This document shows positions 1 through 64,000 of a stretch of 64,000 nt of DNA, piece by piece. A program made the position numbers and the translations under genes. How positions within the stretch are numbered: position 1 is the stretch's first letter; every line of letters starts with the position of its first letter. This DNA comes from Betaproteobacteria bacterium (GTDB taxonomy: Bacteria; Pseudomonadota; Gammaproteobacteria; Burkholderiales; Rhodocyclaceae): contig JAHRYN010000002.1 in NCBI GenBank assembly GCA_020621405.1, forward strand, positions 609,676-673,675. Reading direction: 5' to 3'. Below the pieces are notes generated by a model. It was not told where the DNA came from, ran no database searches, and was given only the letters and a program-made list of their open reading frames with translations.

Positions 1-842
1 AGGGCATAGACCTTGTTCGGATCATCCGCCGCGGCAGCCATTGCCTTTTTCTTGCCGTCGACCCATGCCGCGTAGTCCTCTTCGGAGACGACCTTGACAA
101 CAATCGGCATGTAGCCGTGTTCCTTGCCGCACAGCTCAGCGCACTGGCCACGGAAGGTACCGGTGCGCTCCGCACGGAACCACGTATCGCGAATGAATCC
201 TGGGATCGCATCCTGCTTCACCGCCAGAGCGGGCACCCACCATGCGTGAATCACGTCACCGGCGGTCGTCAGTACGCGGATCTTCTTGCCGACCGGAACC
301 ACCAGCTCGTTATCGACTTCAAGGAGGTATTCGCCGCCCTTTGACGCCTCGTTCCGAATCTGCGGCTGCGGCGTCGATAGGTTGCTGACGAAGCTGATGC
401 CCTCGCCGGCCCCCTTCAGATAGTCATAGCCCCATTTCCACTGGTAACCCGTGACCTTGATCGTGATGTCGGGGTTGCTCGTGTCGCGCATTGCAAGAAT
501 GGTCTTGGTCGCGGGCCACGCCATGCCGAGCAGGATGAACACCGGGACGATGGTCCACAGAATTTCAACCGTCGTGCTTTCGTGGAAGGTTGCAGCCTTG
601 TGGCCGGCCGACTTGCGATGCACGAAGACCGACCAGAACATGACGCCGAACACGGCAACGAAGATCACGCCGCAGACGATGGTCATCATCAAGTGCAGGT
701 CGTACACCTTGTGACCGAGCTCGGTGGCCGGCTCCTGCAGGTTGAATTTCATCTCGGCCCGGACCAGCCCGGACAGCAGAGACAAACCCATTGCCGCACA
801 CGCCCGACGGGCGATGAGCAAGCCACCTCTTGTTTGCGCCAT
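1..842 (-). CDS. coxB: Cytochrome c oxidase subunit II (3' end cut by window edge)
   Basis: Subunit II of the aa3-type terminal oxidase. It accepts electrons from cytochrome c at the CuA centre on the periplasmic side of the inner membrane. About 280 residues are visible: a signal-like N-terminus, two membrane segments (about 50-72 and 92-112), the aromatic patch GYQWKWG near 132-138, and a complete CuA site with H199, C234, E236, C238, H242 and M245. The ATG at 842 follows a GGGG stretch. The C-terminus lies beyond the left edge, so a fused cytochrome c domain cannot be excluded. The DUF2244 gene lies 46 bp upstream on the same strand, so the two are probably co-transcribed, with other cox genes expected further left. 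Confidence 0.95.
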   Translation of the reverse strand, partial: MAQTRGGLLIARRACAAMGLSLLSGLVRAEMKFNLQEPATELGHKVYDLHLMMTIVCGVIFVAVFGVMFWSVFVHRKSAGHKAATFHESTTVEILWTIVPVFILLGMAWPATKTILAMRDTSNPDITIKVTGYQWKWGYDYLKGAGEGISFVSNLSTPQPQIRNEASKGGEYLLEVDNELVVPVGKKIRVLTTAGDVIHAWWVPALAVKQDAIPGFIRDTWFRAERTGTFRGQCAELCGKEHGYMPIVVKVVSEEDYAAWVDGKKKAMAAAADDPNKVYA

Positions 843-888
843 AGTGCAACCCCAGATATATGTTGTGATTGATTCTGAAACAGCGATT

Positions 889-1419
889 CTAAAACCGTTT
901 TTCCCGCAGCCTGACTGTCAGCTCCCGCGCCAAGGACGCCCTGCCATCCTCGTCGAGATAGCGCCCGACAACAATCTGGCGATCACGACAACGCACGACA
1001 ACTTCGCAACCCGGCCCCGCCCTGCAGGTTTCCACATTGGCCCATGCAGGCACAAATTCGTACCTGCTCAGCTGCGCCCCTTCACACACTTCCACCAGCA
1101 GACATTCATCGTTCAGCTGAATGCGTTCGAAGTCACCGACACGCCGCCCATAAGCGATGAAGGCAATTGCGAGCGCTCCGATTTCCAGACCGGCAAACGG
1201 CACCACCCACAAAGCTCCCATCACCGCCCAAGCAGTAGCAATCAGAAGCGACAACGCCGCAGTGACCAGAAAAAAGGTCCAGAGCTGGCGCGGCGTCATG
1301 GAACAGTTACGACGCGCAACGATACTGAAGTCGCCGGAGCGGCTGGACACGTCGGACACTGGACCTGACTCGGAAGGTTGCTCCCCTGATACGGCTTCTG
1401 CTGGCCGCATAGCCGCCAT
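889..1419 (-). CDS. DUF2244 domain membrane protein
   Basis: Predicted inner-membrane protein of 176 residues. The DUF2244 pattern is visible as SMTPRQLW, two adjacent hydrophobic helices (about 46-90, including VVPFAGLEIGALAIAF) and a soluble C-terminal half with ERIQL and LLVEV strands. The N-terminal 40 residues are polar and poorly conserved in type, so an ATG at 1410 could equally be the start. Its place directly upstream of coxB is common in Betaproteobacteria and suggests a link to oxidase assembly or expression, but the molecular function of the family is not known to me. Confidence 0.8.
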   Translation of the reverse strand: MAAMRPAEAVSGEQPSESGPVSDVSSRSGDFSIVARRNCSMTPRQLWTFFLVTAALSLLIATAWAVMGALWVVPFAGLEIGALAIAFIAYGRRVGDFERIQLNDECLLVEVCEGAQLSRYEFVPAWANVETCRAGPGCEVVVRCRDRQIVVGRYLDEDGRASLARELTVRLREKRF

Positions 1420-1480
1420 AAGCTAGCACAGCGACGAGGGCTAATCAACAAGACTTGACGTGGATCAACCTCTGGCGCGC

Positions 1481-2821
1481 TCAATTCAGGCGGGCCAGCA
1501 GCGTCCGGTGAATCCCGCCAAAGCCTCCGTTGCTCATCACCAGAACATGATCTCCGGCGCGCAATTCGGCAACCAGCCCGTCCAGCAGTTCGGGCAGCGC
1601 CGAAGCGACGTGCGCGCGCGTGCCGAGGGGCTTCAGTGCCTCGGCCGCATCCCATCCGAGTGCCGCTCCGCCCAGACAGAAAGTTACATCGGCGCCATCC
1701 AGCGCGGCAGGCAGCCGCGCCTTCATGACACCGAGCTTCATCGTGTTCGACCGCGGCTCGATCACCGCAACGATGCGGGAAGACCCGACTTCCGAACGCA
1801 GGGCCCGGATGGTTTCCTCGATGGCCGTCGGATGATGGGCGAAATCGTCATAGACCGTCACACCCGCTGCTGCACCGACGCGTTCGAGACGGCGGCAGAT
1901 GCCCTTGAAACGCTCGAGCGATGCCAGCGCCTGTTCCGGCCGGACTCCGGCATGCCGGGCCGCCAGCATCGCAGCCAGCGCATTGTTCGCGTTGTGGGTG
2001 CCGGGCATGGCAAGCCGGCCGCCCACATCCTCGCCTGCCGGACCTTGCACCCGCAGCGCCTGCCCGGCCCCGACCACATGCCAGCCATCAGCGTCGTTGA
2101 ACCATTGCAGTTCGCTCCACAGCCCCCGCTCGATCACGCGGCGCAACGCTGGCTCGGCACCATTCGCTATCACTTGCCCAAGACGGGGCATGGTGCGTAC
2201 CAGATGATGAAATTGCGTTTCGATCGCCGCCAGATCGGGGAAGATGTCAGCGTGATCGAATTCGAGATTGTTCAGGATCGCGGTGCGCGGACGGTAATGG
2301 ACGAACTTCGACCGTTTGTCGCAGAAGGCGGTGTCGTACTCGTCCGCCTCGATCACGAAAAAGGGCGACTCGCCCAGCCGCGCCGACACACCGAAATTTT
2401 GCGCCACACCGCCGATCAGGAACCCCGGCTTCAGACCGGCATCCTCGAGCATCCAGGCAAGCATCGAGGTCGTCGTCGTCTTGCCGTGCGTGCCGGCCAC
2501 CGCCAGCACCCAGCGTCCAGCCAGCACGTGTTCGGCCAGCCACTGCGGCCCGGACACGTAATTCAGGCCGCGGTCGAGAATTTCCTCGAGCAGCGGGTTG
2601 CCGCGCGACACCGCATTGCCCACGACGAAAATATCGGGAGCAAGTGCAATCTGGGCAGTGTCATACCCCTGCATCAGCTCGATGCCGAGCAGCTCGAGTT
2701 GCGTGCTCATCGGCGGGTAGACGTTCGCATCGCACCCGGTGACGCGATGCCCGGCCTCCCGCGCCAGTGCGGCAATGCCGCCCATGAAGGTGCCGCAGAT
2801 GCCGAGGATGTGAATGTGCAT
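1481..2821 (-). CDS. mpl: UDP-N-acetylmuramate:L-Ala-gamma-D-Glu-meso-DAP ligase
   Basis: Murein-tripeptide recycling ligase. It joins the recycled tripeptide L-Ala-D-Glu-mDAP to UDP-MurNAc in the cytoplasm, using ATP. The protein has 446 residues, the usual length. The N-terminal MHIHILGICGTFMGG matches the Mpl/MurC Rossmann start, and the Mur-ligase P-loop AGTHGKTTTT lies at about 109-118. Further Mur motifs include YDDFAHHPTAI and EPRSNTMKLG; the MKLG tail separates Mpl from MurC. I chose the ATG at 2821 because homology begins exactly there, although the frame stays open far upstream. It is divergent from the gene at 2897 with a 75-bp gap. Confidence 0.95.
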   Translation of the reverse strand: MHIHILGICGTFMGGIAALAREAGHRVTGCDANVYPPMSTQLELLGIELMQGYDTAQIALAPDIFVVGNAVSRGNPLLEEILDRGLNYVSGPQWLAEHVLAGRWVLAVAGTHGKTTTTSMLAWMLEDAGLKPGFLIGGVAQNFGVSARLGESPFFVIEADEYDTAFCDKRSKFVHYRPRTAILNNLEFDHADIFPDLAAIETQFHHLVRTMPRLGQVIANGAEPALRRVIERGLWSELQWFNDADGWHVVGAGQALRVQGPAGEDVGGRLAMPGTHNANNALAAMLAARHAGVRPEQALASLERFKGICRRLERVGAAAGVTVYDDFAHHPTAIEETIRALRSEVGSSRIVAVIEPRSNTMKLGVMKARLPAALDGADVTFCLGGAALGWDAAEALKPLGTRAHVASALPELLDGLVAELRAGDHVLVMSNGGFGGIHRTLLARLN

Positions 2822-2896
2822 GACTGAGCGATGTGACAGAATGGCCGGCGATTCTATCAACCCGGCCCCCCGCGCCCACCCTCTGCAGTCCCTGCC

Positions 2897-3469
2897 ATGC
2901 GCCCGAGCAACCTGAGACGCCTGATCGCGAGTGCCGCTGCACGGCTGATCGCGGAAGAAGGCATTCGCGATTACGGACTCGCAAAGCGCAAGGCGGCACG
3001 ACAGCTCGGCGCGGGCCCGAACGAGGAACTGCCGACCAACAGCGAGATCGACGATGCGGTCCGCGCCTACCAGGCGCTGTATCTGGCCGACGAACAGCCC
3101 GAACAGCTGCGCACACTGCGCAGTGCCACGCTCGAACTGATGGTCGAACTCGACCGGTTCCGGCCCTATGCCACCGGCGGAGTCGTCGACGGCACCGCCG
3201 GGCGCTTCACCGCCATCGAACTTCAGGTTTTTGCCGACAGCGCGAAGGAAGTCGAGCTCTTCCTGCTCAACAACGGTGTCGATTTCGATTCGCGCGACCC
3301 GCGCCGCCCCGACCGCAACAGCCCGGAAACCACCCTTCTGTTCGACTGGGACGACCTGCCGGTGGAACTCGCGGTCTTCCCGGCCGGTCTGGAACGGTCT
3401 CGCGGACGCGAGCGGTTGCGCGCGGAGTCGCTGCGCGCACTGCTGAACGAAGAGGAAGGTGGGGAATGA
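2897..3469 (+). CDS. Conserved hypothetical protein, possible nucleotidyltransferase relative
   Basis: A 190-residue soluble, acidic protein without signal peptide or membrane helices. I recognise the type from betaproteobacterial mpl neighbourhoods but not a function. A central segment (about 92-130) with TGGVVDGTAGRF and an acidic ELQVFADSAKEVE stretch resembles the glycine-rich loop and following strand of the nucleotidyltransferase fold. Clear catalytic acidic pairs are not obvious, so this is only a suggestion. Its stop overlaps the start of the thioredoxin gene (ATGA at 3466-3469), indicating translational coupling. Confidence 0.75.
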   Translation: MRPSNLRRLIASAAARLIAEEGIRDYGLAKRKAARQLGAGPNEELPTNSEIDDAVRAYQALYLADEQPEQLRTLRSATLELMVELDRFRPYATGGVVDGTAGRFTAIELQVFADSAKEVELFLLNNGVDFDSRDPRRPDRNSPETTLLFDWDDLPVELAVFPAGLERSRGRERLRAESLRALLNEEEGGE

Positions 3470-4002
3470 ATATCTGGCTGCGACGCACACTCATGGCAGC
3501 CGTCCTGCTCGGCGCCGGCGCGGTCGGTGTCTGGAGCGGCATGGCACGACAGCCGAAACTTGACGCGGCACCGGCCATGACGGTCGATCGCCTGGGCGCA
3601 CTCAGGCTGGGCGACTCGAACGGCACTGCGATGCCCTTTTCCACATGGCGCGGCAAGCTGCTGGTCGTCAATTTCTGGGCCACCTGGTGCGCACCCTGCC
3701 GCGAGGAAATGCCCGCCTTTTCGCGACTGGCCGGCCGGCTGCGCGAACGTGGCGTGCAATTTGTCGGCATCAGCATCGATAGCGCCGAAAACGTACGGTC
3801 ATACCTGGCTGAAGTGCCGATCGACTACCCGCTGCTGGTCGGCGGAGCGGACGCGATCCAGGTCTCGAGCGACCTCGGCAATGCCTCGCAGGGCATGCCT
3901 TTCACCGTTATCTTCGCGCCCGACGGAACACTGATCTCCCGCAAGCTGGGCGCCTACAAGGAGGCGGAACTGGAAGCCATCCTGCTCGCAAAACTGCACT
4001 GA
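3466..4002 (+). CDS. TlpA-family periplasmic thiol-disulfide oxidoreductase
   Basis: A thioredoxin-fold protein of 178 residues anchored or exported through an N-terminal hydrophobic segment (about 8-25). The active site WCAPC places cysteines at 75 and 78, preceded by VVNFWATW as in TlpA/ResA. The cis-proline loop appears as QGMPFTVIF. Family members reduce periplasmic disulfides, for instance in cytochrome c maturation or CuA assembly; the coxB gene is near, but a direct link is inference. It overlaps the preceding gene by four bases and has a GGTGGGGA Shine-Dalgarno-like stretch inside that gene. Confidence 0.92.
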   Translation: MNIWLRRTLMAAVLLGAGAVGVWSGMARQPKLDAAPAMTVDRLGALRLGDSNGTAMPFSTWRGKLLVVNFWATWCAPCREEMPAFSRLAGRLRERGVQFVGISIDSAENVRSYLAEVPIDYPLLVGGADAIQVSSDLGNASQGMPFTVIFAPDGTLISRKLGAYKEAELEAILLAKLH

Positions 4003-4065
4003 ACGCCCCGGGCCGGATCAGTGCCGGCTGGACAAATTGCGGTGAATTCCGGCAAACTTGCCGGC

Positions 4066-4584
4066 ATGCAGCCTACAACTCGCCGCAAGGCGTCCAAACC
4101 TGCCGTGCAACAGGAAGGGCTCGACACCGGCACTCCCGCGCGCCGCATCCTCGTCCTGCACGGACCCAACCTGAACATGCTCGGCACGCGTGAACCGGAA
4201 ATCTACGGTCACCTGACACTTGCCGACATCGACGCGCGCCTGAAGGTACTGGTGCTCGGTCAGGGCTTTTCGATCGAATGCTTCCAGAGCAATCACGAAG
4301 GCGAACTGGTTGGCCGCATTCAGGCTGCCCGGACAGAAAAAACGGATTTCATCCTGATCAATCCGGCTGCCTACACGCATACCAGCGTCGCCATCCGCGA
4401 TGCACTGGCGGGCGTCGGCATTCCGTTCGTCGAAATCCACCTGTCCAACGTGCATGCGCGGGAAAGCTTCCGGCATCACTCCTACCTGTCGGATCTGGCG
4501 GTCGGCGTCGTGTGCGGTCTGGGCGCCTACGGTTACGAAGCCGCGCTGGAGTTCGCACTCCGTCGGCTCGACACCAAACAATAA
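4066..4584 (+). CDS. aroQ: 3-dehydroquinate dehydratase, type II
   Basis: Third step of the shikimate pathway: 3-dehydroquinate to 3-dehydroshikimate in the cytoplasm. The core starts at [17 protein letters not shown]; Tyr47 in EIYG is the expected catalytic tyrosine, and [10 protein letters not shown] and EIHLSN are substrate-binding motifs. The start is uncertain. The ATG at 4066 gives 172 residues with a basic extension of about 26 residues before the core, and a GTG at 4021 would lengthen it further. The family is usually about 145-150 residues, so the extension is unusual but probably harmless. It lies 50 bp upstream of accB, a frequent arrangement. Confidence 0.93.
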
Positions 4585-4634
4585 ACAACACATGCCGGCC
4601 GCTGCGGTGGTCGGCTCATGCTGGGGAGTACACC

Positions 4635-5081
4635 ATGGATTTGCGCAAACTCAAGAAGCTGATCGACCTCGTCCAGGAATCGGGCATTTCCGAACTTGAA
4701 GTGACCGAGGGCGAAGAAAAGGTGCGCATCGCCAAGCATCTGCCGGCGCCCGCTCAGCAGACGGCCTATTACGCTGCGCCAGCACCGCAGGCTGCTCCGG
4801 CTGCTGCGCCGACGCCGGCCGCACCGGCCGAAGCCGTGCAACCGGAAGGCCATGTCGTCAAGTCGCCGATGGTCGGCAGCTTCTACCGTTCGGCATCGCC
4901 GGGCGGCAAGGCCTTCGTCGATGTCGGACAGTCGGTCGCGGTCGGCGACACGCTGTGCATCATCGAAGCGATGAAACTGATGAACGAAATCGAATCCGAT
5001 GCCGCCGGCGTGGTCAAGGCCGTACTGGTCGAGAACGGACAGCCGGTCGAATACGGCCAGCCGCTGTTCATCATCGGCTGA
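4635..5081 (+). CDS. accB: Biotin carboxyl carrier protein of acetyl-CoA carboxylase
   Basis: Carries the biotin that is carboxylated by AccC and passed to acetyl-CoA by AccAD, the first committed step of fatty acid synthesis. The protein has 148 residues: N-terminal helical region (1-38), an Ala/Pro-rich flexible linker (about 39-70), and the biotinyl domain with EAMKLMNE, where Lys114 is biotinylated. The thumb sequence [10 protein letters not shown] is present. A strong GGGGAG ribosome site sits at 4623-4628. The accC gene follows after 16 bp, so the two are co-expressed. Confidence 0.97.
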
Positions 5082-5097
5082 GCGCGGGTTCGACGCG

Positions 5098-6459
5098 ATG
5101 TTTGAAAAACTGCTGATCGCCAACCGGGGCGAAATCGCCCTGCGCATCCTGCGTGCCTGCCGCGAATTGGGCATCCGCACCGTCGCCGTGCATTCGGAAG
5201 CGGACACCGAGGCGAAGTACGTCAAGCTGGCCGACGAGTCCGTATGCATCGGGCCGGCCCCCTCGAACCTGTCCTATCTGAACATTCCAGCCATCATTTC
5301 GGCGGCCGAAGTCACTGATTCCGAGGCCATACACCCAGGTTACGGCTTCCTGTCCGAGAACGCGGACTTCGCCGAACGCGTCGAGCGCAGCGGCTTCGTG
5401 TTCATCGGCCCGCGCCCGGAAACCATCTCACTGATGGGCGACAAGGTGTCGGCCAAGGACGCGATGAAAGAAGCCGGCGTGCCGGTGGTGCCGGGCTCCG
5501 AAGGCGCCCTGGGTGAAGACCCGAAGGAAATCATCCGCATCGCGCGCGACATCGGTTATCCGGTGATCATCAAGGCGGCCGGCGGCGGTGGCGGGCGCGG
5601 CATGCGCACCGTGCATAGCGAGGGCGCACTGCTCAACGCGGTGCAGATGACGCGCACCGAAGCCGGCGCTGCGTTCAACAACCCCGCGGTGTACATGGAG
5701 AAATTCCTCGAGAACCCGCGTCACATCGAAATCCAGGTATTGGCCGACGCGCACCGCAACGCGGTGTATCTCGGCGAACGCGACTGTTCGATGCAGCGCC
5801 GTCACCAGAAGATCATCGAGGAAGCGCCGGCGCCCGGCATTCCGGCCCGCGTGATCGCACGCATCGGCGAACGCTGCGCCGATGCCTGCCGCCGCATCAA
5901 CTACCGCGGCGCCGGCACCTTCGAATTCCTGTTCGAGAACGGCGAGTTCTACTTCATCGAAATGAACACGCGCATCCAGGTCGAACATCCGGTGACCGAA
6001 CTGATCACCGGCATCGACCTGGTGCAGGAGCAGATCCGCGTCGCCGCCGGCGAGAAACTGCGCTTCAAGCAGCGCGACATCAAGCTCACCGGCCACGCGC
6101 TCGAGTGCCGCATCAACGCGGAAGATCCGTACAAGTTCACGCCCAGTCCCGGCAAGATCACCGGCTACCATCCGCCGGGCGGCCCGGGCGTGCGCGTCGA
6201 TTCGCACGTCTATCAGGGCTATACCGTACCGCCGCATTACGACTCGATGATAGGCAAGGTGATCACCTACGGCGACACGCGGGAACAGGCGATCCGCCGC
6301 ATGAGCATCGCGCTGTCGGAAATGATCGTCAGCGGCATCAAGACCAACATCCCGCTGCATCAGGAACTGATGCACGACGGGCGTTTCCTCGATGGCGGCA
6401 CCAGCATCCACTATCTGGAGCAGAAGCTGGCCGCCCAGACCGCGAACAAGCCCAAATGA
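5098..6459 (+). CDS. accC: Acetyl-CoA carboxylase biotin carboxylase subunit
   Basis: ATP-dependent carboxylation of biotin on AccB. At 453 residues it has the normal family length. Domains: N-terminal biotin-carboxylase fold beginning [17 protein letters not shown]-grasp with the glycine-rich loop [12 protein letters not shown]; catalytic [16 protein letters not shown]; and a C-terminal domain with INAEDP. All landmark motifs look intact. Its stop overlaps the prmA start (ATGA at 6456-6459), so carboxylase and ribosomal methyltransferase are translationally coupled. Confidence 0.97.
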
Positions 6460-7385
6460 GCGGCGACGTACAGCCCGACGAGCCGGCCGGCGGTGGCTGG
6501 GTTGCCGTCACGCTGCTCGCCGATTCGACCCACGCCGAAACGCTGTCGGACGCACTGCTCGACGCCGGCGCGCTGTCGGTCGATATCGAGGACGCGGACG
6601 CCGGCACGCCGGATGAAATACCGCAGTTCGGCGAGCCGGGTCTGCCGGTCGCGGTCGAACTGTGGCCGCACTCCCGGCTGCACGCGCTGTTCGAGCGCGA
6701 TGCCGACCTCGCTTCGGCGATGGCGGAGGCCGCCGAAGCGGCCGGCCTGACCTCGCCACCGCCCTACACCACCTCGCAGCTGGACGAGCAGAACTGGGTG
6801 CGCATCACCCAGGCACAGTTCGAACCGATACGGGTGTCGTCACGCCTGTGGATCGTGCCGTCCTGGCACGCCCTGCCCGACCCGGCGGCAATCAACATCA
6901 TCCTCGACCCGGGCATGGCCTTCGGCACCGGATCGCACCCGACCACGCGGCTCTGCCTCGAGTGGCTCGATGCCCAGGTATCCGGCGGCGAAACCGTCAT
7001 CGACTACGGATGCGGCTCCGGTATATTGGCGCTGGCCGCTGCAAAGCTGGGGGCCGCCCGGGTGACCGGCACCGACATCGATCCGCACGCGCTCGACGCC
7101 GCCCGCTACAACGCGCAGCGCAACGACGCGACGCTGGATCTGCTGCATTCGCGCGACAACATCGATCATCAGGCCGATATCGTGGTTGCCAACATACTCG
7201 CCAATCCGCTGACCGTACTGGCGCCGCTGCTGTGCGGCCTGACGCGCGCCGGCGGACGCATCGCGCTGTCCGGCATACTCGCCGCGCAGACCGCCATGGT
7301 GCGCGAGGCCTACAGCCCAGCCTTCGATCTCGCGGTCTCGGGCGAACGGGACGGCTGGGTGCTGCTGACCGGGACCCGTGCCTGA
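6456..7385 (+). CDS. prmA: Ribosomal protein L11 methyltransferase
   Basis: SAM-dependent methylation of ribosomal protein L11 in the cytoplasm. The 309-residue protein has the N-terminal substrate-recognition domain with DEQNWVR, a linker containing [21 protein letters not shown]-type PrmA signature residues, and the SAM-binding motif [18 protein letters not shown]. The post-motif NILANPL is also typical. It overlaps accC by four bases and the next gene by one base (TGATG), consistent with one operon. Confidence 0.95.
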
Positions 7386-8560
7386 TGCTTTCGCGCTGCC
7401 CCGCCTGCGCAACGGTCTTCCGTGTCGATACGGTACAGATCAGGGCGCGCGAGGGGCGAGTCAGGTGTGGCCGCTGCCACGCGGTATTCGATGCACTCGA
7501 CGCAATGGTGGACATCGCAGCCCCTCGGGCCGCAGCCACCGTCGATTCCACGGCCGATGACGACAGCATTGACGATGTCGTCACCGACCCGGCGGAAGCG
7601 CCTGAAGACAGTCATGCAACGCTGAGCCTGCTAGACGCGCCGGATATCGATGTCCGGTTCGAAGCCTCAGCCGTCACCACCGACGCCCCCCGACCCGACC
7701 AGGACGGCCCGCCTGCGCCGGAACCCGGCGGCAGCATGGACGTACTGGTCGAACGCACGACCGATTACTGGAGCGCGCGCGTCGCCCCGGCCGACCAGGC
7801 AGGCGAACTCCCCGCTGACGCCCCATTGTCGGCAAGCGGGGAACAGACCGTCGAACCGTCACCGGTCGAGCCAGAGCAGCCACTCGATCCCGACGTCACG
7901 CAGCCGCTGGACATTGCCAGCCTGGAACAGCCGGTCAAGCCGACGAGGCCATCACCGAACGAAGCAGTGGCCGGGCGCGACCCGCTGCTGGACCCACCGC
8001 CCGCACTCGAACCGGTGCGCGACCCCGCGATGCAGCGCATCCGGCGCGAGCTGTACGGCGATCAGGCCGTTGCGCCGCGCAGTGTACTGAAGACAGCCGT
8101 GTGTGCCTTCGGCTGCGCAGCGCTCGTCCTGACCGCCGCTGCCCAGCTCGTCTATCACTTCCGCACCGATATCGCGCAGGCCCAGCCCGGACTCAAACCG
8201 CTGCTCGAAAGCAGCTGCGCCAGGCTGGGCTGCACCATTCCGGCGCCTCGCCAGTCGGACCAGGTCAGCATCGAATCATCCGAACTGACGCCGGAAGCCG
8301 GGCATGATCCTCTGCTGCGTCTGTCGGCGCTGCTGCACAATCGGGCCGCCTTCCCGCAAGCCTGGCCGCACCTGGAACTGACGCTGACCGATACGGCGGA
8401 TCGCGCGGTGGTCCGCCGCGTGCTGACGCCAGCGGAATTTCTGCCACCGGACGCGCGCGCCGGCGAATTCGGTGCTGAATCGGAACAGGCGGTCAGCGTG
8501 CTGATCGACCCGGCCGACAGCGGTGCCAGCGGCTACCGTCTTTACGCCTTCTATCCCTGA
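7385..8560 (+). CDS. Zinc-ribbon (MJ0042-type) and DUF3426 membrane protein
   Basis: A 391-residue protein with an N-terminal zinc ribbon: CPAC near residue 5 and CGRC about 20 residues later. A long acidic, proline-rich low-complexity region (about 50-220) follows, then one membrane helix (about 237-257, [19 protein letters not shown]), then a DUF3426 domain outside the membrane. The architecture is widespread next to prmA in Betaproteobacteria, but its role is unknown to me. The domain order suggests a zinc site in the cytoplasm connected to a periplasmic beta domain. The start follows prmA with a one-base overlap. Confidence 0.88.
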
Positions 8561-8615
8561 GCCGGCACGGCGATCCGCCCGACACGCAGTGCGCTCCCCT
8601 ACCAAGGAACTCGAG

Positions 8616-9119
8616 ATGACCCAGACCGTCACCCTGGCCGGCAACACCCTCCATCTGGCCGGCCACTTCCCCGTGCGCGGCAGCAAGGCGCCGTCCTTCA
8701 CGCTGGTCGGCACCGACCTCGCCGACATCACGCTGGCCAGCCTGGGCGGCAGGCGCAAGGTGCTGAACATCGTGCCCAGTCTCGATACGCCGGTCTGCCA
8801 GACCTCGACGCGCAAATTCAACGAACAGGCCGGAAAAATGGCCAATACCGCCGTGCTGGTCATTTCGGCCGACCTGCCGTTCGCGATGAAGCGTTTCTGC
8901 GAGACCGAGGGGCTGGCCAACGTGCTGTCGCTGTCGACACTGCGCGGCCGCGAATTCATGGCCAACTACGGCGTCGAGATCCTCGACGGCCCGCTGGCCG
9001 GACTGACTGCGCGTGCCGTGGTCGTACTGGACGAGAACGACACGGTGGTGCACGCCGAGCTCGTTCCCGAAATCAGGCAGGAACCGGATTACGCCGCCGC
9101 ACTGGCGGCATTGCGTTAA
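8616..9119 (+). CDS. tpx: Thiol peroxidase (atypical 2-Cys peroxiredoxin)
   Basis: Reduces hydrogen peroxide and alkyl hydroperoxides, with thioredoxin as reductant. The protein has 167 residues, as usual for Tpx. The peroxidatic cysteine is C61 in [15 protein letters not shown] and the resolving cysteine is C95 in RFCETEGL. The ATG at 8616 follows an AAGGA Shine-Dalgarno and lies 55 bp after the DUF3426 gene. A hairpin (9129-9150) follows directly. Confidence 0.96.
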
Positions 9120-9128
9120 GTTTCTGCC

Positions 9129-9150
9129 GCAGGCACCAGCCGGTGCCTGC
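9129..9150 (+). terminator. Hairpin downstream of tpx, possible terminator or 3'-end stabiliser
   Basis: A perfect 9-bp inverted repeat (GCAGGCACC / GGTGCCTGC) with a 4-base loop begins ten bases after the tpx stop. No T-run follows, so it is not a classical intrinsic terminator. It may protect the tpx mRNA end or reduce read-through into dgkA, whose start is 22 bp further on. Confidence 0.5.
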
Positions 9151-9172
9151 AAACACGCCGAGTACAACCCCG

Positions 9173-9550
9173 ATGGAAGAAAGTCCGTTCAAGGGCAAGA
9201 CCGGTCTGCGCCGGGTTATGAATGCTGCAGGGTATTCCGCCGACGGCCTCAGGGCTGCGTTCCGCCACGAGGACGCATTCCGCCAGGAACTGCTGTTGTC
9301 CTGCGTGCTGATTCCGCTCGGAATCTGGCTTGGCGACACCGGCATCGAACGCGCACTGATGACCTTCAGCGTGCTGCTCGTACTGATGTTCGAACTGGTC
9401 AACTCCGCGATCGAAGCGACGGTGGACCGGATTTCCCTGGAAAATCACCTGCTGGCCAAACGCGCCAAGGACATCGGTTCAGCCGCCGTGATGATTGCGC
9501 TGGCGAACGTGGCGCTGGTCTGGGCCCTGGTGCTGGCCGAGCGACTCTGA
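9173..9550 (+). CDS. dgkA: Diacylglycerol kinase (prokaryotic, membrane-integral)
   Basis: Small inner-membrane kinase recycling diacylglycerol to phosphatidic acid. The 125-residue protein has three hydrophobic helices and the family signature ELVNSAIEATVDRIS, with RHEDAFRQE at the start of the first helix. I chose the ATG at 9173; a GTG at 9143 lies inside the tpx-side hairpin and is less likely. It stands between tpx and the histidine kinase on the same strand. A 178-bp gap follows before the kinase. Confidence 0.94.
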   Translation: MEESPFKGKTGLRRVMNAAGYSADGLRAAFRHEDAFRQELLLSCVLIPLGIWLGDTGIERALMTFSVLLVLMFELVNSAIEATVDRISLENHLLAKRAKDIGSAAVMIALANVALVWALVLAERL

Positions 9551-9728
9551 ACGCGCGGCCAGTCCGCGGCTGGAATCGGTCGCGCTTGCGTTACACTTTG
9601 CCGCGGAAACGCACTGGATAACTGCACTGCGTACCCCCACCTTCGACTAGGGGTTTTTACTGCGCCCGGCCTCCGCGCAGACCAATCGAAGGACGATTGC
9701 GTCAAATGAACAAGGATTGCGGGGGCCC

Positions 9729-11246
9729 ATGACCGCGCGGAAAACTCCATTCGCACACGCTGCACCGTCTGCCGAAGCAGGCCATATCGGCACCACGCCG
9801 TGCTGGAACACGCCTGCAATTGACTCTTTTGTCATAAACCCGACCGAAGCTTCCTGGCGCAGCCTGTTCGACGGCATTGCCGACGCACTGCTTCTGATGC
9901 GGCCGGACGGTACTCTGGTGGAGATCAACCAGGCCGCCACGGCGCTGCTCGGCTATGCGAACACGGACGTTGCCGGACACCATGTGTCCATGCTCTATCC
10001 GCCATCGGAAGAAGCACGCGTCGCCGCCTGCTTTGACGAGGTCGCCCGCGATGGTATCTCGCGCTATCTGGACGGTATCGCCGTCGCCTCGAACGGCGAC
10101 CGGATCGCCGTTGACGTCGTCGGCTCCGTCATCACGACTGGCGGCCAGCCCACGGTCATCGCCGTGGTGCGTGACATACGTGCGCGCAAGCGGGCGGAAA
10201 CCGATCTGCACGCTACGCAGCAGCACTTCTATCTGCTGGCGGAACACATCCGGGAAATTTTCTGGATCTGCGATCCGGCGAGCGGTACGGTGACCTATGT
10301 AAGCCCGGCATTCGCCGAACTGGCGCGCCTGTCCGGCTGTTCGACAGGCAGTGGCATCAGTTGCTGGGCACAATCCATCGTGCCTCCCGACCGGCCGTTG
10401 TTCGAAACCTTTCTCGCCGCACAGGCCCGCGGCGAGCCGGCCGAGGTCGAACTGCGCATCAGCGGCGCCGATGGCGGCGTGCGCTGGCTGCACGGACGCA
10501 GCTTTCCGTGGCGCGGCGACGATGGACAGACGCTGGCGGCCGGCGTCGCCGAAGACATCACCGAGCGCAAGCAGGCCGAGGCGGAACGGCTGGCACAGGC
10601 GCAGCGGCAGCGCGAAATGCTCGTGCGCGAAGTGCATCACCGCATGAAGAACAGCTTGCAGGGCGTGATCGGCCTGCTGCGTCGGTGCGCGGGGCAGCAT
10701 CCGGCACTGGCATCGGCGCTGACCGGTGCCATAGGTCAGGTGCGCTCGATTGCAGTGATCCACGAGCTGCAGAGCAGCACCACCGGCGCACCGGTGCTGC
10801 TGCGCGACCTGCTGCCGATGATCGCCAGCGGCATCGAAGGCCTGTTCGACGCGAAGGTGGATCTGAAACTGTGCCACCAGCACGAATGTCCGGTCATGCT
10901 GACCGAATCCGAAACGGTGCCGCTGGCGATCGTGCTCAACGAGCTGCTGATGAATGCAGCGAAGCACCAGTGCAGCAATGGCGCCGCGGACTTCCGTCCG
11001 ATCGAGCTTGCGTTTTCGGGCAATGCCGATCGCGCCTTGATCCAGGTCAGTAACCCCGGCGCTCTTCCGCATACATTTGATTTTGCAGCCCGCCGCGGGC
11101 TGGGGCAGGGACTGGAACTGCTGCCCGCGGAGCATGCAGAGCTTGAATTCAGTCAGCAGGACGGACGGGTTGTCACCCGTCTCGTGCTGCTGCCGCCGAT
11201 CATCGAGGCTCACGGCACCTATGCAGGAAACCAAGGCAATGTCTGA
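9729..11246 (+). CDS. PAS-PAS sensor histidine kinase, HisKA_2 type
   Basis: A soluble 505-residue kinase without membrane helices. Two PAS domains are visible (about 42-150 and 165-280; the second ends with the PAC-like WLHGRSFPWRGDD and ITERKQAE). The HisKA_2 dimerisation domain has EVHHRMKNSLQG with His304 as likely phosphoacceptor, and a HATPase domain has an LNELLMNAAKH N-box. This family (PdtaS/EutW-like) pairs with ANTAR response regulators, and one follows here with an 8-bp overlap. The start is an ATG preceded by GGGGG. The ligand sensed cannot be told from sequence. Confidence 0.9.
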   Translation: MTARKTPFAHAAPSAEAGHIGTTPCWNTPAIDSFVINPTEASWRSLFDGIADALLLMRPDGTLVEINQAATALLGYANTDVAGHHVSMLYPPSEEARVAACFDEVARDGISRYLDGIAVASNGDRIAVDVVGSVITTGGQPTVIAVVRDIRARKRAETDLHATQQHFYLLAEHIREIFWICDPASGTVTYVSPAFAELARLSGCSTGSGISCWAQSIVPPDRPLFETFLAAQARGEPAEVELRISGADGGVRWLHGRSFPWRGDDGQTLAAGVAEDITERKQAEAERLAQAQRQREMLVREVHHRMKNSLQGVIGLLRRCAGQHPALASALTGAIGQVRSIAVIHELQSSTTGAPVLLRDLLPMIASGIEGLFDAKVDLKLCHQHECPVMLTESETVPLAIVLNELLMNAAKHQCSNGAADFRPIELAFSGNADRALIQVSNPGALPHTFDFAARRGLGQGLELLPAEHAELEFSQQDGRVVTRLVLLPPIIEAHGTYAGNQGNV

Positions 11247-11853
11247 TTCAAGCAGTAACGGCTATCGGATTCTTCTGGTCGAGGACGACCGCCTGATCGC
11301 TGCCACGCTGGCCGCCGGTCTGCGGCAGAACGGCTACACGGTCGTCGTGGCCTGTTCGGGCGAGGACGCGCAGGCGCTGCTCGACGCACATGACTTCGAT
11401 CTGGCCATTCTCGACGAACACCTGCCCGGAATGACCGGGCTGGAGCTGGCAGGGCTGCTGCACGAGCGTCACGTACTGCCCGCGATCTTCCTGACTGCAT
11501 TCGGCGACCCGGGCCGGGTGCGCAGCGCAGTCGAAAAGGGAGCGCTTGCCTATCTGATCAAGCCGGTCGATATCGAACAGCTGCTGCCGGCGCTGCGCAC
11601 CGCGCTCGCCCGCGCCGAAGACATCCGTCAGCTGCGCGACACCGAAACACATCTGCAGCGCGCACTCGACGAGCGGCGCGAGATCAGCATCGCCGTGGGC
11701 ATCCTGATGGAACGCCTGCAACTGCAGCGCCAGCCGGCCTTCGAGGTGCTGCGCAAGACCGCACGCGCGCAGCGTCGTCGCATCGAGGACGTCGCACGGG
11801 ATGTCATGCTGCCTGCTGCGGGCAACCCGCCACGCTCGGGCGCGGGTCAGTAA
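11239..11853 (+). CDS. ANTAR-domain response regulator (RNA-binding antiterminator)
   Basis: A 204-residue receiver plus ANTAR protein. Receiver domain about 9-125: acidic pocket VEDDR, phosphoacceptor Asp59 in AILDEHLPG, and IKPVD carrying the conserved lysine. A short coiled coil leads to the ANTAR domain (about 145-195) beginning REISIAVGILMER. ANTAR regulators bind paired hairpins in nascent RNA and prevent termination, so the target here should be a leader RNA rather than a promoter. AGGAAA at 11225-11230 supports the ATG at 11239; an in-frame ATG at 11221 is an alternative. Translation is coupled to the kinase. Confidence 0.92.
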   Translation: MSDSSSNGYRILLVEDDRLIAATLAAGLRQNGYTVVVACSGEDAQALLDAHDFDLAILDEHLPGMTGLELAGLLHERHVLPAIFLTAFGDPGRVRSAVEKGALAYLIKPVDIEQLLPALRTALARAEDIRQLRDTETHLQRALDERREISIAVGILMERLQLQRQPAFEVLRKTARAQRRRIEDVARDVMLPAAGNPPRSGAGQ

Positions 11854-11931
11854 CCGGCGCCCGCCGGGATAGTCGGATCTCCTGTCTCCCTGAAGGCCCA
11901 GGCATGGTCTTCCGACCACATGCTCCGCACC

Positions 11932-12786
11932 TCAGTCGAATACGACCGTCTTGTTGCCGTACACCAGAACGCGGTTGTCGATATGCCACTTCACGGCACG
12001 TGACAGCACCACCTTCTCCAGGTCGGCGCCCTTCTGCACCAGCGTATCGAGATCGTCGCGATGGGAAATGCGCGTGACGTCCTGATCGATGATGGGGCCG
12101 TCGTCCAGCACCTCGGTCACATAGTGCGAGGTCGCGCCGATCAACTTGACGCCGCGTTCGAACGCGCGGTGATACGGCTTGGCGCCGTGGAAGGCCGGCA
12201 GGAAGGAGTGGTGGATATTGATGATGCGCCCCGGATAGTGCGCGATCAGATCCTGCGACAGCACCTGCATGTAGCGCGCCAGCACGAAGAAATCGACGTG
12301 GTGCGCCTCCAGCAGCGCGCGCTGCTGCGCTTCGGCCTCGGCCTTGTTTTCCTTGGTGACGGTGATCTGCCGGAACGGAATGTTGTAGGTCTCCGCCAGC
12401 CAGTGGGTGTCCGGGTGGTTGCTGATGATCAGCGGGATGTCGCAGTACAGCTCGCCGGCATGGTGACGGTGCAGCAGGTCGGCCAGACAGTGGTCGAACT
12501 TCGACACGAAGATGGCCATGCGCGGCTTGACGCTGGACAGCGACAGCTTCCAGTTCATATCGTGTTCGGCAGCGATCGGCGCAAATGCCTCGTCGAACTT
12601 GTGCAGGCCGAGGTCGAAGCCGTCGAGCGACCATTCGACACGCATCAGGAACAGGCCGGCCGCGCTGTCCTGATGCTGGTCGGCATGCAGGATGTTGGCG
12701 TTGTGCCTGAGCAGGAAATTGGCGATGGCGGCGACCAGCCCCTTCTTGTCGGGGCAGGCGATCAGCAGGACGGCAGTATTGCGCAT
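11932..12786 (-). CDS. purU: Formyltetrahydrofolate deformylase
   Basis: Hydrolyses 10-formyl-THF to formate and THF, balancing the one-carbon pool; formate feeds PurT and, in methylotrophs, one-carbon energy metabolism. The 284-residue protein has an N-terminal ACT domain (about 5-80, ACPDKKGLVAAIANFL) and a C-terminal formyltransferase fold with SNHPD, the catalytic HHSFLPAFHGA region and GATSHYV. Length and order match PurU rather than PurN. It is convergent with the ANTAR gene and divergent from the ABC exporter at 12932. Confidence 0.95.
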   Translation of the reverse strand: MRNTAVLLIACPDKKGLVAAIANFLLRHNANILHADQHQDSAAGLFLMRVEWSLDGFDLGLHKFDEAFAPIAAEHDMNWKLSLSSVKPRMAIFVSKFDHCLADLLHRHHAGELYCDIPLIISNHPDTHWLAETYNIPFRQITVTKENKAEAEAQQRALLEAHHVDFFVLARYMQVLSQDLIAHYPGRIINIHHSFLPAFHGAKPYHRAFERGVKLIGATSHYVTEVLDDGPIIDQDVTRISHRDDLDTLVQKGADLEKVVLSRAVKWHIDNRVLVYGNKTVVFD

Positions 12787-12931
12787 GATGGGAATCGGGG
12801 AGTGAAGTCGCAGCCGATTCTACCCAGAATCCACCGATATACCGTCGCCTGTCCGCCCACCCGTTCGGGCAGGCCGCGTGATCGCGGCGTCACGGCGCGA
12901 TAATGGCGCTTTGTCACGCAAGCTCCGCACC

Positions 12932-14626
12932 ATGCGCCCCGACGAGCGCTTCCCGCTGACCCGCGTGCCCGGCGTGATCGGGTACTTTCTCGATACCGAC
13001 CGCCGCCGCTACCTGTTCTTCATCTGCGTGCTGGGCATCGTGCAGTTCTACCCGATGCTGCCGCCGTACCTGATCGGCCGCGTCGCCGACTTCCTGATCG
13101 CCTGGCGACCGGGGGCGGACCTGGCGCCGATGTACCTGACCATCGGCACGCTGGGCGTGGCGCATGCCTGCGTCGCGCTCGTGCGGCTGTCGACCAAGCG
13201 CGTGATCGGCCGCATGGCGATCGACGCACGGATGCGCGCCAAGGTGTGGGGCTTCGAGCGTCTGATCGGCTTCTCGCTCGGCTGGCACCAGAAGGAAAGT
13301 ACCGGCAACAAGGCACAGCGCGTGCTCACCGGCGCCGATGCGGTACGCGACTGGACCGGCGAACTGGTCAATGCGCTGCTGACGGCGGCCGGCGCCTTCT
13401 TCGGCGCGCTGATCGCCTGCATGCTGCTGCATCCGGCCACGGTGTTCTTCTTCCTGTACTACTGCGGCGTGCTCGGTTTCATCGAGTGGTTCTTCTACCG
13501 GCGCATCGCGAAGCTGTCGGACCAGATCAACGCCTCGATGGAAAACGCCAGCGGCAGCTTCGTCGAAAGCGCGGCCAACATCCTGTCGGTGAAGGCGATG
13601 AATGCCGGCGCCGACATGACGGCCCGCGTCGCCGCGCGCGAACAGGCGGCCCGCGACTTCGCCTACCGGCGGCTGCGGCTGACCAATACCAAGTGGATGC
13701 TGTTCCAGCTGCACACCGCGCTGGCCTGGGCGCTGTACATCTACGGCGTGGCCCGCGGCGTGATGGAGGGCGGACTGTCGGTCGGCATGGTGCTCACCTA
13801 CAGCGCCTACTTCAACACCCTGCGCGAAGCGTCGATGGACATGACCGACCGCGTGCAGACGATGATAGAACGCACCTCCAACCTCGGTCGCATGATGCCG
13901 CTGTTCGCCGCACAGACCGCGCAACCGGGCACGCAGGACTGGCCGGCCGACTGGCAGGCGCTGCAGGCCGAAGCGCTCACCTTCTCGCACGACGGCCGGC
14001 GCGTGCTCGGCCCGCTCGACTTCCGCATCGCGCGCGGCGAGCACATCGGCATCGCGGGCCGCTCCGGCTCCGGCAAGAGCACGCTGGTCAAGCTGCTGCT
14101 CGCACTCTATCCGCCGGAATCGGGACGGCTGTCGGTCGATGGCCTGCCGCTGTCCGACATCCGGCCCGACGCGCTGCTGCACCGGATCGCGGTGGTACCG
14201 CAGGAGACCGAACTGTTCAGCCTGTCGCTGCGCGACAACCTGACGCTGGGCCGGGAGGTCGGCATGGCGGACATCCTGCGCGCCTGCCGCATCGCCAAGC
14301 TGGATGACGTGATCGCGCAGCTGCCGGAGGGGCTCGACAGTCCGGTCGGCGAGAAGGGACACAGCCTGTCCGGCGGGCAGCGCCAGCGGGTCGGCATCGC
14401 ACGTGCGGTACTGCGCGACGCACCGATCCTGCTGCTCGACGAGGCCACCTCGGCGCTCGACGCCGACACCGAGGCGCGCGTGATCGACGCGCTGATGAGC
14501 GAGCACGCGCCGGGTCGCACCGTCATCCTGATCGCCCACCGTCCGCGCGCCTTCGAGCGCATGCAGCGCGTGCTGACGCTGGATGCCGGACGCTTCGTCG
14601 ACGGCAGCCATCGATCTGCGCACTGA
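12932..14626 (+). CDS. ABC exporter, fused membrane and ATPase domains
   Basis: A half-transporter of 564 residues: six-helix ABC membrane domain (about 20-320) and C-terminal ATPase with Walker A GRSGSGKST, signature LSGGQRQRV and Walker B ILLLDEATSALD. The start MRPDERFPL is preceded by an open frame without good homology signals, so the ATG at 12932 is preferred. Lipid, glycolipid or peptide export is typical of the class. It lies directly upstream of the glycosyltransferase/ELM1 fusion and near the sphingolipid locus, so lipid or glycolipid transport is plausible but unproven. Confidence 0.9.
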   Translation: MRPDERFPLTRVPGVIGYFLDTDRRRYLFFICVLGIVQFYPMLPPYLIGRVADFLIAWRPGADLAPMYLTIGTLGVAHACVALVRLSTKRVIGRMAIDARMRAKVWGFERLIGFSLGWHQKESTGNKAQRVLTGADAVRDWTGELVNALLTAAGAFFGALIACMLLHPATVFFFLYYCGVLGFIEWFFYRRIAKLSDQINASMENASGSFVESAANILSVKAMNAGADMTARVAAREQAARDFAYRRLRLTNTKWMLFQLHTALAWALYIYGVARGVMEGGLSVGMVLTYSAYFNTLREASMDMTDRVQTMIERTSNLGRMMPLFAAQTAQPGTQDWPADWQALQAEALTFSHDGRRVLGPLDFRIARGEHIGIAGRSGSGKSTLVKLLLALYPPESGRLSVDGLPLSDIRPDALLHRIAVVPQETELFSLSLRDNLTLGREVGMADILRACRIAKLDDVIAQLPEGLDSPVGEKGHSLSGGQRQRVGIARAVLRDAPILLLDEATSALDADTEARVIDALMSEHAPGRTVILIAHRPRAFERMQRVLTLDAGRFVDGSHRSAH

Positions 14627-14721
14627 CATGCCTCAACACTCACGCCGTTTGCTCGTTCCGGCCAGTACGTGCCGAACAAGTGCTGAGGCAAAATCCCGCT
14701 TACGCTGAACGAAGGATGCTC

Positions 14722-17097
14722 ATGAACGCAGCACCCGGCATTTCCGAACCAGCCACCGCAGCAGCCCTGCAGACAGCCGAGGCACTGGCGCTGGACTGCA
14801 TCACCTTCGACGTCGCTCCCGGCATCGCACCGAGCGGCAAACCGCCGGTGCGCATCTTTCTCGGCAGCGAGGAAGCGCAGCAGCGCGCCGAGCGCATCTT
14901 CCTCTACACGGTACGCAAGTTTCGCGATCCGGCCCGGGTGTATCAGGTCTTCCTGATGAAGGATCTGCCCGGCTTCGACCGCCGGCTCTGGCGCACCGGC
15001 TTCACCCAGTACCGCTTCGCCATACCGGAACTGGCCGGTGGCAGCGGCCGCGCCATCTACAACGACGTCGCCCAGATCTATCTGACCGACCCCGCCGAGC
15101 TGTTCGACCTCGACATGGACGATCACGGCTACCTTGCCGTCGCCATGATCGACACCTCGGTGGCGCTGATGGACTGCGCGCGCATGCTGCCGCTGTGGAA
15201 CATCGGCACCGCGCGCGGGCGCGGCAAGCGCGCACTGATACAGGCCCCGGCCGCCGAACCGGGGCAGTGGGGACCGCTCGCGGCCGGCTGGAATGCCCGT
15301 GATTTCGAATACGAGGCAGGCGTGTCGAAACTGCTGCATTACACGACGCTGCACCTGCAGCCGTGGCGGCCTACTCCCGAGGCCTACTCCTACCACCCGC
15401 ATCCGCTGGGTGATCTCTGGTTCGAACTGGAACGGGAAGCCGACGCCGAGGACTATCAACCGTTCACCCGCGAGCGGCCCAGCGGCGCCTACCGCCGGCT
15501 GCTGTCCGATCGACGCGCGGCAGCACGCCCGATGCCGACAGACATTCCGGCCGAAGCGCGTGATTTCCTGAGTGCGCTCGGGATCGACGAACCGGCTCTG
15601 CGCTTCACGCTGGATGCGGCAGCGACCGAGTCGTCCGGCGGTTTCAACCCGGCTCTGAGCGCGCAGTGGCCGACCGGGCCGATCGCCGCCGTGTCGGTCA
15701 GCGGCGTGCTCGAGTGGCTGACAACCGACGACATTCCGTGGTTTCTCGAAGCCGTGTTCTCGCTGGCGCGCCACGCCGTGCATCTGCGGATAGACCTGCG
15801 CCAGGCCACAGCGCCCAGCGACCGCCCGGCGCCGGCTCGACTGCTGCGTCCGGCCGATTGGTGGCGCGAACGTCTGGCGGCCGCGGCGGGACAGCACCCC
15901 GGCGTGGCCTGGCAGCTTGATCTGGTCGAATCCGGAATCCCGCGCCGGCGCTTCCGCTATCAACCGGCCGACAGCCCACCCACGGTATGGGTGCTGCTGG
16001 GCCGGCACGAAGGCGACAACCAGCAATTGCTGACGCTGGCGGAAGCACTTGGCTGGCCGAGCGAAAGACGCAAACTTGTGTTCAAGGGCGGACGGACCGT
16101 ACCGCCCTGGCTGCAGGGCGCATCCTTGCTGCAACTAGACCAGCGCCATTCGGATCCGCTCGCTGCGCCATGGCCCGATCTGGTGCTGGCGTCCGGCGGC
16201 CGCAGCGCGCCGGTCGCCCGCTGGATCCGCAAGCAGTCGGGCAATGCCGCGCGGCTGGTGCACCTCGGCCGCCCGCGCGCGCCGCTCGACGCCTTCGATC
16301 TCGTCGTCACCACGCCACAGTACCGGCTGCCGTCACGGGACAATGTCCTGCACAACATGCTGCCGCTCAACCGGCCGCAGCCGGGACAGGCGGAAGCTGC
16401 GCTGGCCCGCTGGCGTACGCGGGTGGAAGCGCTGCCGCGCCCCCGCATCGCGCTGCTGGCCGGCGGCAACAGTGCCACCAGCCTGCTCGGTGACGACACG
16501 GCCCGCCGCATACGCGAACAAGCGGAGGTATTGGCCCGCACATCTGGCGGTTCGCTGCTGATTTCCACCAGTCCTCGCACTCCGCGGACAGCGGCAGACA
16601 TACTGGTCGGCGACTCGGAGATACCCGGCGTGCGACACCGCTGGCGCCGGGACGATCCGGACAACCCCTACGCGGCTTTTCTCGGACTTGCGGACGAGAT
16701 CATCGTCACCGGCGACAGCGCCTCGATGCTCGCCGACGCCTGCATCACGGGACGCCCGGTACGCTACGTGGCGCTGCCGCACCCGAAGCCCGATCGCTTC
16801 GATCCGGGCGCTTTCCTGCTCAAGCTCATCGGACGTCCGCACGGCCGCTTGGGTGAGCGCGGCACGCCGCGCCAGCAGGACAATCTAGGCCGCAGGCTGG
16901 ACGACGTGATCGCCAGCGGTGTGCTGCGACCGCCGCGCGATCTGGCGCTTCTGCACGAAGCGCTGCGCTGGCGCGGGCTGGCCCGGCCGCTGGACGACCC
17001 GAAGCCGGTGACGTCACCGCCCGCCATCCAGGATCTGGAGCGTACCGTGACGGCCGTCAGACGGCTGTTTCTGACCGGACGGGCAATGCCGCTGTAG
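14722..17097 (+). CDS. Multidomain glycosyltransferase-like / ELM1-domain fusion protein
   Basis: A 791-residue protein with no signal peptide. Residues about 42-260 look like a GT8-type glycosyltransferase (IYNDVAQIYLTDPAELFDLD, DTSVALMDC, HYTTLH.QPW). Residues about 280-405 resemble the C-terminal half of a methyltransferase domain (VSGVLEWLT, DWWRERLAA) but lack an obvious SAM loop. Residues about 420-760 match the ELM1 (DUF1022) family, a GT-B-like fold (VWVLLGRHEGDNQQ, TGDSASMLADACITGRPV). The start is supported by AAGGA at 14713. It lies 95 bp downstream of the ABC exporter on the same strand. Function unknown; glycosylation of an envelope lipid is my inference. Confidence 0.8.
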   Translation: MNAAPGISEPATAAALQTAEALALDCITFDVAPGIAPSGKPPVRIFLGSEEAQQRAERIFLYTVRKFRDPARVYQVFLMKDLPGFDRRLWRTGFTQYRFAIPELAGGSGRAIYNDVAQIYLTDPAELFDLDMDDHGYLAVAMIDTSVALMDCARMLPLWNIGTARGRGKRALIQAPAAEPGQWGPLAAGWNARDFEYEAGVSKLLHYTTLHLQPWRPTPEAYSYHPHPLGDLWFELEREADAEDYQPFTRERPSGAYRRLLSDRRAAARPMPTDIPAEARDFLSALGIDEPALRFTLDAAATESSGGFNPALSAQWPTGPIAAVSVSGVLEWLTTDDIPWFLEAVFSLARHAVHLRIDLRQATAPSDRPAPARLLRPADWWRERLAAAAGQHPGVAWQLDLVESGIPRRRFRYQPADSPPTVWVLLGRHEGDNQQLLTLAEALGWPSERRKLVFKGGRTVPPWLQGASLLQLDQRHSDPLAAPWPDLVLASGGRSAPVARWIRKQSGNAARLVHLGRPRAPLDAFDLVVTTPQYRLPSRDNVLHNMLPLNRPQPGQAEAALARWRTRVEALPRPRIALLAGGNSATSLLGDDTARRIREQAEVLARTSGGSLLISTSPRTPRTAADILVGDSEIPGVRHRWRRDDPDNPYAAFLGLADEIIVTGDSASMLADACITGRPVRYVALPHPKPDRFDPGAFLLKLIGRPHGRLGERGTPRQQDNLGRRLDDVIASGVLRPPRDLALLHEALRWRGLARPLDDPKPVTSPPAIQDLERTVTAVRRLFLTGRAMPL

Positions 17098-17161
17098 CGA
17101 TACCGGCCGTCGGATGTCTCATGCGACGACCGGCCAGCCTTTATCGCAGCGTGCGACCTTT

Positions 17162-18400
17162 TCAGCCGGCGGACGCTGCGCCTTCGACCAGCTGAGCCGA
17201 GGCCGGCTCGCCGCTGGCGACCAGAGGACGCATGCGATCGAAGGCCTCGACGATGCGGTCGATCTGCTCGAAGCTGTGCGCGGCGCTGACGCTCACCCGC
17301 ACAAGTGCCTGCCCGCCCGGGCTGGCCGGCGGCAGCACCAGATTCACGTAGACGCCGTGTTCGATCAGCGCATTCCAGAACGCCACGCCTTCCTGTGGCG
17401 AACCCAGCGTGACGGCGACCACCGGGCCCAGTTGCGGCCCCAGCGAATAGCCGAGCGCTGCCAGACCGCTGTAGAGGCGGCCGGCGTTGTCCCACAGGCG
17501 CTGGCGCAGTTCCGGACGCGCCTGCATCACCTTCAGCGCGGCCCGCACCGAGGCGATCGACGACGGCGAGGATGAGGCAGTGAAAATGTAGGGGCGGCTG
17601 GCGTAGCGCAGCAGATCCAGTTCCGGATGCTGGCTCACGGCGAAGCCGCCGATGGCGCCCAGACTCTTGCTGAACGTGCCCACGATCATGTCCACGTCGG
17701 CCTCGACGCCCGCAGCTTCCGCCAGTCCGCGGCCATGCTCGCCGAGCACACCGACCGAGTGGGCTTCGTCCACCATCAGGAAGCCGCCAAGACGGCGCTT
17801 GACGTCGACGATGTCGGCCAGCGGTGCCTGGTCACCCAGCATGCTGTAGATGCCTTCGACCACGATCAGCGTGTCGCGCGCGCGGTCGCCCAACCTGCGC
17901 AGGCGCTTTTCCATGTCGGCCGCGTCGTTGTGGCGGAAGCGGATCACCTGGCTGCCGCCCATGCGGCAGGCGTCGTAGATGCTCGCATGGCAGTCGGCAT
18001 CGAGCAGCACGATGTCTTCCGGACCGGCCAGGGTACCTATGGTGCCCAGATTGGCCAGGTAGCCGGTGGAGAACACCATGGCCGAACGGCGGCCGAAGAA
18101 TTCGGCCAGTTCCGCCTCCAGCGCCCAGTGGCTGCCGTAGGTGCCGTTGGCCATGCGCGACCCGGTGGTACCGGTGCCCTCCTCCTCCAGCGCATGACGC
18201 GCGGCGGCGATGCAGTCCGGATCGAAGGTCAGGCCAAGGTAGTTGTTGGTGCCGGCCAGCACCACGCGGCGATCGCCGACGCGGCCTTCAGTCGGCGAAT
18301 AGATCTGGTCGATGCGCGTTCCGAACGGACTCTTCTGCTTGTCCTGGATCAGCGCGGCCCTGTCCTGCGCCAGCTTGCTGAATTTGTCGAACAGCGTCAT
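17162..18400 (-). CDS. spt: Serine palmitoyltransferase (alpha-oxoamine synthase)
   Basis: PLP enzyme condensing serine with an acyl thioester to 3-oxosphinganine, the first step of sphingolipid synthesis. The 412-residue protein shows NNYLGL, HASIYDA with His138 stacking on PLP, VDEAHSVGVLG (Asp211, His214) and the PLP lysine K245 in GTFSKSLGAIGGF. KBL and BioF are close relatives. The adjacent ACP, acyl-ACP synthetase, CerR-like reductase and GNAT-like ceramide synthase support Spt over those. It overlaps the ACP gene by four bases, so the acyl donor is probably that ACP. Confidence 0.88.
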   Translation of the reverse strand: MTLFDKFSKLAQDRAALIQDKQKSPFGTRIDQIYSPTEGRVGDRRVVLAGTNNYLGLTFDPDCIAAARHALEEEGTGTTGSRMANGTYGSHWALEAELAEFFGRRSAMVFSTGYLANLGTIGTLAGPEDIVLLDADCHASIYDACRMGGSQVIRFRHNDAADMEKRLRRLGDRARDTLIVVEGIYSMLGDQAPLADIVDVKRRLGGFLMVDEAHSVGVLGEHGRGLAEAAGVEADVDMIVGTFSKSLGAIGGFAVSQHPELDLLRYASRPYIFTASSSPSSIASVRAALKVMQARPELRQRLWDNAGRLYSGLAALGYSLGPQLGPVVAVTLGSPQEGVAFWNALIEHGVYVNLVLPPASPGGQALVRVSVSAAHSFEQIDRIVEAFDRMRPLVASGEPASAQLVEGAASAG

Positions 18401-18648
18401 TCGCCCGCCTCCAGCAACCCGCAGATCGCCTGCGCCAGCTGCGCCGGGGTGCGCACCTCGGCCAGCACGTTGAGTGGAACGGAGATGTCGAACTCGTCCT
18501 CGATCTCCATCAGCATGTTCATCACCTCGATGGAGTCGAGGCCGAGTTCCTGGACCAGATCCACGTCCGGGTGGATCGCTGCCTTATCCCGCACCAGCCG
18601 GCCGAGATGGACGAAAAGCCGTTGCAGAACCTGTTCTTGCGATGTCAT
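18397..18648 (-). CDS. Acyl carrier protein of the sphingolipid locus
   Basis: An 83-residue acidic carrier with the phosphopantetheine attachment site LGLDSIE, Ser39. It differs from housekeeping AcpP in sequence and is embedded between the reductase and spt, as the specialised ACP is in known bacterial ceramide loci such as that of Caulobacter. It probably receives a fatty acid from the acyl-ACP synthetase at 19622 and hands it to Spt. The stop overlaps the spt start. Confidence 0.92.
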   Translation of the reverse strand: MTSQEQVLQRLFVHLGRLVRDKAAIHPDVDLVQELGLDSIEVMNMLMEIEDEFDISVPLNVLAEVRTPAQLAQAICGLLEAGE

Positions 18649-18690
18649 CGATGAGGGACTCTTGTGTTTTCGCCAGCCTGCTGCGCCCGG

Positions 18691-19608
18691 CTAGAACCGT
18701 CTCTCCTGCAGCGCTTGCGCCAGCTGGAGTCGCGGCGTCCAGTCCATGACGCGTTCGAGCGCGGAATTATTGCACGACCAGTCCGGATGCCGAAGCTCGC
18801 GCAGCTTGACCGGTGTCAGCATCGGCGCACCTCCGAACAGGCGGCTCAATGCCAGATTGATGTGGGCAACGGCCGTCAGCAGGCCCGGCGGAATCACGAC
18901 CCGGCGTACCGGCCCGCGCCTGGCCTGCTCCGCAGCAGCCCCGATCGCCAGCCAGTCGTATCCGCCCGGCCGGCCGTCATGCAATTCGAACACACCGGAC
19001 AGCGGCTCGGACGCCGCCAGCCAGCAGGTCACCGCGGCGGCAAGATCGTCGACATGGATGAAGCTGACCCGGCCCGACGCACTGCCGGGGATGAACAGCC
19101 AGCCGCGCAGCAGCCATTCGAACAGCGGACGCAGTTCGCGGTCGCCCGGCCCATAGACCGCGGTCGGGCGGAACACGGTCAGCGCCATGTCACCGGCGGC
19201 TTCGGCCACGACGCGCTCAGCCTCGCGCTTGGAAGCCGCATACCAGGACAGTTCGGGATGCCGCGCCGCCAGCGACGAAATCAGCAGAAAACGGCCGCAC
19301 TGCCCGCCAGCGCGGGCGGCTTCGACCAGACGCCGGCTGCCATCGACATTGGTGCGGACGAAGGACTCGGCGCTGGCACCGCGTACCGCCCCGGCACAGT
19401 GGACGACAGCATCGGCGCCCGCCACCAGGGCAGCAAGCGCTGCATCGTCCTCAAGCGAACCGGGTATCCACTCGACGCCGTCAACCGGTTCGCGCGGACG
19501 CCGGCTGAGCGCACGCACACGGTAGCCTTGACCAAGCAGATGACGGAGGAAGACACCACCGATGAAGCCGGTGGCACCGGTCAGCGCGATCGTCCTCACC
19601 GGACGCAC
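18691..19608 (-). CDS. cerR: NAD(P)-dependent epimerase/dehydratase family reductase, CerR-like
   Basis: Extended SDR of 305 residues with GATGFIGG at 11-18 and the catalytic YAASK (Tyr123, Lys127). In the Caulobacter ceramide pathway the SDR CerR reduces the keto group of the (acylated) long-chain base. Position between acyl-ACP synthetase and ACP/spt supports the same role here. Substrate order is inferred, not visible. The start is a GTG at 19608 (another GTG at 19599), 13 bases after the upstream stop. Confidence 0.82.
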   Translation of the reverse strand: MRPVRTIALTGATGFIGGVFLRHLLGQGYRVRALSRRPREPVDGVEWIPGSLEDDAALAALVAGADAVVHCAGAVRGASAESFVRTNVDGSRRLVEAARAGGQCGRFLLISSLAARHPELSWYAASKREAERVVAEAAGDMALTVFRPTAVYGPGDRELRPLFEWLLRGWLFIPGSASGRVSFIHVDDLAAAVTCWLAASEPLSGVFELHDGRPGGYDWLAIGAAAEQARRGPVRRVVIPPGLLTAVAHINLALSRLFGGAPMLTPVKLRELRHPDWSCNNSALERVMDWTPRLQLAQALQERRF

Positions 19609-19621
19609 GACGGCATGAGAT

Positions 19622-21367
19622 CTAGCGGGCCGCGGCGGCCAGTTTCATCGTATCGCCGGCAGCCTGCCACTTCAGGAAGCGCTGACAGGCCTCGGCGCGC
19701 GAGCGCTTGCCGGACGACGTGCGCGGCAACGAATGCAGCGGCACCAGCTGCACCCAGCAGCGGACGCCGACATCGCTGAAGATCAGCTTGGCCAGACGAT
19801 CGGTCAGGCTTTCGCGCTGTTCCGGATCGGTCAGCCTGCACTCGACCTGCACCACCACCTGCGGATCGGGATCGCCAGGCACCAGGAAGGCGATCGCGTC
19901 GCCGGTGCGGACTTCCGGCTGGCGCTCGGCCAGATGTTCGAGATCCTCGGGCCAGATGTTGCGGCCGTGCACGATGATCAGGTCCTTGCGCCGTCCGGTG
20001 ATGAACAGTTCGCCATTGCGCAGGTAGCCCAGATCGCCGGTATCGAGCCAGCCATTCTTGTCGAGCACTTCGCCGGTCGTGACCGGATCACCGAAATAGC
20101 CGGACATCACGCTCGGCCCGCGCACCTTGACGCGGCCGATCTCGCCTTCCGGCAGCTTCCGGTCATCATCGTCAAGAATGACGAGTTCATGCCCAGGCAG
20201 CACGTGACCACAGTTGACGAAGGTGCTCGCAGCCTCGTAGCTGTCACTGCACGGGACCGCGCGCCCGTGGCGCTCGAGTTCGAGGCGGTCGACCCGATCG
20301 ATCTGCACGCCCGAACCCTGACGCGGAAAGCTGACCGCCAGTGCGGCTTCCGCCAGCCCGTAGGACGGCAGGAAGGCACGCCGGTCGAAACCGGCCGGTG
20401 CCATCAGGTCAGCGAACTGCTGCAGGATGCCCGGACGAACCGGCTCTGCGCCGACACCGGCAACGCGCCAGCAGGACAGGTCGAGCGACTCGACGTCATC
20501 GGAGCGCGCACGGCGCGCGCTCAGGTCATAGCCGAACGGCGGTGCGAACGAGATGGTGCCGCGGTTCTCGCTGATCAGGCGCAGCCATTGCCGCGGTCGC
20601 ATCGCGAAATCGTGGGTTCCCAGGTAGTCCACCGACAGCTGCGACACCATGGGGCCGAGCACGAAACCGACAAGCCCCATGTCATGGTAGTAGGGCAGCC
20701 AGGAGACCGCGCGATCGCCGGGCCGGACCGCCAGTCCGGCCGGTCCGACAATGCCTTGCAGATTGGCCATGGCAGCCCGCTGGGTCACCATCACGCCACG
20801 CGGGAAACGGGTGCTGCCCGAGGTGTATTGCAGGTAAGCGAGTTCGTCCGGCTTCGACGGCTCGAGCACGACATCGGCTGCGGGACGCGCACGCAGTTCG
20901 TCGCACGAACCGAGGAAGGTGATCGGCAGCCCGCTCGCCGCGTCGGCAGCCAGCGGCAGCATCTCGGCCGGCGCCACGACGACGGCCGCACCACAGCTTT
21001 CAAGCAGTCCGCGCAGACGGGTGACGTAGATGTCGCGATTGCCGAGACCGGCCGGAACCGGCAGCGGAACCGGCACGAAACCGGCGTACTGGCAGCCATA
21101 GAAAATTTCCATGAATGCCGGCGAGGTGTTGGCGATCACCGCAACGCGGTCGCCACGCTTCAGGCCGAGCCCGTGCAGGCGCTTTGCCATCGCCAATGCC
21201 TGCAGCCGCAGTTCGGCGTACGGCACCGCCGCCGTCAGGCGATAGCGGCCGTCATAGAAATTGACGCCCGTCTGGCCCAGGGCTGCGTAATCGAGTGACT
21301 CGCTCAGGGTCGAAAAATCGGCCAGCCGCTGGGGCAGAGACTGGTTCGGGCTGGGCGTAACGATCAT
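19622..21367 (-). CDS. AMP-dependent acyl-ACP synthetase / fatty-acyl-AMP ligase
   Basis: A 581-residue ANL-family enzyme activating fatty acids as acyl adenylates and loading them on ACP. It shows the P-loop YTSGSTRFPRGVM, SYGLAEAALAVSF, the hinge region WLDTGDLGY and DLIIVHGRN, and a C-terminal KRSRAE; overall it is FAAL-like rather than a CoA ligase. The start MIVTPSPNQ is at 21367; the frame continues upstream without homology. It is the first gene of the cerR-acp-spt operon and probably supplies acyl-ACP to Spt. A TATAAC element lies about 10 bp upstream of AGAG, but no good -35 was found. Confidence 0.9.
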   Translation of the reverse strand: MIVTPSPNQSLPQRLADFSTLSESLDYAALGQTGVNFYDGRYRLTAAVPYAELRLQALAMAKRLHGLGLKRGDRVAVIANTSPAFMEIFYGCQYAGFVPVPLPVPAGLGNRDIYVTRLRGLLESCGAAVVVAPAEMLPLAADAASGLPITFLGSCDELRARPAADVVLEPSKPDELAYLQYTSGSTRFPRGVMVTQRAAMANLQGIVGPAGLAVRPGDRAVSWLPYYHDMGLVGFVLGPMVSQLSVDYLGTHDFAMRPRQWLRLISENRGTISFAPPFGYDLSARRARSDDVESLDLSCWRVAGVGAEPVRPGILQQFADLMAPAGFDRRAFLPSYGLAEAALAVSFPRQGSGVQIDRVDRLELERHGRAVPCSDSYEAASTFVNCGHVLPGHELVILDDDDRKLPEGEIGRVKVRGPSVMSGYFGDPVTTGEVLDKNGWLDTGDLGYLRNGELFITGRRKDLIIVHGRNIWPEDLEHLAERQPEVRTGDAIAFLVPGDPDPQVVVQVECRLTDPEQRESLTDRLAKLIFSDVGVRCWVQLVPLHSLPRTSSGKRSRAEACQRFLKWQAAGDTMKLAAAAR

Positions 21368-21458
21368 GTAGCACTCTGTAGTTATAAACGATTCAATTCC
21401 AAGCGTCCCGCGCGGGCATGACATCATTGTCGCATTGACGCACTTGCGACCGCTCGCA

Positions 21459-21890
21459 TCAAGTAGGCCAAGATCGTATCAGTTCATCACGTAACAAAAT
21501 GTTAACAGATTCGCCGGTGTCGTTGGCCTGATCAAGGCAGGGCGGGCCGGGCCACCCCGGATCGACGAATTCGCGGCCGGCAAAGGTACGCGCCGAACCG
21601 TAGCGCGGAATCACGTGGAAGTGAACGTCCGGGTCGACCATCATCAGCATCAGGTAATTGATCTTGTCATGATCGAACACCTGCTTCAGCACCCGTTCCA
21701 CGTCGGTGGTGACCACCTTGAGTTCGGCGAAGGCCGCCGCGCTGAGCATCGGCCAGGCGGTCACCGCCTCCTTCGCGATCAGCACCAGCGAGCCGAGCGT
21801 GACCTGCTTGGGACGGAGCAGCACGGACCAGCTGGTGTAGTCACGGACGACGCTTCCAGGCGCGCCGAACTTGCGCATGGTGGCCGACAA
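21459..21890 (-). CDS. HIT-family protein
   Basis: About 143 residues. The HIT motif appears as VHFHVIPRY: two histidines of the triad with Ile in the third position, as in several bacterial HIT proteins. Such proteins are nucleotide hydrolases or transferases. Start choice: a TTG at 21890 has GGAGG at a good distance; an ATG at 21878 and a GTG at 21914 are alternatives. It precedes the ceramide operon on the same strand by about 90 bp, but a role there is only suggested by position. Confidence 0.85.
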   Translation of the reverse strand: MSATMRKFGAPGSVVRDYTSWSVLLRPKQVTLGSLVLIAKEAVTAWPMLSAAAFAELKVVTTDVERVLKQVFDHDKINYLMLMMVDPDVHFHVIPRYGSARTFAGREFVDPGWPGPPCLDQANDTGESVNILLRDELIRSWPT

Positions 21891-22200
21891 CGCATCCTCC
21901 GGAACAGCCTGCACTGACGAATCTTTCTAAACACTTTGCAAGACATTGATCATACAGCAATATTTGAGTTTTCCACAGAGGGATTGGTCGAAACGGGCAT
22001 GACTGCCCGGGGAAACACCGCGACGGAACGCGGCAACGGCGCCGCACATTGCAGGGTGCAGGCCTGCGGTCGTTTCGGTGAAACGGCGGCAATCCGCCGG
22101 TATCCGTCGCCGGCCGGGCTTCGGAGGAGCCGACATCCGGTAACATGAGCGCTCCAAAAACAGTGCCGTCCCGCGGAAGTCCGAACGACCGCGAACAACC

Positions 22201-23364
22201 GTGCCGCCCGTGAATCCGCCACTTTCCGGCCCGCAGGGGCCCCTCGTCGTCAGACCGCTGCGCAACCGCGCCGACCTCGAAACATTCATACGCCTGCCTG
22301 GACGGCTGCACCGCGGCGATCCGCAGTGGATAGAACCGCTGCATCTGGAGCGCCGAATGCATCTTTCGAACAAGAATCCGGCGTTCGAACATGTGACCTG
22401 GCAGGGCTGGCTGGCGTGGTCCGGTACCGAACCGGTCGGCCGCATCAGCGCGCAGATCGACACCCTGCACCGCGAACGGCATGGCGCCGACACCGGGCAT
22501 TTCGGCATGCTGGACGCGGTGGATGACCCCGCCGTGTTCGCCGCGCTGATGTCTGCGGCGGAGGAGTGGCTGCAGCAGCGCGGCACGCACCGCATCACCG
22601 GGCCATTCAGCCTGACCATCAACGAGGAAAGCGGCCTGCTGGTGGACGGCTTCGACACGCCGCCCATGATGATGATGGGACACGTCGCCCCATACTACGG
22701 CCCCCGGCTGGAGGCGCTCGGCTACCGCGGCGCCAAGGATCTGCTGGCCTACTGGATGCGGCCGCCCGACATCAGCTACACGCCTGCCATGCAGCGGATG
22801 ATGGACCGCATGCGCGACCGGATACGGATACGGCAGCTTGACCAGAGCCGATTCGATGTCGAGCTGATGACGCTGCGCGACATCTTCAACGACGCGTGGG
22901 CGGAGAACTGGGGCTTCATTCCTTTCACCGAAGCGGAATTCCGCGAGCTCGGCAGCAATCTGAAGCTGCTGGTGCCGCCGGACATGATCATGATCGCCGA
23001 GGTCGACGGCGAACCGGCCGGTTTCATCGTCGGCATGCCCAATCTGAACGAGGCGGTCGCGCCGCTGCACGGCCGCCTGCTGCCTTTCGGCTGGCTGCGC
23101 CTGCTGTGGCGGCTCAAGGTGCGTCCGCCGCGCAGCGCCCGGGTACCGCTGATGGGCGTACGCCGGGGCAAGCATTTCAGCCGGCTGGGCACCGTCCTGG
23201 CGCTGCTGCTGACCGAGGCGATGAAGTTCGCGCTGCTCAGGAACAATATGGAATCGCTGGAGATGTCCTGGATACTCGAGGACAACTCGGGCATGCGCAA
23301 CATCCTCGAGCACATCAGCGCCAAGCCTTACAAACGCTATCGGGTCTATGAAAAACATGTCTGA
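22201..23364 (+). CDS. bcerS: GNAT-like bacterial ceramide synthase candidate
   Basis: A 387-residue cytoplasmic protein with a divided GNAT-like fold. Visible features are VVRPLRNRADLETFIRLP near the start, a central PPMMMMGHVAPYYGPRLEALG and a C-terminal NNMESLEMSWILEDN segment followed by YKRYRVYEK, the pattern of the long acyltransferase-like proteins identified as bCerS in Caulobacter. The role would be N-acylation of the sphingoid base. It starts with GTG (22201, or 22210) and is divergent from the HIT gene. The 286 bp between them hold no convincing promoter. It overlaps the next gene by 17 bp. Confidence 0.8.
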   Translation: MPPVNPPLSGPQGPLVVRPLRNRADLETFIRLPGRLHRGDPQWIEPLHLERRMHLSNKNPAFEHVTWQGWLAWSGTEPVGRISAQIDTLHRERHGADTGHFGMLDAVDDPAVFAALMSAAEEWLQQRGTHRITGPFSLTINEESGLLVDGFDTPPMMMMGHVAPYYGPRLEALGYRGAKDLLAYWMRPPDISYTPAMQRMMDRMRDRIRIRQLDQSRFDVELMTLRDIFNDAWAENWGFIPFTEAEFRELGSNLKLLVPPDMIMIAEVDGEPAGFIVGMPNLNEAVAPLHGRLLPFGWLRLLWRLKVRPPRSARVPLMGVRRGKHFSRLGTVLALLLTEAMKFALLRNNMESLEMSWILEDNSGMRNILEHISAKPYKRYRVYEKHV

Positions 23365-24175
23365 GCCGCTGCGCTGGGCCGCGGTGGTGCTGGCGGCAGA
23401 CCGTCGCGCCGGCGATGCGGTGGCCGCAGCCGCCGGCACGCCGTGCAAGGCGCTGGCGCCGGTCGGCGGCGTGCCGATGGTGAAACGCGTGCTGCAGGCA
23501 CTGGCTGACAGCGCCAGCGTCGACCGTATCACCCTGGTCGGCCCGCCGCGGGCATTGCTTCAGGGCGACCCCGACCTGAACGCCATGGTCAGCACCGGCG
23601 ACATCGGCTGGGTCGAGCCCGACAGCTCACCGAGCGCCAGCGCGCTGCGCGGCCTGAACGCTCAGGCGGCAGAACAGCCCGTGCTGCTGACCACGGCCGA
23701 TCACGCGCTGCTCAGCCCTGAGATCGTGGATCATTTCCTGCGCGAAGCCCGGGCCAGCGGCTGCGACTTCCTGGTCGGCATGGCCAGGCTGGAAACGGTG
23801 CAGGCCGGCTTTCCCGGCACGCGGCGCACGGCGACCCGCCTGCGCGGCGGCCCGTATTGCAGTTGCAATCTGTTTGCCTTCGCCACACCGGAAAGCCGCC
23901 GGTTGGCGCCGTTCTGGCGCCGCGTCGAGCAGCAGCGCAAGAAACCGTGGCGGGTGATCGCCGGCGCCTTCGGCTGGGTGGCCGTGCTGCGCTACCTGGC
24001 CGGTCGGCTGACGCTGGAGCAGGCGCTGGCGCGCCTGTCAGCGCGACTGGGCGTGCGCGTGGGTGCCGTGGTGCTGCCGTTTGCAGAAGCAGCGGTCGAT
24101 GTCGACACCCCGGCCGACCATGCACTGGTTGAAGCGGCGCTGGCCGCAAGGGCGGCCGCGTCGTGCCGGCCTTGA
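23348..24175 (+). CDS. MobA-like nucleotidyltransferase
   Basis: A 275-residue NTP-transferase-domain protein. The N-terminal LAADRRAGD and GTPCKALAPVGGVPM match the MobA/IspD-like nucleotide-binding loop, and TTADHALL contains the metal-binding aspartate. Members activate sugars, alcohols or cofactors with NTP; a head-group precursor is plausible here. It overlaps bcerS by 17 bp, so the two are translated together. It is convergent with the second nucleotidyltransferase, 14 bp apart. Confidence 0.85.
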   Translation: MKNMSEPLRWAAVVLAADRRAGDAVAAAAGTPCKALAPVGGVPMVKRVLQALADSASVDRITLVGPPRALLQGDPDLNAMVSTGDIGWVEPDSSPSASALRGLNAQAAEQPVLLTTADHALLSPEIVDHFLREARASGCDFLVGMARLETVQAGFPGTRRTATRLRGGPYCSCNLFAFATPESRRLAPFWRRVEQQRKKPWRVIAGAFGWVAVLRYLAGRLTLEQALARLSARLGVRVGAVVLPFAEAAVDVDTPADHALVEAALAARAAASCRP

Positions 24176-24189
24176 GGTCAACCCTGGGG

Positions 24190-24969
24190 TCAGCGCTGAA
24201 CCGCCCTGCTGTCCCATTCGCGCACCAGGACGCGCGCGACATCGAGGTCGGCCGGGAAGTCCAGCTCACCCCAGCCCAGGCCCTCGATCGACTGCACGAA
24301 CACCTGTCCGGTGCTGCCGGCGATTTCGTTGATCATGCTGAGGTACCAGCGCTTCAGCGCCTCCGGCGTGCGCATGGCCCGTTCCAGCGCGACGCGGAAC
24401 AGTTCGCCGCCTTCCGGGCGGAAGCACATCATGCCGATCGACTCGCCATCGACGCTGTCCAGCGGCAGCGTCTTGCCGACCTTGGTCAGCCGGTCACCCT
24501 CGACGCACACCTTCATGTCGTCGGCGTCGTAGAGGGCCTTGCAGTCGATGGCCAGCGTGATCGGCCGCGGTGGCGCCTCGAGCAGCCGCTGCAGCACCGG
24601 CAGGTCGAACAGCGTGTCACCGTTGAGAATGATGAAGGTGTCCACCATCGCCTGCCGCGCCATCCAGCAGCTGGCAAGGTTGTCCGCCACCTCGAAGAAG
24701 GGGTTGAACAGGGTGTGTATGGTGCCCGCACCGTAGCGGCGCTCCAGCACCTGCTCGACCTGGGCCGCGCCGTAACCGGTGACCACGGTGATGTGGTCGA
24801 TGCCGCCGGCCCGCAGGTTGTCGATCTGCCGCTCGAGGACCGTACGGCCATCGAGTTCGATCAGACATTTGGGACGATCGGCCGTAAAGGGCAGCAGGCG
24901 GCGCCCCTGGCCCGCACTCAGAATCAGCGCTCGCGTCGGCTGAAGATTCACGCTCGAAGAACTCAACAC
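24190..24969 (-). CDS. NTP transferase (phosphocholine/inositol-phosphate cytidylyltransferase-like)
   Basis: A 259-residue nucleotidyltransferase with the loop SAGQGRRLLPFTADRPKCL, ILNGDTLFD carrying the metal-binding aspartate, and a late FPADLDVAR motif. The closest general type is the LicC-like sugar-phosphate or polyol-phosphate cytidylyltransferase group. With the CDP-alcohol phosphotransferase at 28195 it could provide a CDP-activated head group; the alcohol is unknown. A GTG start at 24969 is well supported by TAGGAGAGG. Divergent from the LptF-type gene. Confidence 0.85.
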   Translation of the reverse strand: MLSSSSVNLQPTRALILSAGQGRRLLPFTADRPKCLIELDGRTVLERQIDNLRAGGIDHITVVTGYGAAQVEQVLERRYGAGTIHTLFNPFFEVADNLASCWMARQAMVDTFIILNGDTLFDLPVLQRLLEAPPRPITLAIDCKALYDADDMKVCVEGDRLTKVGKTLPLDSVDGESIGMMCFRPEGGELFRVALERAMRTPEALKRWYLSMINEIAGSTGQVFVQSIEGLGWGELDFPADLDVARVLVREWDSRAVQR

Positions 24970-25103
24970 ACCTCTCCTAATGGTTTACGCGGTACGGGTC
25001 ACATCCTGATGCAGTCGCAGACGTTGCCGTTCTGTGCGACTCGCGCCCGCCCGCGGCGGAGAAGTGTCGCACACATGACGCCACACACGGAGCGTGCCGT
25101 TTC

Positions 25104-26159
25104 GTGCATCTGATCGATCGCTACATCGTCAGGGAAGTGTGCCGGCCGCTGTTCGCGCTGCTGGGCGTACTGACCGTCATCTTCGCCAGCTATACCGCGG
25201 CCCGCTACCTGAACGAAGCGGCCAGCGGCGTCATCGGCCTCGGCACCGTGCTGAAGATCACCGGATACCGGGTGCTGATCGCGCTTGAGGTACTCGCTCC
25301 GGTCGGCCTCTACGTTTCGGTGGTGATAGGACTCGGGCGCATGCACCACGACCAGGAAATGGTGGTCATCGCGGCCGCGGGCATCAATCCGCTGCGCACC
25401 TACTACGCCGTCGGCCTGCTGGCGCTGCCGGTCGCGGTGGCGGTCGGACTGCTGTCGATGTACGGACGGCCCTGGGCCTACACCGAGTCCTACGCGCTGG
25501 AAGCGCAGAAGACGAACGATCTGGACCTGACCCGGCTGCAGGCCGAGCGCTTCAATACCAACGCCGACACCGGACGGATGATTCTGGCGAAGCGGGTCGA
25601 TGCCGCCGACGGCAAGCTGCGCGACGTGCTGATCTACAGCGACGGCAAGAAGCGCAATCACCTGATCCGCGCCCGCGAAGCCTGGCTGTCCGACCCCGAT
25701 CCGCTGCATCCGGTACTGCAGCTGCGCGACGGCATCAGCTATTCGCTGCACCAGAGCGGCACGCACGACCGAACGCTGCGCTTCCGCGAGCTGACGATAG
25801 AACTCAAGCCGGTGCAGTCCGCGGTCGAATACCGGCGCAAGGCGGCACCCACCACCGAGCTGGCCGTCTCGTCGGCGCTGCCGGACCGGGCGGAGCTGCA
25901 ATGGAGGCTGTCGCGCGGACCGACTGCGCTGCTGCTGGCCCTGCTCGCCGTACCGCTGGCCCATACACCGCCGCGACGCGGCCGCTTCGCCAGGCTGCTG
26001 CCGGTGACCGCGGTATTCGCGGTGATCTACTACGCAGGCGGCATGTTCAAGAACCTGATCGAGAAGGGCAACCTGCCGATGTGGCCCGGCCTGTGGCTGA
26101 TCCCGCTGGTGATGGCGGTGGCGCTTTTCATGCTGATGCGCCGGAGCGCGAAACCCTGA
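25104..26159 (+). CDS. LptF-type (YjgP/YjgQ) permease
   Basis: A 351-residue inner-membrane protein with the LptF/LptG layout: one cytoplasmic start MHLIDRYIVREV, three helices, a periplasmic beta-jellyroll (about 130-270), and three C-terminal helices. These permeases extract lipids from the inner membrane with the LptB2 ATPase and pass them to a periplasmic bridge. The partner overlaps by one base. No lptB, pepA or lptA gene is near, so this is a stand-alone pair inside a sphingolipid locus. It may still be the main LPS pair. GTG start. Confidence 0.85.
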   Translation: MHLIDRYIVREVCRPLFALLGVLTVIFASYTAARYLNEAASGVIGLGTVLKITGYRVLIALEVLAPVGLYVSVVIGLGRMHHDQEMVVIAAAGINPLRTYYAVGLLALPVAVAVGLLSMYGRPWAYTESYALEAQKTNDLDLTRLQAERFNTNADTGRMILAKRVDAADGKLRDVLIYSDGKKRNHLIRAREAWLSDPDPLHPVLQLRDGISYSLHQSGTHDRTLRFRELTIELKPVQSAVEYRRKAAPTTELAVSSALPDRAELQWRLSRGPTALLLALLAVPLAHTPPRRGRFARLLPVTAVFAVIYYAGGMFKNLIEKGNLPMWPGLWLIPLVMAVALFMLMRRSAKP

Positions 26160-27238
26160 TGCGCACGATAGACCGCTACATCGCCGCCACCGTCGGCATC
26201 GGTTTCCTCGCTGCGGCAGCGATGCTGCTGCCGCTGTTCGGCTTCCTCGACCTGATCGCCGAACTCGACGACGTCGGCGAGGGCAGCTACAAGCTGTCGC
26301 AGGCACTGCTGGTGACCATGATGCTGCTGCCGCGGCGGGCAGTGGAGCTGGGCCCCTTCATCGCACTGCTCGGCGGCATCGTCGGGATGGGCCAGCTGTC
26401 GGTAAACAGCGAACTGACCGCGATGCGGGCGGCCGGACTGACCGTCACCCGCATCGCCATGCCGGCGCTGGGTGCCGGACTGGCCCTGGCACTGGGGCTC
26501 GCGGCGGCCGACCAGTACGTCGTGTCCCCGATGCAGCAGAAGGCGCTGCAGCAGCGCAAGCAGGCCGTTTCGGGCATGCAGGACCAGCTGAGCGGAAACG
26601 TGCTGTGGGTGCGCACCGACCGGCAGATCCTGCGCGTCGGCGAACTGCGGGCGGGGCGGGTGCCGGTCGACGTCGAGGTATTCACCTTCGCCGAGGACGA
26701 CAGCCTGCAGGAATACATCCACGCCGCCCGGGCCGACGTCAGCAAGAGCGGCGGCTGGCTGCTGTACGACGTGCAGATCAAGCACTGGACCGACAAGACG
26801 ACGATCGCCGAGCACATGGACCAGATGAACTGGCAGTCCATCATCTCGGCCAAGCGCCTGGACGAACTGGTACTGCCGACGACCAGCCTGTCGCCGCGTC
26901 AGCTCTACCGCTACGTCAATGACCTGCACCGCATGGGTCAGCCGGCGGCGGCCTACGAGGTCGCGCTGTGGCAGAAGATCGGCGCCCCCATCCTGACCGC
27001 CGCGATGATCCTGCTGGCGGTGCCGTTCACGCTGAGCAGCGGACGCGACCTCGCGCTCGGCGGCCGGCTCATCCTCGGCGCGGCATCCGGCCTGGCGGTG
27101 TATCTGGCCAATCAGGTCGCTGGCGCCACGGCGGTGCTGTTCGAACTGAGCCCGCCGCTGGCCGGCGTGCTGCCGGCGACGGTCATGCTCGTGCTCACCC
27201 TGCTACTGCTGCGCCGCCCCGACCTCAGGCCCGGTTAG
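26159..27238 (+). CDS. LptG-type (YjgP/YjgQ) permease
   Basis: The second permease, 359 residues, with the start MRTIDRYIAATVGIGFL, three N-terminal helices, a periplasmic jellyroll (about 130-265) and three C-terminal helices. MELGPFIALLGGIVG-type and NSELTAMRAAG motifs are those of LptF/LptG near the LptB coupling helix. The ATG overlaps the stop of the first permease (TGATG), so stoichiometric expression is likely. Its 3' end overlaps tail to tail by 36 bp with the metallophosphoesterase gene. Confidence 0.86.
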   Translation: MRTIDRYIAATVGIGFLAAAAMLLPLFGFLDLIAELDDVGEGSYKLSQALLVTMMLLPRRAVELGPFIALLGGIVGMGQLSVNSELTAMRAAGLTVTRIAMPALGAGLALALGLAAADQYVVSPMQQKALQQRKQAVSGMQDQLSGNVLWVRTDRQILRVGELRAGRVPVDVEVFTFAEDDSLQEYIHAARADVSKSGGWLLYDVQIKHWTDKTTIAEHMDQMNWQSIISAKRLDELVLPTTSLSPRQLYRYVNDLHRMGQPAAAYEVALWQKIGAPILTAAMILLAVPFTLSSGRDLALGGRLILGAASGLAVYLANQVAGATAVLFELSPPLAGVLPATVMLVLTLLLLRRPDLRPG

Positions 27239-28135
27239 CACGACCGGCGCGTCGGCGGTCACCGATCCATCGGACCGGATCAGGCGCCGGTGCAGCGTGA
27301 TTGACCAGCCGGCCGCGAGCCGTTCGATGCGGTACAGGTTGTAGGCAGCCACCGTGGTTTCGTCGCCGCGGGCGACCGAGGCCGACGGCACACCGATTAC
27401 CGGCACGCGCCCGCCGGGTACCGGCAGCCAGTCCTCGCGCCGGCGGTGCACATGGCCATGCAGCACCAGCTCCACGCCCTGGCGCGCCAGCACCTGCCGC
27501 AGTTGCGGCGCGTCGGTCAGGCATTTGCGCCAGCTGGCGGCGCCCGGCTGCGGCGGATGGTGGATCAGCAGTACGCGGAAGGCGTCGCGGCTGGCGACCA
27601 GCAGCCGTTCCAGGCGGGTCTGCTGGGGCGCGCCCAGGCGGCCTGTGGCGAACGTAACGCCGGTCGGCACCGCCGTGCTGGTGCCGATCAGCGCCAGCGG
27701 ACCGCGCCGGCGCAGGTAGGGGAAGCCGCCCTCATCGTCCACGCCTTCCATGTACTCGCGCCACAGCCCTATCGTGCCGGACCAATGCTCGGGCCGATAC
27801 GTGTCGTGGTTGCCCGGCACCACGGACACCTGCTCCGGGCTGCCCAGTGCGCGCAGCCATGCCAGCGCCTGCCGGCATTCGTCGGAAGTGCCCAGCTGGG
27901 TGAGGTCGCCGGTGACGGCGATGTGGTCGGGTGCCTGGCTGTGAAGATCCTGCACCAGCAGCGCCAGCCGTTCGGGCAGATGCAGGTGGCGACGGCGCTT
28001 CTGCCAGGACAGGTATCCGGTCAGCCGCTTGTTCAGCAGCTGCTGCCAGCGGATGGTGTCCAGCCCGGTGAGATGGGGATCCGAGAGGTGCGCGAGGACA
28101 AAGGCAGACGGGGTGCGCTGTTCCGGTTGCTTCAT
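27203..28135 (-). CDS. Calcineurin-like metallophosphoesterase
   Basis: A 310-residue cytoplasmic phosphoesterase with the full metal-site set: LSDPHL, VTGDLTQ, VPGNHDTY and LHGHVHRR. The family includes LpxH, cAMP phosphodiesterases and lipid phosphatases. At 310 residues it is longer than LpxH. In this setting it may dephosphorylate a lipid head-group intermediate, but that is inference. The ATG at 28135 is close to the divergent CDP-alcohol phosphotransferase (59 bp between starts). Confidence 0.88.
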   Translation of the reverse strand: MKQPEQRTPSAFVLAHLSDPHLTGLDTIRWQQLLNKRLTGYLSWQKRRRHLHLPERLALLVQDLHSQAPDHIAVTGDLTQLGTSDECRQALAWLRALGSPEQVSVVPGNHDTYRPEHWSGTIGLWREYMEGVDDEGGFPYLRRRGPLALIGTSTAVPTGVTFATGRLGAPQQTRLERLLVASRDAFRVLLIHHPPQPGAASWRKCLTDAPQLRQVLARQGVELVLHGHVHRRREDWLPVPGGRVPVIGVPSASVARGDETTVAAYNLYRIERLAAGWSITLHRRLIRSDGSVTADAPVVLTGPEVGAAQQ

Positions 28136-28194
28136 GCGATGACTATACTACGCGGCCTTTCCGGCTGGCCCGATCACTTCGCAGGATCTTCAAC

Positions 28195-29379
28195 ATGACC
28201 ATAAATGTCCATCTGGTGGGCGATTGCGCGCTGCGCCTGTGGGGACTGACGCCGCGCCAGCGGCTCGAACGCCTGCTGCGCGGTTTCCCGGAGGCAAGGC
28301 TGGTCGATCAGGAGCAGCCGCTGCCCGCATCAGGCGAAGTGCTGCTGCTGCGCGCCGACTACGCCTACGACGAACGCGTGATGCGCGGCCTGATGAAGGC
28401 GACCGAGGTCGCGCTGCAGGACACCCGCGACGGCACCGTGGTCGCCGCGCGCGGCGATGCCGGCCGCTGGCACGGCTCGGCGCGGCTGGACGGCCCGGCC
28501 ATGGACGGTCTGGCGACGGTGTCGCCGGAAACGGTGGCCGAAGGGCTGCAGGCCAAGCTGCGCAAGTTCGACCGCCCCTGGGTTGCGCCGGTGCGCACGG
28601 ACAATCTGCAGCGGCTGGAAAAGGCGCTGTTCAGCGGCGCCTACAAGGGCGTCACCGACATCATCACGCGCTGCGTATGGCCGACGCCGGCGCGCTGGGC
28701 AACCCACCTGTGCATCCGTCTGGGCCTGAGCCCGAACGCGGTCACCGCCGGCAGCTATGTGTTCGCCATTCTGGCCGGCCTGTGGTTCTGGCAGGGCAAT
28801 TACGGTCCGGCGCTGCTGGCCGCATGGTTCATGACCTTCCTCGACACGGTCGATGGCAAGCTGGCGCGGGTCACGCTGACCTCAAGTCAGGTCGGCGACA
28901 TCCTCGACCACGCGCTGGACCTGATACATCCGCCGTTCTGGTACATCGCATGGGGCATCGGGCTGGGCGCATCCTGGCAGTCGGGACTGGCGCTGTGGGA
29001 CGTGCTGTGGGTGATCATCGGCGGCTACATCGCCGGCCGGCTGTGCGAAGGCGCCTTCAAGTTCGCCGCACCGTTCTCGATGTTCATCTGGCGGCCGTTC
29101 GACTCGGTCAACCGCCTGATCACGGCACGCCGTAACCCCAATCTGGTCATCCTCAGCCTGTCCTGGCTGGCTGGTCACGGCGACACCGGCCTGGTGCTGG
29201 TTGCCGCCTGGACCGCCATCTCCACGCTGGTGCTGCTGGTGCGTGCGCTGTGGGCCATCGCGCTGAGCAAGAGCGGGCACGAGATGCAGCCCTGGCTGAG
29301 CCGGGTCGACCCGCATGCGAAGGACAACCCGCCGCTGGTGCGCCTGTTCGCACCCGGCACCGGACCGGCCGATGTCTGA
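28195..29379 (+). CDS. CDP-alcohol phosphatidyltransferase family protein with N-terminal extension
   Basis: A 394-residue membrane enzyme. The CDP-alcohol phosphotransferase motif is complete: D217-x2-D220-G-x2-A-R-x8-G234-x3-D238-x3-D242, within about six helices (170-370). Such enzymes move an alcohol-phosphate from a CDP-alcohol to an acceptor lipid. The first 130 residues form a soluble domain resembling a degenerate nucleotidyltransferase (LWGLTPRQRLERLL), a fusion layout known from archaeal inositol-lipid enzymes. Here the acceptor or product could be ceramide-linked. A TATACT -10-like element lies at 28144-28149. Confidence 0.88.
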   Translation: MTINVHLVGDCALRLWGLTPRQRLERLLRGFPEARLVDQEQPLPASGEVLLLRADYAYDERVMRGLMKATEVALQDTRDGTVVAARGDAGRWHGSARLDGPAMDGLATVSPETVAEGLQAKLRKFDRPWVAPVRTDNLQRLEKALFSGAYKGVTDIITRCVWPTPARWATHLCIRLGLSPNAVTAGSYVFAILAGLWFWQGNYGPALLAAWFMTFLDTVDGKLARVTLTSSQVGDILDHALDLIHPPFWYIAWGIGLGASWQSGLALWDVLWVIIGGYIAGRLCEGAFKFAAPFSMFIWRPFDSVNRLITARRNPNLVILSLSWLAGHGDTGLVLVAAWTAISTLVLLVRALWAIALSKSGHEMQPWLSRVDPHAKDNPPLVRLFAPGTGPADV

Positions 29380-29388
29380 CGCCCGGCG

Positions 29389-30348
29389 ATGACGACTTCG
29401 CCGCCGACCGGCGCGCCTCCCGCGGTACTGGCCGAAATCGGGCTGGAATGCGGACAGCCGGTCGCGACCGAGCTGCATCTGCTGAGCGACCGGGTGCGCG
29501 CCCGCTTCGGCGGCGCAGTCGCGGCGGTGATGTTCTACGGTTCCTGCCTGCGCAGCGGCGATCCGGGCGAAGGACTGGTGGACCTGTACGTGCTGGTCGA
29601 CCGTTACGCCGACGCCTATGACAGCTTCGTGCTGCGCTCCGCCAACGCCTGCCTGCCGCCCAATGTATTCATGCTGCAGCTGCGCACCGACACCGGCCGC
29701 ACGCTGCAGGCCAAGTACGCCGTGCTGTCGCTGGCCGACTTCGAGGCCGGCACCGGCAGCTGGTTCCAGAGCTATGTCTGGGGACGCTTCGCCCAGCCGT
29801 CGCGGCTGGTCTACGCCCGTGACGACGGCGTGCGCAAACGTCTGCACGCGGCGCTCGCGCAGGCCGCACTGACGCTGCTGCGCGAAGCGCTGCCCTGCGT
29901 GGCGGACGACTTCGATGCGGAAACGATCTGGCGCACCGGCCTGGCGTTGAGCTACGGCACCGAAATGCGGCCGGAGGCGATCGACCGGCCGGCCCAGCTG
30001 GTGCAGCGGAACGCCGCCTACTTCAGCCGGCTGACCGCGGCGGCGGCCCCCGCCGTCCGCGGCATGCAGACACTTGCTGGCGGCAGTTACCGGAACACGC
30101 TGTCACCGGCGCAGCGCCAGCGCGGCCGGCATCGATGGACGCTGCGCCGGCTGCAGGGCCGGCCGCTGCAGGTGGCGCGGCTGATGAAGTCGGTGCTCAC
30201 CTTCGAGAACGGCATCGACTACCTCGCCTGGAAGCTGGAGCGGCATACCGGCCACCCGGTCGAGGTGACGCCGCGGCTGCGGCGGTATCCGCTGATTTTC
30301 GGCTGGCCGCTGCTGTGGCGGCTGCTGCGCCAGAAACGCCTGCGTTGA
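29389..30348 (+). CDS. Hypothetical protein with degenerate nucleotidyltransferase motif
   Basis: A 319-residue protein I cannot name. Residues 47-71 carry an NTase-like signature: VMFYGSCLR (Gly51, Ser52) and then VDLYVLVD, where the usual Asp-x-Asp is Asp65-x-Tyr67 with a further Asp71. The C-terminus is strongly basic and ends with a hydrophobic YPLIFGWPLLWRLL segment that may touch the membrane. It follows the CDP-alcohol phosphotransferase by nine bases and precedes the hydroxylase. A lipid-modifying role is likely from context; it could be a nucleotidyltransferase or kinase with an altered active site. Confidence 0.75.
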   Translation: MTTSPPTGAPPAVLAEIGLECGQPVATELHLLSDRVRARFGGAVAAVMFYGSCLRSGDPGEGLVDLYVLVDRYADAYDSFVLRSANACLPPNVFMLQLRTDTGRTLQAKYAVLSLADFEAGTGSWFQSYVWGRFAQPSRLVYARDDGVRKRLHAALAQAALTLLREALPCVADDFDAETIWRTGLALSYGTEMRPEAIDRPAQLVQRNAAYFSRLTAAAAPAVRGMQTLAGGSYRNTLSPAQRQRGRHRWTLRRLQGRPLQVARLMKSVLTFENGIDYLAWKLERHTGHPVEVTPRLRRYPLIFGWPLLWRLLRQKRLR

Positions 30349-30426
30349 CCGGCGCGCGGCCGGTGGCGAGAATGCACGCGGATTTTCCCGTGCCATCGAC
30401 CGGCGGCAAGCGACCGCCCACAAAAA

Positions 30427-31161
30427 ATGTCCCGCAAACCCAAAAAGCACAGGCCCAGCGTCGCCATCGGCCTGTGGATCATCAAGCGCCTGGAGCGCCT
30501 GATCCGGCGCTACTCGACGGTCGAGAACACGCCCTTCCTCGACAGCCGCCAGTTTCCCTGGGCGGAGGACCTGGAGGCGAACTGGCCGGTGATCCGGAAG
30601 GAACTGGAGCAGGTGCTCAAGGTGAAGGACCGCCTGCCCAGCTTCCAGGAAATTTCGAAGGACCAGGTCACGCTGACCCAGGACGACCGCTGGAAGACCT
30701 ACTTCATGTACGCCTACGGCTACCGGATGGAGGGCAACTGCCTGCGCTGTCCGGAAACCGAGCGGCTGGTGAAGGCGGTGCCGGGCATGTTCACCGCGTT
30801 CTTCTCGATCCTGGCGCCGGGCAAGCACATTCCGCTGCACCGCGGCCCGTACAACGGCCTGCTGCGGGCCCACCTCGGACTGATCGTGCCGGAACCGAAC
30901 ACCGCCTGCCGCATCGAGGTCGGTGGCGAGACCCGACACTGGGAAACCGGCAAGTGCATGGTGTTCGACGACACCTACAAGCATCAGGTGTGGAACGACA
31001 CCGACGGCACCCGCGTCGTGCTCTTCCTCGACGTGCGCCGCCCGCTGCGCTGGCCGGGCTCGCTGCTCAACCGCATCGTGCTGAAGCTGATCAGCTGGTC
31101 GCCCTTCATCCAGGACGCGCGCCGCAACCACCGTGCATGGGAGCGCGGCTTCGAGCGCTGA
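30427..31161 (+). CDS. LpxO-like aspartyl/asparaginyl beta-hydroxylase family dioxygenase
   Basis: A 244-residue Fe(II)/2-oxoglutarate dioxygenase of the AspH/LpxO family. The iron and 2-OG residues are in HIPLHRGPYNGLLRAHL and in DDTYKHQVWN followed by DVRRP. An N-terminal hydrophobic segment and a C-terminal amphipathic region suggest membrane association as in LpxO, which hydroxylates an acyl chain of lipid A. Next to a ceramide locus the substrate could instead be a ceramide acyl chain. Last gene of the rightward head-group block; the ABC gene at 31168 is convergent. Confidence 0.9.
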   Translation: MSRKPKKHRPSVAIGLWIIKRLERLIRRYSTVENTPFLDSRQFPWAEDLEANWPVIRKELEQVLKVKDRLPSFQEISKDQVTLTQDDRWKTYFMYAYGYRMEGNCLRCPETERLVKAVPGMFTAFFSILAPGKHIPLHRGPYNGLLRAHLGLIVPEPNTACRIEVGGETRHWETGKCMVFDDTYKHQVWNDTDGTRVVLFLDVRRPLRWPGSLLNRIVLKLISWSPFIQDARRNHRAWERGFER

Positions 31162-31167
31162 ACCGGC

Positions 31168-32877
31168 TCAGGGCTGCGGTTCCGCCGCAGCAGTTCCACC
31201 GGCCAGCGACAGCCGGCCTTCGTCGAGGCGGTAGATCCGGTCGGCGATATGGATCAGCGCCGGCCGGTGCGACACCGCCACCACGGTCAAGCCCGGTGTC
31301 AGCGCCCGCAGCGTCGCGCTGATGGCCGTTTCCGATTCCGGGTCGAGCGCGCTGGTCGCTTCATCGAGTATCAGCAGCTTCGGATCGTGCGCCAGCGCGC
31401 GCGCGATCACCATGCGCTGCCGCTGGCCGCCCGAGAAACGTCCGCCGCGCTCGCCCACCACCGTCTGCATCCCGTCCGGCAACGCTTCGATGAAGCCCCA
31501 GGCGCCGGCCTGGCGCAGTGCGCGCTCGGCATCGGCCGCGGTCAGGGCCGGGTCGCCGAGCGTGACGTTGGTGAGGATGGTGTCGTGCAGCAGCAACGTT
31601 TCCTGCGGCACATAGCCGATCAGGCGGCGCCACTGCCTGCGGTCCAGCGTGTCCAGCGGCACGCCATCCACCAGTATCCGCCCCGACCGTGGCGTCAGCA
31701 GCGCACACAGCAGATCGAGGATGGTGGTCTTGCCGGCGCCGGACGGGCCGATCAGGCTGGTGAAGGAGCCGGCCGGCAGGGTCAGCCCGACTTCGTTCAG
31801 CACCTGCCGGTCGCCGTAGCCGAAACTCACCTGCTCGAAACGGATGTCCTGCGTCAGGCTCGGCGCGATGTCGCCGCTGGCTGGTTCGGCCTCCGTCTGC
31901 GCCTGGTTGATCAGGCCGCGCAGCGCCCAGAACGCGCTTTCCTGCGCCGCCATGCGGTGATAGCGCTGCTGCGCCTTGTGCAGCAGGCCGAGCACCCGCA
32001 GCAGCAGGAAGGTCAGCACCATGACCGAGGCCAGCGGCAGCTTCCAGATCACCAGCGCGACGTACAGACCGCCGGCGGCAAGCATTGCCAGCGTCGGTTC
32101 CTGCATCGCGCGCAGCGCCTCGCGGCTGCGCACCTCGCGCTCCATCGCCCGGTTCAGCCGCTTGTTCTGGTTGCGCAGCAGTGCGTCGGCCACGCCTTCC
32201 CTGGCCATTGCCTTCAGCGGCTTGACCGACCCGAGCACGTCGGTCAGGTAGGCCAGCAGCTCGCGCATCAGCGTCGTCTGCTTCTTGCCGGCGCGGCGCG
32301 ACGAGCGCACCAGATACGACAGCGCCGCCAGCAGCGCGCCGCCGAGCAGCAGCACCACCACGCTGGCCTGCCAGGACACCAGCAGCGCGATCACCGCATA
32401 GACGAAGGCCTGGATGGCCAGCGCCAGCACGTTCGCGGCGTGCTCGTAGCCGGTCGATGCGCGGAAGGATTCGCTGGCCACCGCATTGGCCAGCGCGCCG
32501 GTCGGCTGGCGCAGGTAATACTCCCAGCGGCTGCCCAGCAGCGCGCGGATCAGTTCCAGCCTGAGATCGGTCGCCATGTGCGCGACCGCATAGCCGACAT
32601 GGCGGTTGGCCACCATGATCAGCACGCTGCTGAGCGTCATGCCGACCACAATCACGGCCAGCAGGGTGCCGACCTCGGGCTGCAGCCCGACCGCATTCAG
32701 GGCGTCGATCACATGCCTGGCCAGACCGGACTTGCTGTTTTCGCCGAGCGCCACCGATACCATCGGCAGCAGCGTGGTCAGGCCGACGCCCTCGGCAACG
32801 CCTGCCAGCAGCAGGCTGACCATCATCATCAGGGTGCGCGCCGGATAGGCGCGGCCAAAGGCGAGCAGAATTCGCAT
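31168..32877 (-). CDS. ABC exporter (MsbA-like lipid or peptide type)
   Basis: A 569-residue half-transporter with six helices (about 10-310) and an ATPase domain with Walker A GPSGAGKTT, signature FSGGQRQRM and Walker B LLILDEATSALD. The start MRILLAFGRAYPAR at 32877 matches where the family begins. It is the second ABC exporter flanking the sphingolipid locus, and a real msbA gene lies elsewhere at 49973, so this one may move a different lipid. The 272 bp to the haemoglobin gene hold only a TACAAT element (33087-33092). Confidence 0.9.
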   Translation of the reverse strand: MRILLAFGRAYPARTLMMMVSLLLAGVAEGVGLTTLLPMVSVALGENSKSGLARHVIDALNAVGLQPEVGTLLAVIVVGMTLSSVLIMVANRHVGYAVAHMATDLRLELIRALLGSRWEYYLRQPTGALANAVASESFRASTGYEHAANVLALAIQAFVYAVIALLVSWQASVVVLLLGGALLAALSYLVRSSRRAGKKQTTLMRELLAYLTDVLGSVKPLKAMAREGVADALLRNQNKRLNRAMEREVRSREALRAMQEPTLAMLAAGGLYVALVIWKLPLASVMVLTFLLLRVLGLLHKAQQRYHRMAAQESAFWALRGLINQAQTEAEPASGDIAPSLTQDIRFEQVSFGYGDRQVLNEVGLTLPAGSFTSLIGPSGAGKTTILDLLCALLTPRSGRILVDGVPLDTLDRRQWRRLIGYVPQETLLLHDTILTNVTLGDPALTAADAERALRQAGAWGFIEALPDGMQTVVGERGGRFSGGQRQRMVIARALAHDPKLLILDEATSALDPESETAISATLRALTPGLTVVAVSHRPALIHIADRIYRLDEGRLSLAGGTAAAEPQP

Positions 32878-33149
32878 GTGCTTCGTTCGATACCGGCTTG
32901 TTTCGGAACTTCGGGTTGCAGACCTTGCCGGATGCGGCAGTCCGCGCGTCGCCTCGCGACGCATGGCCGAGCGCGCGCATCGTAGGGCTGGCGACACCTT
33001 TCCGCAAGGACGGGACGTTTGGCCCGCAGCGCCCTGCCTGCCCCTGCCGGGAGCGGCAGCGCGGCCGTTCACCACCCGGCTCCCACTACAATGCGGTCGG
33101 CGGCCGGCATGCGCCGCCAGCCCTCTTCCGGAGACCCTGCTTGCATCCG

Positions 33150-33557
33150 ATGAACAGCGTCACGCCGCGGCAGCCCAGCCTGTTCCGGCAACTCGGCGGC
33201 GAGGCACCGCTGCGCCGGCTGGTCGACACCTTCTACGACATCGTCGACACCCATCCGGACGGCGCCGCGCTGCATCGCATGCACCTCGAGCAGGGGCTGG
33301 ACGGCGCGCATCTGCGGCAGGTGCAGTTCGAATTCATGTGCGGCTTTCTCGGCGGTCCGCGTCACTACGCCGAACGCACCGGGCATGCGAACCTGCGGCG
33401 CATCCACGAACACCTCGCGATCGGGCCGGACGAGGTGCAGTCGTGGCTGCGCTGCATGGTGCATGCGATCGAGGCAACCGGGGTTCCGATGGACGTCGCA
33501 CCGCGGCTGATGCAGACCTTCATGCGTGCAACCGAGGTCCTGCGCAACCGGGACTGA
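33150..33557 (+). CDS. Truncated haemoglobin (group II-like)
   Basis: A 135-residue 2-on-2 globin. LFRQLGGEAPLRRLVDTFYD at the start, the FLGGPRHYAERTGH segment and RRIHEHLAI containing the proximal histidine identify group II (trHbO). The role is probably oxygen or nitric oxide handling. The ATG at 33150 was chosen because homology starts there. No close functional link to the neighbours is visible. Confidence 0.9.
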   Translation: MNSVTPRQPSLFRQLGGEAPLRRLVDTFYDIVDTHPDGAALHRMHLEQGLDGAHLRQVQFEFMCGFLGGPRHYAERTGHANLRRIHEHLAIGPDEVQSWLRCMVHAIEATGVPMDVAPRLMQTFMRATEVLRNRD

Positions 33558-33609
33558 CCGTTACACTTCCGGACTTGGCCACACTGCATCGCACCGCCGC
33601 CCGCATCCG

Positions 33610-34605
33610 ATGACTCCGAATCCGTCCGACCCCAACCCCGCTCCGGCAGGCCGCGACGCACCCCGCTGCGTCAGCATCGTCGTGCCCGCGTTCAACGAGG
33701 CCGGCGCGCTGCGCGGCACGCTGGACATGATCGCCCGCCAGGTGTCGGCGCTGGCGCCGCACTACGAGATCGTGGTGGTCGACGACGGCAGCCGCGACGC
33801 CACCGCGCGCATCGCCCGCGACTGCGCAGACCGCCTGCCGGTGACGCTGGTGCGCTTCTCGCGCAACTTCGGCAAGGAAGCGGCGATTTCTGCCGGACTG
33901 CAGCACGCACGCGGCGATGTCGTGGTGTGCATGGACGCCGACGGCCAGCACTCGGCCGACCTGCTCGGCGCGATGCTGGCGCACTGGCGCGACGGCTATG
34001 ACATGGTCTATGCGGTACGCGCCGACCGCGACCAGCAGGGCCTGTTCAACCGCGTCGGCTCCCGGCTGTTCTACCGCATGATGAATATGGGCGGCCGGCT
34101 CGACATTCCGCCCAATGCCGGCGACTTCCGGCTGATGGACCGCTGCGTGGTCGACGCACTGCTGGCGCTGCCCGAACGCCAGCGCTTCATGAAGGGCATG
34201 TACGCCTGGGTCGGCTTCCGGTCCATCGGCCTGCCCTACACGCCGCTGCCGCGCGCGGCCGGTGAAACGACCTTCAACCGGCTCAACCTGATGCGGCTGG
34301 CGTGGACCGGGCTGACCAGCTTTTCGGTACTGCCGCTGCGCATGGCCAGCCTGACCGGCCTGGCGCTGTCGACGCTGGCATTCGCCTACGGCCTGTACAT
34401 CGTGATCGAGAAGATGCTGCTCGGCGTGGATGTTCCCGGCTGGCCGACCGTGGTGGTCAGCATCATGTTCTTCTCGGGCGTGCAACTGCTGTTCATCGGC
34501 ATCCTCGGCGAATATCTGGCGCGGGTATACGAAGAGGTGAAGGGTCGTCCGCCCTATGTCGTGGCCGAGGTCGTCCGCGGCGACGGCGTGCGGCAGGGCG
34601 ACTGA
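33610..34605 (+). CDS. Polyprenyl-phosphate glycosyltransferase, GT2 (ArnC/FlmF2/GtrB-like)
   Basis: A 331-residue glycosyltransferase of the dolichol-phosphate-mannose-synthase type. The GT-A domain (about 20-230) has SIVVPAFNEAG, VVDDGSRD and CMDADGQH; two C-terminal helices follow (about 238-262 and 275-300). It would transfer a sugar from a nucleotide sugar to undecaprenyl phosphate at the inner membrane. The GtrA gene follows after 2 bp, then a deacetylase and a GT39 protein. A TACACT element lies just upstream. Confidence 0.9.
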   Translation: MTPNPSDPNPAPAGRDAPRCVSIVVPAFNEAGALRGTLDMIARQVSALAPHYEIVVVDDGSRDATARIARDCADRLPVTLVRFSRNFGKEAAISAGLQHARGDVVVCMDADGQHSADLLGAMLAHWRDGYDMVYAVRADRDQQGLFNRVGSRLFYRMMNMGGRLDIPPNAGDFRLMDRCVVDALLALPERQRFMKGMYAWVGFRSIGLPYTPLPRAAGETTFNRLNLMRLAWTGLTSFSVLPLRMASLTGLALSTLAFAYGLYIVIEKMLLGVDVPGWPTVVVSIMFFSGVQLLFIGILGEYLARVYEEVKGRPPYVVAEVVRGDGVRQGD

Positions 34606-34607
34606 AC

Positions 34608-34991
34608 ATGCGCACCTCGGTCCTGCTGTTCCTGATCGTCGGCGGCTGCGCCGCTGCCACCCACTACTTCGTGACGCTGGGCGTGGATTTCGCCACCGGT
34701 ATCGATCCGGCATGGTCCAATCTGATCGGTTTCCTGTGCGCATTTCCGGTCAGCTATGCCGGCCACCGCCGCTGGTCGTTTGCCGGGACGCGGGCCAGCC
34801 ACCGCCAGGCGCTGCCGCGGCTGTTCGCCGTGTCCTGCACCGCCTTCGTCGGCAACCAGATCATGCTGGCCGCGCTGCTGCGCCTGACGCCGCTGCCGCT
34901 GTGGATCGCGCTCGGCATCGTGCTGGTGTTCGTCGCCATGAGCACCTTCATCCTCGGCCGCTACTGGGCATTCGCGCACCGGACGGCATGA
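34608..34991 (+). CDS. GtrA-family membrane protein (putative lipid-linked sugar flippase)
   Basis: A 127-residue, four-helix membrane protein of the GtrA family. Members are thought to flip undecaprenyl-phosphate-linked sugars across the inner membrane. ATHYFVTLGVDF, NLIGFLCAFPVSYAGHRRWSF and the C-terminal RYWAF are typical. It lies 2 bp after the GT2 gene and overlaps the YdjC-family deacetylase gene by four bases, so one transcript serves synthesis, deacetylation and flipping. Confidence 0.9.
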   Translation: MRTSVLLFLIVGGCAAATHYFVTLGVDFATGIDPAWSNLIGFLCAFPVSYAGHRRWSFAGTRASHRQALPRLFAVSCTAFVGNQIMLAALLRLTPLPLWIALGIVLVFVAMSTFILGRYWAFAHRTA

Positions 34992-35767
34992 AGGCGCTTT
35001 ACCTGACCGCCGACGATTACGGATACAACCCTGCCGTCGATGACGCCGTACTCGACCTGATCGACGCCGGCCGTCTGTCCGGCGCCGGCTGCATGACGCG
35101 CGCACCGGGCTGGCGCGCTGCCGCAGCCCGCACCGGAGCGTTCGCATCGAGAGCCGGATTCGGCCTGCATCTGGACTTCACCGAGTTCTCCCCGCAGCGT
35201 CGCGGACTGTGGCCACTGATCGCCGCAAGCCTGGCCCGCCGGCTCGACGCGCGACAGCTGCGCGACGAAATCACCGGCCAGTGCGCGCTGTTCGAGGACG
35301 CCACCGGCCGCACGCCGGACTATGTCGATGGCCACCAGCATGTACATCAGCTGCCGCAGATCCGCGACGCGCTGATCGACGTACTGAACACGCGCTACGC
35401 CGGTCGCCTGCCATTGATCCGCGTCAGCGGTGCCCGCTCCGGCGATGGCGCCAAATCCCTGTTCATCGCGGGTCTCGGCGCCCGGCGGCTGGCCGAGATC
35501 GCTCAGGCCGCCGGATTCCGCATCACGCCTCGGCTGCTGGGCGTCTACGGTTTCGACGGCGACCGCGCGGCCTACCGGCAGCGGCTCGAAGGCTGGATCG
35601 CCGCCGCACGCAACGGCGATGCCCTCATGTGCCACCCGGCGACCTGCGCCCTGCCCGGCGACCCGATCGGCGCCGCACGCGTGCGCGAATACGCAGCGCT
35701 GGGCGCCGCCGATTTCGGCACCCTGCTGGCCACAGGCGATGCCATGCTGGCGCCGATGCGGCCATGA
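34988..35767 (+). CDS. YdjC/ChbG-family carbohydrate deacetylase (NaxD-like candidate)
   Basis: A 259-residue metal-dependent deacetylase. Asp9/Asp10 in LTADDYGYN, His61 in GLHLDF and His116/His118 in DGHQHVH form the predicted metal and catalytic site. The family includes ChbG (chitobiose), HpnK (hopanoid clusters) and Francisella NaxD, which deacetylates undecaprenyl-phosphate-GalNAc. Coupling to GT2 and GtrA genes favours a lipid-linked amino sugar as substrate. It overlaps gtrA (ATGA). Confidence 0.88.
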   Translation: MKALYLTADDYGYNPAVDDAVLDLIDAGRLSGAGCMTRAPGWRAAAARTGAFASRAGFGLHLDFTEFSPQRRGLWPLIAASLARRLDARQLRDEITGQCALFEDATGRTPDYVDGHQHVHQLPQIRDALIDVLNTRYAGRLPLIRVSGARSGDGAKSLFIAGLGARRLAEIAQAAGFRITPRLLGVYGFDGDRAAYRQRLEGWIAAARNGDALMCHPATCALPGDPIGAARVREYAALGAADFGTLLATGDAMLAPMRP

Positions 35768-35849
35768 GCGCCGGAGCTGTACGCACCACCCTGTCAGCCG
35801 CCCGGACCCTCGCGCGTTATCCGCATGCTTCCATGAGACAAGACTTCCC

Positions 35850-37451
35850 GTGACCCCTCCCGCCCCCGTGCCCGCCCGCCCCGCTGCGGCCCGCATCCTC
35901 ACCGTACTGCTGTTCGCGCTGATCGCGCTGTACATCGCACTCACCTTCGGCCAGCACGGCATCAGCAACGACGAGGAGGTGCAGCACGTCTACGGCCGGC
36001 TGCTGCTCGACTACTACGGTTCCGGGCTGACCGACCTGTCCGCCTTCCAGTACAAGAACCTGTATCTGTACGGCGGGTTGTTCGACCTGATCGCGGCAGC
36101 CGGCGAACGGCTGCTGCCGGCGATGAATGTCTGGGACATGCGCCACCTGCTGTCGGCGCTGTTCGGGCTGGCCGGCATGGTGGCGGTGCACCGGCTGGCG
36201 CGCCTGCTGCTCGACGAATGGGCCGCCTGCCTCGCGGTACTGCTGCTGATGCTGACCGGCGCCTGGAGCGGCGCGCTGTTCACGCATACCAAGGACATTC
36301 CGTTCGCCGCCAGCATGGCCTGGGCGACCTGGTACATCACGCTGGTCGCGCGGCAGCTGCCGGCACCGCCGCTGGCCACCGTGCTCAAGCTGGGCGCGGC
36401 CATCGGCTGCGCCTTCGGCCTGCGTGTCGGCGCGGTGTTCTCGGTGATGGTGCTCGGCCTGACCGTGCTGGCGATCAGCACCACGGCGACTGGCGACTGG
36501 CGCGCGAAGGCAGCCCACCTGCTGCGTTCGCTGCGTGCGCTGCTGCCGGCAGTGCCGGTCGCTCTGGCGCTGATGGCGCTGTTCTGGCCATGGTCGGTGC
36601 AGGCGCCGGGCAATCTGTTCAAGGCGCTGACCACCTTCTCGCATTTCACCTTCCAGCTGTACACCGTGCTCGATGGCGAAGTCATGAAGATCGGCGACGT
36701 GCCGCGCAGCTATCTGCCGGTCTATCTGGCGGTGCGCATGCCCGAACTGACGCTGGCCGGCCTGGCGCTCGCCCTGCCGGCCGCCATCGGGTCGCTGCGG
36801 CACCGATCGGACGCCTGGCGGCGCTGGCTGCCGGTCGCGCTGGCCGCCGCACTGCCCGTTCTGCTGGCGCTGGCAACCCGGCCCTCGCTGTACAACGGCA
36901 TCCGTCACTTCACCTTCCTGCTGCCGCCGCTGGCGGTGATCGCGGCCGGCGGCCTGCACGCCGGCTGGCAGGTGGTGCGCCAGCGGCGCATCCGGGCGCT
37001 CTGCTTCGCCGCCCTGTGCCTGCTCGGCGCCGTGGCGCCCCTGGCTGCGATGGCACGGCTGGCGCCCTATCACTATCTGAACTACAACCTGCTCGGCGGC
37101 GGCTTCGCCGGTGCGGCGGCCGGTCGCTGGGAAACCGACTACTGGTCGGACGCCGTACGCGAAGCGACCGGCCAGCTGAACGCCTACATCGCACCCGAAG
37201 CGCATCCGGCCGAACCCTGGCAGGTCGCGGTCTGCGCCGAATCGGTGCAGGCCGGTGCCTGGCTCGGCCCCGACTTCGTCGTCACCCGCGACTGGGTGCG
37301 CGCCGATTTCTTCATATCGACCACGCACATGGGCTGCGACGAGGTGCTGCGCGGCAAGGTCATCGGACAGGTGACACGCGCCGGCAGCGCGCTGGCCATC
37401 GTAAAGGACCGGCGCGCGGTACCGCCGGAACAGCGCAGACCCTTGCGCTAG
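35850..37451 (+). CDS. Membrane glycosyltransferase, GT39/PMT-like (ArnT/FlmK-type)
   Basis: A 533-residue protein with about 11-12 helices and a first periplasmic loop carrying acidic residues (SNDEEVQHVYG), as in GT-C enzymes of the GT39/ArnT class. It would move a sugar from a polyprenyl-phosphate donor to an acceptor in the periplasm. The last 100 residues form a soluble periplasmic domain. Start: GTG at 35850; the upstream frame is not homologous. It follows the deacetylase by 82 bp. Confidence 0.82.
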   Translation: MTPPAPVPARPAAARILTVLLFALIALYIALTFGQHGISNDEEVQHVYGRLLLDYYGSGLTDLSAFQYKNLYLYGGLFDLIAAAGERLLPAMNVWDMRHLLSALFGLAGMVAVHRLARLLLDEWAACLAVLLLMLTGAWSGALFTHTKDIPFAASMAWATWYITLVARQLPAPPLATVLKLGAAIGCAFGLRVGAVFSVMVLGLTVLAISTTATGDWRAKAAHLLRSLRALLPAVPVALALMALFWPWSVQAPGNLFKALTTFSHFTFQLYTVLDGEVMKIGDVPRSYLPVYLAVRMPELTLAGLALALPAAIGSLRHRSDAWRRWLPVALAAALPVLLALATRPSLYNGIRHFTFLLPPLAVIAAGGLHAGWQVVRQRRIRALCFAALCLLGAVAPLAAMARLAPYHYLNYNLLGGGFAGAAAGRWETDYWSDAVREATGQLNAYIAPEAHPAEPWQVAVCAESVQAGAWLGPDFVVTRDWVRADFFISTTHMGCDEVLRGKVIGQVTRAGSALAIVKDRRAVPPEQRRPLR

Positions 37452-37480
37452 ACTCGACCACCTTCCCGGATGCTGCCCAC

Positions 37481-39172
37481 ATGAGCGCCACCGCTCCGCC
37501 GATTGCCCGCCATTTCCGCCAGATACTGATCTGGCCGCTGCGCCTGATGCCGCTGCGCAGCGGCGACCAGATCCAGCGCCATCCGGAAGCGCTGGCTGCG
37601 ATCAGGGAAAACAATCCGTGGCGCGAGCAGCGCGACGAATTCACCGGCTCGCCGGCCGACTTCCACGAACGCCACTACCGCGAATTCGTCACCTTCCTGC
37701 CGCACGTGCAGCGCTTTCTTTACGGACAGGGCCGTTCAAGTTCGAGCCAGCGCGGCTATGGCGAGTCGCCGATCCGCGTGTTCCGGCGGCACGACATCGC
37801 CCGCGTCCGCCTGGGCTGTGAGGACGGCACGGTGCTGGACCTGCAGGTGCAGCACATCGACCTGTACTTCTTCTATGACGTCGACGTGGTCATCCTGGCG
37901 ATGGAGGTGCATGCCGACGACCTGCCGCTGCCGCGCGTGCAGGAACTGATGTTCCGCTTCGGCCGCGCCTTCCCGGCCAAGTGGCGCGAGGACGGCCGCG
38001 CGGCGCAGTGCATGGCCAGCGTGCAGTGGATAGGCCATGACGGCTCGGTACTGGCCGAATCGGACTATGCCGACCGCGACGCCTACCTGCGTCACGCCTG
38101 GGAGCACCGGGCGTCGCGCATCGGACGGCACTGGGAATACCTGCTGCATCCCATGGTGCCGCACCATTCGGAGGCGGTCGGCAGCATCCGCTACCGCCAG
38201 CTCGAGTACCACCGGTTGCCGAAGATGACCTTCCTGTCCTTCGACGACCCGTTCGCGCTGTCGCGCGAGGACTTCATCCGGCTCGGCCAGGCGACACAAC
38301 CGGACAACGGCCAGCCCTTGCCCTATTCGGACGAGGTGATGGCCGAGTTCGAGCGTGCCTCCTGCTATGACCGCTTCTGGGGCCCGTCCCGGCGCAGCGA
38401 CAACGCCAGCACCCGCGTCGTGTGCACCGGTCCGTCGATGGTGATGGTGGGCCGGCACGGGCTCAGCGGTTATTCCGACCTGCAGAACGGCCTGCTGGCG
38501 GAATTCCGCCACCAATACTTCCTGATCGGCCTGATCGCGCACTTCCACCGCGCATCGCTGCTGATGATGATGGACCGGCTGGTGGTGGCGGTCAGCCTGC
38601 TCGACGCCGACGACGTCGATTCGCGCCGCCGCTTCAAGCGCGGCATCCGCCAGACGATGGAAATCTTCCTGCGCTTCAACCACCGCTACTGGTTCGGTGA
38701 AGTGTCGAAGCAGTCGATGGCCAAGGACCTGTTCGACATGTGGAGCCGCAATCTCGGCAACGAGACGCTGTACAACGAACTGCGCGCCGAAGTGCTGGAC
38801 ATGGACAACTACCTCGAAGCCGACGACAGCCGGCGCCAGAACGAAACGCTGCTGCGACTGACCGTGGTGACCATCTTCGGCCTGATCGGCACCATCGTCA
38901 CCGGCTTCCTCGGCATGAACATCTTCGACGGCCCGCCGGCCACGCTGGCTGGCAAGATCGGCTCGGTGCTGGCAGTCGCCGCGCCAACCCTGCTGGTCAC
39001 CTTCTACACGCTGAAGAAATCGAGTGCCCTGTCCGAATTCTTCGACGCGGTATCGGACGACACGCTGACCCGGCGCCAGAAGCTCAAGGCCTTCGCCCGC
39101 ATCTGGCGCCGCCGGCCCGGCGGCCTGCGCCGGCGGGACGATACCCATGGCAACCTGCGCAGCCGTGGCTGA
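37481..39172 (+). CDS. Divergent CorA-like membrane protein
   Basis: A 563-residue protein with a long cytoplasmic domain (1-460) and two C-terminal helices (about 470-520). The signature FLGMNIFDG at the end of the first helix contains the GMN motif of CorA metal channels, but the rest is far from standard CorA and much longer (CorA is about 320 residues). TM2 is followed by a basic tail. The frame upstream of 37481 is open but overlaps the previous gene and is not used. Metal transport is plausible. Confidence 0.75.
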   Translation: MSATAPPIARHFRQILIWPLRLMPLRSGDQIQRHPEALAAIRENNPWREQRDEFTGSPADFHERHYREFVTFLPHVQRFLYGQGRSSSSQRGYGESPIRVFRRHDIARVRLGCEDGTVLDLQVQHIDLYFFYDVDVVILAMEVHADDLPLPRVQELMFRFGRAFPAKWREDGRAAQCMASVQWIGHDGSVLAESDYADRDAYLRHAWEHRASRIGRHWEYLLHPMVPHHSEAVGSIRYRQLEYHRLPKMTFLSFDDPFALSREDFIRLGQATQPDNGQPLPYSDEVMAEFERASCYDRFWGPSRRSDNASTRVVCTGPSMVMVGRHGLSGYSDLQNGLLAEFRHQYFLIGLIAHFHRASLLMMMDRLVVAVSLLDADDVDSRRRFKRGIRQTMEIFLRFNHRYWFGEVSKQSMAKDLFDMWSRNLGNETLYNELRAEVLDMDNYLEADDSRRQNETLLRLTVVTIFGLIGTIVTGFLGMNIFDGPPATLAGKIGSVLAVAAPTLLVTFYTLKKSSALSEFFDAVSDDTLTRRQKLKAFARIWRRRPGGLRRRDDTHGNLRSRG

Positions 39173-39260
39173 CGCAGTGATGTCGGAAAAACTTACATAA
39201 GCACCGTGCCGGACTTCAGCCCCTGCAGGCAAACCGCGGCTGCACGCCATGAAGAAAAAA

Positions 39261-39276
39261 TGGCACTTTTATTGCT
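39261..39276 (+). promoter_or_regulatory. Sigma-54 (RpoN) -24/-12 promoter match
   Basis: TGGCACTTTTATTGCT fits the RpoN consensus TGGCAC-N5-TTGCW with GG and GC exactly ten bases apart. A start about 12 bases downstream would give a leader of roughly 25 bases to the PEP-CTERM gene at 39313, which also has a GAGGT ribosome site at 39304-39308. PEP-CTERM genes are known to be controlled by the PrsK/PrsR system and RpoN in related bacteria. Confidence 0.7.
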
Positions 39277-39312
39277 AGATTGTTGCGCCAGCACAATTTA
39301 TCGAGGTATGAC

Positions 39313-39981
39313 ATGAAAACGCTCCTTCTTGCAGCAGCCAGCGCCTTCGGCCTGATGACCCTGCCAGCCGCCGCCGCGGTCGAAACAGTCAATTTCACCG
39401 AGTACTCGCTGAGCTACGAAAACTCGAGCGCACTGGGCGGACTTGCATTCAACTCCGGTGGCAGCGGCGGTTCGCTCGGATTCGGCTGGAACATCCCGGA
39501 CACGGTCGAGGCATCGGATGCCACGCTCACCTTCACGCTGCCTTCGTTCACCCTCACGGCCGCGCCGGGCTACCTGCTGGGCGGCTCGCTCAGCGGATTC
39601 TTCGGCAACCTGTCGTTCGCCGAAGGCTTCGGCGGCACAAGCAGCGCCTCGATCGCTGGCAGCGTGTCCATTGATGGTGGCGCCGCCATGGCGGTCGGCG
39701 GTGCGCTCAACCGCACGCTGATCACCAACAAGCCGGCCATCCGGACCGGTTACTACGGTCTGAGCGGCAGCCTGCCCTACGGCACCTTCTCGACCCTGTC
39801 GGTCAGCGGCCTGACACTGACGCTGAGTGCCAACGAGGCCGCTTCGGTCTACAGCGCGAACCAGGGCAAGCTCGAAGTCGGTTTCTTCGCGATTCCGGTG
39901 CCGGAACCCGAAAGCTACGCGATGCTGCTGGCCGGTCTCGGCGTGGTGTCGATGATCGCGCGCCGTCGCCTGTCGCGCTGA
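39313..39981 (+). CDS. PEP-CTERM sorting-domain exported protein
   Basis: A 222-residue secreted protein. Signal peptide about 1-21 (LLLAAASAFGLMTLPAAAA), a low-complexity Gly/Ser/Thr-rich beta body, and the PEP-CTERM tail: PEPESYAMLLAGLG, a hydrophobic helix and RRRLSR. Exosortase is expected to cut after the PEP motif and the protein to go to the surface or the extracellular matrix. Exosortase genes are not in this window. The sigma-54 site upstream suggests regulated expression. A second PEP-CTERM gene follows. Confidence 0.92.
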   Translation: MKTLLLAAASAFGLMTLPAAAAVETVNFTEYSLSYENSSALGGLAFNSGGSGGSLGFGWNIPDTVEASDATLTFTLPSFTLTAAPGYLLGGSLSGFFGNLSFAEGFGGTSSASIAGSVSIDGGAAMAVGGALNRTLITNKPAIRTGYYGLSGSLPYGTFSTLSVSGLTLTLSANEAASVYSANQGKLEVGFFAIPVPEPESYAMLLAGLGVVSMIARRRLSR

Positions 39982-40059
39982 CGGAGCAGATTTGCACAAT
40001 CGCAGCGCGGAAACATGGTCCCTATCAACAATTTCAGTCCGCCCCTAGAAAGCATGCGC

Positions 40060-40683
40060 ATGACATTGCGTTACGTTACTGCCGCACTCGCACTCGGCCT
40101 CGTAGGCTTGTCTGGGACGGCATCCGCAGCCACGGTTTTTTCGGACAATTTTGAAGACGGGGATGTTTCGGACTGGAGCGTTTCCAGAAGTGTCAACATT
40201 TCGCTACCGGTACTCGCGATTCGGACCGATTCGGTGCATGCGGGAACGTCTGCACTGTGGACATACTTCGACGCCCCGAATGGCGGGACCGGAGCAGGCT
40301 ACGTACGCGCATCGCACGATTTCACGGCAATAGCGGGCGCTACCAACTTCATGTTGGAACTGTGGGCCCGCAGCTCACCCTGCCAAGGCTGCACCATGTA
40401 TTTTGACGTGCTGGTCGACGGTCAGCAGCTCGCCCATGACGGAAGTGCTCAATCCAATTTCACCGAACGGACGTTTTCACTGGGTACTCTGGCTACTGGT
40501 ACGCACACATTGACTCTGGGCATGTACACCGATGCGGCGAGCAGTGGCCGGTTCAACGCAACGTTTGACGATGTCGTCATTTCCGCGAACATCGCCGCAG
40601 TGCCGGAACCCGAAAGCTACGCGATGCTGCTGGCCGGTCTCGGTCTGGTGTCGATGATCGCGCGCCGCCGTCTGTCGCGCTGA
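40060..40683 (+). CDS. PEP-CTERM sorting-domain exported protein, second copy type
   Basis: A 207-residue exported protein. Signal peptide about 1-23 ending GTASA, then a concanavalin/jellyroll-like beta body (FSDNFEDGDVSDW, FNATFDDVVIS) with a Cys pair CQGC, and a PEP-CTERM tail nearly identical to the neighbour's. AGAAAG at 40047-40052 favours the ATG at 40060; ATGs at 40054 and 40015 are possible. Codon use in the body is less GC-rich than in neighbouring genes. No terminator is seen between the two genes. Confidence 0.88.
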   Translation: MTLRYVTAALALGLVGLSGTASAATVFSDNFEDGDVSDWSVSRSVNISLPVLAIRTDSVHAGTSALWTYFDAPNGGTGAGYVRASHDFTAIAGATNFMLELWARSSPCQGCTMYFDVLVDGQQLAHDGSAQSNFTERTFSLGTLATGTHTLTLGMYTDAASSGRFNATFDDVVISANIAAVPEPESYAMLLAGLGLVSMIARRRLSR

Positions 40684-40717
40684 ACACCCACGTCCGCCTG
40701 ACGCGGACAGGCTTCTG

Positions 40718-40749
40718 AAAGGACCGGCATGACCGGTCCTTTTTCTTTT
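40718..40749 (+). terminator. Rho-independent terminator after the PEP-CTERM genes
   Basis: A perfect 10-bp stem (AAAGGACCGG / CCGGTCCTTT) with loop CATGA, followed by a T-rich run TTTTCTTTT. A second short hairpin (GTCCGC / GCGGAC, 40692-40708) lies just before it. Confidence 0.9.
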
Positions 40750-40861
40750 CGGCGCCGTTTTCAGTGACGTCACCCGCTGCCGGACCACGCATCCGGCGCG
40801 CTTGCGGCTGTCATGAAAACTTCATCTTTTCCCCGCTCAGACCACTTCGATCGCTGCCGAT

Positions 40862-41560
40862 ATGGGCGTATCGAAATACCGGAACACGAGCGTGGCCACT
40901 CCTCCCTCACTTTTCATAGCGGGCGCGTCCTCGCGCGAGGGCATCACGGTGATCGGCAGCGTCGCCGGCGAGATCGCGAGCATTTCGGAAGCGGTGGAAC
41001 AGGCGGGAACAAGCATGGACCGGCTCGTGTCGGCTGCGCGCGACATCGACCGCATCGTCGTGGTGATCGGCGAGGTCGCAGACCAGACCAACCTGCTGGC
41101 GCTGAATGCGGCCATCTAGGCGGCCCGCGCCGGCGAGCACGGTCGCGGCTTCGCGGTCGTCGCCGACGAAGTGCGCAGGCTGGCCGAGCGTACGACCGCG
41201 TCCACCCGCCAGATCACCGAACTGGTGGCCCGCATCCGGTCGCTAGGCGAAGATGCCACTGATGCGATGTCGGCAACGACCGAACGCACGAGGCGCGGCG
41301 TCGGTTTCAGCCGCGGCGCGGCTGACGTGATGACCCGCATCGAAGGTTCCGCGCAGGAATCCCTGCTGGCCATGCAGGTCATCAATACCGAACTGGTGCA
41401 GCAGGGCAGCAGTGCCAGCCACGTCGTCGAGCGCATCCAGGCCATGTCCAGCCTGGCCCGTTCGAACGCCGACACCGTCACCACCCTGACCCGCGAGGCG
41501 TCCGCGCTGTCGTGCCTGGCGGACGAACTGCAGGCGACTGCCACGCAGTTCCGGGTCTAG
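40862..41560 (+). pseudogene. Methyl-accepting chemotaxis protein, signalling domain remnant with in-frame TAG
   Basis: The frame encodes about 230 residues of an MCP signalling hairpin but has no sensor, HAMP or membrane helices. A TAG at 41117-41119 replaces the near-invariant Glu in NLLALNAAI(E)AARAGEHG. The reading frame continues with [18 protein letters not shown] and the return helix. Both the missing N-terminus and the stop mark it as a decayed gene. The GAG-to-TAG change is a single base, so a sequencing error at that position cannot be excluded, but it would not restore the missing part. Confidence 0.8.
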
Positions 41561-41593
41561 GAATGTTGACATCAAATTGCGGGCCTGCGATTC

Positions 41594-41624
41594 AATGTCA
41601 CCAGACTCCAGGTCTGGTGACATT
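41594..41624. repeat. 13-bp perfect inverted repeat between convergent genes
   Basis: AATGTCACCAGAC and GTCTGGTGACATT flank a five-base loop. It lies between the chemoreceptor remnant and the end of the RNB-family gene, a few bases beyond the RNB stop. No T-run is present on either side, so termination would be atypical. It may be an mRNA 3'-end hairpin or a small repeat element. Confidence 0.7.
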
Positions 41625-41630
41625 GGTCTT

Positions 41631-43646
41631 TCAGTCCGCCTCGCCACTCTCCGGCGGCGCCACCGGCATCTCGGGCAGCGGTGCCTCGGCCGCCGGCGGT
41701 GCATCGGGCGGCAGTTCGGCCTCGGCGATCTCTTCGTCCAGTTCCTCGTCCGACACCGCGGCAGCGCCGGTCAGCGCCGCCAGATCGCCGACATAACGGG
41801 CACGGGCGTCGTTGTCGAGCAGGCTGATGTGTTCGATCTCGACCTCGACGCGGGTGCGCGGATCGTGCGGCGTCAGGCTGGGGCAGCGCAGCACCAACGG
41901 AATGTTCTCCAGTCGCACCAGCGACTCGCGCAGCACGATGGCGGGCCACACCGTGTTGCCGTCCTGCGCCTGCTGACGCAACCAGCGCAGGCACCAGTAG
42001 CGCTCCATGCCGCGCTGGAAGTCGGCGTAGGCCGCGTACACCAGCTCGAAGTCGCGCAGCGCCGACAGCAGTGCCTCGGACTTGGGCGGGAACACCGGTG
42101 GCTCGCTGCGCAGCAGCGAAATCATCTGCCACTGGTTCACCAGATCGACGTAGCGGCGCAGCGGCGAGGTCGACCACGCATAGCAGTCGACGCCCAGCCC
42201 CTCGTGCGGCGCGGCCACCGTGGTCATGCGCACCTTGCCGGCGCCCTGCGCACGGTACAGCGCAGGTATGCCGGCGTCGCGCAGATCGCTGCCCCAGGTG
42301 TTGTTGGCGACGATCATCAACTCGGCCACCAGCTTGTCGAGCGGACTGCCACGCGCGCGGCGCTGAATGTCCACTCGCCCTTCGCCGTCTTCGGTCGTGG
42401 CCGCCCAGTCGACGTAGAAGTTGAAGTCCATCTGCCCGGAATTGGCCGACGGCTTGCCCCGCCCCGCTTCCAGCACTTCGGCCAGACGCCACAGCAGCAG
42501 CAGTTCGTCGCGCCACTCGAATGCCGGCAGATCTCCGCTGGCGATCGTGTCCTCGTTGAACAGCGGTTCGATCTCGTGGTGCCGGAGGTTGGCGGCGACC
42601 GCCACGCGTTCGATGCGGCTCTCCTTCGCGGTGACGCGCAGGTCGGTCTCGACATCGAGATAGAGCGATAGCGCAGGACATTCGCGCCCGGCCAGCAGCG
42701 TGTAGGTCTCGACCGCCTCGTCCGGCAGCATCGTGATCTTGCGACCGGGGAAGTAGACCGTCGACAGCCGGCTGCGCGCGATGTCGCCCAGTGCGGTGCC
42801 CGGCTGTATGCCGAGCGAGGGCGCGGCGATGTGGATGCCGATGCGCCAGCCTCCGCCGTCCTTCGGCTGTACCGAGAAGGCGTCGTCGATTTCGGTCGTG
42901 GTGGCGTCGTCGATCGAGAAGGCACGCACGCCGGCATCCGCAAGTTCGCCGGCCGGCGGCACCTCGTGCGTCGGAAAGTCGGTGCCACGCGGGAAGTATT
43001 CGAACAGGAAGCGGCCGAGGTGATAGTCGTGGCTGGAAGCGAAGGCACCGGCCCGCGCCATCAGCGCCACCACCGACAGGCCGGACGCACTGGCCGCGGC
43101 TTCGACCGCCTTGGTTTCCAGCCGGTTGCGGTCCGGCTTGTACAGTATCTGGGCACAGCAGGCCGCGATTTCCGGCGGCGTGCGCCCGTCCTGCAGTTCG
43201 GCCACCCAGGCATCGACCTGCTGCTGCTGCAGGCGTTTTTTCTCCTGCCCGGCCAGCGCCGCCTTCAGGATGTCCGGCGGCGCCTTGCGGAAACGACCCC
43301 GGCCCTTGCGGTGGAAATACACCGGCGCCGCGTGCAGGCACAGCAGGATGGCCGTCGCCTGCACCGCGTCGGGTACGGCGCCGTGATACTCGCGCGCCAG
43401 CTCCTCGAAGGCGAATTCGTCGTCGCCGCAGACTTCCCACAAGAAGGGTGCATCGAGTTCGGCCGCCTGCGTCTCGGCGCCGGCGATCAGCGCCGAGGCA
43501 TCCGGACTGGCGAAGCGCAGCAACACATTGGCCGCCTTCACCTTGGAACGCTTGCCGCTGGGCAGTTCGACCTGCAGTGACGCGACACTGTCGGCGAGCA
43601 CGGAGCCGGCGCGAAAGTGGCCGTCCTCCTCGAAAAGAACGTTCAT
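41631..43646 (-). CDS. RNB-domain (RNase II/R family) ribonuclease
   Basis: A 671-residue 3'-5' exoribonuclease family protein. The RNB catalytic core starts near 240 with AFSIDDATTTEIDDAFSV, which supplies the metal-binding aspartates, and continues to TSPLRRYVDLVNQ. The N-terminal 200 residues do not show an obvious cold-shock pair, and a weak S1-like segment (EVEIEHISLLDND) is followed by an acidic Pro/Ala/Glu tail. It is therefore not a standard RNase R. The gene is divergent from mgtE (152 bp). Confidence 0.88.
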   Translation of the reverse strand: MNVLFEEDGHFRAGSVLADSVASLQVELPSGKRSKVKAANVLLRFASPDASALIAGAETQAAELDAPFLWEVCGDDEFAFEELAREYHGAVPDAVQATAILLCLHAAPVYFHRKGRGRFRKAPPDILKAALAGQEKKRLQQQQVDAWVAELQDGRTPPEIAACCAQILYKPDRNRLETKAVEAAASASGLSVVALMARAGAFASSHDYHLGRFLFEYFPRGTDFPTHEVPPAGELADAGVRAFSIDDATTTEIDDAFSVQPKDGGGWRIGIHIAAPSLGIQPGTALGDIARSRLSTVYFPGRKITMLPDEAVETYTLLAGRECPALSLYLDVETDLRVTAKESRIERVAVAANLRHHEIEPLFNEDTIASGDLPAFEWRDELLLLWRLAEVLEAGRGKPSANSGQMDFNFYVDWAATTEDGEGRVDIQRRARGSPLDKLVAELMIVANNTWGSDLRDAGIPALYRAQGAGKVRMTTVAAPHEGLGVDCYAWSTSPLRRYVDLVNQWQMISLLRSEPPVFPPKSEALLSALRDFELVYAAYADFQRGMERYWCLRWLRQQAQDGNTVWPAIVLRESLVRLENIPLVLRCPSLTPHDPRTRVEVEIEHISLLDNDARARYVGDLAALTGAAAVSDEELDEEIAEAELPPDAPPAAEAPLPEMPVAPPESGEAD

Positions 43647-43798
43647 GAAGCGGGTACGGGGAAACTTGGCCTGCGATTATCGCGGATAAGCGCCCCCGTC
43701 GTGTCGCATTGCGGCAAAAAGCAGTCGGACCGACACAAGGGACGGCTACAATCGCCTGCCAGCCCGCCGACCGGCGAGCCATCCATCCAGTCAAACCC

Positions 43799-45241
43799 GT
43801 GGCCGACGCAGACGAAATCCTGCCCCAGAACGCGATGCAGCGTCGCCTGCAAGAGGTGAGGACGCTGCTCGACCGTCAGAAGCGCGTCGAAAGCCTGGTG
43901 CACCGCCAGGAAATGCCGCGCCACGACCTGGTGGAAACGCTGGTCGCGAAGCAGCACCACAGCGAGCTGACCAAGAAGCTCGACGCGATGCACCCGGCGG
44001 ACATCGCCTATGTGCTGGAAGCGCTGCCACCAGACGACCGCCTGCTGGTATGGGATCTGGTGCGCGCCGATCGCGACGGCGAAATCCTGCTCGAGGTTTC
44101 CGACGCGGTCCGCGAATCGCTGATCGACTCGATGGAGCCGAAGGAGCTGGTGGCCGCGGTCGAACAGCTCGATGCGGACGAACTGGCCGACCTCGCGCCC
44201 GACCTCCCGAGCGAGGTCATGCAGGATGTGTTCAGCGCGCTGGACAACGAAGAACGCGAACAGCTGCGCGCCGCGATGTCCTACCCGGAAGACGCGGTCG
44301 GTGCGCTGATGGATTTCGACATGGTCACGGTACGCGAGGACGTGACGCTCGAAGTCGTGCTGCGCTACCTGCGGCTGTTCGACGAGCTGCCGGACCACAC
44401 CGACCAGATCTTCGTGGTCGACCGCGAACAGAAGCTGCGCGGCGTGCTGTCGCTGAATACCCTGCTGCTCAACGACGTCGACGTCGAGGTGGCCAGCGTG
44501 ATGCGCGAACATCCGCTGGTGCTGCGCGCGTCCGACAGCGCCGAATCGGCGGCCCAGGCCTTCGAACGCTACGACCTGGTGTCGGCGCCGGTGATCGATC
44601 ACCACGATCAGATGATCGGCCGGCTGACGGTTAACGTCGTGATGGACTTCATCCGCGAGCAGTCGGAAGAAGACCTGCTGGCCCAGGCCGGTCTGCGCGA
44701 GGAGGAAGACATCTTCGCCCCGATCATTGACTCGGTGAAGAACCGCTGGTCCTGGCTGGCGATCAATCTGGTGACCGCATTCTTCGCATCGCGCGTGATC
44801 GGCGCCTTCGAGGGCTCGATCGAGAAACTGGTGGCGCTGGCCGCGCTGATGCCCATCGTCGCCGGCATCGGCGGCAATTCCGGCAACCAGACGATCACGA
44901 TGATCGTGCGCGCGATCGCGCTCGGACAGTTGCAGCCCGACGCGGCGCGCCTGCTCTACCGCAAGGAAATGGGCGTGGCGCTGATCAACGGCGTGGTCTG
45001 GGGCGGCTTGCTCGGCCTGCTCGCCTGGTGGCTGTACAAGTCCTGGGCGCTGGGCGCGGTGATGACCGGCGCGATGACGCTGAACCTGCTGCTGGCGGCC
45101 TTCGTCGGCGTGTCGGTGCCGATACTGATGGCGCGTTTCGGCCGCGATCCGGCGGTCGGCAGTTCGGTGCTGATCACGGCAGTCACCGATTCCGGCGGCT
45201 TCTTCATCTTCCTGGGTCTGGCCACCCTTTTCCTGCTCTGA
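43799..45241 (+). CDS. mgtE: Magnesium transporter MgtE
   Basis: A 480-residue Mg2+ channel. Cytoplasmic N domain (HPADIAYVLEALP), two CBS domains (about 160-290; REHPLVLRA, YDLVSAPVID), a connecting helix and five membrane helices (about 300-480) with the pore motif GIGGNSGNQ and SSVLITAVTDSGGFF. The start is uncertain: GTG at 43799 fits the family better than the longer frame, and an ATG at 43835 is another option. A TACAAT element is at 43747-43752. Confidence 0.93.
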   Translation: MADADEILPQNAMQRRLQEVRTLLDRQKRVESLVHRQEMPRHDLVETLVAKQHHSELTKKLDAMHPADIAYVLEALPPDDRLLVWDLVRADRDGEILLEVSDAVRESLIDSMEPKELVAAVEQLDADELADLAPDLPSEVMQDVFSALDNEEREQLRAAMSYPEDAVGALMDFDMVTVREDVTLEVVLRYLRLFDELPDHTDQIFVVDREQKLRGVLSLNTLLLNDVDVEVASVMREHPLVLRASDSAESAAQAFERYDLVSAPVIDHHDQMIGRLTVNVVMDFIREQSEEDLLAQAGLREEEDIFAPIIDSVKNRWSWLAINLVTAFFASRVIGAFEGSIEKLVALAALMPIVAGIGGNSGNQTITMIVRAIALGQLQPDAARLLYRKEMGVALINGVVWGGLLGLLAWWLYKSWALGAVMTGAMTLNLLLAAFVGVSVPILMARFGRDPAVGSSVLITAVTDSGGFFIFLGLATLFLL

Positions 45242-45251
45242 AGACACCTCC

Positions 45252-45779
45252 GTGCGCATCTTCCGGAGAGCGCTCGCCTTCGCCCTGATGATCGCTGCAA
45301 GTGGTGCAGACGCACAGGACAGGCTGCTGACCGTGACCTGTGCCTAAGCCGGTGCGCTGGAGCTGGCGGTATCGGCGGGCTGGTCGGCGCAGGAAAGCCG
45401 GCACGATCTGCGCATGCCGGCAACGCTGACGCTGTCGGCACCCGACGGGCAGTCGCAGTGGGTGGTGACGGCGGTATGGAGGGCTGCAGAGCGCAAGCCG
45501 CCGTCCACGCTCGATGAGATCCGCACGCGCGTGCTGCGCACAGCCGAAACCGTCGGGGTAGTCCGGGCAACGCTGAGACCGCTGCCGGCCACCGCACCGA
45601 CCGGCTACTACTTCGATGCCGGACCGGGCATCACGCCCGAGCCCTACAGCGCTCTGCGGCAAGGCATGCTGAAGGCAGGCGATCTGACAGTGAGTTTCAC
45701 CGCGATGAACACGGCCAGTCGTGCAGCCGATCTGGACGGTGCAGTCGAACACCCTGGTCGGGCCCGGCATCTGCCCTGA
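45252..45779 (+). pseudogene. Secreted hypothetical protein gene interrupted by in-frame TAA
   Basis: From a GTG at 45252 one frame runs for 176 codons but has TAA at 45345-45347 (codon 32), just after a good signal peptide (RIFRRALAFALMIAASGADA). The rest, starting AGALELAVSAGW and holding YYFDAGPGITPEPYSALRQG, reads as an ordinary coding sequence. I do not recognise the family. A single-base error or a recent nonsense mutation would both explain it. It follows mgtE by ten bases. Confidence 0.7.
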
Positions 45780-45794
45780 CCCGCCCGACTCGCA

Positions 45795-46610
45795 TCAGCC
45801 GAGCCACAGCTTCCACAGCATGCGCGCCGCCAACCCGATCAGCAGTAACGAAAACAGCCTCTTGAGCATCGGCACCGGCAACCGGTGCGCCGCGCGCGCG
45901 CCCATCGGGGTCGTGAAAAGGCTGGCGGCGACGACCGCGACCAGCGCCGGCAGGTGCACGTAGCCGAGCGTCTGCGGGGGCAGGTTCGCGACATCCCAGC
46001 CGTTGATGATGTAGCCGGCCGTACCACCCAGCGCGATCGGCAGACCGAGTGCCGCCGACGTGCCGATGGCGTGGCGCAGGTCCCGGTTGCACCAGGTCAG
46101 GAAGGGCACGGTCAGCGCACCGCCTCCGATGGCGACCAGCGCCGACACCAGGCCGATGCCGCCACCCACGCCAACCAGACCGGCCGGCCCTGGCAACTGT
46201 CGCGCCGGCTTCGGCTTGATGCCGATCAGCATGTTCAGCGCCACGTAGCCGATGAATACTGCAAAGAACAAGGACAGCGTCTGCGTCGAAACCTGGCGCG
46301 CGATGAAGGTACCGACCGCGGTACCGGCCAGCACACCTGGCGTCATCACGCGAACCACCGACCAGTCCACTGCACCGTGCGCATGATGGGTTCGCAGGCT
46401 GATCGCCGCCGACATGACGATGGCGGCCATCGAGGTGCCGAGCGCCAGGTGCAGGATGTGATCGGGCGTCACGTGCTGCTGCTCGAACAGGCTGACCAGT
46501 ATCGGCACCAGCAGCGCACCGCCGCCTATGCCCAGCATGCCGGCGAAAAAGCCGACCACGGTGCCGAGGACAAGGCAGGCGAGCACGAATTCGGTATCGG
46601 GGAAAAACAT
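45795..46610 (-). CDS. TauE/SafE-family sulfite/anion exporter
   Basis: A 271-residue permease with about eight helices in two repeats. GFFAGMLGIGGGALLVPIL and LVAIGGGALTVPFLTW are the duplicated family motifs. Likely substrates are sulfite, sulfoacetate or other small anions. The ATG at 46610 was preferred to an upstream TTG at 46625. It is convergent with the broken secreted-protein gene, 15 bp apart. Confidence 0.92.
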   Translation of the reverse strand: MFFPDTEFVLACLVLGTVVGFFAGMLGIGGGALLVPILVSLFEQQHVTPDHILHLALGTSMAAIVMSAAISLRTHHAHGAVDWSVVRVMTPGVLAGTAVGTFIARQVSTQTLSLFFAVFIGYVALNMLIGIKPKPARQLPGPAGLVGVGGGIGLVSALVAIGGGALTVPFLTWCNRDLRHAIGTSAALGLPIALGGTAGYIINGWDVANLPPQTLGYVHLPALVAVVAASLFTTPMGARAAHRLPVPMLKRLFSLLLIGLAARMLWKLWLG

Positions 46611-46932
46611 CTTGTTGCGCCGCAAAAACCGGTATCAGAACACAGTGCGGGACGACCCGGCAAAAGTGGACGTTGCGCAAACGCAAACGCCGGTTTTCAG
46701 CCGGCGACGAACTGTCCGCTGCCTCGTCCCGACAAGTCCAATGACAGCGTGAAACGCACACATTGTCGCGATGGCGGCTCTTGCGCGATCGGCAGGAGCA
46801 GCTCTTACTGCATGGCAGGACCCTGAACGCGTCACGGAAACAGGGGCAGTCGCAGGGAGAACGACCTTCGTACTGCCTGGCTTCGGGGGTACCCGAATCG
46901 GGCGGCTGCAGGAACTGCTGAACTCGGTGGGA
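46611..46932. other. Intergenic region between TauE-family gene and 6S RNA
   Basis: About 320 bases with no convincing gene on either strand. A small hairpin (CGCCGG / CCGGCG around 46687-46704) is the only structure noticed. The first part would hold the promoter of the TauE-family gene, the last part the 3' flank of 6S RNA. Confidence 0.5.
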
Positions 46933-47108
46933 CCCCCGCGCATGTCGCTAGGCCGGCATCCTGAACCGAGGGTTCAGAGCGGCCGCGTTCCTGCCACATC
47001 AGGCACACCCGCAAGGGGTGCGCACAACAGCGGCGTCGATGGTTCGCGACCTCATGCCAATGAGACATTGGTTCAAGGAATCTATGACCTTCGCAAACAC
47101 CGCAGGGG
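46933..47108 (-). ncRNA. ssrS: 6S RNA
   Basis: The 176-base stretch downstream of zapA on the minus strand folds like 6S RNA. Its 5' CCCCTGCG pairs with the 3' CGCGGGGG and the stem continues as GTGT with ACAT. The 3' half contains the typical hairpin CTGAACCCTCGGTTCAG followed by GATGCCGGCC, which resembles the same region in E. coli 6S RNA. A zapA-ssrS order is widely conserved. Ends are approximate. 6S RNA binds sigma-70 RNA polymerase in stationary phase. Confidence 0.85.
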
Positions 47109-47147
47109 ATTGAGGCACAAGGCCGTTGGCCTTGCAGCAACCGGCAG

Positions 47148-47456
47148 CTAGAAGAGCTTTTCCTGAGCGGAGAGCGCTTCGTCGATGCGCGACTGCATGG
47201 AATTTATTCTACGCCGCAGGGGCACCAAATCAACACCGCCGGTCGCCTGCATCTGAAAAATTTCGTGCGCCAGATTGAGCGCACACATCACGGCCAGACG
47301 CTCGCCCGAGGCGCGAGTGGTTTCGGCGAGATCGCGCATGCGCCGCTCCACCAGCTCGACCGATGCATTGAGCGCATCGCGCTCGCCTTCCCGGCACTGG
47401 ACGCGATACTCGCGGCCGAGAATGGTGATTTCAGTGTATTCGGATTCGCGGCTCAT
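47148..47456 (-). CDS. zapA: Cell division protein ZapA
   Basis: A 102-residue protein promoting FtsZ bundling at the division site. The N-terminal beta part has ITILGREYRVQCREGERDAL and the C-terminal half is a long coiled coil. The start overlaps the stop of the upstream coiled-coil gene (ATGA). The 6S RNA gene follows 40 bases downstream and may be processed from the same transcript. Confidence 0.94.
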   Translation of the reverse strand: MSRESEYTEITILGREYRVQCREGERDALNASVELVERRMRDLAETTRASGERLAVMCALNLAHEIFQMQATGGVDLVPLRRRINSMQSRIDEALSAQEKLF

Positions 47457-47647
47457 TCCTGGGGCAACCTCTCGAGCAGACCGCGTACCTTGTCGCGGGC
47501 GGCAGTCACCTTGTCGCCCAGCACCTTGTTCTCGCCTTCGAGCGCCGCAACGCGATTGCGCAGCACGATGTTTTCGTCATGCAGCGCGCGAAAACGTCCG
47601 AGCAGGATGTCTAGCCTGTCGTTGAGTTGGTTGATGTCGTGATCCAT
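47453..47647 (-). CDS. Small coiled-coil protein upstream of zapA (TIGR02449 type)
   Basis: A 64-residue, fully helical protein with a heptad-rich sequence (DENIVLRNRVAALEGENKVL). It matches the small coiled-coil family found immediately before zapA in many Proteobacteria; such proteins resemble ZapB in form. The ATG at 47647 gives the usual short length. It overlaps zapA by four bases. Confidence 0.88.
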   Translation of the reverse strand: MDHDINQLNDRLDILLGRFRALHDENIVLRNRVAALEGENKVLGDKVTAARDKVRGLLERLPQE

Positions 47648-47684
47648 CGCCGAACTATAGGTGCCCGCCCGGCGCGCGGTCAAC

Positions 47685-47712
47685 ATGACCACTCCGCACC
47701 GGGACGTACAAT
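47685..47712 (+). promoter_or_regulatory. Sigma-70-like promoter of cobU
   Basis: ATGACC (47685-47690) and TACAAT (47707-47712) are 16 bases apart and lie just upstream of cobU (ATG 47731). A GGAG ribosome site follows at 47717-47720. Match strength is moderate. Confidence 0.45.
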
Positions 47713-47730
47713 CCGGAGCCCACAGTAGCG

Positions 47731-48282
47731 ATGGACAGCCGAATGCGCGAACTGATCATCGGCGGCGCCCGCAGCGGCAAGAGCGCGCATGCGGAAGCGC
47801 TCGCCGCCAGCAGCGGACTGGAAGTGCTCATGGTCGTGACAGCTCACGCCGGCGACGACGAGATGGCTGCGCGCATTGCGCGCCACCGCGCGACACGGCC
47901 GGCACACTGGGCAGTGGTCGAAGCACCGCTGGATCTCGCGGGCGCACTGCGCGCGCATGCGGCGCCCGGACGCTTCATCGTGGTCGACTGCCTGACGCTG
48001 TGGCTGTCCAACCTGCTGCTTGCACTCGACGAATCTGCGGTCGATACGCTGCCGGACGCCTTCATACGCGGACGCTCCGATCTGCTCGCCACCCTGCCCG
48101 AACTGCCCGGGCAGATCGCACTGGTGTCGAACGAGGTCGGCTGGGGCATCGTGCCGATGGGCCGTCTGTCGCGGGTATTCGTCGACGAGGCCGGGCGCCT
48201 GAACCAGGCCGTCGCACGCGTCTGCGAGCGGGTCACGCTGGTCGCCGCCGGCTTGCCGCTGCCGCTCAAACGCGATGCCTGA
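47731..48282 (+). CDS. cobU: Adenosylcobinamide kinase / guanylyltransferase
   Basis: Bifunctional enzyme of nucleotide-loop assembly in cobalamin synthesis and salvage. The 183-residue protein has the P-loop GGARSGKS at about 11-18, HRATRP carrying the guanylylated histidine region, DCLTLWLSNL and VSNEVGWGIVP. All are typical of CobU/CobP. It overlaps the CobC-like gene by 8 bp. No other cobalamin genes (cobS, cobT, cobD) are in the window and no cobalamin riboswitch is seen upstream. Confidence 0.95.
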   Translation: MDSRMRELIIGGARSGKSAHAEALAASSGLEVLMVVTAHAGDDEMAARIARHRATRPAHWAVVEAPLDLAGALRAHAAPGRFIVVDCLTLWLSNLLLALDESAVDTLPDAFIRGRSDLLATLPELPGQIALVSNEVGWGIVPMGRLSRVFVDEAGRLNQAVARVCERVTLVAAGLPLPLKRDA

Positions 48283-48844
48283 ACGCGTGCTGTGCCTGAT
48301 CCGGCACCCGCCGGTCGCCGTTCCACCTGGCGTCTGCTACGGCGCCAGCGACCTTCCGCTGGCTGTCGATCCACAGCCGGTCGCTGCCGCGCTGCGGCAC
48401 CGGCTGCCGACGGACTTCAGACTGGTCAGCAGCCCGGCGTCGCGCTGCCTCGATCTCGCGCGCACGCTTGCACCGGCACCGCTGATCGACGCCCGGCTGA
48501 CCGAAATCGACTTCGGCGACTGGGAACTGCGTCGTTTCGACGATCTGCCCCGTGCCGAAATCGACCGCTGGGCAGCGGATATCTGGGGCTTCCGCCCGCC
48601 GCGCGGCGAATCCGCCAATGCCATGGCGCGGCGTGTCTGGGCGGCCTGGCTTGATTTTGGCGCGGACAGCACCGACAACTGGATCATCGTGTCGCACGGC
48701 GGACCGTTGCGCGTGATCGCCGGCACGCTGCTCGATCTGCCACACGAGGACTGGCTGAGCATCGACTGCCCGCAGGGCGGGCTGCTGCGCCTGACCCTGC
48801 CGTGCGACGGCACCAGGGCCAGACTCGATGGAACGTACACATGA
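48275..48844 (+). CDS. cobC: Histidine phosphatase family protein, alpha-ribazole phosphatase-like
   Basis: A 189-residue histidine phosphatase. The catalytic motif is LIRHPP (RHP in place of the more usual RHG), the second histidine is in SHGGPLRV, and TEIDFGDWELRRFDD is the CobC-type acidic region. Being translationally coupled to cobU, it probably removes the 5' phosphate in cobalamin assembly. A second, more distant paralogue lies at 49356. Confidence 0.88.
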   Translation: MPERVLCLIRHPPVAVPPGVCYGASDLPLAVDPQPVAAALRHRLPTDFRLVSSPASRCLDLARTLAPAPLIDARLTEIDFGDWELRRFDDLPRAEIDRWAADIWGFRPPRGESANAMARRVWAAWLDFGADSTDNWIIVSHGGPLRVIAGTLLDLPHEDWLSIDCPQGGLLRLTLPCDGTRARLDGTYT

Positions 48845-48870
48845 AAATGCCACCCTTGCAGGTGGCTTTT
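48844..48870. terminator. Bidirectional terminator between cobC and the small secreted protein gene
   Basis: GCCACC / GGTGGC stem with six-base loop, flanked by AAAA on the left and TTTT on the right, so it can terminate transcription in both directions. It lies exactly between the two convergent genes. Confidence 0.75.
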
Positions 48871-48895
48871 CCGGATGCTGCGGTGGAACGGTTGT

Positions 48896-49141
48896 TCAGC
48901 GGGCGGCTTCGGCCCTCTCGACCGTCTTCGTCGCCGATGTCTCGGCAACACGGCCGGATTCGACCTTGCGTACGAACACCCAGCGGGTCGGGGTTTTCAC
49001 GAACGCGTAGCCAGTCGGCGCGTCAATGAACACCTTGTAGTCTTCCGGCTGGCCGGCGTTGCGATCGGTCGCTGCCGAGGCCCCGAACGCGGCCAGCGAA
49101 AGACTGGTCGCAAGTGCAATGCGCAGTGCTGTGGTTTTCAT
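48896..49141 (-). CDS. Small secreted protein of unknown function
   Basis: An 81-residue protein with a clear signal peptide (about 1-23, ending FGASA) and a short mature part with DYKVFIDAPTGYAFVKTPTRW. I do not recognise a family. The start MKTTALRIAL is supported by AGGAG eight bases upstream and a good promoter at 49182-49210. It sits on the opposite strand between two histidine phosphatase genes and is small enough to be missed by annotation. Confidence 0.8.
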   Translation of the reverse strand: MKTTALRIALATSLSLAAFGASAATDRNAGQPEDYKVFIDAPTGYAFVKTPTRWVFVRKVESGRVAETSATKTVERAEAAR

Positions 49142-49181
49142 GGTGAAGCTCCTTGCAAGTTGAAAAGCTGTTGTTGAATTG

Positions 49182-49210
49182 AATGTAGTGCACTGCAACA
49201 ATGCTTTCAA
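49182..49210 (-). promoter_or_regulatory. Sigma-70 promoter of the small secreted protein gene
   Basis: On the minus strand TTGAAA (-35, 49205-49210) and TACATT (-10, 49182-49187) are separated by exactly 17 bases. The start codon lies about 40 bases downstream, with a strong AGGAG site. Confidence 0.7.
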
Positions 49211-49258
49211 CCCCGCATCGGGACTGGATTGTGACCAAATACTTTATTGATTTTTGCG

Positions 49259-49298
49259 GCGCAGCACTGTGGATCGCATGCTCAACACAGTGCTGCGC
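49259..49298. repeat. 13-bp perfect inverted repeat upstream of the second phosphatase gene
   Basis: GCGCAGCACTGTG and CACAGTGCTGCGC are separated by 14 bases. The repeat lies in the 145-bp divergent region between the small secreted gene and the phosphatase at 49356. Its size fits a dimeric regulator site or a leader hairpin. No T-run follows. Confidence 0.65.
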
Positions 49299-49355
49299 GA
49301 GTGCAACGACAACACCGGTCGCGAACAGAACCGGTCATTGCAGCGATGACACACC

Positions 49356-49937
49356 ATGAACGAAATGCTCCGTCTGAGTGATCCACTGGATCTGTATCTT
49401 GTGCGTCACCCGAAGCCCGCGGTGGATCCGGCGCTCTGCTACGGCGTCACCGACCTGCCGGTCGCCGAAGATCCGGCTGCGTGCGCGGCACGCATCACAC
49501 CGCTGCTGCCGGCGCAGGCGCACATCGTGAGCAGTCCGCTGCTGCGCGCCCGGCTGCTGGCCGAGGCGCTATCTCCGTCGGTACAGCAGGACGCCAGGCT
49601 GGCCGAACTGGACTTCGGCGAATGGGAACTCAAACCCTTCGCAGACATACCGGCCAGCGGCTTCGACGTCTGGGGCAGCACGCTGATCGACTTCCGCGCG
49701 CCGGGCGGCGAACTGTATGCCGACATGGCCGCCCGCGTGCGCGCCGCCTTCGACGACCACCGGCAGGGCACGACCGCGCTGGTGATCGTGGCGCACAACG
49801 GCCCGATGCGCACGCTGACCGGCAGCCTGCTCGGCCTGCCGCCAGCACGCTGGCTGAATCTGGAATTCGAGTTCGGCCGCGTCACGCATCTGGCGATCGG
49901 GCCGCTCGGGCCGAAACTGCGCGGATTCAACCGCTGA
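49356..49937 (+). CDS. Histidine phosphatase family protein (CobC-like paralogue)
   Basis: A 193-residue histidine phosphatase related to the cobC gene at 48275. YLVRHPKPAV holds the catalytic His, AHNGPMR the second (N in place of G), and AELDFGEWELKPFADI aligns with TEIDFGDWELRRFDDL of the first copy. It could act on alpha-ribazole phosphate or a different phosphate ester. The start region contains a long inverted repeat. It ends 36 bp before msbA. Confidence 0.88.
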   Translation: MNEMLRLSDPLDLYLVRHPKPAVDPALCYGVTDLPVAEDPAACAARITPLLPAQAHIVSSPLLRARLLAEALSPSVQQDARLAELDFGEWELKPFADIPASGFDVWGSTLIDFRAPGGELYADMAARVRAAFDDHRQGTTALVIVAHNGPMRTLTGSLLGLPPARWLNLEFEFGRVTHLAIGPLGPKLRGFNR

Positions 49938-49940
49938 ACC

Positions 49941-49946
49941 TATAAT
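49941..49946 (+). promoter_or_regulatory. -10 element upstream of msbA
   Basis: A perfect TATAAT lies 26 bases before the msbA start, just after the phosphatase stop. No recognisable -35 is present, so the promoter may be weak or assisted. Confidence 0.5.
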
Positions 49947-49972
49947 CGGCGCTTCACAGCCTTCCGCCCGCC

Positions 49973-51730
49973 ATGACCCGACCCCCGGTTTCCAGCCGCG
50001 CGCTGTACATGCGCCTGCTCGGCTACGTGCGTCCGTACTGGATCGCGTTCGCCATCTCCATCGTGTGCATGGCGTTCATCGCGGCCGCCGAGCCGGTATT
50101 CCCGGCCATCATGAAGGAACTGCTCGATGGCGGCTTCGGCGGAGAGGACAAGCGGGCGGTCTGGATGTACCCGGTGCTCATCGTCGCGCTGTACACGGTG
50201 CGCGGCATTCTCGGTTTCATCGCCGACTACGCCTTCGCCTGGGCCGCCAACAACGTGGTGCTGGACCTGCGCCGCGCAATGTTCGGGCGGCTGCTGGCGC
50301 TGCCTACGGAGTTCTTCGACAACAACAGTTCCGGCGCGCTGATTTCCAAGGTCGCCTACGACGTGCAGGGCGTGACCCAGGCCGCCACGAACGTCATCAC
50401 CGTATTCGTGCGCGACACGCTGACCGTGGCCGGCCTGCTGGCCTGGCTGCTGTGGCTGGACTGGAAGCTGACGCTGATCGTGCTGGGCATGCTGCCGCTG
50501 ATCGCGCTGGTGGTCCGGCTCAGCTCGCGCCGCATCCGCGAATCGGCGCGCGGCGCGCAATCGGCGATGGGCAGCATCGCCCACACGCTGGAAGAAACCA
50601 TCGAGGCGCACAAGGTGGTCAAGATTTTCGGCGGCCAGGACTACGAAATGAGCCGCTTCGATGCGGCCTGCCGCAAGCAGCGCCGGCAGAACATGCGCAA
50701 CATCATCGCGGCATCGACGGTGTCGCCGATGGTGCAGGTGCTGACCGCCGTGGCGCTGGGCATCGTGATCGCCGTGGCGCTGCACGACTCGGCCAGCAAC
50801 CGGACGACTGTCGGTGCCTTCATGGGCTTCGTCACCGCCATGCTGATGCTGCTCGCACCGCTCAAGCGCATCACCGACGTCAATGCGCCACTGCAGCGCG
50901 GGCTGGCCGCCGCGGAAAGCGTGTTCCAGCTGATCGACCAGCAGGCCGAACGCGACGACGGCACGGTCGAGCTGACCCGGGCACGCGGACGCATCGACTT
51001 CGACCAGCTCGGCTTCGGCTATCCGGGCCGCGAAACGCGCGTGCTGCAGCACGTCGACCTGTCGGTCGCGCCGGGCGAGACGGTCGCGCTGGTCGGCGCA
51101 TCCGGTTCCGGCAAGACCACGCTGGCCCACCTGCTGGCGCGCTTCTACACACCGAGCAGCGGACGCATCCTGCTCGACGGCCACGACATCCAGAACATCC
51201 GGCTGGCCAGCCTGCGCGCCAATATGGCGCTGGTCAGCCAGGACGTCGTGCTGTTCAACGACACCGTCGCCGCCAACATCGCCTACGGCGCATTGCGCAG
51301 CACCGAGCGCGGCGAGGTCGAAGCGGCCGCGCGGGCCGCGCACGCACTGGATTTCATCCAGGCGATGCCGGAAGGTTTCGACACGCTGATCGGCGAAAAC
51401 GGCGTCAAGCTGTCGGGTGGCCAGCGCCAGCGGCTGGCCATCGCGCGCGCGCTGCTGAAGGATGCACCGGTGCTGATCCTGGATGAAGCCACCTCCGCAC
51501 TCGACACCGAATCCGAACGCCAGGTTCAGGCCGCGCTCGAGGTGCTGATGAAGAACCGAACGACGCTGGTGATCGCGCACCGGCTGTCGACAATCGAGCG
51601 CGCCGACCGCATCGTCGTGATGGACCGCGGCCGCATTGCGGAGATCGGCCGCCACGCCGACCTGCTCGCGGCCGGAGGCCTGTACGCCAACCTCTACAAC
51701 TCGCAACTCAGCAGCGACACGTCAGTCTGA
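49973..51730 (+). CDS. msbA: Lipid A export ATP-binding/permease protein MsbA
   Basis: ABC flippase moving lipid A core across the inner membrane. The 585-residue protein has six helices (about 20-315) and an ATPase with GASGSGKTT, LSGGQRQRL and VLILDEATSALD. LPTEFFDNNSSGALISKVAYD is the coupling-helix region typical of MsbA. The full length, N-terminal start RPYWIAFA and high similarity to MsbA patterns distinguish it from the other two ABC exporters here. Confidence 0.93.
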   Translation: MTRPPVSSRALYMRLLGYVRPYWIAFAISIVCMAFIAAAEPVFPAIMKELLDGGFGGEDKRAVWMYPVLIVALYTVRGILGFIADYAFAWAANNVVLDLRRAMFGRLLALPTEFFDNNSSGALISKVAYDVQGVTQAATNVITVFVRDTLTVAGLLAWLLWLDWKLTLIVLGMLPLIALVVRLSSRRIRESARGAQSAMGSIAHTLEETIEAHKVVKIFGGQDYEMSRFDAACRKQRRQNMRNIIAASTVSPMVQVLTAVALGIVIAVALHDSASNRTTVGAFMGFVTAMLMLLAPLKRITDVNAPLQRGLAAAESVFQLIDQQAERDDGTVELTRARGRIDFDQLGFGYPGRETRVLQHVDLSVAPGETVALVGASGSGKTTLAHLLARFYTPSSGRILLDGHDIQNIRLASLRANMALVSQDVVLFNDTVAANIAYGALRSTERGEVEAAARAAHALDFIQAMPEGFDTLIGENGVKLSGGQRQRLAIARALLKDAPVLILDEATSALDTESERQVQAALEVLMKNRTTLVIAHRLSTIERADRIVVMDRGRIAEIGRHADLLAAGGLYANLYNSQLSSDTSV

Positions 51731-51797
51731 TCCGGGCGCTGACATCCCGCCGGAGCGGGTTCTGACCGAAGCCGGCTCGCGGTGAAACGGTATTGCG

Positions 51798-52991
51798 TCA
51801 GGCCAGCAACGCCTCGAGTTCGCTCGCGATGCGTTGCGCCGTCGCCCCCGGCGTCACGCCGGCATGCCGTTGCGCCAGAGCCCGCGCGGCGGCGGCATGT
51901 GCCGGCCGGTTCAGCAGCGCGTCGAGCAGCGCCGAGTAGTCGCTGCCCTTGCTGCCCGGCGGCACGGCCAGTCCGACGCCGGCATCGACAATCCGACGCG
52001 CGACCATGTACTGCTCCATGTGGTTGGGCAGTACCAGCTGCGGACACCCGGCCAGCGCAGCCGCGCTCACGGTACCGATGCTCGCGTGCGAAATGACGAG
52101 ATCGGCACCGGCAACCGCCGGGTCCATCTGCACCGGCGAAGGCTCGAAACGCAGCGCCGGACCGGACAGCCTTCGGACCGCCTCGGCCGACAGGCCCTTG
52201 GCATGCACCAGTGCGACGATGCCGGGGCTGCGCAGCGCCGTCATCAGGGCGTCGAAGTCGGCATGTTCGGGCGACAGGTAGACAAAAACACGCCGCCCTT
52301 CGCCCGCCGGCCAGTTCGGCACCACACCGCTGTCGCCGACATAGCTCGGACCGACCATGGTGATGCGCTCGTCGTAGTCCGGATAGTGTGCAAACTCGGG
52401 CAGCGTTGCGGCGAGACAGCGCACGCCCTCGAACAGCGCAGTCAGCCTGGGCAGCGGCGCATCGCCGGTCAGTTCGAGCGCCTGATTCACCGGCGCCAGC
52501 ACCAGCGCGTCGCTGCGCTCGCAGGCGGCGCGGTCGACCACGTCCCAGTAGTTCATGACCGGAAAGAAATCGCGGTGCGGCGGCAGTTCGAAGCAGTTGC
52601 CGATCGCGGCCACCGGCACGCGACGTCCGCGCATCGCCAGCAGCGCCGTGGGTGCGTGGTCGCACACCAGCAGATCGGGCCGGACCAGGTCGAACAGATT
52701 GCGCCAGGCGCACAGCAACCCCGCCAGACCGGCGCCATCCAGCCATCCGCCGGCCGCGAGTACCGAGGAGAAATTGACCAGACGCGGCGGATTCGCCATG
52801 CGCGGCAGCCAGATCGGCGACTGCAGCACAGGGAATCCGTCGCGCACGACACGTCCGTGCGCCCGCGCCAGGTCCTTCAGCGCGAACGTCACGTCGTGGC
52901 CAAGATCGCGCATGGCCCGCGCCGTGATCAGCATGCGGTCGATGTGGCCCATATTGGCGCCCAGCTCCCACGCCATCAGGATGCGACTCAC
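51798..52991 (-). CDS. Glycosyltransferase, GT1/MGT-like (UDP-glycosyltransferase fold)
   Basis: A 397-residue GT-B enzyme. The nucleotide-sugar site is recognisable as SHASIGTVSAAALAGCPQLV followed by HMEQYMVARRI. The N-terminal acceptor half begins SRILMAWELGANMGHIDRML. A GTG start at 52991 has an excellent GGGAGGAG site. Substrates cannot be predicted; small hydrophobic or lipid acceptors are typical of the family. It is convergent with msbA. Confidence 0.88.
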   Translation of the reverse strand: MSRILMAWELGANMGHIDRMLITARAMRDLGHDVTFALKDLARAHGRVVRDGFPVLQSPIWLPRMANPPRLVNFSSVLAAGGWLDGAGLAGLLCAWRNLFDLVRPDLLVCDHAPTALLAMRGRRVPVAAIGNCFELPPHRDFFPVMNYWDVVDRAACERSDALVLAPVNQALELTGDAPLPRLTALFEGVRCLAATLPEFAHYPDYDERITMVGPSYVGDSGVVPNWPAGEGRRVFVYLSPEHADFDALMTALRSPGIVALVHAKGLSAEAVRRLSGPALRFEPSPVQMDPAVAGADLVISHASIGTVSAAALAGCPQLVLPNHMEQYMVARRIVDAGVGLAVPPGSKGSDYSALLDALLNRPAHAAAARALAQRHAGVTPGATAQRIASELEALLA

Positions 52992-53100
52992 AACGGCTCC
53001 TCCCGCAGGTTCAAGGTCAGGGGCCAAGTCTGCACGATCCGGTCCCGTCTTTCACGGCACGGCACGCCTTGAAAGACGCGATAGCGGGAGGCCGAAACGG

Positions 53101-53124
53101 AAAAGGCACCTTGCGGTGCCTTTT
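53101..53124 (-). terminator. Rho-independent terminator after fpr
   Basis: A perfect stem AAAAGGCACC / GGTGCCTTTT with a four-base loop, 20 bases beyond the fpr stop. It carries a T-run on the minus strand and also insulates the glycosyltransferase gene upstream region. Confidence 0.85.
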
Positions 53125-53143
53125 CTGCCGGAGTGCGGACAAC

Positions 53144-53920
53144 TCAGCGTTCGACGAAAGCGCGCTCGATCACGTAGTCGCCCGGCTCACCGACCCCTGG
53201 GGAGATCACGAATCCGCGCTCGTCGAGCAGTGCGGCGGTGTCCTTGTTCATGCTCGGGCTGCCGCAGATCATCGCGCGGTCGGTTTCCGGATTGAGCGGC
53301 GGCAGGCCCAGATCGTTGGTCATCTTGTTGCTGATGATCAGATCGGTCAGGCGACCCTGGTTGCGGTAGGGCTCACGCGTGACGCTCGGGTAGTACAGAA
53401 GCTTGTCACGCAACATCTCGCCGAGGAACTCGTCGTTCGGCAGTTCGCGTTCGATGTAGTCCTGATAGGCCAGCTCGTTCACGTTGCGCACGCCGTGGAA
53501 CAGGATGACCTTGTCGAAGCGTTCATACGCTTCCGGGTCGCGGATCAGGCTCAGGAACGGCGCCAGACCGGTGCCGGTGCCGAACAGGTAGAGATGCTTG
53601 CCCGGCTTCAGGTCGTCCAGCACCAAGGTACCGGTCGGCTTGCGCCCGACCAGGATTTCGTCGCCTTCCCTCAGGTGCTGCAGGCGCGAGGTCAGCGGAC
53701 CGTCCTGCACCTTGATGCTGAAGAATTCCAGATGCTCCTCGTAATTGGCGCTGGCGATGCTGTAGGCACGCAGCAGCGGTTTGCCGCCGGTTTCCAGCCC
53801 GATCATGACGAAATGGCCGTTGCGGAAACGCAGGCTCGGATCACGGGTGGTCTTGAAGCTGAACAGCGTATCGTTCCAGTGATGAACGCTCAGGACTTTT
53901 TCAGGTGCGACGGCGGCCAT
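53144..53920 (-). CDS. fpr: Ferredoxin-NADP+ reductase
   Basis: Flavoenzyme moving electrons between NADPH and ferredoxin or flavodoxin. The 258-residue protein has the FAD motif RAYSIASANY, the NADPH motif GTGTGLAPFLS and a C-terminal YVIERAFVER, as in the Fpr subclass of Proteobacteria. A promoter and a LysR-type palindrome lie upstream, so expression probably responds to oxidative or redox stress. Confidence 0.94.
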   Translation of the reverse strand: MAAVAPEKVLSVHHWNDTLFSFKTTRDPSLRFRNGHFVMIGLETGGKPLLRAYSIASANYEEHLEFFSIKVQDGPLTSRLQHLREGDEILVGRKPTGTLVLDDLKPGKHLYLFGTGTGLAPFLSLIRDPEAYERFDKVILFHGVRNVNELAYQDYIERELPNDEFLGEMLRDKLLYYPSVTREPYRNQGRLTDLIISNKMTNDLGLPPLNPETDRAMICGSPSMNKDTAALLDERGFVISPGVGEPGDYVIERAFVER

Positions 53921-53950
53921 TGCAGTACGTGGATTCGTTGGACAGATTGC

Positions 53951-53980
53951 TTTATAGCGCCAGACTCAGCCATAACTCAA
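53951..53980 (-). promoter_or_regulatory. Sigma-70-like promoter of fpr
   Basis: On the minus strand TTGAGT (53975-53980) and TATAAA (53951-53956) are 18 bases apart, giving a transcription start near 53944 and a leader of about 25 bases. Confidence 0.65.
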
Positions 53981-53997
53981 TAAAGCAGCATTCAATA

Positions 53998-54022
53998 CAT
54001 CAATAACCACAGGTTATTGATG
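53998..54022. promoter_or_regulatory. Palindromic operator upstream of fpr with T-N11-A core
   Basis: A perfect 11-bp inverted repeat CATCAATAACC / GGTTATTGATG with a three-base centre. Inside it is a T-N11-A LysR-type box (T-AACCACAGGTT-A). Its centre is about 65 bases upstream of the predicted fpr start, the usual place for a LysR-family recognition site. In Pseudomonas, fpr is controlled by the LysR-type regulator FinR; no such regulator gene is next to this site. Confidence 0.65.
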
Positions 54023-54402
54023 CACTACAGCAATTATAGCGTCGCCACGTCCGGCGAGACGCTGACACAGGTCAAGTTCCGGCATCTGGCCGAACCACCG
54101 GCAACCCTCAGGGACACCGGATATCCCCAACTGGCCAATATCGCAGCCCAGCCCACGAGGCCTTTCTGCAGTCGCTTGGCGGAGCCCCCTCGCGCCGCAC
54201 CGCATCAATGTGCAGGTGCGGAACCTCTGCATACTCAGTCCGGACTGCGTGATCAACGTCAGTGCCGAAAAGATCGAACTGCCGGGCTGGCTGCAGCCGC
54301 TGGAGGAGCGGTTCGCCCGGGAACACAAGAAACCTCGGGCAACGGACACGGACCGACCGGGGCGTCCTCTGACAGGCCGTACCAGCCAGTCAGAGGCGCG
54401 AC
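54014..54402. other. Long intergenic stretch with possible degraded coding sequence
   Basis: About 390 bases between fpr and the CBS gene. Two plus-strand frames look partly coding: one from 54020 (HYSNYSVATSGETLTQ) and one ending near 54340 (CVINVSAEKIELPGWLQPLE), in different frames. They may be parts of one frameshifted gene, but I recognise no family. No other structure except the terminator-like hairpin at 54366-54396. Confidence 0.3.
54366..54396 (-). terminator. Terminator-like hairpin after the CBS-domain gene
   Basis: CCTCTGAC / GTCAGAGG with an inner GGC/GCC pairing. It lies seven bases beyond the stop of the CBS gene but lacks a clear T-run. Confidence 0.4.
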
Positions 54403-54993
54403 TTACCCCGCGAGCGCGCTCGCAATTTCGGCAAAGGTGGCGGCGACCTCGACCGAATGCAGCGGCACGCCGAGCTGGCGTTCGATCTGCGCCGCCGAGA
54501 AGATGCCGCGAATGCGCGGCGGCGCACCGCGCGTTGCCGCTTCGACTGCCAGCAGATAGGGGTGCCCGAAATGGCGCAGCGTCGCCACCACGCTGCCCAC
54601 CGTCGCACGCTGCACCGCCTCGAACGGTACGGCATCGATTGACGTCAGCGGCTGCATGACATGCTTGACGGTCAGTTCGGCGCGCGTCAGGCCACGCTGC
54701 TGGATCAGCTGGATCGGCCGGCTGCCGTGGATGTCGGACAGCGTGACGATACCTTCCACGCCCGGCATCTCGCTGACCACGAACAGCATGCGCACGCCGG
54801 CGTCACGCATGCGCTGCTCGGCGAAGTCGAGCGTGGCATCCCGGCCGATGCAGGCGGCGCGGGTCTGCACCAGATCGGTCATCACCTGCAGCGCGGAACT
54901 GTCGAGCGACACCCGGGGCACTTCCGGTGGCGTCGCCTGGGCAATGCAGGCACCTTCGGCAAATCTGTACGTCTGCAACACGGCATGGGTCAT
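54403..54993 (-). CDS. CBS-domain protein
   Basis: A 196-residue cytoplasmic protein with a pair of CBS motifs (about 45-180): CIGRDATLDFAEQRM, GVEGIVTLSDIHGS and VGSVVATLRHFGHPYLLAVE. CBS pairs bind adenosine nucleotides and regulate partners. There is no fused effector domain, so the partner is unknown. A HIT or transport role cannot be read from the context. Confidence 0.88.
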   Translation of the reverse strand: MTHAVLQTYRFAEGACIAQATPPEVPRVSLDSSALQVMTDLVQTRAACIGRDATLDFAEQRMRDAGVRMLFVVSEMPGVEGIVTLSDIHGSRPIQLIQQRGLTRAELTVKHVMQPLTSIDAVPFEAVQRATVGSVVATLRHFGHPYLLAVEAATRGAPPRIRGIFSAAQIERQLGVPLHSVEVAATFAEIASALAG

Positions 54994-55170
54994 CGCACTC
55001 TCCCGGCGGCTCTCGTTGTATTCGTGGCGGCGACGCAGCCACGCCCTTCTCCGATCTCCAGTTCTTCACGATAGACCACCGGCGCCCATCCCACCTCGCG
55101 CGCCGCCCTCGCGACACATTTGTTGCTGATCGCCGTGATGGCCCGGCGGCCTCCGGCGCTTGCCGCCCCG

Positions 55171-56262
55171 TCAGCTGCGCACAGCCGGACGGTCGCAAAG
55201 CCATTCGATCAGCAGCCCGAAACAGGCCTGGCCCGACAAGGTGTCGAGCGTCCATTGCCGGGCCTGACGGGCGATGCGCGCGCGCAGTGCGTCGTCCTCG
55301 AGCAATTGCAGACAGGCACCGGCGAAGCCGGGGCCGTCGTCCGCCATCAGGAAACACTCGCCGGCCAGCGCTTCCAACCCGCGCGCACCTTCGCGCGTGG
55401 TGACCAGAGGCAGGCCGGCCGCCAGCGCCTCGACCGACTTGATCTTCAGGCCCGAGCCCCAGCGTACCGGATTGATCGCCACATCCATGCCGGTCCACAG
55501 CCGCTCCAGCTGCGGCACGAAGCCGCGCGCCCGCATGCCGGCTGGCAGCGGCTGCGGCAGAAGCTCGGCAATGTGGCCGGCCACATCGAGCTGCACACCG
55601 GACGACGCGAGATGCGGCCAGACCTGGTCGAGAAACCACTGGAATCCGTGGCGGTTGGCGATCCACTGGCTGGCCGCATAGCCGATCACGCGCGAACCCG
55701 GCCGCACCGGCTGCGCCGGCAGCACCACCGGATGCGGCACGCACAGCGCGCGTTCGCCCAGCACCGCGGCCACGCGCCGGTGATCGTCGGGCTGGATCAG
55801 CAGCACGCGGTCGTAGTTCTGCAGATAGGTCATCTCCTGCCCGAAATCGAGCACCTCCTGCACCGCCACCCCTTCGCGCTGCCTGGACGCCGCGTTGTCG
55901 CTGACCAGATCGTGCGTATCCATGACCAGACGCACCCCGGCCGGCACCGCACGGCGCAGAAAGTCGAGCTGCAGGCGTGACAGCAGGACGACGTCGGGCT
56001 GCAGCTGGCGGCACAGGCCGGCCATCGCGACCAGCACGCCGTCGCGCGCAGGGCGTTCGGTGTTGCCCACCGCCAGCCGGTAGCGGTGCGGGCTGGCATC
56101 GACCACCGCACGCGCCGCCGCATCCGCCAGATCGGGGAAGAACACGGTCAGCTCGCACGCCGCCGCCAGCGCCTCAATCAGCGCCCGCGTGCGCGCCGCT
56201 TCGCCATTGCCCGTGTGCCAGTATCGGCTGCGGGTCACGAACAGCATGCGCGGTCGGTTCAT
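55171..56262 (-). CDS. Glycosyltransferase family 4-like protein
   Basis: A 363-residue GT-B glycosyltransferase. N-terminal [20 protein letters not shown] and C-terminal donor site [25 protein letters not shown] with the family's E-x7-E acid pair (EALA..). Probably acts on a cell-surface glycan; no surface-polysaccharide cluster is around it. It is divergent from ilvD with an 80-bp gap. Confidence 0.88.
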
Positions 56263-56341
56263 CGGTCAGTTTCAGTCAGTCGGGGCCAAACAGCCGCAGC
56301 CGGATAGAATCCCGCTTTTACCCGATTTTGCAGGAGCCGCC

Positions 56342-58207
56342 ATGCCCGCCTACCGTTCCAAAACATCCACCCACGGCCGCAACATGGCCGGAGCACGCGC
56401 ACTGTGGCGCGCCACCGGCATGAAGGACGGCGACTTCGGCAAGCCCATCATCGCCATCGCCAACAGCTTCACGCAGTTCGTGCCCGGCCACGTGCACCTG
56501 AAGGATCTGGGCCAGATGGTGGCGCGCGAGATCGAGAAGGCCGGCGGCGTGGCCAAGGAATTCAACACCATCGCGGTTGATGACGGCATCGCGATGGGCC
56601 ACGGCGGCATGCTGTATTCGTTGCCGTCACGCGAACTGATCGCCGACAGCGTCGAGTACATGGCGAACGCGCACTGCGCCGACGCACTGGTGTGCATCTC
56701 GAACTGCGACAAGATCACCCCGGGCATGCTGATGGCCGCACTGCGCCTGAACATCCCGACCGTGTTCGTGTCCGGCGGTCCGATGGAGGCCGGCAAGGTC
56801 GTGTTACCCAACAGCGGTGGCCAGAAGATCATCCCGGTTGATCTGGTCGACGCGATGGTCAAGGGCGCCGATTCGAACTGTTCGGACGAGGAATCCGACG
56901 CCTACGAGCGCAGCGCCTGCCCGACCTGCGGCTCGTGCTCCGGCATGTTCACCGCCAATTCGATGAACTGCCTGACCGAAGCGCTGGGCCTGTCGCTGCC
57001 GGGCAACGGCTCGACGCTGGCGACGCACGCCGACCGCAAGGCGCTGTTCCTACGCGCCGGCCAACTGGCGGTCGAAATGTGCCGCAAGTACTACGAGAAC
57101 GACGACACGTCGGTGCTGCCGCGTTCGATCGCCAGCTTCGAGGCGTTCGAGAACGCAATGACGCTGGACGTGTCGATGGGCGGTTCGACCAACACCGTAC
57201 TGCACCTGCTGGCCGCCGCCCGGGAAGCGGGCGTGCACTTCACGATGGCCGACATCGACCGCATCTCGCGCCGCGTGCCCTGCCTGTCCAAGGTTGCACC
57301 GGCGAAATCGGACGTGCATATGGAAGACGTGCACCGCGCCGGCGGCATCATGGCCATTCTCGGCGAGCTGGACCGCGCCGGCCTGCTGCACCGCGACCTG
57401 CCGACCGTGCACAGCGCCACGCTGGGCGAGGCGCTCGACAAGTACGACATCGTGCGCACCACGGATGAAGCCGTGCGCACCTTCTACCGCGCAGCACCCG
57501 GCGGCATCCCAACCCAGGTGGCGTTCTCGCAGGACCGCCGCTATCCCGAGCTCGACCTCGACCGCGAGCACGGCGTCATCCGCAACAAGGCACACGCCTT
57601 CAGTCAGGACGGCGGTCTGGCCGTGCTGTACGGCAACATCGCAGAGCGCGGCTGCATCGTAAAGACGGCCGGCGTCGATGACTCGATCCTGAAGTTTTCC
57701 GGCGTGGCCAAGGTGTTCGAGAGCCAGGACGATGCCGTGGCCGGCATCCTCGGCGACGAGGTGAAGCCGGGCGATGTGGTGGTGATCCGCTACGAAGGCC
57801 CGAAGGGCGGCCCCGGCATGCAGGAAATGCTGTATCCGACGACCTATCTGAAGTCGAAGGGTCTGGGCAAGGCGTGCGCGCTGCTGACCGACGGCCGCTT
57901 CTCCGGCGGCACCTCCGGCCTGTCGATCGGCCACGCATCGCCGGAAGCGGCGCAGGGCGGCCTGATCGCGCTGGTCAAGGACGGCGACCGCATCGACATC
58001 GACATCCCGAACCGCACCATCCATCTCGCGATCGATGACGCGGAACTGGCACACCGCCACGCAGCGGAAGAAGACCGCGGTGCCGACGCCTGGACACCGA
58101 AGAAGCGCGAACGCGTGGTATCGCAGGCGCTGCAGGCCTACGCACTGATGACCACCAGCGCCGACACCGGCGCGGTACGCGACCTGACGCAGCTCCGCCG
58201 CCCCTGA
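56342..58207 (+). CDS. ilvD: Dihydroxy-acid dehydratase
   Basis: Fe-S dehydratase of valine, isoleucine and leucine synthesis. The protein has 621 residues. Cysteines for the cluster are in [10 protein letters not shown] and [32 protein letters not shown] is the C-terminal signature. AGGAG lies just upstream of the ATG, and a TAGAAT -10-like element at 56305-56310. Confidence 0.96.
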
Positions 58208-58265
58208 CAGTCGGTTTCACGGCCAGTACGTACCTGCGATCATTGAGCCGATCGCGGCTGCCCGA

Positions 58266-59495
58266 TCAGCGCTGCGTCGCCCCGGCCACCGCGGCGACCC
58301 GCGCAAGCTGAACCTCGCGCGCGATCGCCGGGCCTCCGGCCTTGCCTGACTCGGCCAAACGGCGCGCGACGGCACCGGCGTCGACGGCACGGAAGGCATC
58401 GGCCGCCGCACTCACAATGCCTGCCTGCGGATAGCCGGCGGCGTCGAAGCCCGGCCGGCTGCGATGGTCGGCTTCGCAGGCGAGCAGGATGTCGGCCAGC
58501 CGCTCCGGCTTGCGCATCACGTCCAGGCGTTCGAGCAGCTTCACCATCGTGTCCGGGCGCAGTTCGCGCGCGCGATGCACGTTCGTATGTTCCTGCGCGA
58601 CCAGACGGCCGATATCGGCGACATCCACCGGCACGCGCAGCCGTTCGGCCACCTCGCGCGCCATTCTTGCGCTGCGCGCCTCGTGCGCGATGTGGCGCGG
58701 CCACTCCTCACGCGGCGTCGTGCCCTTGCCGAGGTCGTGCGCCAGCAGCGCCCAGCGCGCCGCCAGCGAAGCACCATGCGCGGCCGCCCAGTCCAGGCAC
58801 TGCATGAGGTGGAGGCCGGTGTCGATTTCCGGGTGGTACTGCGCCGGCTGCGGCACGCCGAACAGCGCGTCGACCTCCGGCAGCACCACCGCCAGCGCGC
58901 CACAGTCGCGCAGCACCTCGATCATGCGCGACGGCCGTGCCTCCATCAGTCCGCGCGACAGTTCCTGCCAGACCCGCTCGGCGACCAGTGCGTCCGCTTC
59001 GCCGGCGCGCACCATGCCACGCATCAGGTCCACGGTTTCCGGTGCGACGCTGAAGTCGCTGAAACGGGCGGCGAAGCGCGCCAGACGCAGGATGCGCACC
59101 GGATCCTCGGCGAATGCGTCACTCACGTGGCGCAGCACGCGCGCCGCGATGTCGGCCTGGCCGCCGCAGGGGTCGATCAGGGCGCCGTCACCGGCCCGTG
59201 CGATCGCGTTGACCGTCAGGTCGCGTCGCCGCAGATCCTCTTCCAGAGTGACTGATGCATCGGCGTGGAACACGAAGCCGCGATAGCCGGGCGCCGTCTT
59301 GCGTTCGGTGCGCGCCAGCGCGTATTCCTCGTGCGTGACGGGGTGCAGGAAAACCGGGAAATCGCGGCCGACCGGCGTATAGCCGGCAGCCACCATGGCG
59401 TCCGGCGTAGCGCCGACGACCACCCAGTCGCGGTCACCGGCCGGCAGCCCCATCAGCTCGTCGCGTACCGAGCCGCCGACACGGTAGATGTCCAT
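58266..59495 (-). CDS. cca: CCA tRNA nucleotidyltransferase, multifunctional
   Basis: Adds or repairs the 3' CCA end of tRNA. The 409-residue protein has the class II NTase start VGGSVRDELMG with Asp21 and Asp23 in GDRDW, then RRDLTVNAIAR and VRILRLARFAARF, and a C-terminal HD domain (LLAHDLGKGTTP) giving the phosphohydrolase activity of the multifunctional form. The start was placed at the homology border; the frame is open upstream. Confidence 0.95.
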   Translation of the reverse strand: MDIYRVGGSVRDELMGLPAGDRDWVVVGATPDAMVAAGYTPVGRDFPVFLHPVTHEEYALARTERKTAPGYRGFVFHADASVTLEEDLRRRDLTVNAIARAGDGALIDPCGGQADIAARVLRHVSDAFAEDPVRILRLARFAARFSDFSVAPETVDLMRGMVRAGEADALVAERVWQELSRGLMEARPSRMIEVLRDCGALAVVLPEVDALFGVPQPAQYHPEIDTGLHLMQCLDWAAAHGASLAARWALLAHDLGKGTTPREEWPRHIAHEARSARMAREVAERLRVPVDVADIGRLVAQEHTNVHRARELRPDTMVKLLERLDVMRKPERLADILLACEADHRSRPGFDAAGYPQAGIVSAAADAFRAVDAGAVARRLAESGKAGGPAIAREVQLARVAAVAGATQR

Positions 59496-59496
59496 G

Positions 59497-60453
59497 CTAT
59501 CTGTGGGCTTTGGAGCGCGCGCGTTCGAAGCGGTCGGTCGGCGTGAAATCGACCAGACAGTCGGCGATCGCGCTTTCCAGCGTCGTGGGCGAAAAACCGA
59601 AAGGCAGCGTGCAGCCGGCATCGCATACGTTGTCGACACTCATCGACCGCAGGTTGTCGCGCGACATCAGCGTCGGGCCCGGCGCCAGTTCGAGCGCCAG
59701 CGCCTGCAGCGACGCCAGCGGACCGGGCAGCCCGACGACGCAGGGCTCGCGGCCGATCGTGCGGCCGGTCAGCTTGACCAGTTCGCGCATCGTGTAGACC
59801 GTGGGGCCGCACAGCGGATAGACCTGTCCCGCAGCCTCCGGCTCACCGAGCGCGTGCACGATGCAGCGCGCGACATCGCGCACGTCCACCGGCTGGTAAC
59901 GCGTGTCGGCGCCGGCCAGCGGCATCACTGGAAACAGCTTGAGCAGGCGGGCGAACAGGCGCAGGAAGCATTCGCCGTCACCGAACACCAGCGACGGGCG
60001 GACTATTGTCCAGTCGACACCGCCGGCGCGCACGGCTGCCTCGCCGGCTGCCTTCGAGCGCAGGTATTGCGACGGCGCGTCATCCGCGGCACCCAGTGCG
60101 CTGACCTGGACCAGCCGCGTCACGCCGGCAGCCTTGCAGGCAGCGGCGACCGCCTTGGGAAGCGCCACGTGTGCACGATCGAAATCAGCGCCCCAGGGCG
60201 TGCCGGAACGCGAATGCAGGACGCCGACCAGGTTGACCACGGCATCGACGCCGGTGGTCAGTCCGGCCAGCACGGCCGGATCGTTCACGTCGGCTTCGAC
60301 CACGTCGACCGAGGGCAGCAGGATCAGGTGCTTCGCGCGGTCACGGCGACGCGTCGGCACGATGACGCGCACATTGCGCTCGGCCAGCTGGCTTGCAACA
60401 TGGCTGCCGATGAAACCGGCGCCACCGATCAGCAGAACTGTGGAAGGAAACAT
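59497..60453 (-). CDS. NDUFA9-like NAD(P)-binding SDR protein
   Basis: A 318-residue atypical SDR with LLIGGAGFIGSHVASQL and the YLRSKAAGE segment. The type is the "complex I NDUFA9 subunit family" of bacteria, thought to bind NADPH with weak or no catalysis. The ATG at 60453 is the likely start; a GTG at 60462 is possible. It ends one base before the cca start, so both are co-transcribed. Confidence 0.88.
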   Translation of the reverse strand: MFPSTVLLIGGAGFIGSHVASQLAERNVRVIVPTRRRDRAKHLILLPSVDVVEADVNDPAVLAGLTTGVDAVVNLVGVLHSRSGTPWGADFDRAHVALPKAVAAACKAAGVTRLVQVSALGAADDAPSQYLRSKAAGEAAVRAGGVDWTIVRPSLVFGDGECFLRLFARLLKLFPVMPLAGADTRYQPVDVRDVARCIVHALGEPEAAGQVYPLCGPTVYTMRELVKLTGRTIGREPCVVGLPGPLASLQALALELAPGPTLMSRDNLRSMSVDNVCDAGCTLPFGFSPTTLESAIADCLVDFTPTDRFERARSKAHR

Positions 60454-60565
60454 CGCGCTCACTCTTGGCTGGTGTGGGGAAAGGTCAATGGCGGCGCCAA
60501 TCCTACCAGCGCCGTCGTTCGCACTGACATGATGCAGCTCAAGCTGCGCGAAGGACCCGCCGGCA

Positions 60566-62521
60566 TCAGATCGGGTCGTCCGGCGAGGCGCCCGGTCCCG
60601 GCTGTATGGTGCCCAGGCGCTGCTTCAGGCCCGGCTCCTTGGTGCCGAACACCAGGCCGTACATCACCGCGTTGGTCATCACCTTCTTCACGTAGTCGCG
60701 CGTTTCGCTGAACGGGATCGTTTCGGCATAGACCGCACCCTCGATAGGCTTGGCGGCGCGCCACTTCTTCGCTCGCCCCGGCCCGGCGTTGTAGCCGGCG
60801 CTGGCCAGCACCGGATGATCGTCGAGGCTGTCGAGCACCAGACGCATATAGCTGGTGCCGAGCAGCACGTTGGTATCGGTTTCGGCGATCTGCGACGGCC
60901 GGAATCCGTTCAGCCCGATCTTCTTCGCCACCCACTGCGCAGTGGCCGGCATCACCTGCATCAGCCCCTGCGCACCCGCGGACGAGCGCGCCCGGACGAC
61001 GAAGCGGCTTTCCTGGCGCATCAGGCCATATACCCAGGCCAGATCGAGCGAACGCGCATGCACCTGCGGCTCGACCGCAGCGCGCATCGGCGCGAGGTAG
61101 CGCAACGCGTAGTCGTGTTCGGCGACCGTGCGGTCCGCCGTATTGATCGCGCGGTCCCACAGTTCGTAGCGCATCGCGACATTGGCCACCGCCAGCAGCG
61201 TCCGGTCGTCCGCTTCGCGGATCGCCCAGTTCCATTCGCGCACGGCTTCCGTGCGCAGATCGAGTTCGAACAGCTTGAGCGCACGCACGATGGACGGCGA
61301 TTGCTCGGCACGCCTCATCTCGTCGGCGGTCGGTGGCGCGGCCTGCGGCGGCAGCCGGTGCGGCTGACCCAGTTCCTCGCTGGCCAGCAGCCCGTAGAAG
61401 CTGGGCTCGTCGGCAATGCGCCGGTACTGCGCGTGCGCCTGATCCACGTGACCGGTGGCACTGCGCGCGCGACCGCCCCAGTAGATCCACTCGGATCGGG
61501 CTGCCAGCGCCTCCGGCATGCGTTCGACGAGGTCGCGCAGGAAGCGCCAGTTGCCGGCCCGCAGCGCGGACCGGGCACACCACGCAAACGCTTCGTCGCC
61601 GGCCAGCGCGTCATCGGCCGAGCGGCACCACTGGACGGCACGCGCATCGAGCTGCTGCCCGCCCTGCCAGCCGAGCTGCGAGAACGCGTAGCCGCGCTCT
61701 TCCGGACTGAAGCGGTGGGCGATCACCTCCAGGCTACGCTCGGCGGTGCGCGCATCGGCGCGTGCGCGCTGCGCGATCGCCATCAGCGCCAGTTCGCGAC
61801 CGCGCCGGGTGATCGAAAAGTTGGCCGGCTGCCGGTCGAGCCAGCGCGTCGGGTTGGTGACGATATCCTCGAGCGCATTGCCGGGCGGCTGGGCCGAAGC
61901 CGGCAGCAGCGCCAGCGTGGTGCGCGCTTGGCCTGGGCGCCGAAGTTCCATCTGCCGGCGTGCTCGCGCCCAGATGTCGTCATCGCTGAGACGGCCGGCA
62001 TCGAACAGTGCGGTGAACAACGGCGTACAGGCGCCCGGTGCGTCGTCGAGCGTGCTCCACAGCTGCTTCGCCTCATCCAGCGCGGCGGCATCCGCCGCAT
62101 CCAGCCGCGCACGCAGCGCAAAGCAGCGCAGATCGGCCTCCGGTGCCGGCGAGGTCTGCGGCAGGCGGGCGTATTCGGCGCGGTAGTCGGCCCACTGTTC
62201 GTTCTTCGCCAGCAGACGCAGCCAGTCGGTGCGCAACCGCTGCGCGACCACGGTATCGGCGTTGCGCTCGAGGAAGATCGCGACCGCGTCGGGTGACGCG
62301 CGCTCGAGGTCGAGCCGCAGCCGGTAGTAGTCGATGTACGGCGCCAGCACATGCGACTGCAGCCCGGCCGCGCTGCGCTCGAAGGCCTGCCGGTTGCCGG
62401 CGGCGAACGCATCGCGCGCGGCGAGAAAGGACGCATCGGAACTGCTGCCGGCCAGCACCGTCTGGGAAAGCAGGAGACAGGCGCCGGCTAACGCGGCGCT
62501 GAGACGGAATTGCATGGGCAT
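60566..62521 (-). CDS. slt: Soluble lytic murein transglycosylase
   Basis: A 651-residue periplasmic enzyme cleaving peptidoglycan glycan strands. Signal peptide about 1-24, a long alpha-superhelical U/L domain (40-480) and the C-terminal SLT domain with the catalytic glutamate in GLMRQESRF, then SAGAQGLMQVMPATA and NAGPGRAKKW. The start is either MPMQF (62521) or MQF (62515). Divergent from the cyclo-ligase gene. Confidence 0.94.
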   Translation of the reverse strand: MPMQFRLSAALAGACLLLSQTVLAGSSSDASFLAARDAFAAGNRQAFERSAAGLQSHVLAPYIDYYRLRLDLERASPDAVAIFLERNADTVVAQRLRTDWLRLLAKNEQWADYRAEYARLPQTSPAPEADLRCFALRARLDAADAAALDEAKQLWSTLDDAPGACTPLFTALFDAGRLSDDDIWARARRQMELRRPGQARTTLALLPASAQPPGNALEDIVTNPTRWLDRQPANFSITRRGRELALMAIAQRARADARTAERSLEVIAHRFSPEERGYAFSQLGWQGGQQLDARAVQWCRSADDALAGDEAFAWCARSALRAGNWRFLRDLVERMPEALAARSEWIYWGGRARSATGHVDQAHAQYRRIADEPSFYGLLASEELGQPHRLPPQAAPPTADEMRRAEQSPSIVRALKLFELDLRTEAVREWNWAIREADDRTLLAVANVAMRYELWDRAINTADRTVAEHDYALRYLAPMRAAVEPQVHARSLDLAWVYGLMRQESRFVVRARSSAGAQGLMQVMPATAQWVAKKIGLNGFRPSQIAETDTNVLLGTSYMRLVLDSLDDHPVLASAGYNAGPGRAKKWRAAKPIEGAVYAETIPFSETRDYVKKVMTNAVMYGLVFGTKEPGLKQRLGTIQPGPGASPDDPI

Positions 62522-62565
62522 CTGCTATCGTTTTTGCACGTTGAAACCAATGATACCGCCCGGCC

Positions 62566-63150
62566 ATGAATGTTCCCGACGATCACGCACGCCGCCGTGC
62601 CATCCGACTGTCGTTGCTGCAGCGGCGCGAAACCATGGATGGCGCAGCGCTCGCCGGCCTGCACCGGGCCATCGCCGGCCACCTCGCAGGACTGCTGACA
62701 CGCCTTGCGCCACGTTCGATCGGTTTCACCTGGCCCTACCGCGCCGAATTCGACGCTCTGCCGACAGTCCGCGACTGGCTGGCCGCCAGTGAAGGGCGCA
62801 GGGCCGCTCTGCCTGTGGTCGGAGAAAAAGGCGCGCCGATGACGTTTCGCGAATGGACGCCGGACAGCGCGATGGCACTCGACCGCTACGGCATCCCGCA
62901 CCCGGCCGCAGGCGACACCGTCACACCCGACATCCTGCTGATCCCGTGCAACGGCTTCGATGCGCGCGGCTATCGGCTGGGCTACGGCGCCGGCCACTAC
63001 GACCGCACGCTGGCGGCCATGCAGCCTACGCCCTGCACCCTGGGCATCGCCATCGAGGACGGCCGCATCGACGATCTCGGCCCTCAGCCGCACGACATTC
63101 CGATGGACTGGATCGTCACCGAAGCGGGCGCGTTCAAGACCGGACGCTGA
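62566..63150 (+). CDS. 5-formyltetrahydrofolate cyclo-ligase
   Basis: Converts 5-formyl-THF to 5,10-methenyl-THF using ATP. The 194-residue protein carries the family motif GYRLGYGAGHYDR and LIPCNGFDARGYRLG. In many Proteobacteria this gene lies beside ssrS and zapA; here it is about 15 kb away, next to slt. It complements purU in folate one-carbon balance. Confidence 0.93.
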   Translation: MNVPDDHARRRAIRLSLLQRRETMDGAALAGLHRAIAGHLAGLLTRLAPRSIGFTWPYRAEFDALPTVRDWLAASEGRRAALPVVGEKGAPMTFREWTPDSAMALDRYGIPHPAAGDTVTPDILLIPCNGFDARGYRLGYGAGHYDRTLAAMQPTPCTLGIAIEDGRIDDLGPQPHDIPMDWIVTEAGAFKTGR

Positions 63151-63194
63151 ACCGGCGTCATCGCATGTCGCCGCAGACCCTGGACCACAGCAGG

Positions 63195-63226
63195 AGAAAA
63201 AAAACCGGGCCATCGCTGGCCCGGTT
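63195..63226 (-). terminator. Rho-independent terminator of the SRPBCC gene
   Basis: AACCGGGCCA / TGGCCCGGTT with loop of four bases; on the minus strand a run of six T follows. It lies about 20 bases beyond the SRPBCC stop. Confidence 0.92.
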
Positions 63227-63247
63227 CCGGTCGGATGCGGATCCGTC

Positions 63248-63775
63248 CTACTTTTCCATGATCGCCTTCAGGTTCTCGAGCCCGCTCTTGTAAACGCCGG
63301 TGACGGCGCCGAGCGCGGCTTCGTCGTCCTCGCCCTTCGGAGGATCGTTGTTCATGTACTTGCGGTAGAACGCACCGCGCCATTCGACCAGCGTGGTACC
63401 GCCATCGGCCGGCTTCACGGTCAGCGTCGAACTGTAGTTGGTCACCGGCAGCGCACCGCCGTCCTTCGCGCGGTATGAAAACTTCTTCGCCGCGTCGTCG
63501 ATGGCTTCGAGCGACTCAACCAACTCGCCGCCGCCCTTGATCTTCAGCGTGCGCACCGAACCGACTTCGCTGCCATTGGTCGCCGTGCAGCTCTCCACTG
63601 CCGGATGCCAGCTCTGCAGCTGAGCAAAGTCTCGCACTTTCGCCCAGACCGCATCGGGGCTGGCCTTGATGGTGATGGTTTCGAACGCCTTCTGGCGTGT
63701 CGGGCCGTGGGCAAAAGCCGTTGATGCGACGAGCGATGCGGCCAGCATCATGATGAACGCCGAAACTGCGCGCAT
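63248..63775 (-). CDS. SRPBCC-family exported protein (MxaD-like)
   Basis: A 175-residue periplasmic protein: signal peptide about 1-22 (SLVASTAFA), then a START-like SRPBCC fold with KASPDAVWAKVRDFAQLQSWHPAVE and a long C-terminal helix. Small exported SRPBCC proteins of this type include MxaD of methanol oxidation clusters. GGAGG supports the start at 63775. A beta-propeller gene lies 68 bp upstream on the same strand. Confidence 0.85.
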   Translation of the reverse strand: MRAVSAFIMMLAASLVASTAFAHGPTRQKAFETITIKASPDAVWAKVRDFAQLQSWHPAVESCTATNGSEVGSVRTLKIKGGGELVESLEAIDDAAKKFSYRAKDGGALPVTNYSSTLTVKPADGGTTLVEWRGAFYRKYMNNDPPKGEDDEAALGAVTGVYKSGLENLKAIMEK

Positions 63776-63843
63776 GTTCCCTCCTGGGTTGTCGAAAGCG
63801 GGTAAGCAGAAGCACGCGACGATAGCGGCAAGCACGCCGGCGA

Positions 63844-64000
63844 TCAATGCGCCGCTGCGGAACGGTGGATGAAGCGGCCGAAACCGCGCGGATTCCGGCC
63901 AAGTGCGACGGTGCCCTGCTGCCTGCCGGTACGCGCGTCGAACACGCCGACCAGATCATCCATCCAGCTCACCACCAGCAGGCGCTCGCCGGACACCGCC
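63844..64000 (-). CDS. Beta-propeller (YVTN/PQQ-associated type) protein, C-terminal end only
   Basis: The last 51 residues of a frame that enters from the right edge. SGERLLVVSWMDDLVGVFDARTG reads like one blade of a YncE/YVTN-type beta-propeller, ending RSAAAH. With the MxaD-like gene it hints at a quinoprotein or methanol-oxidation-related cluster beyond the window. Confidence 0.7.
   Translation of the reverse strand, partial: AVSGERLLVVSWMDDLVGVFDARTGRQQGTVALGRNPRGFGRFIHRSAAAH

Follow-up and report, generated by a model that had tools for sequence, protein, structure and literature searches.

A probable phosphosphingolipid island without the ceramide kinase gene cpgB in a member of the Rhodocyclaceae

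The window analysed here, a stretch of 64,000 nucleotides from a Rhodocyclaceae genome, contains a locus that is, by its genes, of a known kind: the ceramide/phosphosphingolipid cluster described for Caulobacter, Nitrosomonas eutropha, and Azotobacter vinelandii (PMC11324152). It forms an island acquired by horizontal transfer that very probably serves the synthesis and export of a phosphosphingolipid, and its product is probably of the ceramide (di)phosphoglycerate (CPG/CPG2) type. The locus goes further than the known cluster type in the gain of the island, in the absence of the ceramide kinase CpgB with its association with DgkA, and in a hydroxylase nearest to OlsC. The whole account (gained island, CPG/CPG2-type product, CpgB missing, DgkA as likely substitute) is one we consider quite likely to be right.

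Results

The island covers approximately 14627-33149 (14.6-33.15 kb, ~18.5 kb). Its flanks are nearly adjacent in two congeners (G706 and G642), where matches to the exporter gene at 12932-14626 and to the region from ~33150 are separated by just 260 and 280 bases, respectively. The gene unit exceeds 17162-31161, as the ELM1-type gene on the left and the ABC exporter gene on the right are likewise absent from the congeners' site. Of 199 family genomes, two had Spt (E up to 1e-90), with the match in the second interrupted by a stop; 0 of 5 congeners searched had it. Some observations weigh against the account: G+C content was 67.5% in the island, with flanks at 64.7 and 66.8%; the direct repeat shared by the island ends (9 bases) did not exceed chance; and nearest relatives were mixed, with the phosphoesterase closest to locus L048 (53%) and the ELM1 protein to locus L045 (64%). 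All genes of the island are open (16/16), and gene calling on the island revealed no additional gene. Related clusters were found on two conjugative plasmids, pDCB2 and pBYT5-2. The earlier note on this DNA had held sphingolipids to be rare in Betaproteobacteria. The Spt count agrees with this for the Rhodocyclaceae. For the Betaproteobacteria at large the statement needs correction: many Nitrosomonas/Nitrosospira loci carry bCerS and head-group genes, and a case has been published for N. eutropha (PMC11324152; PMC9386255).

Five ceramide enzyme types, which the earlier note had placed within 6 kb, are encoded by intact ORFs packed in 6.2 kb (17162-23364). The product of spt (17162-18400, minus strand) scored 641.3 bits against the serine palmitoyltransferase equivalog NF047599 (cut-off 500) and carries a GTFSK motif; the closest chains of known structure belong to serine palmitoyltransferases (2x8u, E 1.9e-126). 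Scores were under the cut-offs of the bioF model (332.2 vs. 426.45 bits), two glycine C-acetyltransferase (KBL) models (318.6 vs. 460 and 282.2 vs. 493), and the ALAS model, which places this oxoamine synthase with serine palmitoyltransferases rather than KBL/BioF/HemA, in line with the earlier reading. An acpR-like acyl carrier protein gene (18397-18648, minus strand) overlaps spt by 4 bases; its product was over the PF00550 cut-off and has a GLDSI motif, and no ACP equivalog model reached its cut-off in the NCBIfam scan. The cerR-like NAD(P)-dependent reductase (18691-19608, minus strand) was over the PF01370 cut-off, with GATGFIG and YAASK motifs; family and place fit, the position being kept in syntenic loci, and all equivalog cut-offs were missed in the NCBIfam scan. 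The aasR-like fatty acyl-AMP ligase/acyl-ACP synthetase (19622-21367, minus strand), scanned with a longer start at 21427, scored 806.9 bits against NF006624 (cut-off 600). The specialised ACP gene thus adjoins spt, with the ligase gene two genes further, and acyl-ACP specificity is putative.

The fifth gene (22201-23364, plus strand) encodes a bCerS-family GNAT N-acyltransferase, a putative ceramide (sphinganine N-acyl) synthase (PF00583, 21.8 bits vs. cut-off 20.7; no NCBIfam match), placed in its family via relatives rather than by alignment with Caulobacter CC_1154 itself. Among the 369 genomes of the class, 29 had a relative (own genome counted), seven of them at <30% identity. Near-full-length relatives at 60-70% identity were found in seven loci from Pseudomonas, Azotobacter, and Stutzerimonas, 70% being reached by an Azotobacter beijerinckii protein. 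An E. coli-record protein annotated yghO (H37) was 56% identical, and alignment A1 gave 43-60% to 16 of the 18 other rows and 28-34% to two remote ones. Spt lay within the examined stretch in 47 of 98 loci of GNAT relatives, which upholds the proposed similarity to bCerS. These loci include that of A. vinelandii, for which orthologues of all five ceramide proteins are reported (PMC11324152).

Rightward, the rich set of head-group, transport, and hydroxylation genes noticed earlier was confirmed: 23348-31161 holds genes for two nucleotidyltransferases, LptF/LptG, a metallophosphoesterase, a CDP-alcohol phosphotransferase, a Tam41-like protein, and an Asp/Asn-hydroxylase-family protein. CC_ and Cpg names are used here on the basis of gene order, domain, and published statements, not direct alignment with Caulobacter. 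Directly after bCerS lies a CofC/MobA-like nucleotidyltransferase, the CC_1153 counterpart (23348-24175, plus strand; PF12804 over cut-off; weak match to the F420 CofC model, 17.3 bits). It is followed by a cpgD-like putative CTP:phosphoglycerate cytidylyltransferase, the CC_1152 counterpart (24190-24951, minus strand). This protein matched 1jyk, a CTP:phosphocholine cytidylyltransferase (E 4.6e-12), and 4jd0 (E 2.8e-7). Its Arg18, Lys28, and Asp112 stand in the motifs of R16, K26, and D112 of CpgD, as placed by motif and not by alignment; the biochemistry of CpgD is described in PMC12275187. The calcineurin-like metallophosphoesterase (27203-28135, minus strand; PF00149, GNHD motif) is the CC_1158 counterpart by domain and place. 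The cpgA-like CDP-alcohol phosphotransferase, the CC_1159 counterpart (28195-29379, plus strand; PF01066), has an intact DxxDGxxARx8GxxxDxxxD motif, and its predicted structure (pLDDT 81) matches AF2299 (4o6n, E 1.6e-10), i.e., the AF2299/PIP synthase fold. CpgA and CpgD counterparts are 63-75% identical to A. vinelandii and A. beijerinckii proteins.

The cpgC-like Tam41-type nucleotidyltransferase, the CC_1161 counterpart (29389-30348, plus strand), scored 23.4 bits against PF09139, just below the cut-off of 24. The best five PDB matches of its predicted structure (pLDDT 90) are all Tam41; the TM-score is only about 0.5, so the match does not fix the substrate. CpgB and CpgC form a single ORF of 664-669 aa in seven loci related to Nitrosomonas/Nitrosospira, an arrangement that favours the two enzymes acting one after the other. 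The mechanism of CpgC is termed unidentified in PMC12275187 and in a preprint (PMC13228409). The earlier note held that the genes do not reveal the final lipid, which is too pessimistic: counterparts of cpgA, cpgC, and cpgD, with a second LptF/LptG pair as in the known cluster, point to a ceramide (di)phosphoglycerate as the probable lipid.

This second pair consists of lptF2 (25104-26159, plus strand; TIGR04407 300.3 bits, cut-off 230) and lptG2 (26159-27238, plus strand; TIGR04408 303.6 bits, cut-off 240). The genome carries four LptF/LptG genes, the other pair lying on another contig (C4). A second LptC (CC_1168) is lacking in N. eutropha, A. vinelandii, and P. luteola according to PMC11324152. 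An OlsC/LpxO-type lipid acyl 2-hydroxylase is encoded at 30427-31161 (plus strand; PF05118, 187 bits). It matched the OlsC model NF052565 over residues 16-242 of 244 with 281.2 bits (cut-off 450) and the LpxO model NF033391 with 137.8 bits (cut-off 500), missing both cut-offs. The genome encodes a separate LpxO (509.5 bits, cut-off 500), whose gene neighbours one for a phosphoethanolamine-lipid A transferase. The island enzyme, nearest to OlsC and distinct from the host LpxO, is likely a sphingolipid acyl 2-hydroxylase. An ABC exporter and possible lipid flippase (31168-32877, minus strand; PF00005/PF00664; MsbA model 250.1 bits, cut-off 602; domain-scanned with a longer start) completes the right side; in loci L059-L064, too, an ABC exporter adjoins spt. 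At 14716-17097 (plus strand; PF06258, 186 bits) lies the gene for a putative glycosyltransferase of the ELM1/GtrOC1 type whose N-terminal region is large, and in the similar cluster of pBYT5-2 one gene bears the annotation 'ELM1/GtrOC1 family putative glycosyltransferase'. The gene for a HIT-family protein (21459-21878, minus strand; PF01230) is recurrent in such clusters, occurring in 16 of 98 loci (two from the same genome) and annotated 'HIT family protein' in that of pDCB2.

At the cpgA-cpgC junction (29380-29388), where cpgB would sit, A. vinelandii (L062) has a 322-aa kinase gene. No match to CpgB was found in the 64-kb window with either a CpgB sequence or a CpgB profile; the latter scored 404 bits for L062 and 446 bits for L041, both themselves profile members. 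No protein anywhere in the genome was over the DAGK_cat cut-off, and the lone trace of this family, 23.3 bits and under that cut-off, came from a protein of the ATP-NAD kinase family that was over the PF01513 cut-off (50.8 bits). This absence lies beyond what the earlier note described. It is seen again in other lineages whose clusters are otherwise alike, affecting 9 of 49 comparable loci with six changes on the tree. CpgC in these nine loci agrees throughout at 37 of the 42 positions conserved in >90% of rows.

A DgkA-type diacylglycerol kinase gene, dgkA, lies outside the island (9173-9550, plus strand; PF01219 121.2 bits). It was not brought by the island, because all five congeners (5/5) have it at the same position (75-82% identity); it is an ancestral gene of this genus, with a function of its own. 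DgkA was present in all nine CpgB-less genomes and, among the 27 genomes with CpgB, in 14 (Fisher p = 0.014, kinship ignored; 13 of the 49 loci omitted). A kinship-aware comparison comprised just two supported independent pairs and had no power.

Discussion

From these genes we infer the enzyme activities, the lipid, and the part of DgkA as follows. AasR would load a fatty acid onto AcpR, and Spt would condense the AcpR-bound acyl chain with serine. CerR would reduce the ketone and bCerS would N-acylate the base, in either order, yielding dihydroceramide. Ceramide-1-phosphate would be made by the host DgkA, CpgB being absent, and probably be activated by CpgC (29389-30348) using CTP. CpgD (24190-24951) would provide CDP-glycerate, from which CpgA (28195-29379) would transfer phosphoglycerate, with the phosphoesterase and the CofC-like enzyme acting for a second phosphoglycerate unit. 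The N-acyl chain is probably 2-hydroxylated by the OlsC/LpxO-type enzyme, and LptF2/LptG2 would carry the lipid outwards, perhaps with the ABC exporter assisting.

We take DgkA to be the E. coli diacylglycerol kinase used in ceramide assays. That enzyme phosphorylates ceramide in vitro to ceramide-1-phosphate (PMC4291487), which is why we propose DgkA as a substitute for CpgB. Points against the proposal are that CpgB is described as soluble (PMC10331486) and DgkA sits in the membrane as an integral protein, that DgkA has its ancestral function, and that its association with CpgB-less genomes is not independent of kinship. The presence of DgkA in all nine CpgB-less genomes suggests that the host enzyme (9173-9550) may supply ceramide-1-phosphate, a proposal we make tentatively, at somewhat less than even confidence. 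A kinase may instead be unneeded, with CpgA joining the phosphoglycerate of CDP-glycerate to the ceramide hydroxyl, as choline/ethanolamine phosphotransferases act with diacylglycerol, or with CpgC acting on the hydroxyl. The conservation of CpgC where CpgB is repeatedly lacking fits such a bypass of ceramide-1-phosphate, as do the weak sequence match of CpgA to choline/ethanolamine phosphotransferases (8gyw, E 2.6e-4) and the CpgC folds next after Tam41, which are enzymes nucleotidylating aminoglycoside hydroxyls. We regard it as unlikely, however, since the first phosphoglycerate in Caulobacter is reported to need CpgB, not CpgA (PMC11324152), and since CpgC is nearest to CDP-DAG synthases, which require a phosphate, and seven loci have it as a fusion with the kinase. 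A remote kinase standing in for CpgB is quite improbable: the genome-wide search covered two kinase families, DAGK_cat and DAGK_prokar, which leaves room for one outside them, but the DAGK_cat trace was limited to the ATP-NAD kinase family protein and no extra gene was called on the island.

The putative glycosyltransferase of the island could signal another head group, e.g., a glycosyl unit that the ELM1/GtrOC1-type protein adds, with the cpg-like genes serving another alcohol, given that the cytidylyltransferase family also has phosphocholine and inositol-phosphate enzymes; yet gene set and order fit CPG/CPG2 clusters, as does the 63-75% identity of CpgA and CpgD, and we doubt this reading. 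That the island is silent or decaying, with kinase loss marking pathway loss and at most plain ceramide made, would account for the one absent pathway step. It is very unlikely in view of the open state of all 16 genes, the full catalytic motif of CpgA, the conserved positions kept in CpgC, and the lack of CpgB in similar clusters of other lineages.

More broadly, the chances seem about evenly balanced that CpgB-less bacteria begin phosphosphingolipids differently, in a switch repeated several times (DgkA doubling as ceramide kinase, or direct reaction of CDP-glycerate and ceramide), and that acyl 2-hydroxylation of sphingolipids may have been taken on by an OlsC/LpxO-family enzyme, in convergence with Caulobacter and its DesA-type enzyme. 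Together, the fold of Tam41 type and the fusions of kinase and CpgC suggest a testable CpgC reaction (CTP + ceramide-1-phosphate -> CDP-ceramide), and kinase-less clusters let DgkA, a classic housekeeping enzyme, be tested as a feeder of the sphingolipid pathway. The island also illustrates how a lineage can acquire a complete set of envelope-lipid genes at a single site. In Caulobacter, CPG2-type sphingolipids are reported to help survival without LPS (PMC12275187) and to be a presumptive polymyxin target (PMC11324152).

Comparison with known systems

Caulobacter crescentus CC_1168-CC_1152 (PMC11324152; CpgB, PMC10331486; CpgD, PMC12275187) has counterparts here, by domain and order, of aasR, cerR, acpR, spt, cerS, CC_1161, CC_1159, CC_1158, CC_1153, CC_1152, and LptF2/LptG2. 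Unlike the island, it has the ceramide kinase CC_1160 (cpgB); its hydroxylase is of the DesA type and encoded elsewhere (PMC11324152), whereas the OlsC/LpxO-type gene lies inside the island cluster. The ELM1-type protein and the ABC exporter are further differences. A. vinelandii CA (L062), A. beijerinckii, Pseudomonas asuensis, and Stutzerimonas kunmingensis (L059-L061) share the ceramide, CpgA/C/D, LptF/G, and hydroxylase genes in nearly the same order at 50-79% identity, but carry cpgB between cpgA and cpgC. The island phosphoesterase had no match in the examined stretches of L059-L062. This cluster, syntenic between the island, A. vinelandii CA, and other Pseudomonadaceae, is assigned to CPG/CPG2 in PMC11324152. 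Nitrosomonas/Nitrosospira clusters share bCerS, the CC_1153-like gene, LptF/G, CpgA, and CpgC with the island but have cpgB, fused to cpgC in seven loci. Their spt group lay outside the examined stretches, and the PF05118 protein was absent from the three genomes searched (G323, G472, G511). The E. coli aasR-acpR-spt + yghO locus (BL21, PMC9386255; L072) has the five ceramide genes arranged alike and an LptF/LptG-like pair nearby; unlike the island, it showed no cpg head-group genes in the examined stretch. With OlsC (ornithine lipid acyl 2-hydroxylase) and LpxO (lipid A 2-hydroxylase) the island hydroxylase shares PF05118, and it differs from both in scoring under their equivalog cut-offs and in being encoded in a sphingolipid cluster.

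The ceramide enzymes and their relatives

ORF listing and family searches bore out, at 17162-23364, the five ceramide enzymes named in the earlier note, and the head-group, transport and hydroxylation genes it described behind them were found by family searches to form an unbroken set up to 31161. The strongest case of the five is serine palmitoyltransferase (Spt): its 641.3 bits with the NCBI equivalog model for the Spt group clear the cut-off of 500, and it passed no other of the 12 further models listed, those for KBL and BioF included. The GNAT-family ceramide synthase (bCerS) is without a curated equivalog; a search of 369 genomes in the class detected relatives in 29, its own included, and 7 of these are below 30% identity. 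Of the 587 relatives in named genomes the best 80 were kept; they came from Azotobacter, Pseudomonas, Stutzerimonas, Serratia, Erwinia, E. coli, Nitrosomonas, Nitrosospira and others. Together with 18 stretches from further genomes, these 80 make up our locus set (n = 98), and Spt lay within the fetched stretch in 47 of the 98 bCerS loci. The E. coli homologue of the GNAT gene is annotated yghO (H37). Among 5426 complete genomes of that species, 4006 cover at least 80% of an 8-kb region that takes in the E. coli locus with its flanks.

In Enterobacterales loci (L072, with L068, L070, L073, L075, L076, L078, L079 and L082 among them) an LptF/LptG-like pair lies near the five ceramide genes; it is 44-49% identical to the pair of the window, and the fetched stretches hold no cpg head-group genes. 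A HIT-family protein (21459-21878, minus strand) adjoins the acyl-AMP ligase and recurs in such clusters; Asp seems to stand where the HIT motif normally has its first His.

A gained segment

Among 199 genomes of the family, Spt was found in two: the host genome (12 contigs totalling 3.8 Mb, with a stated completeness of 100%) and one with a stop inside the match. None of the five congeners drawn has it. Two congeners, G706 and G642, match the window at the exporter gene (12932-14626) and again from about 33150, with just 260 and 280 bases in between, and the right flank continues with a globin gene and then the same genes as the window. This near-adjacency of the flanks points to an inserted segment, or island, from about 14.6 to 33.15 kb. 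The empty site was seen in two of the five congeners; the contig ended in G594, the single stretch of G676 fell short, and the two stretches from G532 showed neither flank. A first flank probe (11932-12786) gave no match in the five congeners at E values up to 1e-60.

The island comprises 16 genes, from a putative ELM1-type glycosyltransferase (14716-17097, plus strand) on the left to an ABC exporter on the right. Thirteen of the 14 island proteins compared were closest to Azotobacter, Pseudomonas asuensis or Stutzerimonas, with identities to these counterparts of 76-79% for Spt, 67-70% for bCerS and 69-75% for the CpgD-like protein. The phosphoesterase (27203-28135, minus strand) was closest to locus L048 (53%) and the ELM1 protein to locus L045 (64%), and because these two have other nearest relatives the island may be composite. 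L041 and L043, from two genomes of the same taxonomic order as the host, share 71-74% DNA identity with named Nitrosomonas loci when matches adding up to 10-13 kb are taken together, a likeness that makes the window betaproteobacterial in the classical sense.

The G+C content does not mark the island off from its flanks. When its ends were compared directly, the longest common word was 9 bases, a length reached by 33.5% of 200 shuffles; a repeat search with the ends taken separately turned up nothing but short, chance-like repeats, on the left side, and no integrase was found among the island's family matches. The only tRNA of the window, a tRNA-Arg (anticodon gcg; ARAGORN) at 35569-35642 on the minus strand, lies 2.4 kb right of the island. 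It falls inside a YdjC-like frame on the opposite strand (34988-35767), and either the tRNA or the frame may be miscalled. A protein with a C-terminal PEP-CTERM sorting signal is encoded at 39313-39981 on the plus strand.

Related clusters on conjugative plasmids suggest a possible route of transfer. The IncP conjugative plasmid pDCB2 of the betaproteobacterium Diaphorobacter sp. JS3051 (L190, NZ_CP065408.1) carries a divergent sphingolipid-like cluster at 1473-23624, annotated with a PLP enzyme, an ACP, an acyl-AMP ligase, two CDP-alcohol phosphotransferases, LptF/LptG, a diacylglycerol kinase family protein, a desaturase, a P450 and an NRPS-like gene. The conjugative plasmid pBYT5-2 of Pseudomonas sp. 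BYT-5 (L191, NZ_CP097491.1) has a ceramide and head-group cluster at 5740-25125 whose annotation includes a kinase, an ELM1/GtrOC1 glycosyltransferase and an Asp/Asn-hydroxylase-family gene.

Head-group and hydroxylation genes

The protein at 24190-24951 falls in the family of phosphocholine and inositol-1-phosphate cytidylyltransferases. Arg, Lys and Asp occupy those of its motifs in which the catalytic residues of CpgD lie; CpgD produces CDP-glycerate (PMC12275187). An inositol head group, to which weak IPCT/DIPPS matches had pointed, was set aside, since CpgD has been compared with the same cytidylyltransferase family (PMC12275187). At 28195-29379 the CDP-alcohol phosphotransferase motif is complete, and the predicted model matches AF2299 and PIP synthases. 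The model of the 29389-30348 protein (mean pLDDT 90) has Tam41 CDP-DAG synthases as its top five PDB matches. We took this protein as CpgC because a CDP-DAG synthase-type domain is reported for CC_1161 (PMC11324152), and because in A. vinelandii its gene comes next after that of the kinase, matching the order CC_1160, CC_1161. The LptF/LptG pair is a real second pair, another being present on contig C4 of the host genome.

The PF05118 protein at 30427-31161 (plus strand) stayed below the cut-offs of both the OlsC model (281 bits) and the LpxO model (138 bits). With 509.5 bits against a cut-off of 500, the other PF05118 protein of the genome (L189:9438-10340) qualifies as a true LpxO; its gene adjoins a phosphoethanolamine-lipid A transferase, so lipid A hydroxylation is already covered. 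As an OlsC-type enzyme situated in a sphingolipid cluster, the island's hydroxylase is predicted most likely to 2-hydroxylate the sphingolipid N-acyl chain. For Caulobacter, PMC11324152 ascribes this acyl hydroxylation to a DesA-type enzyme whose gene lies outside the cluster. Near the right ends of L060, L061 and L062 a second PF05118 gene, 46-48% identical to that of the window, lies on the opposite strand just past the cluster's own copy.

A recurrent absence of the ceramide kinase

A. vinelandii (L062) encodes a 322-aa DAGK_cat protein, the ceramide kinase CpgB, between cpgA and cpgC; a gap of 9 bases separates the two genes in the window. The CpgB profile reached at best 2.4 bits in the window, where L062 and L041 gave 404 and 446 bits, and no protein of the whole host genome exceeded the DAGK_cat cut-off. 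The one weak DAGK_cat trace, on contig C8, was rejected as a lipid kinase, as it belongs to an ATP-NAD kinase family protein (22.3 bits with the CpgB profile against those same control scores).

CpgB was absent in nine of 49 loci with a CpgC-like gene (the window, L048, L053, L063, L092, L101, L124, L134 and L136). The 49 are 48 loci plus the window; the 49 of the 98 loci without a CpgC-like gene in the fetched stretch were left out, and L138, from the same genome as L054, was dropped before counting. Sampling followed bCerS similarity (best 80 of 587 plus chosen places), so the sample is non-random, and several genomes are MAGs that carry no completeness figure. L045/L046 and L054 were rejected as CpgB-less, a CpgB-like gene lying just beyond the stretch first taken. 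The distribution of CpgB requires six changes on the CpgC tree, two of which are forced by the starred branches alone. Five of the nine CpgB-less genomes (G000, which is the host, G264, G521, G523 and G524) have no DAGK_cat protein over the cut-off and the other four have one, away from the cluster and unlike CpgB; absence is weaker evidence in genomes reached through named loci, which carry no completeness figure.

CpgC of the nine CpgB-less loci agrees at 37 of the 42 positions conserved in >90% of 50 rows (the nine included), which argues that it has not simply decayed. In seven loci of Nitrosomonas/Nitrosospira kinship (L043, L100, L106, L113, L114, L116 and L130) the kinase-like and CpgC-like parts form one ORF of 664-669 aa. 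Six of these are close kin in the CpgC tree; the seventh, Nitrosospira multiformis L130, may be a sequencing matter, as CpgB and CpgC are unfused in its near relative L108. The mechanism of CpgC is called unidentified in PMC12275187 and PMC13228409. The fusions, taken with the Tam41-type fold of the model, suggest that CpgC would act on ceramide-1-phosphate and turn it into CDP-ceramide.

As the source of ceramide-1-phosphate in CpgB-less genomes we tentatively favour the diacylglycerol kinase of the DAGK_prokar type (DgkA), encoded in the host at 9173-9550, outside the island. This preference draws on its occurrence, in nine of nine CpgB-less against 14 of 27 searched CpgB-bearing genomes (Fisher p = 0.014; 36 of the 49 loci searched), and on the E. 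coli diacylglycerol kinase, which turns ceramide into ceramide-1-phosphate in assays (PMC4291487). The association includes only two supported independent pairs, and kinship may account for the p value. The gene was rejected as part of the island, being in the same place in all five congeners; it is ancestral in the genus. The main rival is direct transfer from CDP-glycerate, the product of CpgD, in place of a kinase step. The hydroxylase is over-represented in CpgB-less loci (6 of 9 vs. 6 of 40; an independent-pairs test was without power), and was rejected as a kinase replacement on chemistry; six loci have hydroxylase and CpgB together. Mutual exclusion of the phosphoesterase and CpgB was likewise rejected, the former occurring in the fetched stretch of 7 of 9 CpgB-less and 13 of 40 CpgB-bearing loci.

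Comparison with known systems

Among the matches listed in our mostly open-access literature searches, no paper dealt with clusters lacking CpgB, with a sphingolipid hydroxylase of the OlsC/LpxO type or with sphingolipid clusters of this kind borne on plasmids. As far as these searches show, the recurrent kinase-less variant, the kinase-CpgC fusions and the hydroxylase, all derived from sequence and models, are new, and the fusions are a clue to the open CpgC reaction. The locus itself belongs to a known kind of system, of which a betaproteobacterial case has already been published; orthologues of the Caulobacter region are reported in Nitrosomonas eutropha and Azotobacter vinelandii (PMC11324152). 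That region of 17 genes includes five ceramide genes, six for the phosphoglycerate head groups of ceramide phosphoglycerate (CPG) and CPG2, and a second LptC/F/G (PMC11324152). By domain and order, the window has counterparts of 10 of the 11 biosynthetic genes of the Caulobacter cluster, together with LptF2 and LptG2.
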